NCBI RefSeq assembly: GCF_000003815.2
Contig: NC_049996.1
Location: forward strand, 7,088,131 to 7,152,130
Direction: 5' to 3'
Origin: Branchiostoma floridae
Lineage: Eukaryota; Chordata; Leptocardii; Amphioxiformes; Branchiostomatidae
Length of the DNA stretch: 64,000 nt
Each line of letters begins with the position of its first letter. The first letter of the stretch is position 1. Shown here piece after piece: positions 1 to 64,000 of the stretch. Position numbers and translations under genes: made by a program. The notes below the pieces were generated by a model. The model did not search any database. It was not told the origin of the DNA and worked only from the letters and a program-made list of their open reading frames with translations.

Positions 1-3000
1 GGCTGGAGCCTGAGCCTGATGATGATGATGAAGATGATGAAAATCCAGTCTCCTATGAATATATCATTGAGATGTGCCGCTATACAGACGGCAACATCCT
101 GAATACATGGGAGGAATGCAGTGAAAGAACAACAGAACTTAGTTGTAAATTAAAAGTAAAAGTTCAGCACGATGGAAAGTACCGCTTTCGTGTGTCAGCA
201 CGTGACAAGGACAGGAACATCACCAGCCTTCCAGAGGAAATGGGTAAGAAATCATGGTTTCATTTGAGGTTTAGATCAAATTACACTGCACAATTCCTGA
301 CAGATAGTTACATGTACACTATTACTGTATGCTATGCCATGAAAGCAATTTCAGATTCATTTTTCTCGAATGACAGATTGATATGCCTCATATTCATCTT
401 GTTGTGACGTCTATTTTGCAGGTGACCCAGAGATACATATTCGTATCAAACAAATGAATACAGAAATAGGATGGCTTGAACGATTATTGAGAATATGGAA
501 TATCTTTGGTACAACACCTGAAAGTCAGCAGCCTGGAAGTATTGTCTTTGTCATCTCGTGTCAACACATGAGTGGTCTGCGTGAACTGTGGATGAACTAC
601 AACCTGGGGAAACTGGAGAAGTTCTTCGAAGATCTGTTTGCCATTGAAGACAACCCTGCTTCCGACACAGAACTTGACATACAAATTGACCCTGAGAATT
701 TCTATGCCTGCCGTCAGCATCTCCTGTTGACTCATCCTAACAGTAAAGGATTCCGGGTGGTGAAAGTTGGGGATAATTCCTCCAGAGGTTAAAGACTGTC
801 TCATTGTTCTACAAATGAGCATTTAGTACATTTTGATTGTTATCAAGCTTGCATTCCTTTTTTCACAAATTATAATTAACATTGTCAACTTACGTTTAAC
901 ACATTTTTAACAGTACTTCATATTCAGAATTAGATTGTTTTCCTGTTTCACCTCAAAACCAAAATATTACACACAACTAGAAACCTATAAATGATGTAAA
1001 AAAATCAATAAAACCAGAATGATAAACAATGTATTCATAGCTTTCTTCCATGATTGTCATATCATGTTGTATAACCTTCTTGATTAGGAACAGAGCTGGG
1101 ACTAAGTGAGGATTATCCAGTCTACTGCAGGCCAGTGCTACAAAGAACAGCCTTCTCAGAGCTGGATTTCTTGGACCTTGCAATAACCACTAATAAGCAA
1201 CCAACAGGTCAGTGACATACATGTAAATGTACTTTATTAGCATAGTTTGTGTAAAAGAGACATCAATTTAATCAAAATGAGCAAGCCCATTACAGTCTAA
1301 CATGTATTAGCCTACATTGAATGCCACTCAAACAGCCTAGGGCTCTTATTTCTATGGAGGCCAATCAGTGCTATGCTTCCTATTAATAGTATCATTGAAT
1401 CAGGTTCCAATATACAAAGTGCTTTAAAGGTATTAAGATCCAGTAAAAAGCCAAAATTGCCCTTATGTGCAAGTTGATCATTATATTGTACATGGTATAG
1501 GTATACAACATAGATGATGTTGCTCTTCAGATGATACCTCCAAAGATTTGGGCCCTTCAGCGACTAGTATTGGCACTGCTGTCACTGTGGAACTTCCTGT
1601 TTTAATATCTCATATTTTAGACATGCTGCGGTCATGCATGATTTTAGAGTGGTTTGAAAGATCATAGCTCTTGGGAGGGATCTCAGTCTTAAAGGTTTGA
1701 GTGTCATTACCTTGCATTTTTTAAACTACAGGCCTCAATTGTTTACTTTAATACAGTAACTCAAGAAGGGTTAACATTGAATTGTCATAATTTTGGTATG
1801 CAGATCACTAGAATGATGATTTACATATAATTTAGAAGCTAATAATGCAAGTCACTAATACTTTGCATAAGAGGAAAGTGTGAAATTTGCTACATTTTAT
1901 AATAGAACCCTCAAACTTGTTACGCGTAACTAACCTGTTTGAGAAAGTAAGTAAAGGCACGCGTCGATCTCGCAGGACCATGAGCAGTTTGAGAAAGAGT
2001 CTGATAAATATTGACAGATGTCAAGTATGACAATGGACTGGCCAAAGTTGCATGATTAATGAGAAAATACATTTTCTATTTTTAAAACTTATGTCAGTTG
2101 GAAGTCAAGTAAACGCACTGAAGACAGTATCAGACATAAATGATGCTTTATCATTTAACAATTGATTCATGATGAAATGCTACAGCATTCTTTGCTCATA
2201 TAAGGTGACCTCGTAGTTTTAACAACTTGATATACTTGGATACAGAGAAAATCAACTCATATATATATATATACATTGTAATCTATGCAGATATATCAAA
2301 TGCAAACCTTTTTTGCATATTAAGCAATGAGAAACATCACTCAAAAATGTTTAACATTATTTGCCAACAGCATTGAGGCCGTTGAACTCTAGTTCATGAT
2401 ATACCAGAACTAGAGTTCCATGTACCCATGCATAACAAATGCCAAAGGTGGTAACCTTTGTTATGTATCACAATCATTTTTCTATCCAAATAATAAGTTA
2501 ATAACAAAAGTTGTTGTAAGTATGAATTTCCTCAATATCAAATAATGTACTAAATGATTATTCATGTCTAATGTTGTTCACCCATTCTAAACTTCTGGTA
2601 TTGCTGCAAATTCCTGACAGTTGCCATTATGGAATTTCCATAATAATAATTGGTTCTGTTTACCTCCATGAAATGTCATGGAGGTTATATTTTACCCTGT
2701 GTTTGTGTATGTGTGTGTGTGTGTGTGTGTAAACAAAATAACTCAAGAACGGTAGGGTGGATTGATTTCATACTTGGTGTGTTGGTAGTGTGTGATGAAA
2801 GCTGGAAATGATTAGATTTTGGGCCCCCTAAGCGACTCCCCTTGGTACTGCAGCGCAACTTCCGGTTTTGCTATCTCGGTGTTCTGAACATGCTATGGTC
2901 ACGATTTTTTAATATTAGATAGCTCTTGTGCTCAGGAAGAAATGACATAAGTTTGGGCCCCCTAGCGTCTAGTTTTGGGATAGCAGGGGCATTTTTGTCA

Positions 3001-6000
3001 AAAACTTCTGAAGAGGATAACTCAAGAAGGGAACAACGGATTTTCATGATTTTTGGTTTGTAGGTACCTTAGACAATGTTGTACAAGGTAAGATACTAAT
3101 TATGCAAAATAGGAATTCATTTGCATAATTAATGAGAATATATTCTATCATAGCAGTTTTTTCTATGTATCTCTTGTCCTGGACATGATATGGCCTTGAC
3201 ATTTGCCTGGTAGATAGCTTGCAGTGTAATGACAAAGTGGGGTAGGTTTCAGCCCCCTAACATTTAATTTTGGAACTGCAGGGGCATTTTTGTCAAGACA
3301 TTCCAAAGAGGATAACTGCAGAAAGGATTGACGAATTGGCATCATTTTAGGCATGCAGGTAGCTTGGGCAAAGATGTTTAGAATGATATGCATGTTATGC
3401 AAATGAAGCCGTAATTTGCATGATTAATGAGGGAATTGTATAATTCCATTGTTTGCAATAACTGGACTTCAATAAATGTAACACTTGTTAATTATGATAG
3501 GTGGAATATAAGCAGAAACCAAATATGGTAATGAGGAACTAATTTGCATAATTTATGTAAAAATTGCAAAACTGCCCATTGACTAATGATTTAATAATTT
3601 TGACATGTGTTTGTTAGCCAATGATGAGTAACACCATGCATAAATTATGTTAATGTGTTAGTCAATTGCATGAAATTCACAAAAGCTCTAAACATTCATG
3701 GAGGTATGAGGTCGCCGAACTCTAGTTAATTGATATTTCCATCTTCCTCAGTTTATGAACTCCAATAAACTGTTTCACAGCTTCATATCACTCATTAGTT
3801 TGAGATCCCTGTCATGGAATACAGAGGATTTATGAATCTTTATTATAGTATGCAGATTACATAGTTTGCTTATTTGCGGGATTAGAGTTTGATATGTAAA
3901 CCTTTAGCTATCTAATAGTATGTAACAAATATCATGACGATTTGCCTCCCCCTTCTTGAGTTATTCTTTCAAACTTTACCCCAAGCCTGTTAAAAAAGTT
4001 GATGAATTGTGACACCACATGCTGTCCCAAAGCTATCTACCCTACTCAAAATCATTACGGTACCATAGTATATCCAAAACATGAGATCAAACCACAAGTT
4101 TTTACAATGTATTGAATTTCAACCACGAATTTATCAACTGCTTGTATAATATACTTCATGCATTTAGTTTTCTTCATCATATCAAAGGTATAGGGAAGAG
4201 ATTACCTCGGACAAGGGAGAAGTTACCTGGAGCAACAGGGAGGTCACCTGGGACAACAGAGAAGTCACCTGGGACAACAGAGAAGTCACCTGGGACAACA
4301 GAGAAGTCACCTGGGACAACAGAGAAGTCATCTGGGACAACAGAGAAGTCACCTGGGACAACAGAGAAGTCACCTGGGACAACAGAGAAGTCACCTGGGA
4401 CAACAGAGAAGTCATCTGGGACAACAGAGAAGTCACCTGGGACAGACCAGGAAACACTTATTATGTACCAGTTACAGTCTGAAAGGCAGACCATACAGCA
4501 TCTCCAGAGAGAAGTCAGACAGCAGACAGAGGAGAAGGAGAAAGTAGAGAAAGTTCTCCTGGACAAGGAAAAGGAAATTGAGGGCATGGAAGAGACCATT
4601 GATGAACAAAAAGCAGAAAACAGAAAACTGACTAACAAACTGGCAGGTTTGGAGGCAGAACACAAACTAGCTCAGCACCAGGAAGATCAGCAGAAAGCTA
4701 TGGTGAGAAGTTTAGAGAGGGAAGTCAGCAGGCTCACACAGGAGAATGAGTCAGCACAGAAAGTTCTCTTGGAACACAACAAGAAAACAGAGGAAGTAAC
4801 AGTGGCCAATAGAGATCTGACAACTGAAAAGACAAAAGTGGCAGACAGACTGACAGGTTTGGAGGTTAAATATGAGATAGCTAGGCATCAGATAGATGAA
4901 AAGGAAGACATGGTGAGAAGTCTCCAGAAGGAAGTCACCCGACTCACACGGGAGCAGGAGACAGCACAGAAAGTAATTATGGACAACAAGAAGACAATTG
5001 AGGACTTAACAGGAGTCAATAAGGGCATGGCAGAAACCATTGAAGACAAACAGCTTACTGAAAAGACAAAACTCACAGACAGACTGGCAGGTTTGGATGC
5101 AGAACATGAGAGAGCTCAGCACCAAGTAGAATTGCAGGAAGACATGGTGAGAAGTCTCCAGATGGAAGTCAACCGGCTCACAAAGGAGAAAGAGACAGCA
5201 CAGAAAGTTCTCACGGACAAAGAGAATGAAATTGTTGACTTAGCAAGAGCCAATAAGGGCATGGAAGAGACCATTGATAAACTGTTCGCTGAAAACACAA
5301 AACTGACCAACAAACTGGCAATGATGGAACAAGAAGAAAAGTTGAAGGTTGACAAGGAGGAAGCCACTGGTTTTTCACAGAAGGAGACAGAACGAAAACA
5401 GGGGAAGGCAACTGAGGACTCAATGGGAGCCAATAAGGGCATTGAAGAGACCATTGAAGAACAGCTTGCTGAAAAGACAAAAGTGGCAGACAGACTGGCA
5501 CGTGTGGAGGCCAAACATGAGATAGCTCAGCGCCAAGCAGAGTGGCAGAAAGACATGGTGAGAAGTCTCCAGAGGGAAGTCTCGCGGCTCAAGAAGGAGA
5601 TAGAGACAGCACAGAAAATTCTCCTGGACAACAAGAAGGAAATTGAGGACTTAACAGGAGCCAATAAGGGCATGGAAGACACCATTGATGAACTACTAGG
5701 TGAAAAGACAAAATTGACTAACAGAATGGCAAGTTTGGATGCAGAACATGAGAGAGCTAAGCACCAAATAGATCTGCAGAAAGACATGGTGAGAAGTCTC
5801 CAGATGCAGAGCGAGGTTACCCAGCTCACAGAGAATCTGGACATTTCAGGTAAATGTGAAAGGTCTCAGTACTTTGTTTTTATCTATTTCTAGACCAGTC
5901 ATTCATCTCAACTGGTATTCAGATTCAAGGCTATTACAATCTAATTTGTAAATTATTGGGGGCTTTGTTACTTTATTTTCTTCTTTCAATTATTTGGAAA

Positions 6001-9000
6001 TAAAGATTACATGAAGCACTCAAGATATGAACAAACCGCACAAAAGTGATACCACAATTGAAGACAGAAATTTAACATTTCTGCAGATTCCAAATTGCTT
6101 TAGTCTTTTTCGGCATTTAAATTGACCAGACAGGAGCTTTGACAGTTTGGAAATATTTTTAATACTATTTCAACTTTCTAAATATTTCCTTTGTAAAATG
6201 TGTAAAACTTAAGATTCTGAAATATTCATGATGTGGAATAGGATACTTGAAATTCTTACTAATACCTGTAGTTTGCAAATAATAGCAACAGCATTATACC
6301 ATTATTAACCATTTTCTACCAATTTTGTTACATTTTTAAATGGGTCAGTGGGCTGGAAAGAAAGCAATTCATACATTCTTGCAGAGCACTGTTAGGTGTC
6401 ATGTATCAATGGCCCACCACAAAGGACCCACTAGTGCCCAGCAATGAAATCAATATATTACTGAGGCAGACAATAGGGCTCACTTTTATGAGAGCAATAA
6501 ACTAATTCTACCATTTGGAAAAAACCCTTGTTTTAGGAACCTTAGGTCAATTTATTTACTTCATTTTAATTTAAATTAAGAACATTATAATAATTTTTTT
6601 GGTGTATATTAATTGAGGCAGTAGTGCCAAATATCCAAACTTGCATAACTTGTTGAGAATGCACTGTAATAAGCATTTTCATAAATTGTTAGTTACATGA
6701 CTTTGTGGCATAACAAATCCTACTACTCAATAATATACATGTAATAAGTTATATTGAAAGATGTATTGTGCATCTCTGCCACTTCATCCATTACCTACAT
6801 TTGTACACCTCAAGGTGGTCTGCATTGGGAATAAAATCAACGAGGTTTACTTTCACTAACGATTCACATGACAACTTGTATTGTGCCTCTACACCACATG
6901 GGTTTGCAATTGATGGTTTCATTATTAATGATAAACTTTTGTATCAATATACTCTATTGACTGATATCTTGGTGTGTTATTATACCATAGATTTGCTACA
7001 TCAAAATTCTAAATACAGTATTCTAAATGTTTCTCTGTCTTCTCTATCACAGAAAATAAGGATTCGCTTAGTCCTTTACTTGTAGCGACATTCCGGAACG
7101 AAATCAGCCGATACTATGCACTACAGGTATGCAAGCAGCAGCCTGTGGCATACGATGAAGAGTTCATCTTGGATGTAGACGATACATTTACTACGATGGA
7201 TATCCTACAGTACAATGTGCGTCGCCAAGCTTTTGACCGACAACCATTAGAATCCATTGCAGATATTTTCAATCCAGGTCCCAACCGTGCATTGGCAAGT
7301 CCTGTAAGAATCCTGATATGGGGGGTTCCCGGAATTGGAAAGACCACCCTTATTGCCAAGATATTGACTCATTGGAACAAACAGGATGTAGGAGTCCTAA
7401 AGCGGTATGACCTTGTTTTTGCCATTGCTTTGAGGAAGGTTGAGAGGACACAGTCTATTGTGGACTGCATCTTTGACCAGCTACCTGTAAGTGACGTGCA
7501 CATGAAAGAAGTCCTGGAAGACTATCTTCGCAGAAGCAGCAGAGTCTTAATCATTTTGGATGGATATGATGAACTTGGGTGGCAACCAGATGAAGATCAC
7601 GACATCATGAAGCTCCTGACAGGCAGACTGTTTCCCCACGCCTCCGTCCTTGTTACTACAAGAAAAACATGCACCTCTGATATCATTGAAAAGATGAAAC
7701 CAGACACCCGAGTCGAGATCTTGGGCTTCAGTCCTGACAACGCCAAGAGCTTCATCATGAAGTATTTTGGAAGACAGCCATCTGAAGGAGAAGCACTGCT
7801 TAAGAAGATTGGCCCAACCCTCCTGAGTACAGGAATCTTCTCAGTACCCATGCTTCTCCTCCAAGTCTGCTTGCTTTGGGAAGATGACCAAGATGTGATA
7901 CTCAGTGACAAAATTTGTCTTCTCTACAACCAGGTGGTGACGTGTCTTGTGCGACGTTATGGTGCAAAGGACAAGAACCCTGTACGTGTAGAAGACATGC
8001 ACGCACTTATGCATGCCCTGGAAAAACTGGCCTTTGAATGCTTGTTGAAGGAAAATGGAGTAACTGTGTTTAACCAGGAAGACGTGAAAAGGTACTGTGG
8101 AGAACAATTCATGATTCTGGTACAGCTAGGCTTGTTGAGAGAACAGAAAAACCCATCCAGGACAAATCCTGTTGCCCAGTACTCATTTTCCCACAAGACC
8201 ATGCAAGAGTACTTTGCTGCACAGTACCTATCAGAGAGATTGACAATAGAAGAGGCCACTAAGCATGAAATTTTGCGACAGTATTGCCCAACTGCCAGGA
8301 AGGTACAGACACTCGGTGAACTTCTCATATTGACATGTGGAAGATTGGGAAGGAAGGCAAAATTTATCCTGGACCATCTGAGAGATATCCACAATACGCC
8401 TGATGTACAACTTGTGGAAGAAGAGTTCTACAACTTCTTTGTAACTGGAAAGTCCAAGAAAGACTGGAACAAGGACATCAAGTTGGAGGACTTTGCAAGT
8501 GCAGAAGACCTGACACATCAGTTCATAGGCCAGTGGAATGACTACCCTCCTGTGCTGCTGACATATCAGAGCTACATGGAGTTGTATCTCCTCTGCTGTC
8601 ATGAGAGCGGCCTCACTGCTCAGTTTGCCGAGCAGGTGTTTCTGAGAGACACCATCCAGTTCTCTGGTGCCAGACCAAGGGTGTACAGCGTGCTGTCTCA
8701 CATGATAGCTGAAGCTAGTGAGAAGATTAAGGGGATAGAGCACCTACGTCTGGTCAACATGCAGAACTACTTCCTTGGTTCGACTCTCGAGGAGCTGCAC
8801 AAGTTGTCAGGTCTGAAAGAGTTGAATCTGCGTCAGTCAAGGCTTGGTAGGCACCTTCCAACCTGCACCATCCCCAGGAGGCTGGAGCTACGGTTCAAGT
8901 ACAGACGAATCATGAAGACATCAGAAGATGACTTGGCTAAGGCACCTGCTCTCCTAGCCAGACAGCTACCCCACTTAAGATCACTGAAGAAGCTGGTCAT

Positions 9001-9702
9001 TGCTTGGAATGACCTTGGTCCTGAAGACATGAAACAACTCCTTCCAGCCATAAAGGAACTGACGAACCTAGAACAATTGTTCCTGTCAGGAAACGACCTT
9101 GGTGGCCTGGGAAAGAACGTGACTGACCTTGTGGCCTTCCTTCCCAAGTTGAAAGTCTTCGAGGTCTACTTCTGCCAGCTCACCTTTACAGAGATCCAGA
9201 TGATAGGTATGTTTCTTACTGAATGTTGCTGTAGCTATTATAATAGTAAACTAGGCCTGTAAAACCAGCCTGTGGAGTATGTAATATTACTGTAAGTTAT
9301 TCAGAGTACAAACTTCAATGAAATGTTGGTTTGCATTTTTCAGTTATGAGTAAACATAGCTGATATTCTATGATTGACAAATTATACTAAGCTTGAACAT
9401 TTAGGACCATGTATGTTCATGATATTTTCAATTCTCTTTCTTTTTAGTATGTTTTAATGATGCCTCTGTGACTAAACTGTTCTTCCAAATTTGTGTACTT
9501 GAACCTTTTCATTCTTTTCCTAGCATCCAGTCTGACTGAGAACTGCCCAGACCTGGAGCTGTTTGACTTCCAGCTGAACCCCATCCAGCCTGGTGAGTCC
9601 ATCTGGGTTGGGGAGAGAGAGATGGACACAGTAAAAGCAACACTCAGTGACAAGGTGTTTGTGCCATTATATGGGAGTATAAAATTACCTCCAGCTTTTT
9701 AG
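1..9702 (+). CDS. NLR-type gene, 5'-truncated: FN3 - TRADD-N-like - coiled coil - NACHT - LRR
   Basis: Exons read as 1-243, 422-787, 4188-5849, 7053-9206 and 9524-9702; every junction is phase 1 and the in-window frame gives 1533 codons plus stop. Exon 1 is the end of a fibronectin-III domain and matches the second FN3 exon of the minus-strand gene at 41.9 kb. Exon 2 is a TRADD-N-like domain (alternating strands and helices, ending DPENFYACRQHLLLTHP). Exon 3 is a 7-aa repeat linker plus a long coiled coil. Exon 4 is a NACHT STAND ATPase: Walker A GVPGIGKTT at 7321-7347, Walker B LIILDGYDEL near 7549, and the NLR winged-helix signature FSHKTMQEYFAAQYL near 8185. RI-type leucine-rich repeats follow from about 8740. 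The likely role is cytosolic sensing and oligomerisation. The 5' end (CARD or other N-terminal domain) lies left of the window. The strong donor GTGAGT at 9593 means more LRR exons could exist; I saw none. Joining exon 2 to exon 3 rests on phase and on the similar order in the 55-59 kb gene. Confidence 0.78.
788..4187. other. Intron of the NLR gene, rich in dispersed repeats
   Basis: This 3.4-kb stretch lies between the TRADD-N-like and coiled-coil exons. I see no coding exon. It holds at least two fragments of a dispersed AT-rich repeat family (about 1530-1900 and 2384-3727) recognisable by GGGCCCCCTAG-like blocks and repeated ATTATGCAAAT motifs. A GT microsatellite lies near 2707-2732. Confidence 0.7.
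2384..3727. repeat. Dispersed non-autonomous repeat, family A copy
   Basis: The element is bounded by the motif GAACTCTAGTT at 2384 and 3717; the left boundary is a 12-bp inverted repeat (2384-2395 with 2407-2418). Inside are a (GT)n tract, repeated 'taactcaagaa' blocks, GGGCCCCCTA blocks at about 2821 and 2958 and several TTTGCATAATTAATGAG-like segments. Copies with the same blocks occur near 1530-1900, 35340-35560 and, in inverse orientation, 51736-53165. There is no open reading frame of note. The class is unknown. Confidence 0.55.
4225..4446 (+). repeat. In-frame 21-bp coding minisatellite (7-aa repeat)
   Basis: About ten copies of a 21-bp unit encode the heptapeptide KSPGTTE, twice varied to KSSGTTE. 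It sits at the start of the coiled-coil exon of the NLR gene, between the TRADD-N-like domain and the coiled coil, so it should form a flexible Ser/Pro/Thr-rich linker whose length can change without breaking frame. The copies are almost identical, which suggests recent expansion or homogenisation. Confidence 0.9.
4447..5849 (+). repeat. Coiled-coil array of about 66-70-aa units in the NLR gene
   Basis: The rest of this exon encodes roughly five to six repeats sharing a core like DMVRSLQxEVxRLTxExExAQ followed by KEIEDLTGANKGMEETI and EKTKLTxRLA. Charged heptads and the absence of proline indicate a long coiled coil. A single unit with nearly identical wording occurs in the glycosyltransferase gene at 56993-57504. 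DNA-level repetition means copy number may vary between alleles. Confidence 0.85.
5850..7052. other. Intron between coiled-coil and NACHT exons
   Basis: AT-rich sequence. The phase-1 donor TTTCAG/GTAAATG at 5849 pairs with an acceptor at 7051-7052 after a pyrimidine tract. I see no additional exon or recognisable repeat. Confidence 0.6.
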
Positions 9703-12317
9703 AGATGAACAAGTCACCCTGAAAGGCTTACTGGGAGGACTTTATGAATTGAACCAGAACTTTGTAGAATGAAGAATTAGATTATACTGTCATTATAATC
9801 TTCAGTAACTCTTGTGCAAACCCTGGGAAGATTAACATCATGACTGTGTAAGTGACTGTAAATCTGTATTAACTTAACAAACTGTATGATAGTTCCATGC
9901 TACATGTAATTATACGTTAGTCAGAGTGTCTAATGGCTTCAAGTTTATAAAACAAAAAAATTATATTATCTAAACTAACTGTACGGGCAGTTAGCCATTT
10001 CACTTACTCGAGAACATCCTTCTTTGTTACATGTACATGTTCATTGTGTATGCTACATGTAACATTAAATTTAAGTATTTCCCTTCAAATCACTTGTAAG
10101 GTACCTAACAGAGAAAGTTTAGAGAAAGAACTGAGATGTTGACAGGTTGATTAAGCAGATTGAGTATACTGCATTAAGGTAACTGCCAAGCAGCTGAGTA
10201 ACTGAGTGCAGCTACATGTATGGCAAAATGCAGAGCAGGGAGCAAGGCAGCCTATAGAGGATAGATGACAAATAGGGAGATTTTATGATTACAACATGTA
10301 TTAAGAACTGTCTCATTTTTTACATCGATTCATCCACAGCAAAGATGAGCCTAACCCATCAGAAAGGAAATTTTGTTGTTCAGCAAAATTGTGGCTTTTT
10401 TTTTACAACACTTTTACTGGTAACAGTAAGAATGCTACATACACTCCATAGCATACAATGTATATCTGATAGTTATCATGAAAAGCGTACATGTAGATCA
10501 AGTGTTAAAAGTTTGAAAGCGAACTACACAATCCATACACTTTCAGTTTGGCAAAAAATGGTAAAAGCAGTTTGGATTTTAAGATATTTGATTATTGAGA
10601 TTTTATACTAAGCAAGTATCAAATACATTTTGTACATGTATTTTGTTGCTCAAAGCAAAGATAACCTTTCATTATGCTGTCAGTTTGTTACTGATATCCA
10701 TTCTGTTTTTCCTGATATTTTCATATTCAGGATATTAGGTACTATTGCTAGGTTTAAAACAGGAACTACATATTTAGGTGTACAAGTCAAGAAAATTACA
10801 TTGTAACCAAGGAAGTTTGCGTACAACGGCTGTCTGTACTTATATTGTAAAATTCTGCAAAGTACCATTTTCCACCTGTGCAATGTCTTACAGGATGCTT
10901 TTAATTTAAAAAGTATTTTTCACTCAAATGTGCAATCAGTCTATCTTTCAGGAACGTAAAATTATTTTTGAGTTGTTTTTTTAACCTATTACATGTATCA
11001 TGTATTCCATTTTGTAACACTACATTGTGCCAATTTTTACATTGTGCCAATTTTTACATTTGTGCCAATTTTTACATTGTACCACTTTTCCCTAAAAATT
11101 TTCCAAAGGCCTTGAATAAAATACATGAAACATGATTTATCTTGATTTTGTTAGTGTTTGACTGACTGATTACTGATGGCAAGCTTAAAATACATTTTAT
11201 GGATAATATTGAGATCATTTCAATGTAGAATGCCAAATAATGCAACTACAAGATACGAAAAGCTCTTTACTTTGTATATCAAGCAGGAGGTACTTGTAAA
11301 GGACGACTCTGGACAAAATCAATATCGTCATCATGATAGTTGAAATAAAGGGTCACTACTGCAATTTATTAATCTATTTTAATGAAGTTTGACCAGAACT
11401 TTTTAAAATAAAGAATTATTTTATGTCATTATATCAGATACTGGTCTTGCAAACTCAGGAAAATCAGTATCATGTGCAACTGATGGATTAAGTACATTCA
11501 GTCATTGCAAGCATCAAAGATGCTTAAAATCTATACATTACAATAATCATCATAATTACAAAACAAATTCCAGATGCATACAATGTTGTCTTGTTTTCAG
11601 TATTTTTTATAGCCCATTACTCTAGCTGTGCTCAGAAGTTTTTAAGCAGCTGCTTTAAGGTTAATCTACATCATTTCATGTAATAGAGTTACTCTACATG
11701 TAAACTTGGGAAGACAATGCAGCATAACATTATGTAACAACAATGGTCATTCACTTTGTTATCAAATTCAGTCTGCCATTGAATTGATTTGATACCAAAA
11801 CAGTTTGACCCTTAGCAAATCATGATTTTGATAAAGATGCACAAGTCATGCACAGCAATGAGCAGTGACAGTTATAAAGGCATCATCTCCACATTTCATA
11901 GTTGGCCTAAGTAAAAAGCAACTGTTACAGTTACTGTAACTCATATTTAACAGTTACAGTGCACTTTGAGCAGAATAAAACAGTGAAATGTTTAAGTAAT
12001 CTAATTTACCATTACATTAAAAAAATGTACTGTGTTTCTATTTGATAGCTTTTTTAACAATGCCTATGACACATTGGAAATTATATATAAAATTATATAT
12101 AACTGCATAGTTTCTATGCAAAATAAAACTTTTAATTGCATCCTAGCTGTAAAATTTCACTTTTGAAGTACCCTTTGATGCTATACCCATGCAGCACTAC
12201 AAAATCTTTTAAAAATAGCTCAATGTAACATTTTTCATGATTGTGTTAGGAATGTTCAATATCCTTTGGAATCTTTAAGAAAGTTCACATGGACTAGCCA
12301 AGTATCACAATTCAAAG
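9703..12317. other. Convergent intergenic region
   Basis: This separates the 3' ends of the NLR gene (plus) and the GHKL-RING gene (minus). It is AT-rich with many TACATGTA words and an 18-bp motif (ATTGTGCCAATTTTTACA) tandemly repeated about three times near 11030-11080. No LRR-like reading frame was found on the plus strand, so the NLR gene probably ends at 9702 or the remaining exons are very short. Confidence 0.5.
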
Positions 12318-15300
12318 CTATTCATAAACTTTGATCTTTTGCTGTATGGGTTCCTTGCAGAGAGGACAACCCGTTAACTGTAACAGACATGTTTCACAGC
12401 TGTTGTAGTGTCCACAGGGCTGGATCAGATGGGACCTTCTCTTGGTGTGACACACAGAGCACACGTAACGTTGGTTCTGTACAGGTCGGGAAGAGAAATA
12501 AACTGTTAACTGTAACAGACATGTCTCACAGCTGTTATAGTGTCCACAGGGCTGGATCAGATGGGACCTTCTCTTGGTGTGACACACAGAGCACACGTAA
12601 CGTTGGTTCTGTGTGGGGTATGAAGAGAAATACAACTGTTAACTGTAACAGACATGTCTCACAGCTGTTATAGTGTCCACGGGGCTGGATCAGGTGGGAC
12701 CTTCTCGTGGTGTGACACACAGAGCACACGTAACGTTGGTTCTGTGAAAACCAACAAACTGTCAACACAAATATGACCTAATTGAGTACAACAGCTTTGA
12801 AATTGCATGTCAATGGTGCTGTTGTAGTGTGATTTAGGCATTGTGAAGTAACACATATGAAAAGCAAGGTTAAACACTTACATGCATTTCCTCCATCATT
12901 TCTGTGCACATGTTTGTGATGGTCTGACACTTCTGTTTAGCATTCTTGTCCCGGAGATCTGACTGTTGTCTTTCCACATACTGTGTGATCAGGGCACACC
13001 TGTAGGTAAAACAGGCCAACATCTGTTAGAAGTGAAAACCGAGAAATAACATGCATCTACAATGATTTACGTGTAGAAAAAAAATCAATCATAAATAGTT
13101 TTTTTCATATACAATGAATTATTTGACAATGTCCTTGCTACCTCCCACCCTCAGTCTTTGACAGATTCTTTTCAGATGAATATGTTAAAAGAGAAAAAAA
13201 CAATGAATAGCAGCAGCCATGGATTCTCAATCACTTTGAAAGTCCTGTACATGTACATGTACATGTATGCAGATCAAGGGTGTGCCACAGTCATGGCAAA
13301 CACATAATGTGCATGATTAAGCCTACAGAAAGTGTGATGAAGTTAGACTACCTTTTCTGCAGCTCCCCTCTGTAGTGTTGCACCTCCTCTACCAGTAAAT
13401 GGTGTTCACTGACCAGGGTGTGGGGGAAGTTCTCATTTTCCCTCTCCAATTTGTCCAGTCTGGCCTCCCTGTCATGAAGGGTCTGACTGTACGTGACCGC
13501 TTCTTCTTCCAGCCTCCGAACATGGCGGTCTTTCTTATCAAACTCAGCCTACAGAGGTTTAAGACAAGTCATTCTTCTGATATCAAAAAAACTTCGTCAT
13601 AGTTATCAAAATGTCCTACTGAAGTTTGTCATGGCAAATCTCACAAACAGAAGGTATTTTTGAGAAAAACACTGTATAAAATCAAAATACATGACTTGTA
13701 CAGTATAGGAGGGGATGTCCCTGTAGCTCAACTGGTAGCAGCCCCACAGTCGAGCTACTAGAGGTGCCTTAAGCACATCATAAGGGAAAGTGATAGCAAC
13801 TCCTCCCTGTAAAAATATACCCAACTACAGAAACAGCAAGGAAAGGTGCTGCCCTATGTGCCCAAAGGCACTGCAACGGTCTGATCATGACATTCAATAT
13901 GTCCATCTGTCTCGGAAGACATGATGGTATGCAGACAGGATGGGTTTTAGGCGACCCGTCCCAGTGCCTGTCCTGCACTTTGGGTTTTTTTAAGGTGAAG
14001 GAGGGGTGTGCACTTCCATATCCACACTCTCGTCCACTGACACACTAAGTCCTACAGGGGCAACTGTATGCAACGTGTAAGACGGCCCCAGCAGATGCAG
14101 GTTTGTTGTTTGAAGTTTCCGTCTCCTAGGATGAATTCTGACCAAGGATGCAAGGGGTTCCTCCTACCCCTGACGCATGTGTCATGGCGGGTGCGTCATG
14201 CCTGAACATGCCCCTATGGCCTGCCACTGCCACAAAGGCCTGTCACTGCCACTAGCTGCAGTTAGGTACTCATCCACACCTGAGTTAAGTGAGGAAAGTC
14301 CTGTAAAGTGCCTTTCCCAAGGGCACAAGATCGGTGACACGGCAGCCGGATTCGAACTCAGGACCTCTTGGGCCTGAGACTAACGAACTGCTGATTGCGT
14401 CATGCGATCTCACATTCAATATAGAAGTTCAATATACATGTACATGATTGCACAATGATTTCATGGTAATATTAACGCGATAGCTTACCTCAAACAGTGC
14501 CTTGAGTTTCTTGACTTCTGCCTGAAACTGGTCTTTAAACTTGTTGTAAGCATCATGGTAGCTGATCTCTTTGTTCATGACTTCCTTCTCTGCCAGGGAC
14601 AGCTTGGTGGTCAGTTTGTTTAACTCTGTCTTGTTCCTCTCTGCTACTTCTTTAACTTGTCTCTGAAAAATAGTGTTAACACAGTGTGCATGCTTTGCAG
14701 CTTGTGCTGTGACCAAAAAAAATGTTTATCTAGCAACAATGTCTACAGTTTTTTGGCCATACATACTTTTGTCATAATCATTTATCCAAACTGTGAGAAA
14801 CCCATGTCTGATTAAAAAGACCAAAAGAACTGTTAATTAGTTAATGTTTCATGAAGTCATGCTACTCTCCCATTTAACTACTTCAATGCAGGATCATTAT
14901 TTGTTTTAAATTGATTCTTCTTGTGCATTTTAGGCCCTATACCATTTTACCAGCTCTTGTTCTTACCTCTAACTCTATAACCCTGGCCTGTAGCTGGTAC
15001 ATAACCGTTACCTCTAACTCTATAACCCTGGCCTGTAGCTGGTAGATAACCCTTACCTCTAACTCTATAACCCTGGCCTGTAGCTGGTAGATAACCCTTA
15101 CTTCTAACTCTATAACCCTGGCCTGTAGCTGGTAGATAACCCTTACCTCTAACTCTATAACCCTGGCCTGTAGCTGGTAGATAACCTTACCTCTAACTCT
15201 ATAACCCTGGCCTGTAACTGGTAGATAACCTTACCTCTAACTCTATAACCCTGGCCTGTAGCTGGTAGATAACCTTACCTCTAACTCTATAACCCTGGCC

Positions 15301-18300
15301 TGTAGCTGGTAGATAACCCTTACCTCTAACTCTATAACCCTGGCCTGTAGCTGGTAGATAACCCTTACCTCTAACTCTATAACCCTGGCCTGTAGTTGGT
15401 AGATAACCCTTACCTCTAACTCTATAACCCTGGCCTGTAGCTGGTAGGTAACCCTTACCTCTAACTCTATAACCCTGGCCTGTAGCTGGTAGATAACCTT
15501 ACCTCTAACTCTATAACCCTGGCCTGTAGCTGGTAGATAACCTTACCTCTAACTCTATAACCCTGGCCTGTAGCTGGTAGATAACCTTACCTCTAACTCT
15601 ATAACCCTGGTCTGTAGCTGGTAGCTAACCTTACCTCTAACTCTAACCCTTACCTCTAACTCTATAACCCTGGCCTGTAGCTGGTAGATAACCCTTACCT
15701 CTAACTCTATAACCCTGGCCTGTAGCTGGTAGATAACCCTTACCTCTAACTCTATAACCCTGGCCTGTAGCTGGTAGATAACCTTACCTCTAACTCTATA
15801 ACCCTGGCCTGTAGATGGTACATAAACCTTACCTCTAACTCTATAACCCTGGCCTTTAGCTGGTAGATAACCTTACCTCTAACGCTATAACCCTAGCCTG
15901 TAGCTGGTCCTCCCTGTCCACACAGTCTTTATGAGTGGCTACAGCATCCACAGGTCTGCCCTGCTGGTGAGATGCAGTACAAAACGGAGGGGCGCGGTGG
16001 CACTCCTGCAAAACACAAGCGAAACAACATGTACAAACATCTGTTCATACCACAAGGTTTGTAGCACAATAGTGTTCAGATGAAAGGTTCAGGTATAATG
16101 TATACTTGGTAGACACATACACTGAGCTTTCTTCTGTTGGTTCTTCTCAACTGATTGTGTCAAAAGACAGTAAAAGGTTCCTACACTACAAGTATTCTCC
16201 ATGCACATAGAAGTCTTTGAATTACTTGCAAATTGTAATTGGGAAGACATAAAACAAAGATTGTTACTAGTAATGAATCTATCACATCTGGCAAGAAGGG
16301 TATAGGAATACTAGTAGGTATGCTTCAATGTCTTTACACAGCATTTACATACAACACACGAGCACAGAACAGGGTTGTTAGAACATAAGGAAATTCTGCA
16401 ATTATCGAATACTTTTAGGAGATACAAATATAGCATGCATTATACAACATGTACCTGCAGGGCCAGTTTGTTGAGCACAAACAGCATCATAGGGTCGTTT
16501 GACCTCCCACCAGTTCTCTTGATGTGGGGTCTTCTGAGTTCTAACAGGGCGTGGCATAGTCGCACTTCTCTGCACATGCACTGGGGACAAGAGGGAAGAA
16601 ACAATATTGCTGGGATACAAACACACATCACAGCACTTAAAAAGGGCCCGAAAACATAGTCAGCAATTCTGCACATAAGAATACCAAGTAGTGAAATATT
16701 TGCTCTGTCCTTGGTGCTGAACTCGCATTATTTACAACAGTTTAAAATAATTGTTTAGCTGATAAAGGCACCATTTACTACAACTTTTAGTCGACAACTT
16801 TGGGGCCTAAAGAAGACTTGTGCTGTGACCTCTTAGTAAATTTATGACAGTCACCCTCAGTTCTGCAGGTTGATATCTACACAAAGCCAAATCTGGAAAT
16901 GGCTCTTACACAACAGGGGTTATACTACTCATCAAAGAGCACAGAGATACAAAGTTAGACATAATCATGTATATACTAGTCAGCATAACAGATGGCCTAT
17001 CCTGTGTAAACAAACCTTACCTTGGTTGTACCCTGTGCACACAGCCTGCCAAAGTTGTGCACCATCTCAAGATCTAACATCCAATAGGGGACATCGATAC
17101 GGCTGCCATGCCAACCTGGGCCCTGGAAATAAGAAACACCTTGTGATTGGATGAAAAAAGCATCAACAGTAGAAATAAGGGCATATCCTTTACCAATTTT
17201 GCCATCTTCAAAAAATCTTGTGAGAAATGTGTTTTCTCCTTGGTGCTGAACTGCCATTATATAGCTGCATAGCCACATAAGTTTAACATTTTCCTGCTAA
17301 GGTAGCCTTTGGCATCAAATTTGTACTGTTTAGAGTATAAGGCAGTAGATAGAAGGTTAAATGCATCCAATTGTTGTTTTTCTGACAGGTAAATTGTAAA
17401 TGACTCAAAATGTGCAACTCACTCCAACTACATTAATTAAAACATTACAAATAAAGGTTTCTCCAGCATATCATACATTCTTCAGACTTCAAAGCTAAAA
17501 AACGGAACGCTTTCTTGAATGAAGCCTTTAATTCTGTTTTGTGTAAGGCTGATTGAATTTAATATACTTGTGAACATGTTTCATGCTACCATAAGAAATG
17601 TGTTGCACTCAAACCTATCTGAGAACACCATCCAGGGGACCGATAAAAAACGGTCTATGTAGACAGGTGGTCCCTATAGAAAGGAATTATTCTGAATGCT
17701 TATGTCAATGGGAAAAAGTATGTACAAGAACACTGACAAATCCTTATATAGAATCCAGAGGGTCCTCATGTAGAGATGGCCACTAGTGCAGGTTTGACTG
17801 CAAGCACATTGTACTGCAGTGTTTTGTACTAACAGACTATCATATTTCTTCATACTGTAAGATTACCTCTAGTTGTTGAGTCTGTATAATGTCCACCCAG
17901 GATGACCTGAAGTCAGGGTCAGCAGTCTGCACCAGTCTGACCGTGTGTTCCAGCGCGTCTCGCTGTTCGTCCGACAGCTTCGGACTGTTGATGGCAACTT
18001 TCTTCTTCTTAGTGGCCCTGCTGTCCGCCAGGGCCTCCTCAACTGACAAATGGCGGCCTGACTTCTGTAGGATCTCATATAGGGTCTTGTTACAGGATAC
18101 AATCTGGGGAAATACACATGTACATGTATAGAGATTAAAAAAACATGCATCAGAGCTGTAGACTTCTGAATTGGTATATTACCGATGATTAATGATCATA
18201 TGTATTGAACCTAATGATCGTATGAATTGAACCTAATAGTACTGACATGACTGTACATGTGCATCACATAATATGCAATAAGTCCATTCTAAAAATCTAC

Positions 18301-21300
18301 ATTAAATTTTGTATTTTCAGTGTTTCTGAGAACAAACGCCAATTCTACTAGTACAGATTGCGATCGGGATCTCCCCTAGGAGAAACTCCGATCGCGATCT
18401 CTCCTAGTAGAATTGGCGATTCTTCTGGATCGTGATCTCTACTGTGACATATACAATATACATATGCCAAACTAAATGTTTGTTTGTTTGCTTACATTCT
18501 TGTTGAGTTCATCCTTGACTTTCTGCAGTTCTCCCAGAGCCATGGTGTTCACTACAGGGAAGGATGTGTCACCGTGTCTCCTGTTCAACACATGACAAAA
18601 ACATAAAATGTTTCTTAGCTTGACACATACAGCATAGTTGTCATCTTTGTTGTATGATTCAGATGTGGTTTCAAACAAAGCTGCATCTTGAATTAGTTAA
18701 GATTCCTAGTTAAGAGATCCTGGATTTGGATATGCTTGTTGTCTTTCACAACTCATAACTTTTTCCTTAGAACACCTCTCCTTTTTCTTGTGACATGAGA
18801 CATTATTGATGAAACAGATGTACATGTTGATGTACGTACTGTGCAAACTGATCAGCCATCAGCATAGCAGTACTCTGGGTGTTGTACAGGTTGGCATACT
18901 TCACATCTCGGCATTTGCTGTGGAGAGAAAGATAAATACACATTTCAAATCAGTGAAATTCCCTTGGTTCTCTCTGATGATTGTCTTAAAATAGCAAGAA
19001 GTAAATCTATTCGTGTGAGCAAGCCTGTTTTGACACACAAGAACAGTCTGTCAAATTTAAGCTTTCAAATGAAACTAGCCATCTAATAGTATATTATGTA
19101 ACTTGATATTATATTATAAGCCAAAATCCCGAAGAAACTGTTACTAACTCATCCTCCACCAGCATGTAGTAATGCCCTGCCAGGTCTGGTCTTCTCTCTA
19201 GGGCTCGTACCCACATACTGCTTACCTGCAGAACAGGGATGGTGGAAATTTTGTAGGTTAGAGAGAAAGTTACAACAACTGCAATGTCCAATATTATGGC
19301 TTGCATCAATGTAGGCCTTTCCTCAGCATTAATGATGAAAAAACCTTGCATGAAATGTACTTTGAAAATGTAGTTTGCAAATTGAGTAGTTTTTGACCGT
19401 ACAATCCAATGAAGCATAAGATTTTTGCACTAAACAAAATAAAGAAATCATGATGAAATGCGGGAAAGTCTACAATATCACCTTGTGGAATATAATAGGT
19501 TATGTGATTCTCTACTCACATGATGGTCGATCTCACTAGGATGTGGCACAGCATGTCTGTCTCTGTCTACTTCTAACTGGCAGAAATCCACTCCAGTCTT
19601 CAGGTCATCCTTCCTGAGGTCCTGTACCCATACACTCTTCACATACAGCTGGCCCTGGAGGTCTTTGTCCAACAGTAGGGTACCTACAATACAAATACAC
19701 ATTGTCAAGCACATTGTACATGAATGATGTTAGCTACAGTACTCTTCTGTCAAACCAAACAATAATCAATTAGATCTTATAGGAGAGAATCTCTTGAATT
19801 TGTTAATTAGTATTACTCGTCTTCACTAAAGCACTACTGTATGACTGCTTTATACATATATGTTGGACAATGGATAAATGTGCCTATGGGGTTAAGGCAT
19901 ATGAATACAGCACGTGTGTCTACATATATCTTACCTAGTTCAGTCTTGACACAGTTTGCAGCTGGGGCAAGGAACAGGAATCTCTTCACCTGTTAGAACA
20001 ACAATAGAGATGGTCAACTGCAGGTAAAAACAAAGAAAGTCGAACAAACATCTCCTTCTTTCTATACAATGTTTTGGGGAAGACTAGAGATATTACAAAG
20101 AGAGATACAATATACCAGCAGCTGTACAAGACTTACATGTTCCTGCCACTCCCCCTGTTGGATGCTGATGGTAGTGCAGGTGTCTGCTCTCTCCAGTTTC
20201 ACAGGACTACAGAACAGGTAAGAAACATTGGTCATGTAAAATATCACACATCAACAAATGATGTTCTTGTTAGGAAAACCATGTTAGAAGTAGAAATCAA
20301 TCTAAGAAACAGGATGAAAGCGTATAATGTATAACACTGAACATTATAGAGAGGAATGCTTCCTCACCATTTTGGGAAGTTTATGTCACTCTCAACATCA
20401 CTGCTTCTCTCTGTAAGAGGTAAAAGAATAGCAATTTAAACTCAAATATCATCACTCTATAACTGAATAACTAACTTTGAAGTCTATAAAATTGTTTTAC
20501 TGATAAGAGAGTATAATGCATACATGTACATGTACCAGTACATTGTACAGTAGAATGTAATTTGTACTAGTAGTACATCAATCATCTAATTCATCCATAA
20601 TGTACATGTAAATAAAATGTATGTATTTTGTTAAATTGGAATAAAATGTATTGTGAGCTATAAATCATAATAGAGTGGCGCCCCCAAGAACAATGTTATG
20701 GGAATAGCCATTTGCGTGACAGTGCTAGGTTAACAACCCAATGAACAGTGCTATAGAAAAAGCCATTTATACCAAGTGATAGTACTCGTTGCCTCAGACT
20801 AAATAATTTCCTAGTACATGTACTAGCTATATACAATTTTCCCAACTGTATATTAATAAACAAACAAACACTTTTCTCTACCTGAGACCACAACTGTGAG
20901 CACCTCCTCCCCAAAGTTCTCATCCTCCTGCAGTTCAAACCTCCACCTGTCCTCACTGGTCTCCATGGTAACCAGCCGACCACGCCTTAGCAGGGCCAGC
21001 GCACCGATCTTCATCCCCTCACCAAACTGACCGATCACGTCACGGCACCGCGGCTTCTTGGAGTAGCCAAGCAGTAAACACTGTAGAGAAGAAACAAAAG
21101 TTGAACAGATTAACAGTCAACATATTGCCATCTCAAAGACAAAACACATTTCTTGCCCTACATAAGCAATGATCTGTCAGTTACTGTATCTTCTAATTGC
21201 AACAGTATATACTGACTATTCTAATGATGGATACCAGCATAGTCTTTACATTTTCTTATGTATCTTTTCTTATGTATCTAAAAGTGCTAATTCTAATTCA

Positions 21301-22306
21301 ATGTTTTATACAAATAACAACTTTGTGTGGGAATAAAATTTCAGCTCAGTATAAGAACTACATGAATTTATAAAAATGCATTTTTGCAGTCAAGAATTCT
21401 TTCCATCAGGAATAGTTAGGAAAGTTCTACTTCATGTTTTCAAATCTAATAGTTTAATCCACACCTTTTTGTGCAGTCCAATGTTCCTGTTGATGAGAGT
21501 GAGCCTGTTGTCCACCTTACTGTAGTGTAGCCAGCCCAGAGTGGTGGTCCTGTTGTCCCAGTCTATGGCAGTTACCTCATACTCTACAACAGCACTGTCA
21601 TCTTTCTGTATGTGTAAAGGCAAGCATCTTTATCAAAAATTTTAGTCACCAATACCAGCAAGATAGAGTAGTCGGCTCAACCAATAACAAAAAACAACAT
21701 AATAAACATTTACATAAGTACAGTCAAACCTGGCTGTACTAGTGACCTCTGCATGAGCTTGATGAAGACCGCCTGACAATTAGGACCACTTTTTGGTAGT
21801 CCTTAAGATGCATCATCAAGAACCCTGTGTCTCATACAAATCCCTTGACCTATATGTTTCACTGTAGTTTAGAGTAGAGTAGAGTGTAGAGTAGAGTTTA
21901 GTCAAGTAAAGCGCAGAGTAGAGTACAGTAGAGTGCACAGTAGAGTAGAGTAGAGTGTAGAGTAAAGTAGAATACAGCATGTACAGTAGAGCAGAGAGTA
22001 TCTCTATGACTCTAGTAGAGTGTAGAGTAGAGTAGAGTAGAGTTCTTTGGTTGAGTATGAGTATCACTCTAGTTTGAACATCTAAGTCCCCCTGCTGTAG
22101 TGTAAGAAGACAACACAATCCCAAATCCTCACCTTTAGCATGTACTTGAGGTTCTCCCTGTCGAAGGTGATGAGTTCCTGATCGTACACCTGTAGGATCC
22201 CATCGTGCCAGTTCTGTACCATCTCTCTCAGCCCCTCCCATACGTCCCAGTTAGGGGCGTAGTGCCGAGTTAGGGACAGGGGGATCAGAGTCCGCTTAGA
22301 TCCCAT
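12318..22306 (-). CDS. GHKL-type ATPase - coiled coil - RING finger protein (candidate E3 ligase)
   Basis: Eighteen coding exons on the minus strand chain through matching phases to 775 aa: 22306-22133, 21605-21465, 21080-20882, 20410-20368, 20206-20137, 19989-19935, 19683-19520, 19225-19149, 18917-18840, 18580-18496, 18103-17867, 17122-17021, 16580-16455, 16005-15877, 14662-14489, 13548-13352, 12999-12882, 12476-12318. The N-terminus has an N-box-like motif LREMVQNWHDGI (about residues 26-37) and a G1-box-like motif DVIGQFGEGMKIG (about 119-131), as in GHKL ATPases. Residues about 540-720 are coiled coil. The C-terminus is a RING with spacing Cx2Cx11CxHx3Cx2Cx6Cx2C, the spacing of IAP-family RINGs. 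An ATP-regulated ubiquitin ligase is an inference; I recognise no named vertebrate orthologue. The first coding exon begins just after an acceptor at 22309, so a 5'UTR exon lies upstream. Two exon ends are tandemly amplified (see repeats). Confidence 0.82.
12365..12745 (-). repeat. Three tandem copies of the acceptor plus 5' half of the RING exon
   Basis: Three 132-133-bp units each hold a pyrimidine tract, an AG acceptor and the first 105 or so bases of the RING exon, with exon starts at 12741, 12608 and 12476. Only the last runs into the second half of the RING (CPLC, then stop at 12318). The middle copy is in frame with the last (132 bp apart). The first is out of frame (133 bp) and has Arg instead of the zinc-ligand Cys in the PCGH motif, so it looks decayed. 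Confidence 0.9.
13705..14400. mobile_element. tRNA-derived SINE-like sequences in an intron
   Basis: At 13715 the plus strand has an A-box-like TAGCTCAACTGG. At 14270-14400 the minus strand has a B-box-like GTTCGAATCC inside a tRNA-like segment, followed by a tail containing CTTGGGAAAGGCACTTTAC. The same T-arm plus tail occurs at 48975-49080 on the plus strand, which marks it as a dispersed family. No functional tRNA cloverleaf is claimed. Confidence 0.6.
14965..15910 (-). repeat. About 21-copy 44-45-bp minisatellite, each unit holding a splice donor
   Basis: On the minus strand each unit reads CAGCTACAGGCCAGGGTTAT, then AGAGTTAGAG/GTAAGG, reproducing the 3' end of the coding exon at 16005-15877 (DQLQARVIALE) together with its 5' splice site. 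I count about 21 units including the ancestral one. Units of 45 bp keep the coiled-coil frame open (15 aa); the 44-bp units shift it to a stop. All lie between the exon ending at 15877 and the next exon at 14662. Confidence 0.92.
18337..18418. repeat. Long inverted repeat (hairpin) in an intron
   Basis: Perfect 15-bp outer arms CGCCAATTCTACTAG (18337-18351) and its complement (18404-18418) enclose inner arms of about 13 bp centred on GCGATCGG/CCGATCGC with one mismatch. The whole 82 bp can fold as one hairpin. It could be a miniature element or part of one; no flanking duplication was evident. Confidence 0.75.
21860..22050. repeat. Pentanucleotide (GTAGA)n microsatellite
   Basis: Irregular repeats of AGAGT/GTAGA over about 190 bp in the first coding intron of the GHKL-RING gene. 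The derived reading frames on the minus strand (Tyr/Ser/Leu-rich) are artefacts of the repeat. Confidence 0.85.
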
Positions 22307-22308
22307 AT

Positions 22309-23504
22309 CTGTATTTAAACTTTGTAGATATGGAGAAAAGTCTTAATTAGTAATGTTATATGGCAATGGCTGTAACTTATAAGCCCTTTTACAGAGATAG
22401 GAACGCATGTGTACATGTGGCGACAGGAATTCTAGGTAACGTTACATGTAATATGTCTAAAGTAAATTCCCCATCAAAGAAAACAAAACCCGACTGGTCA
22501 TTGTTTTATGCAAATCGAAACAATGGTCTAGACAAGGGCTGTTTTCTTTTATAGGGACTTTAACCTTTGACATAATCTGATTCTACTGTTAACGTTAGTG
22601 TTAGTGTTGCCTGTCAATATAGCAATAAAATTCTTACTGACGGTCTTTCTTAGTGTATTAGGGACGTGTATTTTTACGCTAAATTACGTCACTGTCTCTT
22701 AATTTGAGCTAGTACTTTGGCGGACATGAACCTTGGCGATCGACGGAGAAAATTATTTTACTTCCGGGTTTAGAAAGCAGTCCGTTTTGGACCCCCAAAA
22801 AGCATCTTTAGTTTGCAGTCTATCATTCACAAGACGCATCCGCCTGTTCGAGGTCCTAAGATAACAGTCAAATTGATTACTCCAGCATTTGTGTGTTTGT
22901 AAACTTGTCCCGTGCCGTTTTCTAAGAGTCCCGGGACGTTTTGGAAAAAGTACTGCATCTGCCCCCCTCCCCCCTTTAACCGTAAACACACACATATGTC
23001 AAGTCCAAAGGTAGTTGGTGCCATTTTACGCCCGTAGATATATTTTAGAGGACTTACAAAATATTTTCAAAGTCGAAAAAAATAGGGAAACTTTACCTTG
23101 AAGAAGCTACAACGAAGGAATCATCTTCAAAAGGAGCGAAACTTTCGCCGATGAAAAACTTTGAGGCCCCTGACTCCCACTATTTAGCTGTCGTATGATA
23201 CATGAAAAGCTGCCTGAGCATATTCATTATAATGTGCCTTTTTTAATAAATATAACATTTTAGATTTTATCATATTGGCAAAATTTATTGTAAATAGACT
23301 AATTTCATTTATAGAAAAGATTAGATACTGAATTTATCGCTACAAAGTATGTCAGTTGTTTAGGACCTAATTAACAAAATTTTAGCCAGCCTAACTTTCA
23401 TTACATAACTTTTACACAACACGCTCCAAGTTTGAATGGTCATAGCTAGTATCTCTTGATATTACACGATTTCTCTCGTGTTTTCTATGATTTTTGCAGA
23501 CGAT
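22309..23504. promoter_or_regulatory. Probable bidirectional promoter between two divergent genes
   Basis: About 1.2 kb separates the first coding exons of the GHKL-RING gene (minus) and the DUF1295 gene (plus). A plausible minus-strand 5'UTR exon ends at a donor CTTCAAG/GTAAAG near 23098, and a plus-strand acceptor TTTTTGCAG lies at 23499, just 5' of the DUF1295 start. That places the transcription starts at roughly 23.1-23.5 kb. No TATA element is obvious. The assignment is inferred from gene orientation and splice sites. Confidence 0.4.
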
Positions 23505-26500
23505 ATGGACGTGTCGGTGTTGTACAAGTCCGCGGCGCTGGACCTGGGGATCCAGTGGGTTGGCTGGGCGGCGGCAGTGGTCTTCAGCACCGAGAAGTTT
23601 TTCGACTTGGCGGGGTCGGCAACATACGCCCTGCTGGCCTACCTGTCTCTTCAGTGGGGAGGGGGGCACTTCACCAGGCAGAAGGTACTGTTGTGTATAC
23701 TATGTTTTGTTGTGTGGAGGTATTATGGACGTTTCTGAAGGTCTTTAACCACTGTGCAGTAACATGAAAGACTACTAGTATATAAAGACTTCTATGAATG
23801 AGGTTTGGCACTGGAAAGTCATAATTTCCCCCAAGCAGATGTTATGACTATATGAGAACTGCTAATGCTACCGGTACTACACTGTAGTCTACTGTGATTT
23901 CTTTGTGCACATAAATGAGATTTGTAATGTAAAAGTTTGAAAATAGGCTATTGATCCATTTTCTTTCAATACGGAAGAAGTTATTGATGATGCCTTCTAA
24001 CTTTTTGCATGTGATGTCAAAGAAAACGAGGAATGTATTTTTGTAATCTAATGTTAACCTGAACAATATGTCCTTGTAACATTACCTAGATTCTCTAGGT
24101 TTATAGCACTCTATTATGATATCCTTGTATGTTGAACCTTCTCTAGGTCCAGACCACCCTAGTTCTGATCTGGGCCTTACGTCTTGGTTTTACCTGTTCC
24201 TGCGCGTGCTGAGAGAAGGGAAGGACCTTAGGTTTTTTAAGATCTTAAGACACTGTACAGTGTACTCTAACATTGTAACTCTTTGTATGTTAAACCATCT
24301 TCAGGTCCAGACCACCCTAGTGATGATCTTGGCTATACGTCTTGGCTCATACCTGTTCCTGCATGTACTGAGAGAAGGGAAGGATCTTACGTTTTAAGAC
24401 ACTGTACTACATTGTAACTCTTTGTCTCCTAAACCATTTGCAGGTCCAGACCACCCTAGTGCTGATCTGGGCTTTATGTCTGGGCTCTTACCTGTTCCTG
24501 AGAGTGAAGAGATAAGGCAAGAATCTTAGGTTTTATAACTAAGATCATAAGACACTTAACTATAACATTGTAACTCTTTTACAGGTCCAGACCACCCTAG
24601 TGCTGATCTGGGCTTTACATCTGGTTCCTACCTATTCCTACGTGTGCTGAGAGAAGGGAAGGATCTTAAGTTCTTAAGACACTGTACTATAACAACTCTT
24701 TGTCTCCTAAACCTCCAGGTCCAGACCACCCTAGTTCTAATCTGGGCCTTACGTCTGGGCTCCTACCTGTTCCTGAGAGTACTTAGAGAAGGGAAGGACA
24801 CAAGGTTTGACGAGGCCAAGCGGAACCCCGCCCATTTCCTGGTGTTCTGGACCCTCCAGGCTGTCTGGGTCTTCATCACCCTCCTGCCAACCCTCATCCT
24901 TAATGCCAAGTCCAGGGACAGGAGTCTGGGCTTCCAGGTCCGTCAATAGGTTTGAATGACTCACACCAAGACAGTAGAGTATTTATTTATTGATTTATTA
25001 GGAATGTACAGTAGATGCTGCTTACCTTGTATTTTAGAAATGTGCGAGTAGTGTACATGAGGAAATGGATGCTCCACTCTAGGTCCGATTAAGAAAAGCT
25101 TGTATTACTTCAAGCCATAGTTTCTGAGAGCACCCCATACTCAATATTCATGATAGACTATACTAAGTTACATAGATTGGAGGGGTGCTAACAACTGTCT
25201 TACTTCTTGAAAAAAAAGTAAATTTCATAATGTCATAACACTGTCTCACTCTGGCTTAAGTTTCATGACTGTCCTTGACAGTAGGTACACTCCATTTATG
25301 TAAAGTTGTATTTATTTCCCTGTTCATCATTATTTTCCTTAATGAAAATATAAAAGATCTTACTTTTCCTGTCATATGTCCCTGAACACATGTCAGTGTC
25401 AAGTCTCCAAATGTAAATTCCTGGTGTCCCATCCTCAATTTGTGGGATTCAGAACTCCATGTATATCAAATTATTTACTTGAACATGTGTTTGTTTTTTT
25501 CCATGTACAGGACTACCTTGGCTGGTCCATCTGGGCTGTGGGGATCCTCCTAGAGGCCGTGGCTGACTATCAGAAGTCTGACTTCAAGGCAGACCCTGAA
25601 AACTCTGGTATGCATTTTTAACATCTCTTTTTGAGCTTTAACTTCATGTTAAGTGCTGAAATTGTGTAGAATCATATTCTACATTATCTGTAAAAGAAGA
25701 TTTCCAGCTGCTTCGGTGTCATTGAAATGTATGCAAAATATAAAATCCCACACACACAAGTATACCTGTCCTTGGTGCTGAACACCACCGATATACATTC
25801 AAACATGCCTGTCCTTGGTGCTGAACACAATCCACTCACAACCAAACATACCTTGGTGCAGAACACAATCCACACACAGCCAAACATACCTGTCCTTGGT
25901 GCTGAACACAATCTACACACAGTCAAATATTCCTGTCCTTGGTGCTGAACACCATCCACACACATTCAAACATATCTGTCCTTGGTGCTGAACACCATCC
26001 ACACACATTCAAACATACCTGTCCATTTTGCTTGACACTATCCACATAGTAGTGACAGAAGAACCACGATCCACATGCAGTCATATCTGTCCCTGCCCTT
26101 ATTCCTCCATTGCACACACACACACACACAGACATGTACAAATGTACATACATACATACATATATACACAAACACACACATACATACACACACACACACA
26201 TACACATACACAAACACACACATACACAAACACACACATACACAAACACACACACATGTACATGTACACACACACACAATGTGAACATCACAGTTGTCTT
26301 TACATCATTTATACTCCAGGAAAGTTTATCCAGTCTGGCCTATGGAGTATCAGCCAGCACCCAAACTACCTTGGTGAGATCAGCCTGTGGTTGGGTCTGT
26401 ACATCACTGCAGCTGGAGTCCTGAGTGGCTGGGAACACATCAGTATTGTTTCCCCTATGTTTGTAGCCTTCTTGTTGTTAAAAGTCAGTGGGGTTCCCCT

Positions 26501-26594
26501 GTTAGATGAACTGGGCATGAAGAGGTGGGGAAACAACCCAGGGTATCTGGCTTATAGGGAGAGGACAGCAGTTTTGGTGCCTTATGTGTGGTAG
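23505..26594 (+). CDS. DUF1295 / steroid 5-alpha-reductase-like membrane protein
   Basis: Four exons, 23505-23684, 24719-24937, 25511-25607 and 26320-26594, join in phases 0, 0 and 1 to give 256 aa. The protein is strongly hydrophobic with about six membrane segments. Family signatures are RxLREGKDTRFDEAKRNPAHF near residue 85, WTLQAVWVFITLLP, and the C-terminal SGLWSISQHPNYLGEISLWLG with GVPLLDELGMKRWGNNPGY. Members of this family are putative ER or membrane oxidoreductases related to the steroid reductase C-terminal domain; substrate unknown. The ATG at 23505 was chosen because it follows an acceptor at 23499 and matches the usual short N-terminus; an in-frame ATG at 23478 is the alternative. 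Exon 2 and the terminal exon are both partly duplicated nearby. Confidence 0.85.
24145..24745 (+). repeat. Five tandem copies of the DUF1295 exon-2 acceptor and 5' end
   Basis: The AG/GTCCAGACCACCCTAG acceptor and about 80-100 bp of following coding sequence (VQTTLVLIWALRLGSYLFL) occur at 24147, 24305, 24444, 24585 and 24719, spaced 158, 139, 141 and 134 bp. Only the last continues into the full exon. Upstream copies run into stop codons or frameshifts soon after the GKD motif. Intron sequence between units is also shared, so this is a tandem DNA duplication. Confidence 0.92.
25765..26035. repeat. Intronic minisatellite, about 41-43-bp unit
   Basis: Six to seven copies of a unit centred on CCTGTCCTTGGTGCTGAACA followed by C-A-rich sequence lie in the last intron of the DUF1295 gene. 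The core word CCTTGGTGCTGAAC also occurs singly near 16712 and 17238, so the motif is dispersed. Confidence 0.85.
26112..26280. repeat. (CA)n / (CATA)n microsatellite
   Basis: Long CA-rich simple repeat interrupted by TA steps. It gives His/Thr-rich and Cys/Val-rich reading frames on the two strands that are not genes. It ends about 40 bp before the last exon of the DUF1295 gene. Confidence 0.95.
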
Positions 26595-26744
26595 TGTAAT
26601 TATAGTAAGATGCATCATTTTTTTCTGGTTCAATATGTGCTTGCTATACCTATACCTATGTGCTGTAGGTCAAAGTGAACTTAGAGATAGTACCAATATA
26701 GAATATTTAAGCATATACAAAACTTTCAATGGGTTTAGGTTTTT

Positions 26745-27300
26745 GTTTTTTTCTCTCCCGTGCTTGTTGCCTTCCTGTTGTTAAAACTAATAAAAGTCAG
26801 TGGGGTTCCCCTGTTGGATGAACTGGGCATGAAGAGATGGGGAAACAACCCAGGGTATCTGGCTTATAGGGAGAGGACAGCAGTTTTGGTGCCTTATGTG
26901 TGGTAGTATGATTTACAGTAATATGCATTTATCGACTCAGAGTACTTATATTCTGGTTCAATGACTGCTTGATACAAACACCAGCAAAGGAAGCAAAATA
27001 AGACAGTGGTGTCCCTTTTGCACTTCTAGCCATATGTGCTATAGTTCAAAATGAACTTTAAAGACCTTAATAACAGTAAAAAAATATAGACTGTATTTCA
27101 TCATGAACAAAAGTTTCAATGGTACTTTTTTTGGTGTGTTTTTTTCTCTCCCATGTCTGTTGCCTTCCTGTTGGTAAAAGTTAATGGGGTCCCTCTGCTA
27201 GATAGGTAAGGGATAAAGAAGGTTGGGGAACAACCCAGGGAATATTGTTTATATATAGAGACAATCTTGGTGCCTTTTGTGTGGTGAAGTTATGATAAGT
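26745..27300 (+). pseudogene. Two extra copies of the DUF1295 terminal exon
   Basis: Copy 2 (about 26760-26970) repeats the last 36 codons nearly unchanged, from SGVPLLDELGMKRWGNN to PYVW and the TAG at about 26905, plus matching 3' flank. It could serve as an alternative last exon. Copy 3 (about 27145-27300) is decayed, with a stop in GVPLLD and lost codons. Each copy starts inside the parent exon (near VAFLLLK) and includes downstream sequence, so the duplicated unit is the exon 3' part plus flank. Confidence 0.85.
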
Positions 27301-29990
27301 TAGTTGACTTACACTTTACTTAAGGGGGAGACACAAACACTCAGGCTACTCTTAATTCCTTTTCTCAATTATCTATGATTGTGTAAGGGGGCCATGTTAC
27401 CCTCAAAATTGATAAATAAAATGAAATGTTTGCATTACATGTATGTTCTCTTTAACTTGATTATCTATGAGCAGAATATAGGTATTTTCTGAGACAAGGC
27501 AGTTACTCAAGCAACTAGATATGGCTTTGGAAATGGTCAGGCATTTCAGATAGTATCCACTATCTTTTGTCAGTGACAGAGACACAGTCAGTGACACTGA
27601 TGTCTAACCTTCATCAACATACATGTAATGTGGCACTTATTGGAGGTAGCTAAAAAGAACAACTTTTCCAACTTTCACAGTTATTATTCCACACTCAGGC
27701 AAATGTGTAGATAAATTCTACTTTTGGGAAAGAGAAGGAAATGTATACTTCTATTGTTGTCATGTTGTTTAGGAGATTACTTGATATGTGTACAGTTTGT
27801 ACATGTATACAATATTTGAATACGTGTAAGTGGGAAAGTCTGTGAACAAAGCTGAGGGAAATTTCTGAAAGACACAGGTATTGTCATGTATTCATTTTTT
27901 TTTAAATTTCATCTTATTGAAAAAGGTCTTGGAAAAATTCTCTGACAAAATTAAAATGCATATTTACTCTAATACCTGAGAAATATACAATGAATTTAAA
28001 ATCATCTAAATCCCTGAAAGTGTGTGTGAATATTGCACATTTGAGTCATATTTTCATAGATCCAACAATTAGACATTGAACACATTAAAAAAGATTCTAC
28101 TTAGCACTACATTTACTGTTACAGTTGCATGCATTCAAGCTATATTTACTTGCATTGCTGCAGGAATCTTACACTTCTGCAGAAGGTCATAAAAGTGCAT
28201 TTATATACACAAGGACAAAAGACAACAACTAGAAACATATTAACTTGTGCATTTGGCAACAACATATTGTGTAAAATTAATAGTCAATAGTATCTGCTTA
28301 CAGAACAACAAATGCCTTAGTTAGCAATACAAAATTGACATCCGATTCTGAAAATTCTTAGCCCGAAGAGCAATTTGTTACATACCAAATAGTAAAAACA
28401 TTGAGGTATAGGTGTACAGGAACAATTGCAAATTGTAAGTACTCATTTACTACGTGATAAAGGTATATTGTAAGTGTATTCACTATCAATGTTATATACA
28501 TTTGTGTTTGTAGAGCACTTTGTCGTATCTATAAGTAACTACAAGAAACTATTCAATTGGACAATACAATGTATGATGAAACTGGAATTTTTGGCTTATC
28601 CCAAATTGTTTTTCGTGCCTTCTCTGGTACTATTGTACCTGTATCTAGACACCAGGGCACATAATAGTAGCTCTCACACATACATGTACTTCCTTTGATC
28701 GATCATCCCAGTATATTTTGACTATTCTAACTAAATTCCATCATTCTGACTCTAGATCAGAGAATGAACCAGACCAGTAAAAAAAGTACAAAGTTAACAC
28801 ATAATTTTGAATCCTCTCCAACAAAAGAAAATTTAATGTAATATTTGCTTTTTCAAAATATTTATACGTTTGTGCTCAAAGTAATATTTCTACATGTGAG
28901 TATCCAATTATAAGGCAAAACAGTACAGTAAGAGTACAGTAAAATGGAGAAAATTATATTCTACTGACATGGCATCCCAATTTGATTAGATTTTCAAAGG
29001 CTGGATGAGAAATAACATATTATTCAACAAATAAGATAATTCATGGTGAGAAAGAATGAACCCATCTCATGGAAAATGGTTGACAAATATACATGATAGA
29101 CAAAAGAGATTACAACATGATACTTTTTTAGTATGACAATTAATAAGCCTATTTGCATTTACCAGTACGCATGCGCGGAATTTCCTTAGCAACGAAAAAA
29201 GTGAGATAAACAAGTCGCGTTCGACAGGGCAGCGTGTGTCCAGGTACAATGTTCAAGTGTCGAGATTTTTAGCCTCTACGCGGCGTTAACGGCAGCTACC
29301 CGCCTGGATCTGATGTTCCAACGATGTCCTAAACCTTGTGTACCTGAAACACCGTGTTCAGTTTCGCTTCAGAGGAATTTACGGTACGTTTTTTGACGGT
29401 ATCCAAGCAAGTGTTACCACAGTGAGTGATACGCATGCATCCCTCCCCCATGCACGATGCCATCTATCTTTGCCGCTTACTTATAGAATTTTTGTCCATT
29501 CTCACTACAGCCAGGTTTTTGTCTGTAAAGGTTACCAGTGCGACATAATTAGGAAATTTTAACCTACGTATGTTATAAACCGTAAAAATGTTAGCTAAAA
29601 TGCACGACCTTGTGTCTTCACAATAATGAAAGCCGATATGGTCACTGTCTCGTGATCTCTCGTGTCCGGACATGACCCCGCTTGCACTGACTGAGGAGCT
29701 TTCGTACTGTGACCAACACTTTGATTAGAAAGATAAAAAGATGTTAAGAACCAACAGCGAGTACACTAATAATCGCAGTAAATGGCTTGGATGTCCGTAT
29801 TAGTATTAAACTGGTGCTTTACGTTGAAAAATTGTACTAATAAATGTGCAAGCAAGGTCGCTGCAAGTTATGCAAACGTGACGGTGGGGAGGGGTGCATG
29901 TAGAATGTGCATTGAAGTGTATTGCGCTTTAAAGCTGTATTTTTTGTTTAAGTGTTGATATTTGCTTTTTTTAAGGTGCCGGAGTTCAAC
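27301..29990. other. Intergenic region without recognised genes
   Basis: AT-rich sequence between the DUF1295 gene and the transposase relic. Short ORFs are not supported by codon content or similarity that I can recognise. A more GC- and CpG-rich patch at about 29160-29420 could be a promoter, but I see no exon attached to it. Confidence 0.5.
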
Positions 29991-30838
29991 ATGAGGCTGT
30001 GTGCAGTGGTCGGCTGCGGTAATGGAGCATATCAACCAAGGCGGTTTCAACCTCCTTGTATCAACTTTAAAAAAAGGAAGTCAGGGACATGTCCAAATAA
30101 AAACATGGAAAAAAAAAGGATTTTGATGACGCAACTGTCCCCAACCTTTCCAGCTATGCATTTCCCACTGACAAGAAAGACCCATGGTCGGACAAAACTG
30201 TTCTTGCTCACAGATTGCCAACACTTGGGTTCGCTTCCAGTCTGTTACACTACAACCACTGATAGTATGGCCAAGTAGAGCTGCAATTTCCAAGACCTTG
30301 CCACCACAGTTCAAGAAACAATGTAGTAGAATAAGATGCATAATTGATTGTACAGAAATATTTATTGAGAGACCTAGATCTTTAGACTTACAGGCCTCCA
30401 CATGGTATGACTATAAAAACACAATACTTTAAAGCCGTTTGTAGGGATCACACCAAATGGGCACATCTCCTATGGCGGAAGAGCCTCTGATGTGTTCATT
30501 ACCTGGGACTGTGGCTTTTTAGATTTAGTTGATCCAAATGACGTTATAAAAATAATGGCAGATAGGGGATTTCCAATCCAGGAGGACCTGATGCTGCTGA
30601 ATGCAACACTAGAAATACCACCAGCAGCATAGGGGAGGCGACACATGACAAGAGACAAAGTAAAGAAAACAAAAACTGTTGCAAACTTGAGGATCCGCGT
30701 AGAGCGTGCTAACAATCGACTGAAGGACTTCAAAATCCTGGAGGGTACATTTCCCATAACACTCATGTCAGCAGTAGATGACATTATCAAGGTCTGTGCT
30801 GCATTGGTTCGGAACCTGCAGCCAGACTTGGTCAAATA
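29991..30838 (+). pseudogene. THAP-like / DDE_Tnp_4 (Harbinger-type) transposase relic
   Basis: A THAP-like zinc-binding start (MRLCAVVGCGNGAYQ) at 29991 is followed by frame-broken pieces of a DDE transposase. At about 30260-30425 there is a block with RCIIDCTEIFIERPRSLDLQ; after a frameshift, GGRASDVFITWDCGFLDL and then MADRGFPIQEDL near 30555; after an in-frame stop, KTKTVANLRIRVERANNRL and a final NLQPDLVK ending at a stop at 30838. The first and second catalytic Asp contexts (IDCTE, ADRGF) are visible. Stops and frame changes make it non-functional. No terminal inverted repeats were identified. Confidence 0.85.
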
Positions 30839-30841
30839 AAC

Positions 30842-31959
30842 AGTTGGCATACAAGCCATTCAAGTTGGCAGAGATAAACTGTATTGAATTGCTGGCAGCT
30901 GAGTGCCAGTGACTTTTTTAATGATCCTTTACTGATTATGTTGTGATAGCAGGAAACTGTGACCGATGATAATAATTACAATGTAATGAAGATGTAATAG
31001 ATAAAAGTGGATCCTTTCTGTAGCATGTCATCAAATGTATTCTCAAACATTTTTCATACATTAAGTTGTGAGTTCTGTACATCTATGCTGCCATACTGGT
31101 GGTGATGTAGGAACATATTTTTTGGAATAAAATCAACGGGATCTTACTGTTGCCTTTGTTCATGAAGTGGCTTGTGTAATGGGAAATGATTTATCGAACA
31201 GACAAACTAACAAACTAGCAGTAGGAGCTCACAATAATTATGTTTTCCCGGTATGGATAAAATTGCTCTTGCTGGTGTCTTCTTTTCATTTCTTTTTCTA
31301 CTGTCAGGAACCAATCAGAGCTTATAACTGCCATGAACCAATCAATTTTAGAACTGCATTAGCAAATTAGCAGTATAACTATGAAGAACCGTCCTGTGTC
31401 TTAGCTCTTCATGTGTATAAACTTCCGCCTCCTCATCCATTACGGCCGGAACGAAAATGAAAAAAAAAACTCCACTTACTTCATATACTGTCAGTAAAAC
31501 ACAAACACACGTCTTACACCAGACTTCAAAAACTTAAAATTATCTTTATTCTTAACTGACAGTTCTAGAATCTTCTTTAGAACAGGTGTACGTTCGTACC
31601 TGTCATGTGGGAACACCTGCGGCGCCGCACGGCGCGGCGCGGAGCGCCATCTCCTTAAACAAACGCTGACACTACACACGCGTGACGCAACACTGGGTTG
31701 GCAAGTTATCTCCCAAAATGGCCGATTTTACCCGTCATGCATTTCGCGCCGGTAATTGCGAATAGGCTTATTGGTTATAAACTGCAGAGTTTTATGGAAT
31801 CTGTTGAAGGAAAACACGGGGTACAACAGGACCTTAGATAATACTGTCTGGCAGACTTATTAAGACGTTTAAGTTTGATACATTTACTTGACAGAGATAA
31901 GCTGAAAGTCTGCTTTTAATATTTTGTGGTTAATAATTAGGATATTCCTACACTTTATC
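30842..31959. other. Intergenic region with a CpG-rich patch
   Basis: Downstream of the 3' end of the CARD/NTase-TPR gene. At about 31600-31760 there is a GC-rich stretch (GGCGCCGCACGGCGCGGCGC) next to a YY1-like AAAATGGCCG and a short plus-strand open frame from the ATG at about 31718 to a phase-1 donor. It may be a promoter or first exon. I found no following exon, so it is not called as a gene. Confidence 0.35.
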
Positions 31960-34900
31960 TTAAATCTTGGGCAGACCTAAACTGTCAGTTTCATGTACTA
32001 CTAGGTTTTTCTCTATTGATTTTATCAATGGATGACTTTTCTCCTGAGGGTAAATCTGCCTTGCCATATGCAAAGCTTCTTGGCAGAGGCTTATTGCTTT
32101 TCTGTGATCACCAAGGAAGTGCCAAGCTGCTGATAGTTTATTGAGTGACCTGGCAATGTAAGGATGTGCTGTACTCTGACCATAGATGTGTCTGTACATC
32201 TGCAGTGCCTGTTCATAGTAGGTGATTGCTTTACTGTAATCACCCAGATAGTTCCAGGCTGACCCCAGGTTGTTGAGTGAGGATGCAACGTCAGGATGTG
32301 CTGTAGTCTGACCATAGAGACTTCTACACATCTGCAGTGCCTGTTCATAGAAGCTGATTGCTTTTCTGTAATCACCGAAACTTTGGTAGGCTGACCCCAG
32401 GTTATCGAGTAACACTGCTATCTTAGGATGCTCTGTCCTCTGACCATAAATACTTATAAACATCTGCAGTGCCTGTTCACAATACCTGATCGCTTTCTTG
32501 TGATCGCCCAGATTATGCCAGGTTATCCCCAGGTTGTTGAGTGAGGATGCAATGTCAGGGTGTGGTGTAGTCTGACCATAGATACTTCTACACATCTGCA
32601 GTGCCTGTTCATGGTAGCTGATTGCTCTTCTGGAATCACCCAGGTTATGCCAGGCTATTCCTAGATTTCTGAGTGAACTTGCAATGTCAGGATGTGCTGT
32701 ACTCTGACCATAGATACCCCTACCCATCTGCAGTGCCTGTTCATTGTAGCTAATTGCTTTTCTTTCATCACCCACCTTACACCAGGTTAGTCCCAGATTA
32801 TTAAGTGAAGTGGCAATGTCAGGGTGTGGTGTATGTGGACCATAGATACTCCTGTACATCTCCAGTGCCTGTTCTTGGTAGCTGATTGCTTTTCTGTAAT
32901 CACCCAGATTATGCCAGGCTAGTCCTAGATTCTTGAGTGAACTTGTAATGCCAGAATGTGCTGTACTCTGACCATAGATACCCCTGTACATCTTCAGTAC
33001 CTGTTCATGGTAGCTGATAGCTTTTCTGTAATCACCAAGGTTATTCCAGGTTAGTCCTAGATTTCCAAGTGAAGTGGCAATGCCAGAATGTGCTGTACTC
33101 TGACCATAGATATTCCTGTACATCTGCAGTGCCTGTTCATGGTAGCTGATAGCTTTTCTGTAATCACCCAGGGTATGCCAGCTTAGTCCTAGATTATTGA
33201 GTGAAGTGGCAATGTCAGGGTGTGGTGTATGTGGACCATAGATACTCCTGTACATCTGCAGTACCTGTTCATGGTAGCTGATTGCTTTTCTATAATCACC
33301 CAGGTTATGCCAGTCTTGTCCTAGATTACTGAGTGAAGTGGCAATGTCAGGGTTTGGTGTACTCAGACCATGTATACTCCTGTACATCTCCAGTGCCAGT
33401 TCATGGTAGCTGATTGCTTTATTGTAATCACCCACACTATAGTAAGCATCCCCAAGGTTTCTCATTATGGTTATTTTCTCATTAGTGATAACCTCACCTT
33501 TTTCCAGGGCCATATGATAGTAACTAATAGCTAGCCTGTATTTCGATAACTCGTAGTGCATCATTCCTAGTCTACTTGGAGAATTGTCATAGAACTCAGC
33601 AACTGTATTTTGAATTTTAGCTGACTTCTCATTCAAAATAGTTTTGAGGGGACTTGCTGTGCAATAGTATCTAAAAAGCTGCTTTTCATTTGATAGATGG
33701 AAAACAGGTTTTAGTACATTTGATTGTACTTCATTGTTCAGTGGAGATGATACCTGTCCGTACAGTGTTGTTTGCATTGAGGCCAAAACTGACAAGTTCT
33801 CCTTCTGTCCGAAATTTGCAATGTATGTTCTGAGTCTGAGTTCTGCTGAGATGCTGGTAAGCACTGTCAGGTGGTGTGCGTTTCTAGGACTGATCACCTG
33901 TTGTTTTTCCATTTCTTCTATAGTCTCCCAGACGGTGGTAGGTGTAATACCTGAAGACAGCGCCAAGCAGTCTACTGCTACAGCTGGAAAGCGGTAGATT
34001 TCTTTCTTTAGATTATTGAGTCTTGCTGTAATGGTTTCTTCATTGCTGTATGTTTGAATATTTCCCCTTGGCACCTCCTGCACCAAGTGTTGAGCCATTT
34101 TACTCCCATCAACTTGCAGTATTGTCACTGTGAGGCCAATGTACATATCAATCAACTCCTGATCCCCTGCCATCAGGCATGGGTTTCTTAATATATTGGC
34201 AAGGTGATAGCCTTCCTTCAGGTATAATGTGACATCGTTTTGTAGTATTGAAACCATGTTTTCTGGGGTGCAAATGAGTTCATTTGGTGGTTGGCTTGTA
34301 GTTCCCTGCCTGCCAAGTGGAGTCTTGCTTGCCTTTGGCATGGAGCCATCAAAGGAAAACCCACGTGGTGTAACAGAGTCATAGTACCAGTTGTCAAGGG
34401 GATTCTCAGAGGAGAAGTTATTGAGACATTTTATTTCCATTCGTGGGAGAATGGTTTCTCCCAGGTTGACCACCTTGAAGTGTAGGTAGTGGGTGAGGTG
34501 GTAGAAATATGCAAGACAGTCTTCACTTTCTTCCTCTACCAAGATGGCAAACTCTAGGTCTGAGTATGGAGTTACCAGTCCTGTGGCCTGTGAACCCAAA
34601 CCTATCAGGGCATACTTACAGGGAGGGGGGCCCATTAACCCAATACACTCTTCTACAAGCAGGCTGATGAACTCCTTCCTTTGTCGTGCAATTTTCTCAA
34701 ACAAGTGCCTGACAGCCTGAGCTCGTTTTGCCTCTATCACCTTGACATATGGGTCATCCTCATCATATACATAGGGGTCCAGCTGCTGGTCAATGGTTTC
34801 CATCTCCAGCTTGATCTGGTCCCGCACCTCCTTCAACTGTCTCTTATGTTTTTCTGTGTCATCTTTGCATATATTGCAATGAATACCTAAGGTACATTTC

Positions 34901-37900
34901 AGAAATGACTTCTCTACTTCTCTGATATCTGTTTCTATGTTAATTTTGAGGACTTGATCCTCTGACCTGGCTATTGCTGCATTGTAGAGTGCTGCTGCTT
35001 TGACAAAGTCTCCCCCGTCTCCTGTCTGCTGACCTCGCTTACTGTAGACATCCCCCAACTTGTGCAGAGGCTCCACCTCTCTCTGGTACTGCCAGGCAGT
35101 GGGATCTGCATGGGAGAAAGAACTTACTGTAATATGATGTCTAGTATGGGTGGGTATCAGTACAAATCTTTTTCTCTTGTTGGACTGATAAAAAAAAAAG
35201 GACTTGAAAAAATCAGTGAACCAGATTTCAGACCGATTTGGAAATGAACAGATTATAATTAGATCAGCAGGCATTCAAGCACTTTGGGGCTAACCAAGAA
35301 AATAACAAGAGCGAAGAAGAGTAGAATTTATAGTTATTTCTACCAAGTTTCTACTTGGTCATGCGACTGCAACCACATCCACGAGACATGCAAGGTCATA
35401 CACCAGGGGGCCCAAAATCAACCTTGACCTCCATCTTCCTAGCACCAACCCACATACTAAATATTATCGTAATCCATCCAGAGGTTCTTGAATTATGCTG
35501 ACTACAAAAATCTGGAAACACAGACACACCCTTGAACCTTTATGTTTCATGGAGATAGAAAGCTTTATTGTTTCCCAATGAGAGTATGCATACCTCCGAC
35601 GTGTATCAACTTGAGTGCCGTTGCAAAGTGCTGTTCTGCTGAGTCCAGGTCATTTGCCTGTAGTGCCAGGTCACCCTGCCAAAGGTATTCTTTGTACTGA
35701 CTGGAAAATACTTTTTTATTAGAAAGGTCAAACATGTACAACAATATGTAATCATGTTTAGCCTACTCCAAATTTCACAATTATGTTAGTAACAAGCCGA
35801 AATACCAGAATTAAAACTGTCTATGACTGAGAATCAATTTAGAAGTACAACTACTGTAGAGAGGCAACATTTTCGGGAAAATGCAGAATATTTACCAGTG
35901 GTCACTAATCGACCGCTAAATTTTCATTGTAGCCACTTTTTATTATGCAAATCCACCCCTCCTGTTGCTGCGGCGCTGATACTGGTGTGGTTCACAATCA
36001 AGCTCTGTTTCTTTACCAAAACATGCACACAAATGCAGAACAGAAAGTTCCCAGGGTGGGTTTTGATGGTTTTGGTCGCAAGACAAAAGTATTCATATAT
36101 CTGATGTTTCCCTCCACGGACTCGATTTTGGGTCAAAGCTGCTAAAATGGTTTAGAATGACGATGCACTACTACTTCCAACACAGACAAATTCGACTTGT
36201 TTTAACAGGTATAGAAATGTAGGTCATAGCTTGAACAGTTCTGTTCATTCCAAGATTCCAATGTCTAATCTTCTGAACACAATGTTTTGTGTGAAAAGTT
36301 TGCAATCTCAGGACATGTAGTACTAATAGTCAGTTCCTGAATCCTATAATAGCCATGAACTTGAGAAATACAGGACATTATGGTCATAAATTCTAGGCTC
36401 AAACAATCAAATATTCTTCCTGAGTCTATTGTTAATCCAGCAGCAACTTGGAACTGCTGATTGGTCAATGTTGTCTTTCCAGAAATAGTACGCAATGTGC
36501 ATGTACATTACATAAATTAATTGATACCTCTACGAGAGTAGTTCAGACATAATCATTTTTATTACCTGGAGTATTCAGGATCATGATGTTTGGTGGCCAC
36601 AGGTCTGTCAACATGTGTCCTTTTCCTTCTAGATGGCTACAAAGTGACAACATTGGATTTATCAAAATGTTATCAAAATCTCTATTAGCTTCTGATGTTT
36701 GAATTTGTCTGCCTTTCAAGGTAACTCATAAGACGTCACTGCAAGGACTGTGAATTGAAAATAGTAATTGCAATGGTCCAATCCTGATCGAATGCCATAT
36801 CAAACAAATAGAACCCCCTATTATATTTCAAACACCTCCATCAAAAACAGCCCCAGTGGGACAGAAATGGCTCAAGAAAAATGCTGTGCTAGTCTTTGTC
36901 AAAGACTACACCCACCGAGTATAGTTGTTTTGGAAGGGAGAGCCACTGCATAGTATTACATTGTTGGTGGACAGGATGCACGTGTAGAGCAGGGTACATG
37001 TATGTATAAGACACAGGTCCTATTAATTGACATGTATTACAATATACCTCTCCACGAGTGCCCAAGCGGCTTTCTTCTTAATTTTGTTTATTTCCATTAA
37101 GTAATGCTATGTGGTATTTGGTACCATTATTTAATTATGTGGTGCATCTCACTTCCGCTTTAACTGAAATTAAAATACTTAATAACGTACTTTTCGCAAC
37201 TATAACTGCCACCTCCTCAAACTGTACAGATTGGATGTAGCGTTAAAAAGAAGGCAGTGTAAATTGATTTCAGGACCAATAAACTTATAAAGGTATACCG
37301 AAGTCAGTCGTTATTTTTAGCTAAGGAGCGGCAGCGGCCATTTCTGTCCGACAAGCGCTACTTTGGATGGAGGCGTTCAAAATAGAACATGATCAAACTG
37401 GATGGGGATTCAGGATCGGTCCTAATTAACTTGACTGTACATCTATACTACAACAATGTAAGTACAATATAGTTACTGTCTGATATTGATTTTGATAGCT
37501 AACAATTCTGACTATATGCTATTTTGCCAGGCAATTTAAAATCAAGCAACATCACTTATCTGGTAGGGTTTTTTTTTCAATGCGCATGGCTTAGAATAAG
37601 ATAAGTTAGATGTATGTCAGGCAGAAAATGGTATTGGTAGTTAATTGGCTCAGTGAGTCAATTACATGTCATTATTGCTAGAGTGGGGTCAAAGGCTCAC
37701 CTTCCTCCTGTTCTTCATCTTTTCTGCGTACATGATCCGATGAAACAGAGTCACTGTGCTGCCTACGTTGTCATATGTGTTAAGGGCCTTTCCGTAGACT
37801 GCTGTCGCTTTGTTCAATTGTGACAGGTTGGAAGTTTTCATTCCAAACTCGAGATACAAATCTCCCAGCGATTTCAGTGCTTCTTGTTGCAGTAGCATGT

Positions 37901-40900
37901 CACCATTGGCTATGGCATTAACAAAAGTTTTGATGTATAGCTCCTCAATCGAATAAATGTCTTTAAAATGACTGCTCCTTTCTAGAAATGTGCAAATTTT
38001 TGCTACACGTAAGACATTGTTATCAGTGTCTTGGACCAATGATTGACACTTTGGCTTGTATCCCCTGAGCAGTTTCATAGAAAGTTTTTCCATGTAGCAT
38101 ATTCGATGCTCGAGTGTTCCTTCAATGTCTGGATCTGTGCAGCACTGAAGGGCAGCAACATACATGCTAGAAGCCTTGTCAAACTCTGCTGAATCTTTAG
38201 TAAGTCTTCCATTTGCAAGGTGCAGGTCTCCAAGGCTTTTCAAAACTTCCACCTCTAGAAATGAATCCCCTTGTGCTATAGCATTCATCAGTGCCCTTCC
38301 ATACCCTATTGTATGGCCTGATGCCCTAAGATCCCACTCCAGTTCCTGTAGTTTGTCTGCACGGCTTTCCATGCTGTAATGGCTGCTTCGGTTAAGCATG
38401 GGTCCTGTCCTATTTCGAGAGGAAGGCTTATTTGGTGATTAAGTTCTATATGAGGCAAATCTCGCCATCAACTAAGTTAGAAATAATAATCTAGCTGCAT
38501 AGCTGCATAGCTGCATCTACAATTACATAGTACATAAATTCATACAAGTTCCTTCAATGGCCAAATGTTTGCTTGTTTATTACCTCCTTGGTTGAATACA
38601 TCAAACTATTCTTCCTGGTTTCCTCTACATACAAGCCAATAAAATACAGTACAATAAATTACACACATATAATGTCAATCAATTAATTAGCATAAATCAA
38701 AAACATCATTAAACACGCTATATTATACAATATATTAAACAATAGATTACACATATAATGTCAATCAATCAATCAATTAGCATAAATCAATCAATTCAAT
38801 AACATCATCAATCATATTATACATTGATGGCCTTAATCATCTTATGTTGGGCTTGTAGAGGTCACAGGTAATGCATTTTTACAGAAGTCTATTCAAAAGT
38901 TTACCACCATGAGAATGTTAGAGAGGTTTTTATGTTTGAGTTTTTGTCCAAATCAAGATATTTTTTTATCATTTGATGATGTGATGTGAATACATGCCAT
39001 TAAAAGTTTAATCAATTGCATGTTATCAAGGTACACTGTAAGGATTATATCCATCCATTTTTCTGATAATTTTGTCATATGATATCAATTCATACACAAA
39101 TTTGAATCTACTTTCAATGAGACTTATTGATTACCTACTGCCAGTAAATCATAATGTCATTGAGTTTTCCTCACCTTAGTGTATTTGGAGCCTGTTGGTC
39201 ATGAGATTTGTCAGATAATTCCCTGTCCACTCTGTCACGCACAGGTGATTCATTTTCTTCGTCTTGTGCTGTGTCTGACACCTCCTGAAGAAACATTTTG
39301 TATATTCTCAGGTACTTATTATAAGCAATACAGATGAAGTTTGGCAATTCACCACTTTATGTCAGAATGTTAAGTATTGATTTTGTAAAAATTTTGTTGA
39401 CTAGTTTAAATAGTTTGTCTCTTTCCACACTAGAGTACCGAAAAAGACAAACTATTTAAACTAGTCAACAAATTCCCAGCTTTGCACATTGTACCGAACT
39501 ACAAAAAAATGTCTTCCTGTTAGCACCACCCAATTAATATGTCTCCCAAAATGTCGGGAATTTCATCCTCCACTGTATACAGAAAAGAAATCAAACCCAA
39601 TAGTATCTATTTTAGATTAGAAGTATCACTAGTTGATGACCCCTATTTCACTTAATGTCCACTTTGTTATTGTACCATTATCATCGTTGTACTTTCATAC
39701 ATGTATTTTTGCAATTAGCCTTCGGGCATGAGTTTGCAATAAAGATTATTACTATTTATTAATAATATTCTGTAAATCAAAGTTTTGTCCAATATGGTAA
39801 CACAGCAGCACTCACCATGTAGATTTCAGGATTGGGTGGAGATAGTGTCAGGTGTTCAAGCTCTGTTGCTGTTTGTGACACCTCTGAAATTATACAGAAA
39901 ATGAAGTCTTCAGTTGTCTTTTAAGAATAATATTTCTTGTACATACCTAAGTATATGTTTTGCTAAGTCTTCAATGATATTTTAAGACTAAATTACACTG
40001 TATAATGTGACTGTATTTGAACTGCAATATCCAAGCAGGTCTAATTGCAGGCTGGTAGTGTCCGAGGGCCAAAACAATAATGTTTACAAATTGTCTCTAG
40101 ATGCATACTCAACTACCTGCCACCATTAGATCTGCTTGGAGATTAATGACTGTGTAGAGGATTAGACGAAACAACCAATTAAAAAAATTAAAGAAAGGTC
40201 CAGATAATGAGAATAACATAATCATATGCTGTTTTTCATTAGATACATAACTTTGTGTTAATCATCCCAGATACTAACCTTCTTCCATTGTCAGTCTGCA
40301 TGTGCTTGTGGATATTGTTGCAAGGTCTAACATCTCAAGCTCAGGATTCTTCAATCGCAAAGGTTTGGTGTAGACTGGATATTCTTGGCTTTTTCCCAGC
40401 TCTGGTCCTGATGAATACATGATTGCACTACATTGCTTTATATGGAAGATAGGTAAGAGAACTGAACTGTCCAGGCGCAAAAATCCATTGTCTCTCAAGA
40501 CAGAAGGATGTCAACAGAACAGGTAGGAGAGAGACAATTGAGCTTCTAGTTGAAATACAAACTTCAAGAGAATCCTCATCAAATACTAGACTCCTTTGCA
40601 GTCTTCGAACGGGGCTGGTTTTATGGGGGGGGGTGTTGGTTTGCGATTTTCAACCTTGGTCGGGTTCTCTTGTGCCGGGAAAGGGAGTACCGCAGGAAGG
40701 GAGTATGCTGGAAAGGGAGTTTGCCGGNNNNNNNNNNNNNNNNNNNNNNNNNNNNNNNNNNNNNNNNNNNNNNNNNNNNNNNNNNNNNNNNNNNNNNNNN
40801 NNNNNNNNNNNNNNNNNNNNNNNNNNNCACATCCCCCCCCCCCCCCCACACACACACACAATAAAAAACAGCCCCGTTCGAAGACTGCAACGGAGTCAAA

Positions 40901-43900
40901 TACAGTGTCTCATATTTATGGTATGAGGAACTCGACCCACACAGCTTTGATCACAGCTCACCCTTGTTTTTCTCACCACTTACCTAACTGATATACACAA
41001 GTAACACAAGCACAAAGAACTAGGCGTATTATCAATTGATGTTGGCCTTTTATGAGGCAGCAAATTTAACTGATAACCCCCTGTTTGCTGTTGAGGTTAA
41101 TATGAGCATTGTTAGAAAAAAAGTGGTATTTAGAATCTGCATGTTGTCTTCTTGTACATAGTTTTAGTCTGGAAAATGGTTTTCAAATTTATAACAGTCA
41201 AAAGTTACTGTTGAGAATGTGTGAAAAAGTCATTCATACCTGTGGAATGATCAGACCCCACCCTCACCACCCTGAATCCTTTGTCAGTTGGACAGGTCAG
41301 CAAGAGATGTCTGCAGCTGGCTGTGAAGTCCTCAGGTTTGATGGTTACAACAAGGTCTTCAGGACTAACATCATGTGCACGGAGATCGTCTGACATAAAC
41401 AGCTCTTTCATTACCTGGTGCACTTCCCCCTGACCGTACATCTCCCTCAGCTCAATCACACTTTCCACATCATCACAGGTGAAAACTAAGATAACACTCC
41501 CAATTTCTTTTGCTTTTAATAAGATCATTTGGTTGTTGAAAGGCATTTTGGGTATGTCTGTCAAGGACAAAGGATCCTCTCCTTTCTTGAACTTCTTGAA
41601 GTGTCTTCTGCTTGATTCTTTCAGGTCAACAATTATTCGGATCTCTGAACCCTCTGTTGAAAAAAAGAAACATATTTTAGCATATAGTAAATTATATTTA
41701 CTAATCTTCACTAACAGAATTATTTTAGCATATAGTAAATGCCATTTATCATGCAATGTCAGAAAATAGTCTTCTTTGATAAATTGTTAAGTGTTATGGA
41801 ATATGCTTCTGAATGTCTTTAAAAGAAACAAACATAATATGTCTTATGTATGAGACATCATGGGTATGACCCAAGTACATGCATGTATAATACAGCAACA
41901 CTCAGACTGGAAAAGTCACATTTCATGGAATTGACTTACCCATTTCTGTGGGCTCACTCCTACTGCCATTTGCTTTGTTTTGGGCGAAGATGCGAAAGCG
42001 GTACGTCTCCCCAACTTTTAGTTGATCCTGAAGTATACATTCACAATCTGATATTTCTTCTATACAAGTTTCCCATTCCCCTATGGTGCCATCAAGAAAG
42101 GGACATTTCTGAATAATGTAGGAGACATCACTATCAATTATAACAGGCTCTAACCATGTTAGAGTCACACAGTTGGACCCATTGTAGCAGTTGCAACTTT
42201 GAACCAGAAGGTTTCGTGGAGGATATGGCTTGTCTGTAGATGGGGAAAAAATCACAGATATTAGACAATTGCAGTTGATCTAGATAATCATGATTTTTTA
42301 AAAATACACATCATTGACATTGTTAAACATTCTTATTCAATGCCATTAATATACATTTAGCATCATTTTAGCAAGTGTTTCTTTGGTTATGTATATCTAC
42401 CATTTGTATGCATATAATCATGAAAGCATGACAATTAACACACCTACACAATGCCATGTCTTCTGTTACATAATTTCATTATCATAATCATGATAAGTGA
42501 TTATTCAGTTTGATAAAAACAGCATTGATTAGAATTATAGGTGAAATGAAAACTTAATAATAAGAACCCAAGTTAAGTTAAAGGCCCTTGAATGCACTGC
42601 CATGTACATGTGATATTTTTCAGCTGAAGAGAATTTTTTTGTATTTTCCTGTTTGAAAAAGGAAACACATACCAGGTAGTTTAGCCACCACCCTTCGAAG
42701 TACTGTTGGGTCACTGTAGACAGGACGTTCATCAACATCATTCACCGCCCTGACACGAAAGTCATATTCCTTATATGTCAAGCTGCCAACTGTGAGCTGT
42801 GGTTTACTGCTTTTGCTAATGATAGAAAGTCCCTCATGTGCAGACTTCCATTTGTCTTTTCCTTCTGCAGACTCCTTTTGCTCTACAAAGTATCCCACAA
42901 GTGGCCCCTCAACTGGTGTCCATTGTAGTTTTATGCTGTAGTTTGTAATCTTTACAGCCTCAAGTTTGTGTGGGGCCATGGGTCTCCCTGCAGGAACATT
43001 ATCTTCAACAGCTGCTCTCTTTCTGTACTGAGGACCTACCATGTCTATAAGCGTAGTCTGGTCTGTCTGCCTCAGAGCATCTATAAAGATGTCTGGTGTG
43101 CATTTCCCATTGCGTAAAAGTGTGTCCAAAAGTTCTCCTGCCTGATCCTGCTGTGTGTCCTTGCTTAGGATTCTCTCCTTGTCTGGTATTATCAAGACGC
43201 GATCTCGAATTAGATAGCGGAGAACACTTTTCACATCAAGAATTTCCGTGATGTCAACATAATTGTCAAGGATGAAGTTCTCCATGTCAGCTTCTTCAGG
43301 ATCAGGATCATGACCTGGAAATCATTTTGCAGTATATCAAGATGAGTGTCCTACCAACATTGCATGTATTTTTATTGTTCAGAGAACAATAAATTATTAT
43401 GCATGACTGACCCATTATGAGTTGACTGATTATTATGCAAGTTTTCATGTTTGCAAATTTGAGACCATAAAGGCTGAATATAGAGTACTTCTTGCATAAT
43501 AGAATGATAAAACCATCATTCTATTGACAGTGGACAATTATGTACTGTCAGCCTTTAAAGTAATTATAGTCTTTCAAAGTCCCAAAGCCTTTAAGGTGAA
43601 CCTTCAGCTGCTCCTCTTTTGATTAGTTCCAGCCTTTGTTTAACTTTATATTGTAAACAGCAACATGACCTCATACCTTTGCCAAATGATGTTAACCTTT
43701 TTGACTGAGGTATTATAAGTGTTTGTGATTATGTAAATAAGGCAATCTCATTACCATAAATTATTAGCTGACCATCTTCTCTACCAAGGCCTGTTCTCTA
43801 CCCAAGTAACATAATCTTTATGTTGTTCAAAGTATGAAAGTCATTTCTTAGGCCTCACCAAATTTATTTGTTGCTTCTCAGATTCGCCTGTCCATTTTTT

Positions 43901-45184
43901 AGTCTCGAGGTATGGTGCTGACCTACATACACACCCACACTACATGTGTACAGCCCACCCCACCATGTCATAACTGAAAGCATAACCTTCTTGGTGAAGG
44001 TACTTTTATACATGTAATATAGCAGCCGCAAGCCCCATAGAAAGATCTGTATTTGTTGTAAATGCATGAATTATAGTCCTGACATATACAAATTATCAAC
44101 CACTTAAAGATTCCTGACAAGTGATAGTGATCTTGAACCAGTGTACTTCACAGAAGAGCTGATCATCTACTAGTTGTAACAGAAAAGACATGTTGACGCT
44201 AGGTACAGGTTAATGGGGAAATTTCCCTATTTTCGACAAGTGCAATTTACAGTAGACCGATGAAATTATAGCATTTTCTCATTGATTAGGCAAAATTGTG
44301 TTTACATAGTTAATATTTCAGTTGACACTTCTTAACCCCATCATAGCATATTTGGAAACAAAACATCATAAGAATTGCCAATGTACAAAATAAGCTGCTA
44401 AATGATAATCTTGTTTGACATGCTTGATATATTTAGATAAAAAATAAATAATGGTTACCATAGGTAGAATACCTGTTAAAATCAGTTTTTTCTTTCTACC
44501 AAATTTTACACGATACAAAGCCATCAATATCTACATGTACATTGTATTTAGAACATATTGACTTGTACTGCTTCTTGACAAGCTCAAACACACAGTTAAT
44601 GGAAGCCAATGTTTAACAGCACTGAGAGCTTATTTGTTGATATAGTAATTGCTTTATCTTGCTCACTACCATTCAAAATATAAAATGGTTAACACAACTT
44701 GATAGCTGACCTTGTTCAAATGCTCATCGCCTTTTATTGATTTCACCCCCAAATGCACCCAAAAATATAGCACATCTGGACATTGCTGTATTCATGTATT
44801 TGTTTGCACTTCATTTCTTTTCAATTGGTGTAGGTTTGCCAAATTACAAAATATTTTTGTCTACATGTAGTTGTTGTTTTCTTTTAACAGTGCATTGAAA
44901 TACCACGGTGACCAACATTCTTAATGTTGAAAAAATTATGAAAGGCAAAATGTTATGATACATAACAAAAAGTTCGGAGTGAATTACATTTTCATCTTCT
45001 AGCTGCCAGCTATATATTGCTTCGTGGACGCTATTGGACTTAGGACTAGATGCCACATTCAGTTGAACCGGTTTATATTTCGGCAGAGATCTGGCTATCA
45101 GCTTCTCCCCTACCTGGTCAGACTTAATATAAAGTCAAAGTGCAAAGTCCACAAACCTCGTTTGGTACCAGTCACGGTCGCCAT
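31960..45184 (-). CDS. CARD - FN3 - FN3 - TRADD-N-like - TPR - nucleotidyltransferase - TPR protein
   Basis: Eleven coding exons chain to 1905 aa: 45184-45157, 43314-42673, 42233-41940, 41653-41240, 40407-40279, 39883-39816, 39284-39175, 38409-37701, 36636-36566, 35700-35594, 35105-31960. The start ATG lies in CAAGATGGCGACC, a good Kozak site resembling a TISU/YY1 element. Order: CARD (about residues 20-100), FN3 (about 115-222), FN3 (about 224-320), TRADD-N-like (about 322-455), acidic linker, degenerate TPRs (about 565-795), a DUF294-like nucleotidyltransferase with [16 protein letters not shown] near residue 1025 (G-S then D-x-E), and about 11 kinesin-light-chain-type TPRs. CARD and TRADD-N are protein-interaction folds of death and immune signalling; the nucleotidyltransferase may be the effector. 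A 100-N gap lies in the intron before the 40.4-kb exon. An internal first exon at 37.1 kb may make a shorter form. Exon 8 read through would stop at 37689, so two separate genes are also possible. Confidence 0.8.
32040..33470 (-). repeat. TPR-coding tandem array (about 132-bp units)
   Basis: About 11 units of roughly 44 codons encode the motif [20 protein letters not shown], then [21 protein letters not shown] identity between units is high, so the array is probably being homogenised and may vary in copy number. It forms the C-terminal superhelix of the nucleotidyltransferase-TPR protein. Confidence 0.93.
35340..35570. repeat. Fragment of dispersed repeat family A
   Basis: Intronic stretch with the family blocks GGGGGCCCAAAATCAACCTTGACCT and 'aatattatcgtaatccatccagag...tgaattatgctgactac', also seen near 52860-52980. 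It lies between the last two coding exons of the CARD/NTase-TPR gene. Confidence 0.6.
37048..37097 (-). CDS. Alternative first coding exon of the nucleotidyltransferase-TPR form
   Basis: A minus-strand ATG at 37097 opens [16 protein letters not shown] and ends at a good phase-2 donor GAGAG/GTATAT. That phase fits the acceptor at 35700, giving [19 protein letters not shown], a natural helix leading into the TPR/nucleotidyltransferase part. Exons 37097-37048, 35700-35594 and 35105-31960 sum to 1101 codons, i.e. 1100 aa. The upstream sequence at 37310-37380 is CpG-containing with a YY1-like AAATGGCCGC on the minus strand, as expected for a promoter. This form lacks CARD, FN3 and TRADD-N-like domains. 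Confidence 0.55.
39396..39469. repeat. Perfect 25-bp inverted repeat with 24-nt loop
   Basis: Left arm 39396-39420 and right arm 39445-39469 are perfect reverse complements (core GACTAGTTTAAATAGTTTGT), with a few more paired bases outside. It sits in the intron between the 39816 and 39284 exons of the CARD gene. It may be a palindromic mini-element or a foldback left by one. Confidence 0.85.
40589..40897. mobile_element. Terminal-inverted-repeat element containing the assembly gap
   Basis: 29-bp arms at 40589-40617 and 40869-40897 (core GCAGTCTTCGAACGGGGCTG) match in inverse orientation with one mismatch. Between them lie G-runs, the N gap (40728-40827), C-runs and a CA tract. A foldback element with long G/C homopolymers explains why assembly failed here. 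Reading frames across the Ns are meaningless. Confidence 0.8.
40728..40827. other. Assembly gap (100 N)
   Basis: Exactly 100 N, probably of arbitrary length, inside the inverted-repeat element in the intron between the TRADD-N-like exon (41240) and the 40407 exon of the CARD/NTase-TPR gene. Confidence 0.99.
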
Positions 45185-46100
45185 CTTGAGAAGAAATGGA
45201 GTATTCAGGCAGCTCAACGTTGTTCCAAAGTACAGCAGTGCAACGTCGCCATCAAAGTTGACTTTACAAAAGGGTCAGGACTACTGGAATCACTAAAAAA
45301 AATCACAAAAGCAATTAGTAATTAGCGTAGCACAGCCGTCTCAAATGCACATGGCCCTGGCTTGTTTGGAACAAGGGACGGGATCAGTCACACACTGAGT
45401 GTATTTCAGGCATTTGAAAATACTCACCGGAATGCATCGTGCCTGCCTTCTTACTTTTGAGTACCATTATACAATATGTCGACTTGAAAGTAACTACATT
45501 TGTACATCAAAGTTACCATCAAACAGCATACTAAATCGACAGACGTAATATTACACATGGTACGTGGCGGTCTTTTCTACAATGCGCGGCCATTACTGGA
45601 CACAGAGGTAAAAGTAATTGATACTTTTTCGTCTATTCTTTCGTCGGAAATTTGAATTTGGGGTTATGGTTAGATTTCCAACGTACTATTGTGCTGACAT
45701 GAGCACAGAAAGCACATTGGTTCCCTAAACTAACAAACAGAAGCGTTTCCTTAATTCTTTATTCACCCTTAATAGACAAAATTTAAACCTTGATCGCAGT
45801 CACGTCTTGGCGCTACTGGTTCAGTAAAAAAAAGATAGCATTCGACGTAAAGCTATAAGACTTTCCCTTTTTAACAAGAAAATCAGTCTGCAAAATCCAT
45901 CCATTTTCATTTCTGACTGAAAATGACTAAAATGTACTGCTCTTACAGTACAATTTTCATAAAACGAATAGTAGGCCCACGAGCTACCCTCCCCACACAA
46001 AGTGTGCAATATTTTAAGTATCGCCAGATTTCTATGTACTCGCCAATCTCATGGCTTCAGACATATTAAGATAGCGTGATGCAAACTATGCTGTTCAAAT
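45185..46100. promoter_or_regulatory. Upstream/promoter region of the CARD/NTase-TPR gene
   Basis: Sequence immediately 5' of the minus-strand start at 45184. The start itself sits in CAAGATGGCGAC, a TISU/YY1-like element typical of short 5' leaders. No TATA box was found at a suitable distance. Moderately CpG-containing. The promoter role is inferred. Confidence 0.35.
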
Positions 46101-49100
46101 GTGAGGAAATGAGGCCTCTACACACTTCCTCTTTATGAATTGTTGGAGAAGAAAATCTTACCGCTGAATTTTACACATTATGATGATTGGCGCTTCCTGG
46201 TATCCGTTGCACAAGCACTCCGTTTGGCGGTTCAGAACTTAACTCCTCTAGCCACAAAAAGAACATTAGAAAAGAAACAACAGCTTCGTCACTACTAGAA
46301 CATGATAAATAACTGCTTTAAAATTCTGAAATACGTTGACTTCCTTGACAGACTCCCCACACTTCCGATGCCGCAGGTGCGACACACCACTTGTTCAAAC
46401 CCACGGTTCGTACCTAGGCATGTGACCTGTGCACCGGTCTACTTTTCATATACATCCGCACGCCAGTTGGAAACAGAGGTATTTACGTAGTTCCTGCAAT
46501 AGAATTCAAGAGCAAGCCTCGCTTCAATGACCATTTTACGTCCCTTCCGAAAGATGAATTCAATCCCTTACAACATGTCAAACCTGAACCTATCCTGGGA
46601 TCGAACTCAGGCCCACAGATCCACGGAATTGGATCCAGAGCTGAGGGCCAAGCAACCAGGGGGGTTGCGTTACGGTTCGCGCCGCAGAGATATATTAGAA
46701 ATTTGCTGGGTAGGGTGGCACACATCACAAGACTTAGATAGTACTGAATAAAGGCGTGTGCAGTCAAAAGAGGGAAAATTGTCTAGTAGAATGACTACGC
46801 AAGAGTCACTACAGCAAAAGCAACACACAAGAGTCGTCAAGTCCACCACGAGTTTTGACGCATATCATAGTATTCTTACTGCTTATTCTAGAGCAGTGAA
46901 GAGCACGCATCAACAAAACCTTCACCTGTACAGACTCAAGAAAATACCTGCGTTTTGTAAAGCAGTTTTACGTTGACTTACCTGCCTCTACTGTTTTCAG
47001 GTTTCCTTGATATGATGTGTAACGGTTTCCCACCTTGGCATGCCTCGATAGACGATCCAGGGTAGACCCGAAACCTAGTTCTAGGTACGAAACTCATAGT
47101 CGTTTTTTCCTAGAAGAGGTTTCGGGTGTTTGTAGGTCAAATGCGTAAATCTCTCTGAAGTGCTCACAATAAGACCCCTGACACATGCACATTTAACGAA
47201 GGACGAAATGTTTTTATGTCCTCTAAAAACTACGACATTATTTTTAAAAATCTCTATAAATGTATATATCTAACGTAACATGTTCTAAGAAGAGGGAAGA
47301 GAATTAGCAGATATAGATTGAATGTAGCCAATCTTTTTACGCTTATACTCAAGTTATTCAACTCATTGCATGTTTGGCATGTATGGTTAAAAAGTTATAC
47401 GGATCAGGTGACTATTTACTCTCAATAACAGACCCTTGTTCAAAGTTTTATGTATGATTTATACCCTGTGTAACGATACATTCACCGACTGTGCTCTGCA
47501 TGTGTCGCCGCTTTACCTCCCATATTCATCCGCGACACGGGCATTTAAGGTAATAAGTAGTCCCCACAGCTACACCTGAACAAAAATATCAACCCTGATA
47601 ACTATTACAGGCATACAGAAGGCTCTGGGGATGTTTCTTGTTTAAAGTAATTTTTTCATTACTTCATGATGATTTTAATTTAAGTAATTGTGAAAGTTAA
47701 ACCTACTCAGTCCAATGCCCGCGAAACCTACCACGTCCCACAGTCCCACAAACTACCTGTTGTTTACCCTGTCTGGCGTTTTGTCAAGCAAGCCTTGACC
47801 TTTGATCTTCTCGTGTTTTCGTATTGAGCCCGATCGGCCGAATAACACTCTTATTGTGAACGTGTGTTGATACAAAATATATTTTTCGTCAGCATTTCAT
47901 TTTCCTAATTTTTTGGGGGTCTATTTGATTTAGTGACCAAAAAGTTGAAAAGGTTTGATGAGATGATATAGACACACTTTTTGTATACTTTTGTATTGAA
48001 AGGTACGTATGCGGTAACTTATGATTTTCACGGGATTATTTCATCATACATGTATTGTGAGTGATGCACGTGATGGTTTGATACTATGCTTAGCTATTAT
48101 TAGTGGTCCAATGTTAGTTGGTTTTGCCCAGTTTCGAATAGCCTGATAACCGTAACATAGGGAGCTCCCCTGCATCTTTACGGTGCTTGGATTATTGCCC
48201 TCCCACCAAGTTCGTCACCACACGTTCAGGATTTTTTTACATGTTGGTTGCAATTTCTTTGGACTGTCAAAAGGCCTGTACTTAGTAGGACTGGGACGGT
48301 TAAAAACCCCTATATGCTAGTTTGCGGGTATTGGTGACCAAGTTTCGATCGTGGTTCTTGCCTAAATGTTTCTGGCTCAAACCTCGCGCGTTGCTACAGA
48401 TTTTGTGATAAGGCGATCGCCTCAATTGCTATATCATAGGGTTAAACTGTTCAATGACTCTATTACCATCTCCTGACAACGTTTATGTTGTCTGGAAAAA
48501 ATAAGCGTGAGGTATTTCGTCGTATATACTCAATATTGAATATAATTAATTAATTAAGACAACGTCTTTTTAGAAAATACTTATAGCACTGTTATTGGAA
48601 ACGGCTTGTTGAATGAGTGTAAACATCATACTAAATCCTCTTAATAGTCTATTTTGAATTATCTATTTATCTATGTATACCAATGTAAAGGCAGAGCATT
48701 GTTTGACAAAGACCGAATTTATTTGAAATTCGTCCAAATCCCTGTTCAATTCTGACAAAGTTCTTGAGTAAGCGTTTTCACCATGCCGACTTTTTCGGCA
48801 ACCGACTGTCACCTTCCACCGGGCAATACTAACTATATCTACTTCTCACTGTATCTAGGTGTTGTTTGAAGTCTTCGAACTCTCGTTTGTTTTGGCAGGT
48901 ATCATTCTTGTTCTGATTTGAGGCACCCTCACAACATATATTTGATAACTATGCCTAATGTTGTAGTTTCTTGGAGAGGTTGCGGGTTCGAATCCGGCTG
49001 CCGTGTCACTGATCTTGTGCCCTTGGGAAAGGCACTTTACACGACTTTCCGCACTTAACTCAGGTGTAAATGAGTATTTTGCTTGGTTTCATTAATCCTA

Positions 49101-50873
49101 TTTCTAAAGCCCTTAAAGTAGAAAAGAGCTGAAACGTTGACGTGAGTCACCGAAGCTTAATTAAGAAACTCTATGAAATTATTGTACAAGATGAAGGTTT
49201 AATGGAGTTATCTTGCATAATGGTTATAGATTATCGATAAACATATTTCTAAAAGATGGCTAAAATCTAGACCTATGAAACGAATCATCATCATCAAGAA
49301 AAGCCCGAAATGGATGGATAGTAATATATTAAAACGAGACAATGCTATATTGACATAATGATCTGACTTATTAACTTTTATGATATTAACAAGATACTGT
49401 TACACTAGATTAGATTAGTTGTTAGATATTTGCATTAGTATATAGTTCAAGTCCCATGTAAATTCAGATATACATTGTACCTGTTACAATTCTCGCGCAA
49501 TAAAGTTCTATTCTATATTATGGATACATCATGCAAACATACATGATCACACAGCTCTGAAGTGCAATATAGAAATTGATAGTTGAAAAGTCTGGAAATA
49601 TAGCTTGTCATTGCCATCATTTAATAGAAAGTATCCTATACCGTGATATGAAACATTTTGTACATATTAATGATACCACATGTACATGAAAGGTGATTAA
49701 TTACTCCCAAATTTCGAGCCATCTGAGAGGTTGGTTGCTGCTCTTTGCCAAATGATTATTACATAATGTGTGCATTCTTGCAAGTCAATGTAGAACCTAT
49801 TGACAATCATAATTGTTTTAAGTACTTGCATTCTGTGACATATCTTAAATGCGATGAATGATGATGTCGAAGTTGACAGGGCATTGTTACGCAATATTGG
49901 TGATGGTGCTGGGTAGGGGATCAGGGTGATGGTAGTGTACATTGAAGAAGATATTTAATGTCAGTAGATTGTAACATTGACATTACCAGGTGTTACTATC
50001 AGCTAGCACCAGTATAATGTCGAAATGATAGTATATAAAGTAGTTAAGAAATCATTGTGAAAGTAAACCTCATGAAGGACTTTATTCAAAATGCTATATG
50101 GCATATGGAACATGATGCAAAATCAGGTAATTTAGCAGGTAAAAATGTAGTATCAGAAGCATGTGGTCCTAAAATACACATTTGACGGAGATATCAAATG
50201 TTCTCATTACTCTAAGTGATGGACTATTCAACACTCATCAGCTTTTAATTTGTATACTCCATTTGTATACTAACAATAAGATTTCTTGTATAGCTAGTTA
50301 ACATGTACAGGTTTTAGTCAATGAACTTCCACCCTTGTTATAAATGCTTACATTTATTTCTTCACAATCCTGTCGTGATGTGACATAAGATTTATTATGT
50401 AATTACTACATAGTATGTATCGCAGACAATTGGAAATTTTGAAATGGATGACAAATAGAAGAAATCATAGCAATGTGTAGTGGCTGCTATGGAAGATGCT
50501 ACCTGTTTTTTCTGACATTTTTTTAAAGCAAACATTATAGGATATTGGAGGTTTTTTTTACTATGATCTACCAACCTAATGAAATTACTTTTGGAGGCAA
50601 ACATTACTGTTCCAACTTCATGTCTGTTATGTATTCCATGCTTTTAACGTTTTAATATCTTAAACTAATATCTGTATGTGGGGCAGATCAAAGCAGAGCT
50701 TGAGTCAACAGAGACAGTATAAATGTGATAATGGACGGCCCATTGTTGAACACATGTGTACATTCAGACGATAAATGGTCTAAAGTACCAGCTTTTCAAC
50801 TTGGAATGTTGGTATAACCCTTTGCCGTGTTGAACTTTATCTGACTCCATTACACAATAGAGCAAAGTCCCGG
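46101..50873. other. Intergenic region without recognised genes
   Basis: AT-rich DNA with no convincing exon on either strand. A SINE-like T-arm and tail lie at about 48975-49080, and a possible B-box-like fragment (GGGATCGAACTCAGGCCC, reverse) near 46600. Confidence 0.5.
48975..49080 (+). mobile_element. tRNA-derived SINE fragment
   Basis: Contains GGGTTCGAATCCGGCTGCC (B-box/T-arm like), then GTGTCACTGATCTTGTGCCC and GGGAAAGGCACTTTAC. The same order is present on the minus strand at 14270-14370, so the two are copies of one family. The A-box half is missing here. Confidence 0.65.
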
Positions 50874-51435
50874 TAAACGCATGCCCGTAGCCAGGGGGGG
50901 TTCGGGGGGTTCGGAAGAACCCCCCCACATGCTCAAAGGTCCACTTTTTCAGGCTCGAAGGTCCACTTTTTCAGGCTCGAAGGTCCACTTTTTCATGTCC
51001 AAGATTTTCTTTCAAAGGCATGACTGACTTGCGTTTTTCATTTATAGACATTTCATTCAATTCTAGTGAGTCTATGAGCAAAATTTGCCCCAGAAAGTGC
51101 AGGAAATGGCTTTTCAGAGGGTCCAGATTTCAAAATTCGCCCGGACTTCATTGGTGAAAATATATCGGGCGTGTCGGCGTCAAAGACTTATGCCGAAAGT
51201 CTTCTGTATTTTAATAGAAATTTCATTAAACTTAGCCAGCAAATTTTGCCCGTCAAAATGCAGGAAATGGCGTTTCAGAGGGTCAAGATTTCAATTTTTC
51301 CGGGGGAGCATGCCCCCGGACCCCCCTAGGCAGCTCACGCCTTCGGCGTGAGTCTCGCGCCTACGGCGCTCGATGGTCCAACAAGTACTAAAAAGAACCC
51401 CCCCAACCAAAATCCTGGCTACGGGCATGTAAACG
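50874..51435. mobile_element. 550-bp MITE-like element with TIRs and target-site duplication
   Basis: Terminal inverted repeats CATGCCCGTAGCCAGG at 50880-50895 and the complement at 51414-51429 are perfect for 16 bp and flanked by the direct repeat TAAACG (50874-50879 and 51430-51435). Inside are G/C homopolymer runs, tandem copies of a 25-bp segment (AGGTCCACTTTTTCAGGCTC core), two related halves (about 51090 and 51270, each with a GGAAATGGC/TTTCAGAGGGT block), and two small GC hairpins near 51335-51370. There is no transposase, so it is non-autonomous. Confidence 0.88.
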
Positions 51436-51735
51436 TAATGGGAGGGGGGCATGCATGCTTAAGTGCGAAAAAAATATGCATGGGGTACTTCCTTGCTTGC
51501 TTGTTTATCGTCTTCTACCTTGTCTATGTCCTATAATAACACGATACTATTTACATAATATGAAAAATAATAATATAAAAATAATAATCATAAAAAGGCT
51601 TCTGTTCTGTACTTATGTGTTGAACAGGTGGAACGTTACGCGTAGCTATGCGGTTTGTGTCACCGCTTTACGTCCCATATTCATCCGCGACACAAAGCTA
51701 ACACTTAAGGTAATATGTAATTCCCTCTGCAGAGA

Positions 51736-53165
51736 GAACTAGAGTTCCACGAACACATACCTTTGCCAAATAAACCAGGTTTGTTATGTAGAATGATGTC
51801 TGCAGACAAATGCGTTACTCATTTCATTTTCTTTATAATTATATGCTTGGAGCTGGTTTATAAGATTTCGGTAGTCATTATGCAAATTAGATCCCAAGTT
51901 ACAATTAATTGATATCAAATTGTATCAAGCATTACTTAAGCTATCAGCATACCAAAAATCATGATGATCCTTTGATCCATTCTCTTTCAAAGTCTTTAAA
52001 TACACCTCTTACTCTCTTCCCTCTTTCTCAGTTACATATGTGACAACTTTGATGAAAGTACTATAATGGAATGCAGTGGATTTATTAACTTTTCCTAATC
52101 AATTATGCAAATTACCTGTTTTTTTGCATAATAAGTATCACATTATATAAGTCTTCACTTGGGCTATCTACATGCCAAAAATCATGACGATCCGTCAACA
52201 CGTTCATATTTTCTCATTAATTATGCAAATGAGATCATCATTTGCATGATAAATATGTATTGACATTTCTCTCTTTCTCAGCTACATATGTGACAAGTTT
52301 TAAAGTCCTATCATGGAATGTAGTGAATTTATAAAATATCCTCATTAATTATGCAAATTAGCTGTTGATTTGCATAATTGGTATCTCATTATGTAGGTCT
52401 TCACTTACGCTACCTACATACCAAAAAACATGATGATCCGTCAACATGTTCATATTTTCTCATTAATTATGCAAATGAGGTCATCATTTGCATAATTGAT
52501 ATCTATCGACATTTCTCTCCTTCCCAGCTACATATGTGACAAGTTTGAAAGTCCTATCATGGAATGCAGTGGATTTATGAATTTTCCTCATTAATTATGC
52601 AAATTAGCTGTTGATTTGCATAATCAGTATACCATTATGTAAGTCAACACTCATTCTATCTACATACCAAAAATCATGACGATCCGTCAACACGTTGTAG
52701 AGTTATTCTCGTCCAAAGTTTGAAAGGAAACCGGCGCCTGCAGTTCTAGGGGGCCCAAACTCACAGCACTTACTCTCTGCCTCGAGGACTATCTACCACT
52801 CAAAAATCATGACCACAGCATGTCCAGAACACGAGATATAAAAAATTGAGTTTCCGCTGCAGTACCTTAGCAAGCCGCTAGGGGGCCCATTATCGAACTT
52901 GACCTTCGTTTTCCCGACCCCTACCCACCTACCAAATATCATCGGGATCCATCCAAGGCTTCTCGAGTTATGCTGTTAACTTGTTGATATTGAATGAATG
53001 ACCTTTATTGTACATTTGTGCTCAAACAAGCTAAGTACAGGTCGTAGCGCTAGTGATAAGGTACAATTTTGACAAAAAAAAGGTATCTTAACACACAGAC
53101 ACACACACAGACACACACACAGCTCACAAGCCCAAAACATAACCTAGCCATTCTGGCAAAGGTAA
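51736..53165. repeat. Dispersed repeat family A, inverse-orientation copy
   Basis: Starts with GAACTAGAGTTCCA, as in the copy at 2407. It contains at least three near-identical blocks of about 200-240 bp (CATTAATTATGCAAATTAG and CATATGTGACAAGTTT) between 52020 and 52680, GGGGGCCC blocks at about 52749 and 52882, and a CA tract near 53096. The blocks are reverse complements of those at 2.8-3.4 kb. No coding capacity. Confidence 0.6.
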
Positions 53166-54919
53166 ATATCAACCACTACATTTGCCGAGTGTCACAGTAG
53201 TTTGCTAAATCGTCATTTTTCTAACGTTTTTTTCCTTGTCGCGTTATATTTAGTGTAATGTCGTTTGGTGAAAACTAATAAGATTTTGTCCACCCAATGT
53301 GTGGAAACAATTATATGACACCTATTGTTTACAATGTTGGCAATTTTGTGTAGCACTGTTTGCAAGTCTTGATCTTTTGTCCTCTCCTGTTTTGGGCATT
53401 CAACAACCCTTGCTCGATGGGTCGACACATGTATTGAATGATCAAGGGTCTCTGTTCTATGTTTTCATACTGATTTCATGGGCACATTGCATTCGTGTTT
53501 CCTAATTTAAAAACATGTTTTAAGGTCATTCAGACATGTAAGAAATAAGAAATTAAATTAAGAAGGTTGTTTATGCAACAGAGCCTGTTATTCAAATTCC
53601 CACAATATCAGCTTTATAGCATGTTAATGTTGCGGACGTTGGTTCAGTGTCTGGACGGCGCTCACTTGAAAGCACCTCCTAACGACCCATATGATGATTG
53701 CATAATTTATTTAATGTTCCTGTGACAAGTATATTTGCCTATTCTTGTGCTAGAAGAAGCAAAAATATAATGGAATCACCAACGGTGCACCCACCAAGAC
53801 GAAAAATACAAATCATGTATTGTACCGCATACAACTTGCTCCGCCCCTTCCTTGTACAAGTGTTGAATTAAGTACTGACATATCCGATCATCATCACTTC
53901 AACTGTTTCCTTGTACGTCCGTAGTGTGCTGTCAATCAAATTTTGTTTGTTTACTTTTTTCCCATTACGCTTGACCGGCAATGGTATTGAATTGCAACAC
54001 TTGCGGGGTAAATCCGCGCTGTATCTGTTTGCTCAAAAGAACCACTGCAACATCTAATAGGAAGTCGCCACCTAATACTTCTGCATCATAGTGTCTATTT
54101 TTACACGGCGGCAAGGTTGCAAAGTACACATTGCAAAACAACATTCAGAGTAAAAAGAGCAGTGTTCATGAACACGGGAAAAGCATCTCTTGTTTTAACA
54201 AAACATTTATTTGTTACGAAACAAAAAGCTTTTATTCCATCACTATGGTTTCTTATCCAACACGTGTCGATGATACTATTTATCTTTTTAGTTGGATTAA
54301 GATCAACCGTGGCTGCTTTTAACAATGCCTGATCAAGATTTCTAACAAAATTATATTTGAGCATGTAATATCTATAGAATCCGTATGACTCAAATGACCT
54401 TGCAAACAATGAAGCCTATATTCTGATACATAAACAATAATCTTTAAAGATTAAGGTAGCACAGCAATCCTTTATTTTATTCATCAATCTTATAAGGTGT
54501 TCCCTTCAGTTGTGAACAATTGATTTTCAAAGGAGCCCTGCAGCAAATCAATCAACATAAAATTGTCACAGCAATTATCATATAAAGAGAACAAAACAAA
54601 ACATAAACAAACTTCAAAATCAAGCCCATTTGAAAACATAATACTAGGTCATTACTTGATAAGAGAGGTCAGATTGTCTAAACTAAAAAATAGTCTAGTT
54701 GTCAATGGCATATAAGTGGAACTTCTTAGCCACCTACATTGCACGAGCGGCTAGAATCTCTTGTGTATAGTCCTATAACATTAGCACGAGTAGTCCTTTG
54801 TCAAGCCTGCAAGCCTTTGGTGACCAGAGATAAGTTCAGAGTGGCCTACTTCAGTGACTGTAAGGCCAACCAAAATGCCATTGTTTTATGGGAATTATTT
54901 TCTACAGTGTTGTTTTAAG
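53166..54919. other. 3' flank of the glycosyltransferase gene; no other gene seen
   Basis: AT-rich sequence. A minus-strand AATAAA (TTTATT on the plus strand) near 54470 could be a polyadenylation signal for the upstream minus-strand gene. Short ORFs on both strands here look like chance. Confidence 0.4.
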
Positions 54920-57900
54920 TTATTCAATCAATTCACAGACCCGCAGCAGGTTTTGGTGCGACTCTTCCCAGTACTTGGACTCCAGGAGCTGCTTCTTGTA
55001 CTCTGCAGCTCTCTCGAATTCCAATTCAGAGTACTCCAAGGTATCTACGATCTTTTCCGCCCAACGTTTTGCATCTTCATCTAGGTCGGACTCCCTCACG
55101 CTGGTTCTCACGATTCTGTGCCTCATGTCTGCATGACACTTCCCGCCCATGATTAAGTCCTTGATCATGTCCGCCAGCCCTGACTTGTCAGAGATGAGTA
55201 CAGGGACGCCTGCTGCGATGGCCTCCAGGCCGATCATTCCGAACGGCTCGGCACGGGACGGCATTAGGACCAGGTGGGCCTGCTGCATGTCCTGAGCGAT
55301 GTCCTCCTGGGTTCCACACGGCAGTAGTGTAGGTTTGATCCTCCCACTGTGCAGGTTCTCCTCAAGGATTTTCTTGCTGGCTTCCCAGACATCTTCATCT
55401 ATCCCACGAACACGCAGTTTGACGTTTGGGATCTTCTCTGCGGCCTCCCCAATGGCCCGCGCTACCAGATCATGGCCTTCCAGCTTCTCCACTTCGGTCA
55501 CTCTCCCGACAGTCAGTACCACTTTCTCTCCTCCTCCTGGTCTTACAGAGATGGCTTCAAATAGTGAGGACGGCCTTGGAAGGAACATCAAATGTTCTCT
55601 TGGTTTGCTGTCTCCAAGTGACTTGTACGTCACCTCGAAGTGGTCGTAGATTCTGCTTCCTAAGGAGAACACGGCATCTGCATTCATGGCATCCTCTAGT
55701 ATGTCTTGCTTCGTCTTCCCGGCCGCCATCGCTTTCTGAGCTCCCTTGTAGTACTCCGTGTCTTCTGGCATGTCGTGGTTGAAAAGGAACAGTTTTGCGT
55801 GTGGACAGCGGTCCTGCTGCATGTTCTTAGCAGCTTTACTTGTGACACCTGCATGGCCCACAATGCACTTCAGATCGTGTGGTATGTCTTGGTAACGAGT
55901 GGTGTGGTCAAAGGTCAGCCATTCTAATGATGGTGTTCTCTTGTCCCTGGGATTTTGTATAGGTAGATGCAGAATGACACCATCCTCTGTGGCACACCTT
56001 TTGTTTTCTTCAGATGCTTGCAGAGCTGTACAATGAACTGTAGCCCCATGACGTAGCAGAAACTGTGCCACTTGACGGTTGACAGTTGAAGTGCCTCCAA
56101 AGAAGGCACCGTACACGTCGTTCACCAAGAGAACAGATGTCTCTTGCCCTGTAACAGCAAGAAATTTCCATATAACTAGTCATTGATATTAACAATCATA
56201 ATGCGCGGAATGTTTTTTTTTTCATATTTGAAACAAACCCCACTTTATTACTCCAAATGGTATATTTTCAACTCATCTACACATCTAGTCTATTAAAAGT
56301 TTCATATTGTTGTTTCTGTATGGATACGTAGACAACCATAAACATTAACACCGCGTTCACCAAGACTTGCAACTGAATGAACTTTGTGTGTCTAGAGATA
56401 GGGCTTGCGATCTTTGTGTCTACTTGTAGTCTAAAAACAACATAAACTGAGACTCTTTAGAACTGTACGTAGATACCATAAACGTTGTATCATGGCTTTG
56501 TCCGTTGCGCACGATATCTTTGATGACACAACATTTAGAAATCACAGACGGATATACGCGAACACGACCTTCTACGTTACGTTTTGTTGAAGTGCTGTCT
56601 CTGCATGGCAGAGTAAGTTAGATGGCAAGCATACCTTCCAGAGCATATTTATGTTGTACTCACCCTTCATTCTTTTGCTGCTGCCTGCCACCACCTCTAG
56701 ACCTGGTGACCTCTTCATTTTACCTTCTTGGCAACAACAAAATTACATCAGTGAATTACTTTATGAAAGCTTCCAAAATCAATGAACATGAAGACATCAC
56801 TCAGAGAAACTACTTTTTTACTATCTTTGAGAAGCAGAATCAGTCCGCTTGTTGGTAAGCACTTTACTTTTTGTCTATACAGATATAGGGCATAGAATGT
56901 ATAAAATATCTGCGACCAAAAATTAATCTGTAAGTATGATCTTAATGTTGTATTGAATTTTGTTGGTCGACAAATATACCTCCAACACTTACCTGCTGGT
57001 GTCGGCTCCGTGGGTTTACTGGCGCTTGTGGCTTCCCCCGCAGCACGTGTACGTGGTAATCGTTCGCTTTCCATCATTGCAAGTTTGTTCGTCAGCTTTG
57101 TCTTTTCAGCAAGCAGTCCTTCAATGGTCTCTTCCATGCCCTTATTGGCTCCCGTTAAGTCTTCAATTTCCTTCTTGTTGTCTAGTAGAACTTTCTGTGC
57201 TGTCTCCTGCTTCTCTGTGAGCTCTTTGACTTTCCCCTGGAGACCTCTCACCATGCCTTCCTGTAGCTCTACCTGGCGTTGAGCTATCTCATGTTTGGCT
57301 TCCAAACCTGTCAGCGCTTGTGACTTCTGCTTCATCTTGAGCACCAGCTGTTTGGTGTTAGTGTCAGTGGCCCAGTCAGCAAAGTTGGAGTCCTGTGTTC
57401 TGGTGGCGGCCAGGTCCAAACTGTTCAGCAGAGGACGGCTCTCTTTTTCTTGGGCTGGAGCAGCAAGGCTGTCAAGCCGTCGACAGAGGTGGTGCGCCTT
57501 ATTCCTAAGTGTTGAAATGACCCAGAATCATAATTAGTTCTATATAGTTTCTAAAAAATAAACGGTGAGCTTTGTCCTTTCAAAAATTACTATTTTTAAT
57601 CTATCCTGCCTGTATTTAGGAATTTATGTCATTTTGACATTTGCCATGGCTTTCGTAATATACACTTACACTTGTTGGTCAAACGTGCCAGAAAGTTCAT
57701 GACGCCCACTGTTTCTGTTCAGTGATGGCTGGAATACCTTGTGATGATGTACATGGCCTCCTTCAAACTTCTTACTAAGTAGTCCTGTTCAGTGTCCAGT
57801 ATTCTGACTTTGGACAGGCACGTTTGACCGATTGCTAACGTCATGTATCCGCAAGATTACGTGTTAATGATATTATGTGTCTGCAACTCTTGCGAATTTA

Positions 57901-59747
57901 CGTTCTGAAGTGTCCAAGGGATTGGTCATCAGCATTGATACTGAAGAAGGCGACAGTAGTCGTTGCAAATTTAATCCGTGTATACCTCTGTGTTGTAATA
58001 ATGTTTAGCATTGTACTATAATTACTACCAACACAGATGAGCTTCTATAATACACTTACCTTTAGTTTATTTTTTGTACGATGCAGTGATGAATATGTTT
58101 TCAAGTGGCAATGTGTCTTACTAAATGAATCTATATATTGATAGTAATCTTTATTAATCCATAATAGATAGATATTGGTTCTCACTTATTTACCTTTTTC
58201 CAAGCGACGTCGTACTCTCAAGTAGTCCTCATGCTTGACATGGAACCTCACGATCAGGTCTGCTCCGTTAACTTTGCTACGGAGACTATCTGAGATGAGT
58301 ATCCCTGTCAGCTTTTCAGAAAGTGTCCCAGGCCCTATCTTATAATGCTCATGGTAGAATGTATCTACGTCACTTATTTGGAGAAATACCAGTCCTAAGA
58401 TAAAGCATCCAGAGCCAATTGAATACACTTGAGCTTTGTACTCCTTAAACACCGACAATGTTTGCGACAGACGTGTAAGGTCACTGAAAACTTCATCTGT
58501 AAATAGTTTCTTCTCTGCATGTACGACTTTCTGTACAAGATCCCTTGCCGTTTCTTTTGACATGATGCCCAGCTTTACCTTCACAAGCAGTTCTGAAAAT
58601 AAAGACGTTAATGTAGGTTATTTGTTAGTTTGGTTTTACAAGTTGACACACCTATTCACTTCGACATTTACCTAACTTCTCTATTTACTATTTTCCTATA
58701 TTTACTATTGTGTTACATAATTTTACATTGTATATTGATTTGTCACTGGATTGCATTTTAACAACAAAGACGAGCAACGCTTTTAATCTATCTTGTTTCA
58801 TAGATGACGTGTTGAATTTTCTACCAACGTAGTATGCGTAGCGTTTCAGCCATATGTGAATTGTACATGTTTGTTTGACCACAAAAACAACGTGCCAGTG
58901 GGGGCTTACATGTACATGGTACATTAAATTTATTTTACAGTGGAACAACAGGGGACTGTATTGGAATGTTACTTGAAAGGCAAAAGAAAATAGTTGTGTG
59001 TGGGATAAGAAATTATCCATTGTACTTACCTGGTGGGAGTGCATCTTCAGGAACTCTCTGTTTTTGAGGTACTATATTTTGTGATGAATTACCTGGACAA
59101 AAAGAACAAAAATATAACGCACATGCACAGTGTGGTTTAGCCTGTGTTTACACAAGCTCTCGCTGGCTGGGCTTAATGACCCCCTCTCCTAGGGCGGCGG
59201 CAATCGTAGGGCCGGCCGCTAGGGGCGCGATTTTAGTCAGGCTAATAAGTGTGGTTGTGACAGCCAAAATGGGCAGTCAAGGAATATAAGACGGTTAGAG
59301 ATCATACAGAATCCATAAATTTCCTCGACTGCTATTCGCTTGCCATGCTGACATTCCTGATCTTCGGACACCCTTTCAACATCAGTCATAAATACACTAG
59401 AAGGCTGCTAGGAAGCCTAAACGTCTAACACTTTCTCCTGAACATGTGAAATGTACATAATTGGTTAAGACCCGTGATTACATATATTAAGAAAACACGC
59501 AGAAAACGACTAAAACATGCACTAATCAACGTCCATATACGTTTTGTACATTGGCTTTAAATAAGGGCACGTATAATTTATAAAGTTAACATACACTGAA
59601 AATAACATCATTTTTTTCATTACTAAATAATGACCTTAAGTTACTTTTATCCAGCTGTAACTCATGATCACCATCAATGAATGAATATTGATTACCTGCT
59701 TGTCTCTTTTTCGCTTCCTGAATTAAAGCAAACTTGGACTGTGCCAT
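54920..59747 (-). CDS. TRADD-N-like - coiled coil - GT4 glycosyltransferase fusion
   Basis: Six coding exons, 59747-59696, 59092-59030, 58592-58194, 57807-57738, 57504-56993 and 56148-54920, chain in phase to 774 aa. Start: MAQSKFALIQEAKKRQA. The third exon (residues 39-171) is a TRADD-N-like domain (ELLVKVKLGI, then GSGCFILGLVFLQISDVDTF, ending VKHEDYLRVRRRLEK). A coiled coil follows, with LLDNKKEIEDLTGANKGMEE almost as in the NLR gene. The last exon (about 366-774) is a GT-B fold, GT4-type transferase: FGGTSTVNRQVAQFL at the N-lobe, VVLTVGRVTEVEKLEGHDL, and the C-lobe EPFGMIGLEAIAAGVPVLIS (E-x7-E motif). It lacks a signal peptide and membrane segment, so it is probably cytosolic. Donor sugar and acceptor unknown. 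An acceptor at 59761 implies a 5'UTR exon, perhaps ending near 60436. The small exon 57807-57738 is the least certain but is needed to reconcile phases. Confidence 0.85.
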
Positions 59748-59760
59748 GTTGGTAGTAGCC

Positions 59761-61511
59761 CTGCAAATAGACCATTACAATGTAAAAAAAAACCTTTGAA
59801 GCCATGCAAACCTACAGAATGCAATCATATGCATGTTTAAGCTTTCACTGTTTTATTGCCAAGGTCTTTCCCACGTTGTGTAATCAATACGCTATGATCC
59901 GACTTGAACTTCAATGCTCAACACAACTACTGTTATCTACGTTACTATTGGAACGTTTGTGGGATTGGGTACTATAGCTTCTGCATTGTTTAGCATAACA
60001 GAAACTCAGAGCCAAACCAGTTCAATAACTATTTGTGACCCGCGCGTGTTTAGTCACTGACCTCCTATGCTTACAGAAGTATAAACCCAAAATACAGGGC
60101 TGGACTAACGCAAGCCTTGCCACCGATATGGTCTAACCTAACAATAGCATACAAGTCAAAGGTCATGGACGTTACACTATTCACATACATGGAAGACCAC
60201 TACCCAGCCCCCTTCCCCCCACCACCACCCCAACACACACACACACACACACAAACAATATAGCCCCGTTTGAAAACTATTGAACCGAGGCTAATGGCTA
60301 AGTACCCCTTGAACCCAACGGTCTCAGATAGGGCCACTTATTTTGTGTGCGGCCAACAAATGAAAGGTAAACAAACTGCAACGTATCCCTAGTGGTGCAA
60401 TAATCGTGATTTTGATTATTAAAACAAGACAAACCTCTTCCTTTTCAAGTCAGTTCTGCAGCTTTCATTGAGGAGCGCCTGGAGTGTACTAAAATGGCCG
60501 CTGTCTGTGATTAGACTTTCACCTACTGCTTAACGGCGCTCACCTGTTGTAGCCATCCGCACCGTAAGTTGAAATACTTCAAATTCAACTTGAACAGGCT
60601 TTTACGACCTAACTTAATCCGCAACGTCAAAAAGCGATGTACGCATTAATTACCTCCTGGAAATATTCTACAAAGAGTAAGTTGTTCTTTAAGATATGGC
60701 ACTATTTATAAACAGGTACCGGAGTGCGGAAGAATACGCTTATCGACCCGGAAAGCACACCAACATTGACATGCGGGGTTATTGATACACCTGAGTGTGT
60801 TGGAGGTACAATGTAGTTGACTATTTGCACGATCTACTTCCGGGTCAAATATTAACCCTTCTCTCTACGTCTGACTAACTCCAGTGATAGTGTGTTTAAA
60901 CTTCGCGTCTTCAGCAGAACGCCACACTGCAGTGCTTTGCTGAACTGTCCTAGCATTTTGTGTAGGCTCAGGTAACTAAGTAAATCTTACTCTGTCTCTG
61001 TTCTTTTCAAGTTCGGCAACCGTGCCGAAGCAACAGGCCTTCTCCATTTCAGTCACATAATGCACTCGTAGGGGGCACATTTCAAGGTTAACAAAAGAGA
61101 CTGACCAAGTAGACATTGCATAACAACCTGATGCGAGTGCTTGTTGGATTGAATTTGTGTGCGAATCTCTCTCCCTCTCAAAAAAGTGTAGGATACGTTA
61201 AGCCTCGACGGGCAAAACGTCTGATTTGACAGCAAAGTCTATCATTTAGTCAAGGAGCTTTTATCAGATAAAAGCTCCTTGATTTAGTCACGCATTACTT
61301 TCAACCAAAGCGGCTATTGTCACATATCGTGCAGTATACAGGTAAGGCATATAAACACGTTTGGACTGGTTCATTGTTCGTAGTGACTAGTATTATGTTT
61401 TGTATATTCAAGTTAGACATCATTTCAAAAGTGTACATGTTTGTGCTCAGCTATGGGCTGATTATAAGCTCATCACGGCATCACGTTTTTAACAGACATG
61501 TACATGTCACT
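59761..61511. other. Region between the glycosyltransferase and pannexin starts
   Basis: Divergent arrangement. A minus-strand 5'UTR exon is plausible at about 60436-60520 (donor AAGAG/GTTTGT). A YY1-like AAAATGGCCGC occurs at about 60491. A CA tract lies near 60233-60253. No further coding sequence is seen. Confidence 0.4.
61250..61282. repeat. 33-bp near-perfect palindrome
   Basis: 16-bp arms TCAAGGAGCTTTTATC (61250-61265) and their complement (61267-61282) are separated by one base. It lies about 230 bp upstream of the pannexin start. It could be a regulatory dyad or the end of a mobile element. Confidence 0.85.
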
Positions 61512-62998
61512 ATGCTTTCTGAAACAGACATGGACCCAGGTATACTCCGAGATCTCTTTACCCAGGGTTTGTTCAGCCAGACAGACCCGACTCGCCTCCA
61601 TGCGGAACTGTGGGCTGACTACATGTCAAAGGTCATGACTACCTGGCTGCCTATGCTCATGGCAACAGTCCTGGTGGGGAGGGACTTGTTCGGTGAGTCG
61701 TTGTGGCGGTGTTATTCTTGTCGACATCTTTGACTCTGATAAAAGCAAGAACAACCTTACTTGTGATATTGCAGTTTTCCTTTACACAATTAGTCATGTC
61801 TCTCTCCTGCCTACGTTTCGATGTCTATCAGATATATTCCTCAGAGCTTCCGACTGGAGTATGCTTCTCGTCGCCATCTGTAGCCGATGTAGGTGACACT
61901 TTTCTGGTGAGAATTGTGAATCCTAAACGTGGCTAAGTTTGTATTCCCCTGTGCATTTAGATAAACTGATCCTGAAAACTGTCTTGTATTATACGCATCG
62001 ACCCCACACATTCATTCTTTTGTCTACATTTAGGCGCGGGCACACAATGCTTCCCCGTGAATCTGACACACACCCAGCCTGGTACAAACATGACGTCAGC
62101 AGACAACACCAGCTACGCACCTAAACCTGTCCTCAACGAGATCTCTGACTACTCGAGGCAACTAGCCGAGTACGTGAATGTTTACTGTGCACAACAGGAT
62201 CATTACCAGAGTTCTACCATGTTTAGTTACCAACTCTTCACCATTATGCTAGTTATTCAGGCAGGGGTGCTTTATGCACCCATGTTGTTGTGGAACGTCA
62301 CTACAGCTAGGAAGATTCTCTGTCACCTAAGATTTCTACTCCATGACACTGATTTGTTGTACCACCGTCACAGAGGTGACCAGGAGGCCAGGGGTGGCTA
62401 CGAGCAGTCCGAACTGGTCAAAAACGTCAACATATGGATCAAGCATGACAGCTTGTATAAACATTACATGATGAAACAACTTGTCACTACAGTGTGTTTG
62501 GGAATCTTTATAACAATTTACTGCACAATTCCATCTCTGACAGCATCTAACATACATGATGAGTTTTTGTGCTCTGTCAAAGACAGGTTCACAGTGGATT
62601 GTGCCGTGCCATCGGCCACTGTACATAGGTGTGTGTGGTTTACCAATTTGGTACTGCTATTTCTTAACGTTTCCTGTATCGTAGGTCACGTTGTTACTCT
62701 CAGGTACAACCACTTCTATGGTACACATCAACCATTTAGAGAACTGGGCATCACACTTGATAAACCGCCACTGAATGATGCCCACCTTATTCATATGTTC
62801 CTTCGAGCCAACATTGAGTCGAATGACAAGTACAACTATGTGAAAGTTCTAGAGGATGTTGTATCAGAAAATGATCCAAGTATGAACACAACAAACACAG
62901 CATACTCTGTACGTAACGAAACAAACAGCCCGCTGGATCATTCCCCTAGTTTAGGCCCGACTAGGCGGCAGTACATATGTTATGAGTCTGGTGTGTGA
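61512..62998 (+). CDS. Pannexin / innexin-family channel
   Basis: Two exons, 61512-61692 and 62034-62998, join in phase 1 to give 381 aa, close to the family's usual length. Four hydrophobic segments: around residues 43-60, LFTIMLVIQAGVLYAPMLLW, QLVTTVCLGIFITIYCTIP and FTNLVLLFLNVSCIVGHVV. Loop 1 has paired Cys (about C66 and C112, GTQCFP and YVNVYC); loop 2 has SNIHDEFLCSVKDRF and further Cys. The C-terminal FLRANIESNDKYNYVKVLE resembles pannexin. These proteins form large-pore channels that release ATP or couple cells. Loop 1 carries three N-glycosylation sequons (about N70, N79, N85), expected to favour single-membrane pannexons over gap junctions. The start at 61512 is the first reasonable ATG; the ATG at 61530 or an upstream exon is possible. 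Confidence 0.87.
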
Positions 62999-63847
62999 TA
63001 GAATACGATTTTAGTCGTGTGCACATTGGTGATTACGTAACAGTCTCAGAGATGTCATATTTTAAAAAAATGTGCCCGAAGAAACTGTTATGATATTATC
63101 TTTCCAACCGATGCGCTTTGCTGCGAAATGCCTAGTTTAGGTGAGAAATTACCCAAACCCACAAATATACTGGACCCACATACAGGTATTATATATGTGC
63201 GGGCTCAGCAGGAAAAGGGTTTCAACATCATTTCCACCAACACAACTGATGTGTTATTGTGCCGAACACTCTTCACATCAGCACTGTGTCTACCCTTCCC
63301 CGAACTGAATGTCAACATCAGCCTTCTGTGTCCATTGTGACAAACGTTTTACACAAGTCTGGTACCCCAGCTTTTGTCTCTGGTGCTGAATGGTGTTCCC
63401 ACTGCCTTTGCTTTGATTCAGCCGGTCTCATGACTCGTATCAGGAAATGTCCACTTCTTCAGCAAACCAGATAAGAGACCGTCTTCTGCTGGCTTAATTT
63501 TAATTCTTATTTCTGGTGGTCCTGTAAAATAGATGGCAAGATATTGATTCAGATACCCAATGTAGATAATTGATGACCATTTCTATGCAATATTTTAATG
63601 TTCTTATAGATATTGCTGATTGTAATCATATCCAGGTCAAATTGCGTTTGCATTGCCTTTGTCTCTGTCAGCATGGCTAGCCAAAAATGAATTAAAGAAT
63701 AACATATTTTACGACTTGATTCGCAGTATAATATCCTTACATACGACTCATGACATCACGCTAATTGATAACGTGTGTTTAAATTTTCAGAAGTGATATG
63801 CAATATCATTCATTATATCTCATATATAAAAATCCATGATTTCCTAC
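62999..63847. other. Pannexin 3' flank
   Basis: No exon is recognised on either strand. In particular, no TRADD-N-like exon is present on the minus strand after the FN3 exon at 63848. Confidence 0.5.
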
Positions 63848-64000
63848 CCAATGCCGTTGGAAGGCTGCTGACATTCTTGTCTTTATTAAGGGCTGACACA
63901 CGAAAGCAGTAGGTTCCTTCTTGTTGAACTTTGACCGTACCCTTGCACTCTGTTGTTCTGAGACATTCTTGCCATGTTGTTAAAAGGTTGTCAACATCGT
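63848..64000 (-). CDS. FN3 exon of a further FN3/TRADD-N-family gene (partial)
   Basis: The minus strand encodes DVDNLLTTWQECLRTTECKG and then the FN3 end TYCFRVSALNKDKNVSSLP, stopping at a phase-1 donor ATTGG/GTAGGAA at 63847. It is clearly homologous to the FN3 exon at 1-243, more so than to the one at 41940-42233. The gene's 5' part is right of the window. Its next exon is not obvious within 5 kb; the phase-1 acceptors at 59092 or 58592 would fit, which would make it an upstream exon of the glycosyltransferase gene with the pannexin gene nested in its intron. Confidence 0.8.

What the first reader, a model, noticed from the sequence alone, without database searches (positions are those of the whole stretch)
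1..64000. A cluster of three TRADD-N-like proteins with three different output domains
Within 60 kb, TRADD-N-like exons occur at 422-787, 41240-41653 and 58194-58592, joined respectively to NACHT-LRR, nucleotidyltransferase-TPR and a GT4 glycosyltransferase; a fourth member's FN3 exon is at the right edge. The sequence shows one sensor/adaptor toolkit combined with interchangeable outputs. TRADD-N outside TRADD has been described in comparative genomics of metazoan and bacterial conflict systems; a physical cluster with three distinct effectors is worth describing as a possible modular immune locus, since partners could assemble through shared TRADD-N, CARD or coiled-coil domains.
Basis: partly seen in the sequence, partly recalled or inferred. 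Interest (0 to 1): 0.88.

Follow-up and report, generated by a model that had tools for sequence, protein, structure and literature searches.

The report
Lancelet TRADD-N cluster beside pannexin-like channel
A stretch of lancelet chromosome holds several genes built from the same interchangeable immune adaptor block, a kind already known from these animals; two carry a recognisable effector, one supposed fusion is probably a separate gene, and the cluster includes a relative of the cell-death channel pannexin that recurs beside these adaptors.

Summary
The three exons are real, at exactly the stated coordinates, and TRADD-N-like. None hits Pfam TRADD-N directly, but 14 of 28 E3 relatives hit TRADD-like_N, and the E1/E2 profile matches the E3 profile (score 42.3; best of 100 shuffles 19.6). 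GT4 (gene C) and NACHT-LRR (gene A) fit as spliced outputs. The nucleotidyltransferase-TPR is probably a separate gene: its first exon belongs to a family whose copies start at a stop plus Met (5 of 6 read). Gene D, at the right edge, carries an in-frame stop. TRADD-N exons are phase 1-1 modules (36 of 37 donors, 35 of 37 acceptors). In a second cluster 9 Mb away the same blocks are followed by TIR and by Death-trypsin. TRADD-N expansion with varied outputs, GT4 included, is published for Branchiostoma (PMC8195603). Not found in print: a divergent innexin/pannexin-like channel family (10 loci; Pannexin-1 6.7e-17), divergently placed upstream of 4 of 5 close FN3-FN3-TRADD-N genes and of gene C. 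It conflicts with a published statement that lancelets have one innexin. Other Branchiostoma genomes could not be tested.

The parts
1..243 (+). Gene A, second FN3 exon (acceptor lies about 65 bases left of the window; donor after 243, phase 1)
   Evidence: similar to gene B FN3-2, E 5.4e-13
422..787 (+). Gene A, TRADD-N-like exon E1, phase 1-1, GS motif
4188..5849 (+). Gene A, coiled-coil-like exon (by eye; no coil predictor was run), similar to the corresponding exons of genes C and D
   Evidence: E 7e-103 to gene C's exon; repetitive sequence inflates this
7053..9206 (+). Gene A, NACHT exon with first LRRs; acceptor 7053 or 7086, phase 1; Walker A and B read by eye from recalled motifs
42673..43314 (-). 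Gene B, CARD-FN3 exon, phase 1-1
41940..42233 (-). Gene B, second FN3 exon, phase 1-1
41240..41653 (-). Gene B, TRADD-N-like exon E2, phase 1-1, GS motif; the frame could also run on to a stop shortly after the donor
37701..38399 (-). Probably a separate gene: first coding exon (TPR-like) of the nucleotidyltransferase-TPR gene, donor phase 0
31960..35184 (-). Probably a separate gene: nucleotidyltransferase (DUF294-type) plus TPR exon; best acceptor 35184, phase 0 (a phase-1 acceptor at 35105 also exists)
58194..58592 (-). Gene C, TRADD-N-like exon E3, phase 1-1, GC at the GS-motif column in the profile alignments
56993..57454 (-). Gene C, coiled-coil-like exon, phase 1-1
54920..56148 (-). Gene C, GT4-conflict glycosyltransferase exon; no Met in the frame before the domain, so it cannot be a first exon; E-x7-E motif read by eye (recalled motif)
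61272..61733 (+). Possible first exon of the channel gene (open frame only; no match confirms it)
   Evidence: (no Pfam match)
61976..62998 (+). Innexin/pannexin-like channel, main exon, divergent from gene C
63848..64000 (-). Gene D, second FN3 exon (acceptor at 64132, past the window); the rest of gene D (FN3, coiled-coil-like, CARD-TRADD-N with an in-frame TAA) lies right of the window, about C18:7152.6-7155.4 kb
63421..63582 (-). Possible truncated E1-type TRADD-N remnant after gene D's FN3 exons (by eye only; profile A2 did not report it)

Best explanation
This is one of several lancelet clusters of TRADD-N-type immune genes assembled by shuffling of phase 1-1 exons. A constant block (CARD and/or two FN3 domains, then TRADD-N, then a coiled coil) is spliced to an exchangeable output exon. 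Most likely (inferred): CARD and coiled coil recruit and oligomerise the protein, FN3 domains bind a partner, and TRADD-N bridges and holds the output. On sensing an invader the output acts: in gene A a NACHT-LRR sensor/NTPase that drives assembly, in gene C a GT4 enzyme that glycosylates an invader or host target. Gene B is either a bare CARD-FN3-FN3-TRADD-N adaptor or has an output not found here. Gene D looks decayed. Shown: exons, domains, phases, clusters and gene order. Inferred: joins between exons, immune role and every biochemical step.
For: TRADD-N kinship. Phase 1-1 exons: best donor phase 1 in 36 of 37, best acceptor in 35 of 37. Similar coiled-coil-like exons follow TRADD-N in genes A, C, D and both TRADD-N genes of cluster 2 and in the C5 gene. 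Outputs: NACHT and GT4; TIR, Death and Trypsin_2 in cluster 2, with compatible phases. TRADD-N followed by GT4 recurs at C12:3.25 Mb, 1.5 kb apart. GT4-conflict is expanded: 57 places scored of 102 candidates. The published model has a TRADD-N bridge with variable effectors in Branchiostoma and other marine invertebrates (PMC8195603, sections 8, 10, 11, 12 and 15 read). Lancelets show extreme exon shuffling biased to phase 1-1 (PMC4284660, passages).
Against: No transcript evidence for any join. Gene A's first FN3 exon changes frame and gene D has a stop and perhaps a truncated second TRADD-N, so part of the cluster may be pseudogenes. Of 5 further E1-type genes, 4 were read for 7 to 8 kb downstream (C3, C5, C18:4.9, C1; C11 partly reads N): C5 shows the coiled-coil-like exon, C18:4.9 a short TPR-like frame by eye, and no further output was seen by eye in frames of 100 aa or more; no Pfam scan was made there. 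No N-terminal domain was found for gene C and no output for gene B. Both AlphaFold models were useless (pLDDT 34 and 40), so the fold is unproven.
Confidence: 0.66

Rival explanations
1. All three TRADD-N genes are fused, so that E2 is spliced to the nucleotidyltransferase-TPR exon and the cluster has three outputs.
For: Same strand, about 6 kb apart, and a phase-1 acceptor exists at 35105. Kaur 2021 lists TTC28-like TPR and oligoadenylate synthase fusions to one clade of TRADD-N.
Against: A TPR-like exon with its own Met lies between them, and its phase-0 donor fits the best-scoring acceptor. Relatives of that exon: 151 matches listed (150 of 512 candidates scored); of the nucleotidyltransferase: 99 matches (96 of 579 candidates scored). 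In 6 of 6 relatives read, an in-frame stop lies within 11 codons before the start of similarity, with a Met in the last two codons before it in 5 of 6 and two codons into it in the sixth. In 5 of these 6 a listed nucleotidyltransferase match follows within 3 kb on the same strand, and none has a listed TRADD-N place within 0.7 Mb (lists compared by eye; the lists are lower bounds). No coiled-coil-like exon was matched after E2.
Confidence: 0.12
2. The cluster is ordinary tandem duplication in a gene-rich family, without any function in being clustered.
For: 42 of 73 TRADD-N places outside the C17 array lie in 13 clusters, mostly of one type. 50 matches sit in 0.6 Mb on C17. Genes A and D look partly decayed.
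Against: E1 and E2 are only 32% identical and E3 is 16% to E1, so they are not recent tandem copies. Mixed E1 plus E3 types occur in just two clusters (50-kb rule), both on C18 and both with a pannexin-like channel gene.
Confidence: 0.5
3. TRADD-N adaptors and the divergently placed pannexin-like channel are a functional pair: the channel is a membrane output (release of ATP or ions) controlled by the adaptor.
For: Channel upstream on the opposite strand of 4 of 5 close E1-type genes (5 to 16 kb) and of gene C (3.4 kb); 10 channel loci in 513 Mb, so the chance per place within 20 kb is about 0.0008. The pairs diverge broadly in step: C3 and C11 are the closest in both (77% and 71%), and the C18:16.2 pair is still linked at 53-56% and 46-50%. 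Profile match to Pannexin-1, 6.7e-17.
Against: Linkage may only reflect duplication as a block. The C5 gene, a close E1-type relative, has no channel within 25 kb, nor have C1 and C18:4.9. Within 25 kb the channel is downstream of gene D and of the TIR gene of cluster 2. 5 of 10 channel loci are not within 25 kb of any listed TRADD-N place, and some channel loci have stops or are fragments. No expression or physical data.
Confidence: 0.28
4. The exons are not TRADD-N but an unrelated lancelet-specific alpha+beta domain.
For: No direct Pfam hit for the three exons; PF09034 has no hit over cut-off in the whole genome; no TRADD chain in the profile searches of the PDB; no confident model.
Against: 14 of 28 E3-type members hit PF20694 TRADD-like_N; profile link of E1/E2 to E3; G[S/C] motif in the expected place; architecture as published.
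Confidence: 0.08

Closest known systems
Metazoan TRADD-N expansions (NCOA6 and DEDD2 clades) of Kaur, Iyer, Burroughs and Aravind 2021, PMC8195603
   Same: Branchiostoma included; TRADD-N usually between a recruiting part with a Death-like domain and a variable output; GT4, TPR and STAND outputs; proposed immune bridge.
   Different: In gene C the order in the paper's text (GT4, TRADD-N, LRR) is reversed: TRADD-N, coiled coil, GT4. FN3-FN3 in front, CARD rather than DED; phase 1-1 exons; linkage to a pannexin-like channel. The main text has no 'FN3', 'fibronectin', 'exon', 'intron', 'innexin' or 'pannexin'; figures and supplements were not read, so some architectures may be there.
Vertebrate TRADD
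   Same: Same domain superfamily; adaptor beside a Death-like domain.
   Different: No Pfam TRADD_N hit over cut-off anywhere in this genome; the partner domains differ.
NLRs (NACHT-LRR, CARD) of animals
   Same: Gene A has NACHT-LRR; genes B and D have CARD.
   Different: FN3-FN3-TRADD-N-coiled coil in front of the NACHT instead of CARD or pyrin (the usual NLR layout is recalled).
Pannexin-1 / innexins
   Same: Four invariant cysteines expected in the outer loops (6 of 6 copies), three membrane-span-like segments in the main exon, a loop-1 glycosylation site in 5 of 6 copies, profile 6.7e-17 to Pannexin-1.
   Different: In the genome search with Pfam Innexin only 4 of the 10 loci appear at E <= 1 and 2 pass the cut-off; 10 loci, against the one innexin stated for lancelets in PMC8769644.

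Membership tests
TRADD-N superfamily | Detectable profile similarity to TRADD-N / TRADD-like_N | tested here: met
   Indirect only: 14 of 28 E3-type members hit PF20694, E1/E2 profile to E3 profile prob 91.4. Direct hits for E1, E2 and E3 themselves: none.
TRADD-N superfamily | uS motif (tiny residue plus Ser, sometimes Cys) at the beta2-beta3 turn | tested here: met
   E1 GS, E2 GS, E3 GC in the profile alignments; the three-sequence alignment puts E3's neighbouring GS there instead. Motif definition.
TRADD-N superfamily | RRM-like two-layer alpha+beta sandwich | tested here: inconclusive
   AlphaFold pLDDT 34 (single sequence) and 40 (three sequences).
TRADD-N superfamily | Single copy between two other globular domains, usually with a Death-like domain | tested here: inconclusive
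   Fits gene A and the cluster 2 Death-trypsin gene if the inferred joins hold. Gene B has no known output, gene C no known N-terminal domain, gene D perhaps a second TRADD-N remnant.
DEDD2 clade of TRADD-N | Falls in the DEDD2/TRADD branch of the TRADD-N tree | not tested
   No tree with reference sequences was built.
GT4-conflict glycosyltransferase (PF20706) | Full-length profile match over cut-off | tested here: met
   E 5.9e-66, profile 1-385 of 385.
NLR (NACHT-LRR) | NACHT with P-loop followed by LRRs | tested here: met
   NACHT 2.8e-31; P-loop read by eye; LRR hits in the same exon are weak (best 0.005) and below cut-off.
Innexin/pannexin | Profile similarity to the family | tested here: met
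   Pannexin-1 6.7e-17 with a profile of five copies; Pfam Innexin in 6 of 6 copies at E <= 0.1, best 5.2e-6, window copy 0.004 and under the cut-off.
Innexin/pannexin | Two conserved cysteines in each extracellular loop | tested here: met
   C25, C71, C199 and C209 invariant in 6 of 6 copies; their place in the loops is inferred from the span-like segments.
Innexin/pannexin | Four membrane spans | tested here: inconclusive
   Three span-like segments in the main exon of the three copies checked (window, L054, L045); the first span should lie in exon 1, not established.

The most novel reading that the evidence does not exclude
Lancelets have expanded a divergent pannexin/innexin-like channel family, overlooked because most copies fall below the usual profile cut-off, and keep part of it in divergent gene pairs with FN3-FN3-TRADD-N immune adaptors. 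The pair would be an inherited adaptor-plus-large-pore-channel unit in which TRADD-N signalling opens or gates a membrane pore, beside the exchangeable intracellular effectors (NACHT-LRR, GT4, TIR, Death-trypsin).
Probability: 0.28. Interest if true: 0.78.

Novelty: new variant of a known kind. Interest (0 to 1): 0.5.

Why it matters
It gives the published TRADD-N immune expansion a concrete genomic form: a phase 1-1 exon cassette that appears spliced to NACHT-LRR, GT4, TIR or Death-trypsin. Exon phase is a testable alternative or addition to the retrotransposition route proposed in PMC8195603. It also removes one probable false fusion. If the channel family is functional, the claim that lancelets have a single innexin, and the bottleneck argument for the origin of connexins built on it (PMC8769644, passages and section 6 read), need revision, and a pore-forming output can be tested in invertebrate TRADD-N immunity.

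Tried and rejected
Direct Pfam scan of the three exons: no TRADD-N hit. PF09034 over the whole genome: two weak places, none over cut-off. PDB profile searches with both TRADD-N alignments: two weak, unrelated chains each, no TRADD. AlphaFold of E3 alone and of E1 with E2 and E3: pLDDT 34 and 40, so no fold search was made. Search of prokaryotic genomes with the E3 alignment: not conserved enough for the tool, not pursued. Idea that genes D and C are one gene with the channel nested in an intron: cannot be excluded from phase alone (D's last FN3 donor and C's TRADD-N acceptor are both phase 1), but an E1-like remnant and the channel lie between them; left open. Idea that gene B's output is a coiled-coil-like exon between 41.2 and 38.4 kb: no match; a run of N lies at about 40.7-40.9 kb. 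Other E1-type genes read for outputs: C3, C5, C18:4.9 and C1, nothing clear by eye. Rfam: only mir-2060. tRNA: none.

Papers: PMC8195603 outline, sections 8, 10, 11, 12 and 15 whole, other passages by term; PMC8769644 passages and section 6; PMC4284660, PMC12373286 and PMC6391747 passages; other papers only as search listings. Statements of 'not found in print' rest.

Full report
Place. The window is C18:7088131-7152130 of a 513-Mb genome in 431 contigs.

The three exons. Exons at 422-787 (+), 41240-41653 (-) and 58194-58592 (-) are open and flanked by splice sites at exactly those coordinates; each begins and ends in phase 1. Searched against the whole genome, E1 finds 12 places including E2, E2 finds 7 including E1 and E3 finds 32, not E1 or E2. 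So E1 and E2 are one type (32% identical) and E3 another (16% to E1).

Are they TRADD-N? Directly, none matches a TRADD family of Pfam. Indirectly yes: of 28 E3-type members, 14 match PF20694 TRADD-like_N (best 6.2e-8) and 4 match PF09034 TRADD_N (best 0.016). Of 8 E1/E2-type members one matches PF20694, at 0.048. The two type profiles align over 71 columns (prob 91.4) with score 42.3, against at most 19.6 in 100 column shuffles, 10.8 for the reversed profile and 10.4 for an unrelated family. Against this, two sub-alignments of the E3-type profile (12 and 14 members) alone score 22.0 and 26.0, PDB profile searches found no TRADD chain, and both structure predictions failed. The motif described for the superfamily is GS in E1 and E2 and GC in E3.

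Genes. Gene A (+): FN3, FN3, TRADD-N, coiled-coil-like exon (4188-5849), NACHT-LRR (from 7053 or 7086), with phase-1 sites available at each join. Its first FN3 exon, left of the window, changes frame, while the C3 paralogue's is open. Gene B (-): CARD-FN3, FN3, TRADD-N, phase 1; no coiled-coil-like exon or output was found after it. Gene C (-): TRADD-N, coiled-coil-like exon (57454-56993), GT4 (from 56148), phase 1; the GT4 frame has no Met before the domain, so it must be spliced from upstream. TRADD-N followed by GT4 recurs at C12:3.25 Mb; GT4 followed by TRADD-N within 10 kb, the published order, occurs at five places (two each on C13 and C19, one on C18). Gene D (-), mostly right of the window: CARD-TRADD-N with one in-frame TAA, coiled-coil-like exon, FN3, FN3.

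The nucleotidyltransferase-TPR. The large exon at 35184-31960 (-) has a partner exon at 38399-37701 with its own Met and a phase-0 donor, which fits the best-scoring acceptor at 35184, phase 0. Relatives of the partner exon give 151 matches with 150 of 512 candidates scored, and of the nucleotidyltransferase 99 matches with 96 of 579 candidates scored. In six relatives read, an in-frame stop lies within 11 codons before the start of similarity in 6 of 6, with a Met in the last two codons before it in 5 of 6 and two codons into it in the sixth. This is most likely a gene of its own, so the claimed third output falls. A phase-1 acceptor at 35105 keeps a fused isoform possible.

Modules. Of 37 TRADD-N exons examined, the best donor at the domain end is phase 1 in 36 (one has none there) and the best acceptor is phase 1 in 35, by a simple consensus score. 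The phase 1-1 bias of shuffled lancelet exons is known (passages of PMC4284660). On the same chromosome at 16.19-16.22 Mb the same blocks are followed by other outputs: TRADD-N, coiled-coil-like exon, TIR (TIR_2 1.2e-12); and FN3, FN3, TRADD-N, coiled-coil-like exon, Death (1.9e-7), Trypsin_2 (2.1e-10), with matching phases, phase 2 between Death and trypsin. A GT4 frame lies beside them. In four other E1-type genes no clear output was seen by eye in 7 to 8 kb, though C5 has the coiled-coil-like exon.

Clustering. Outside an array of 50 matches on C17 I list 73 TRADD-N places, weak ones included; 42 are in 13 clusters. Four places in 66 kb against 0.009 expected by scatter is no accident, but clustering is common. 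What is special is the mix of both types, seen only in the two C18 clusters.

The channel. The + strand gene at 61976-62998 (perhaps from 61272), which the finding does not mention, is innexin/pannexin-like. A profile of five copies matches Pannexin-1 at 6.7e-17. Four cysteines expected in the two outer loops are invariant in six copies, and a glycosylation site in loop 1 is kept in five. The window copy scores below Pfam's innexin cut-off. The family has 10 loci, some with stops or fragments. A copy lies upstream on the opposite strand of 4 of the 5 close E1-type genes (gene A, C3, C11, C18:16.2; 5-16 kb) and of gene C (3.4 kb); E2 is 20 kb from the window copy; the C5 gene has none within 25 kb; and the channel is downstream of gene D and of the TIR gene. 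Channel and TRADD-N copies diverge broadly in parallel, so the pair was probably duplicated as a unit. A 2022 paper states that lancelets have exclusively one innexin (PMC8769644); its method needed a Pfam innexin assignment or a reciprocal best hit, which could miss divergent copies. In this genome 4 places match PF00876 at E <= 1, two of them over the cut-off; which of them is the published innexin was not determined.

Known or new. TRADD-N expansion with variable outputs, GT4 included, in Branchiostoma is published (PMC8195603). New here, as far as the searches listed in Tried and rejected show: the phase 1-1 cassette, the FN3-FN3 constant part, the second cluster's outputs, the correction on the nucleotidyltransferase, and above all the linkage to a channel family. 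All functions are inferred. On re-checking, the confidence of the best explanation was lowered slightly, because outputs of four further E1-type genes were looked for only by eye and two genes of the window lack one end.

Noticed in passing
window 61272-62998 (+); also C18:7072.3 kb, C3:1637.8 kb, C11:9385.6 kb, C18:16202.4 kb, two on C10, C165, C18:5.52 and 6.82 Mb: Divergent innexin/pannexin-like channel family of 10 loci, conflicting with the published statement that lancelets have one innexin.
   Followed up: yes
L044-L046 (C18:16190001-16220000): Second TRADD-N cluster with TIR and Death-trypsin outputs, a GT4 frame and a channel gene; a 762-aa reverse-transcriptase-like frame (by eye) follows the Death-trypsin gene at L046 3668-5956.
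   Followed up: partly
C17:18.30-18.90 Mb: Array of 50 TRADD-like_N matches in 0.6 Mb, perhaps the published NCOA6-clade expansion (not tested).
   Followed up: no
window 31960-38399 (-): Member of a very large lancelet nucleotidyltransferase-TPR family; a GS..SDLE motif is readable (recalled motif), so possibly an active nucleotidyltransferase.
   Followed up: partly
window 12321-12638 (-): Two near-identical RING fingers in one frame (zf-C3HC4_3 3.9e-18).
   Followed up: no
window 25878-25965 (-): mir-2060 precursor (Rfam, 2.6e-15), on the strand opposite a DUF1295 gene with an exon at about 26283-26591 (+).
   Followed up: no
window 14937-15872 (-): Long tandem repeat with open frames in several registers (seen in the frames; no repeat finder was run).
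   Followed up: no
window about 40.7-40.9 kb: Run of N between E2 and the nucleotidyltransferase gene; an exon of gene B could be missing there.
   Followed up: no
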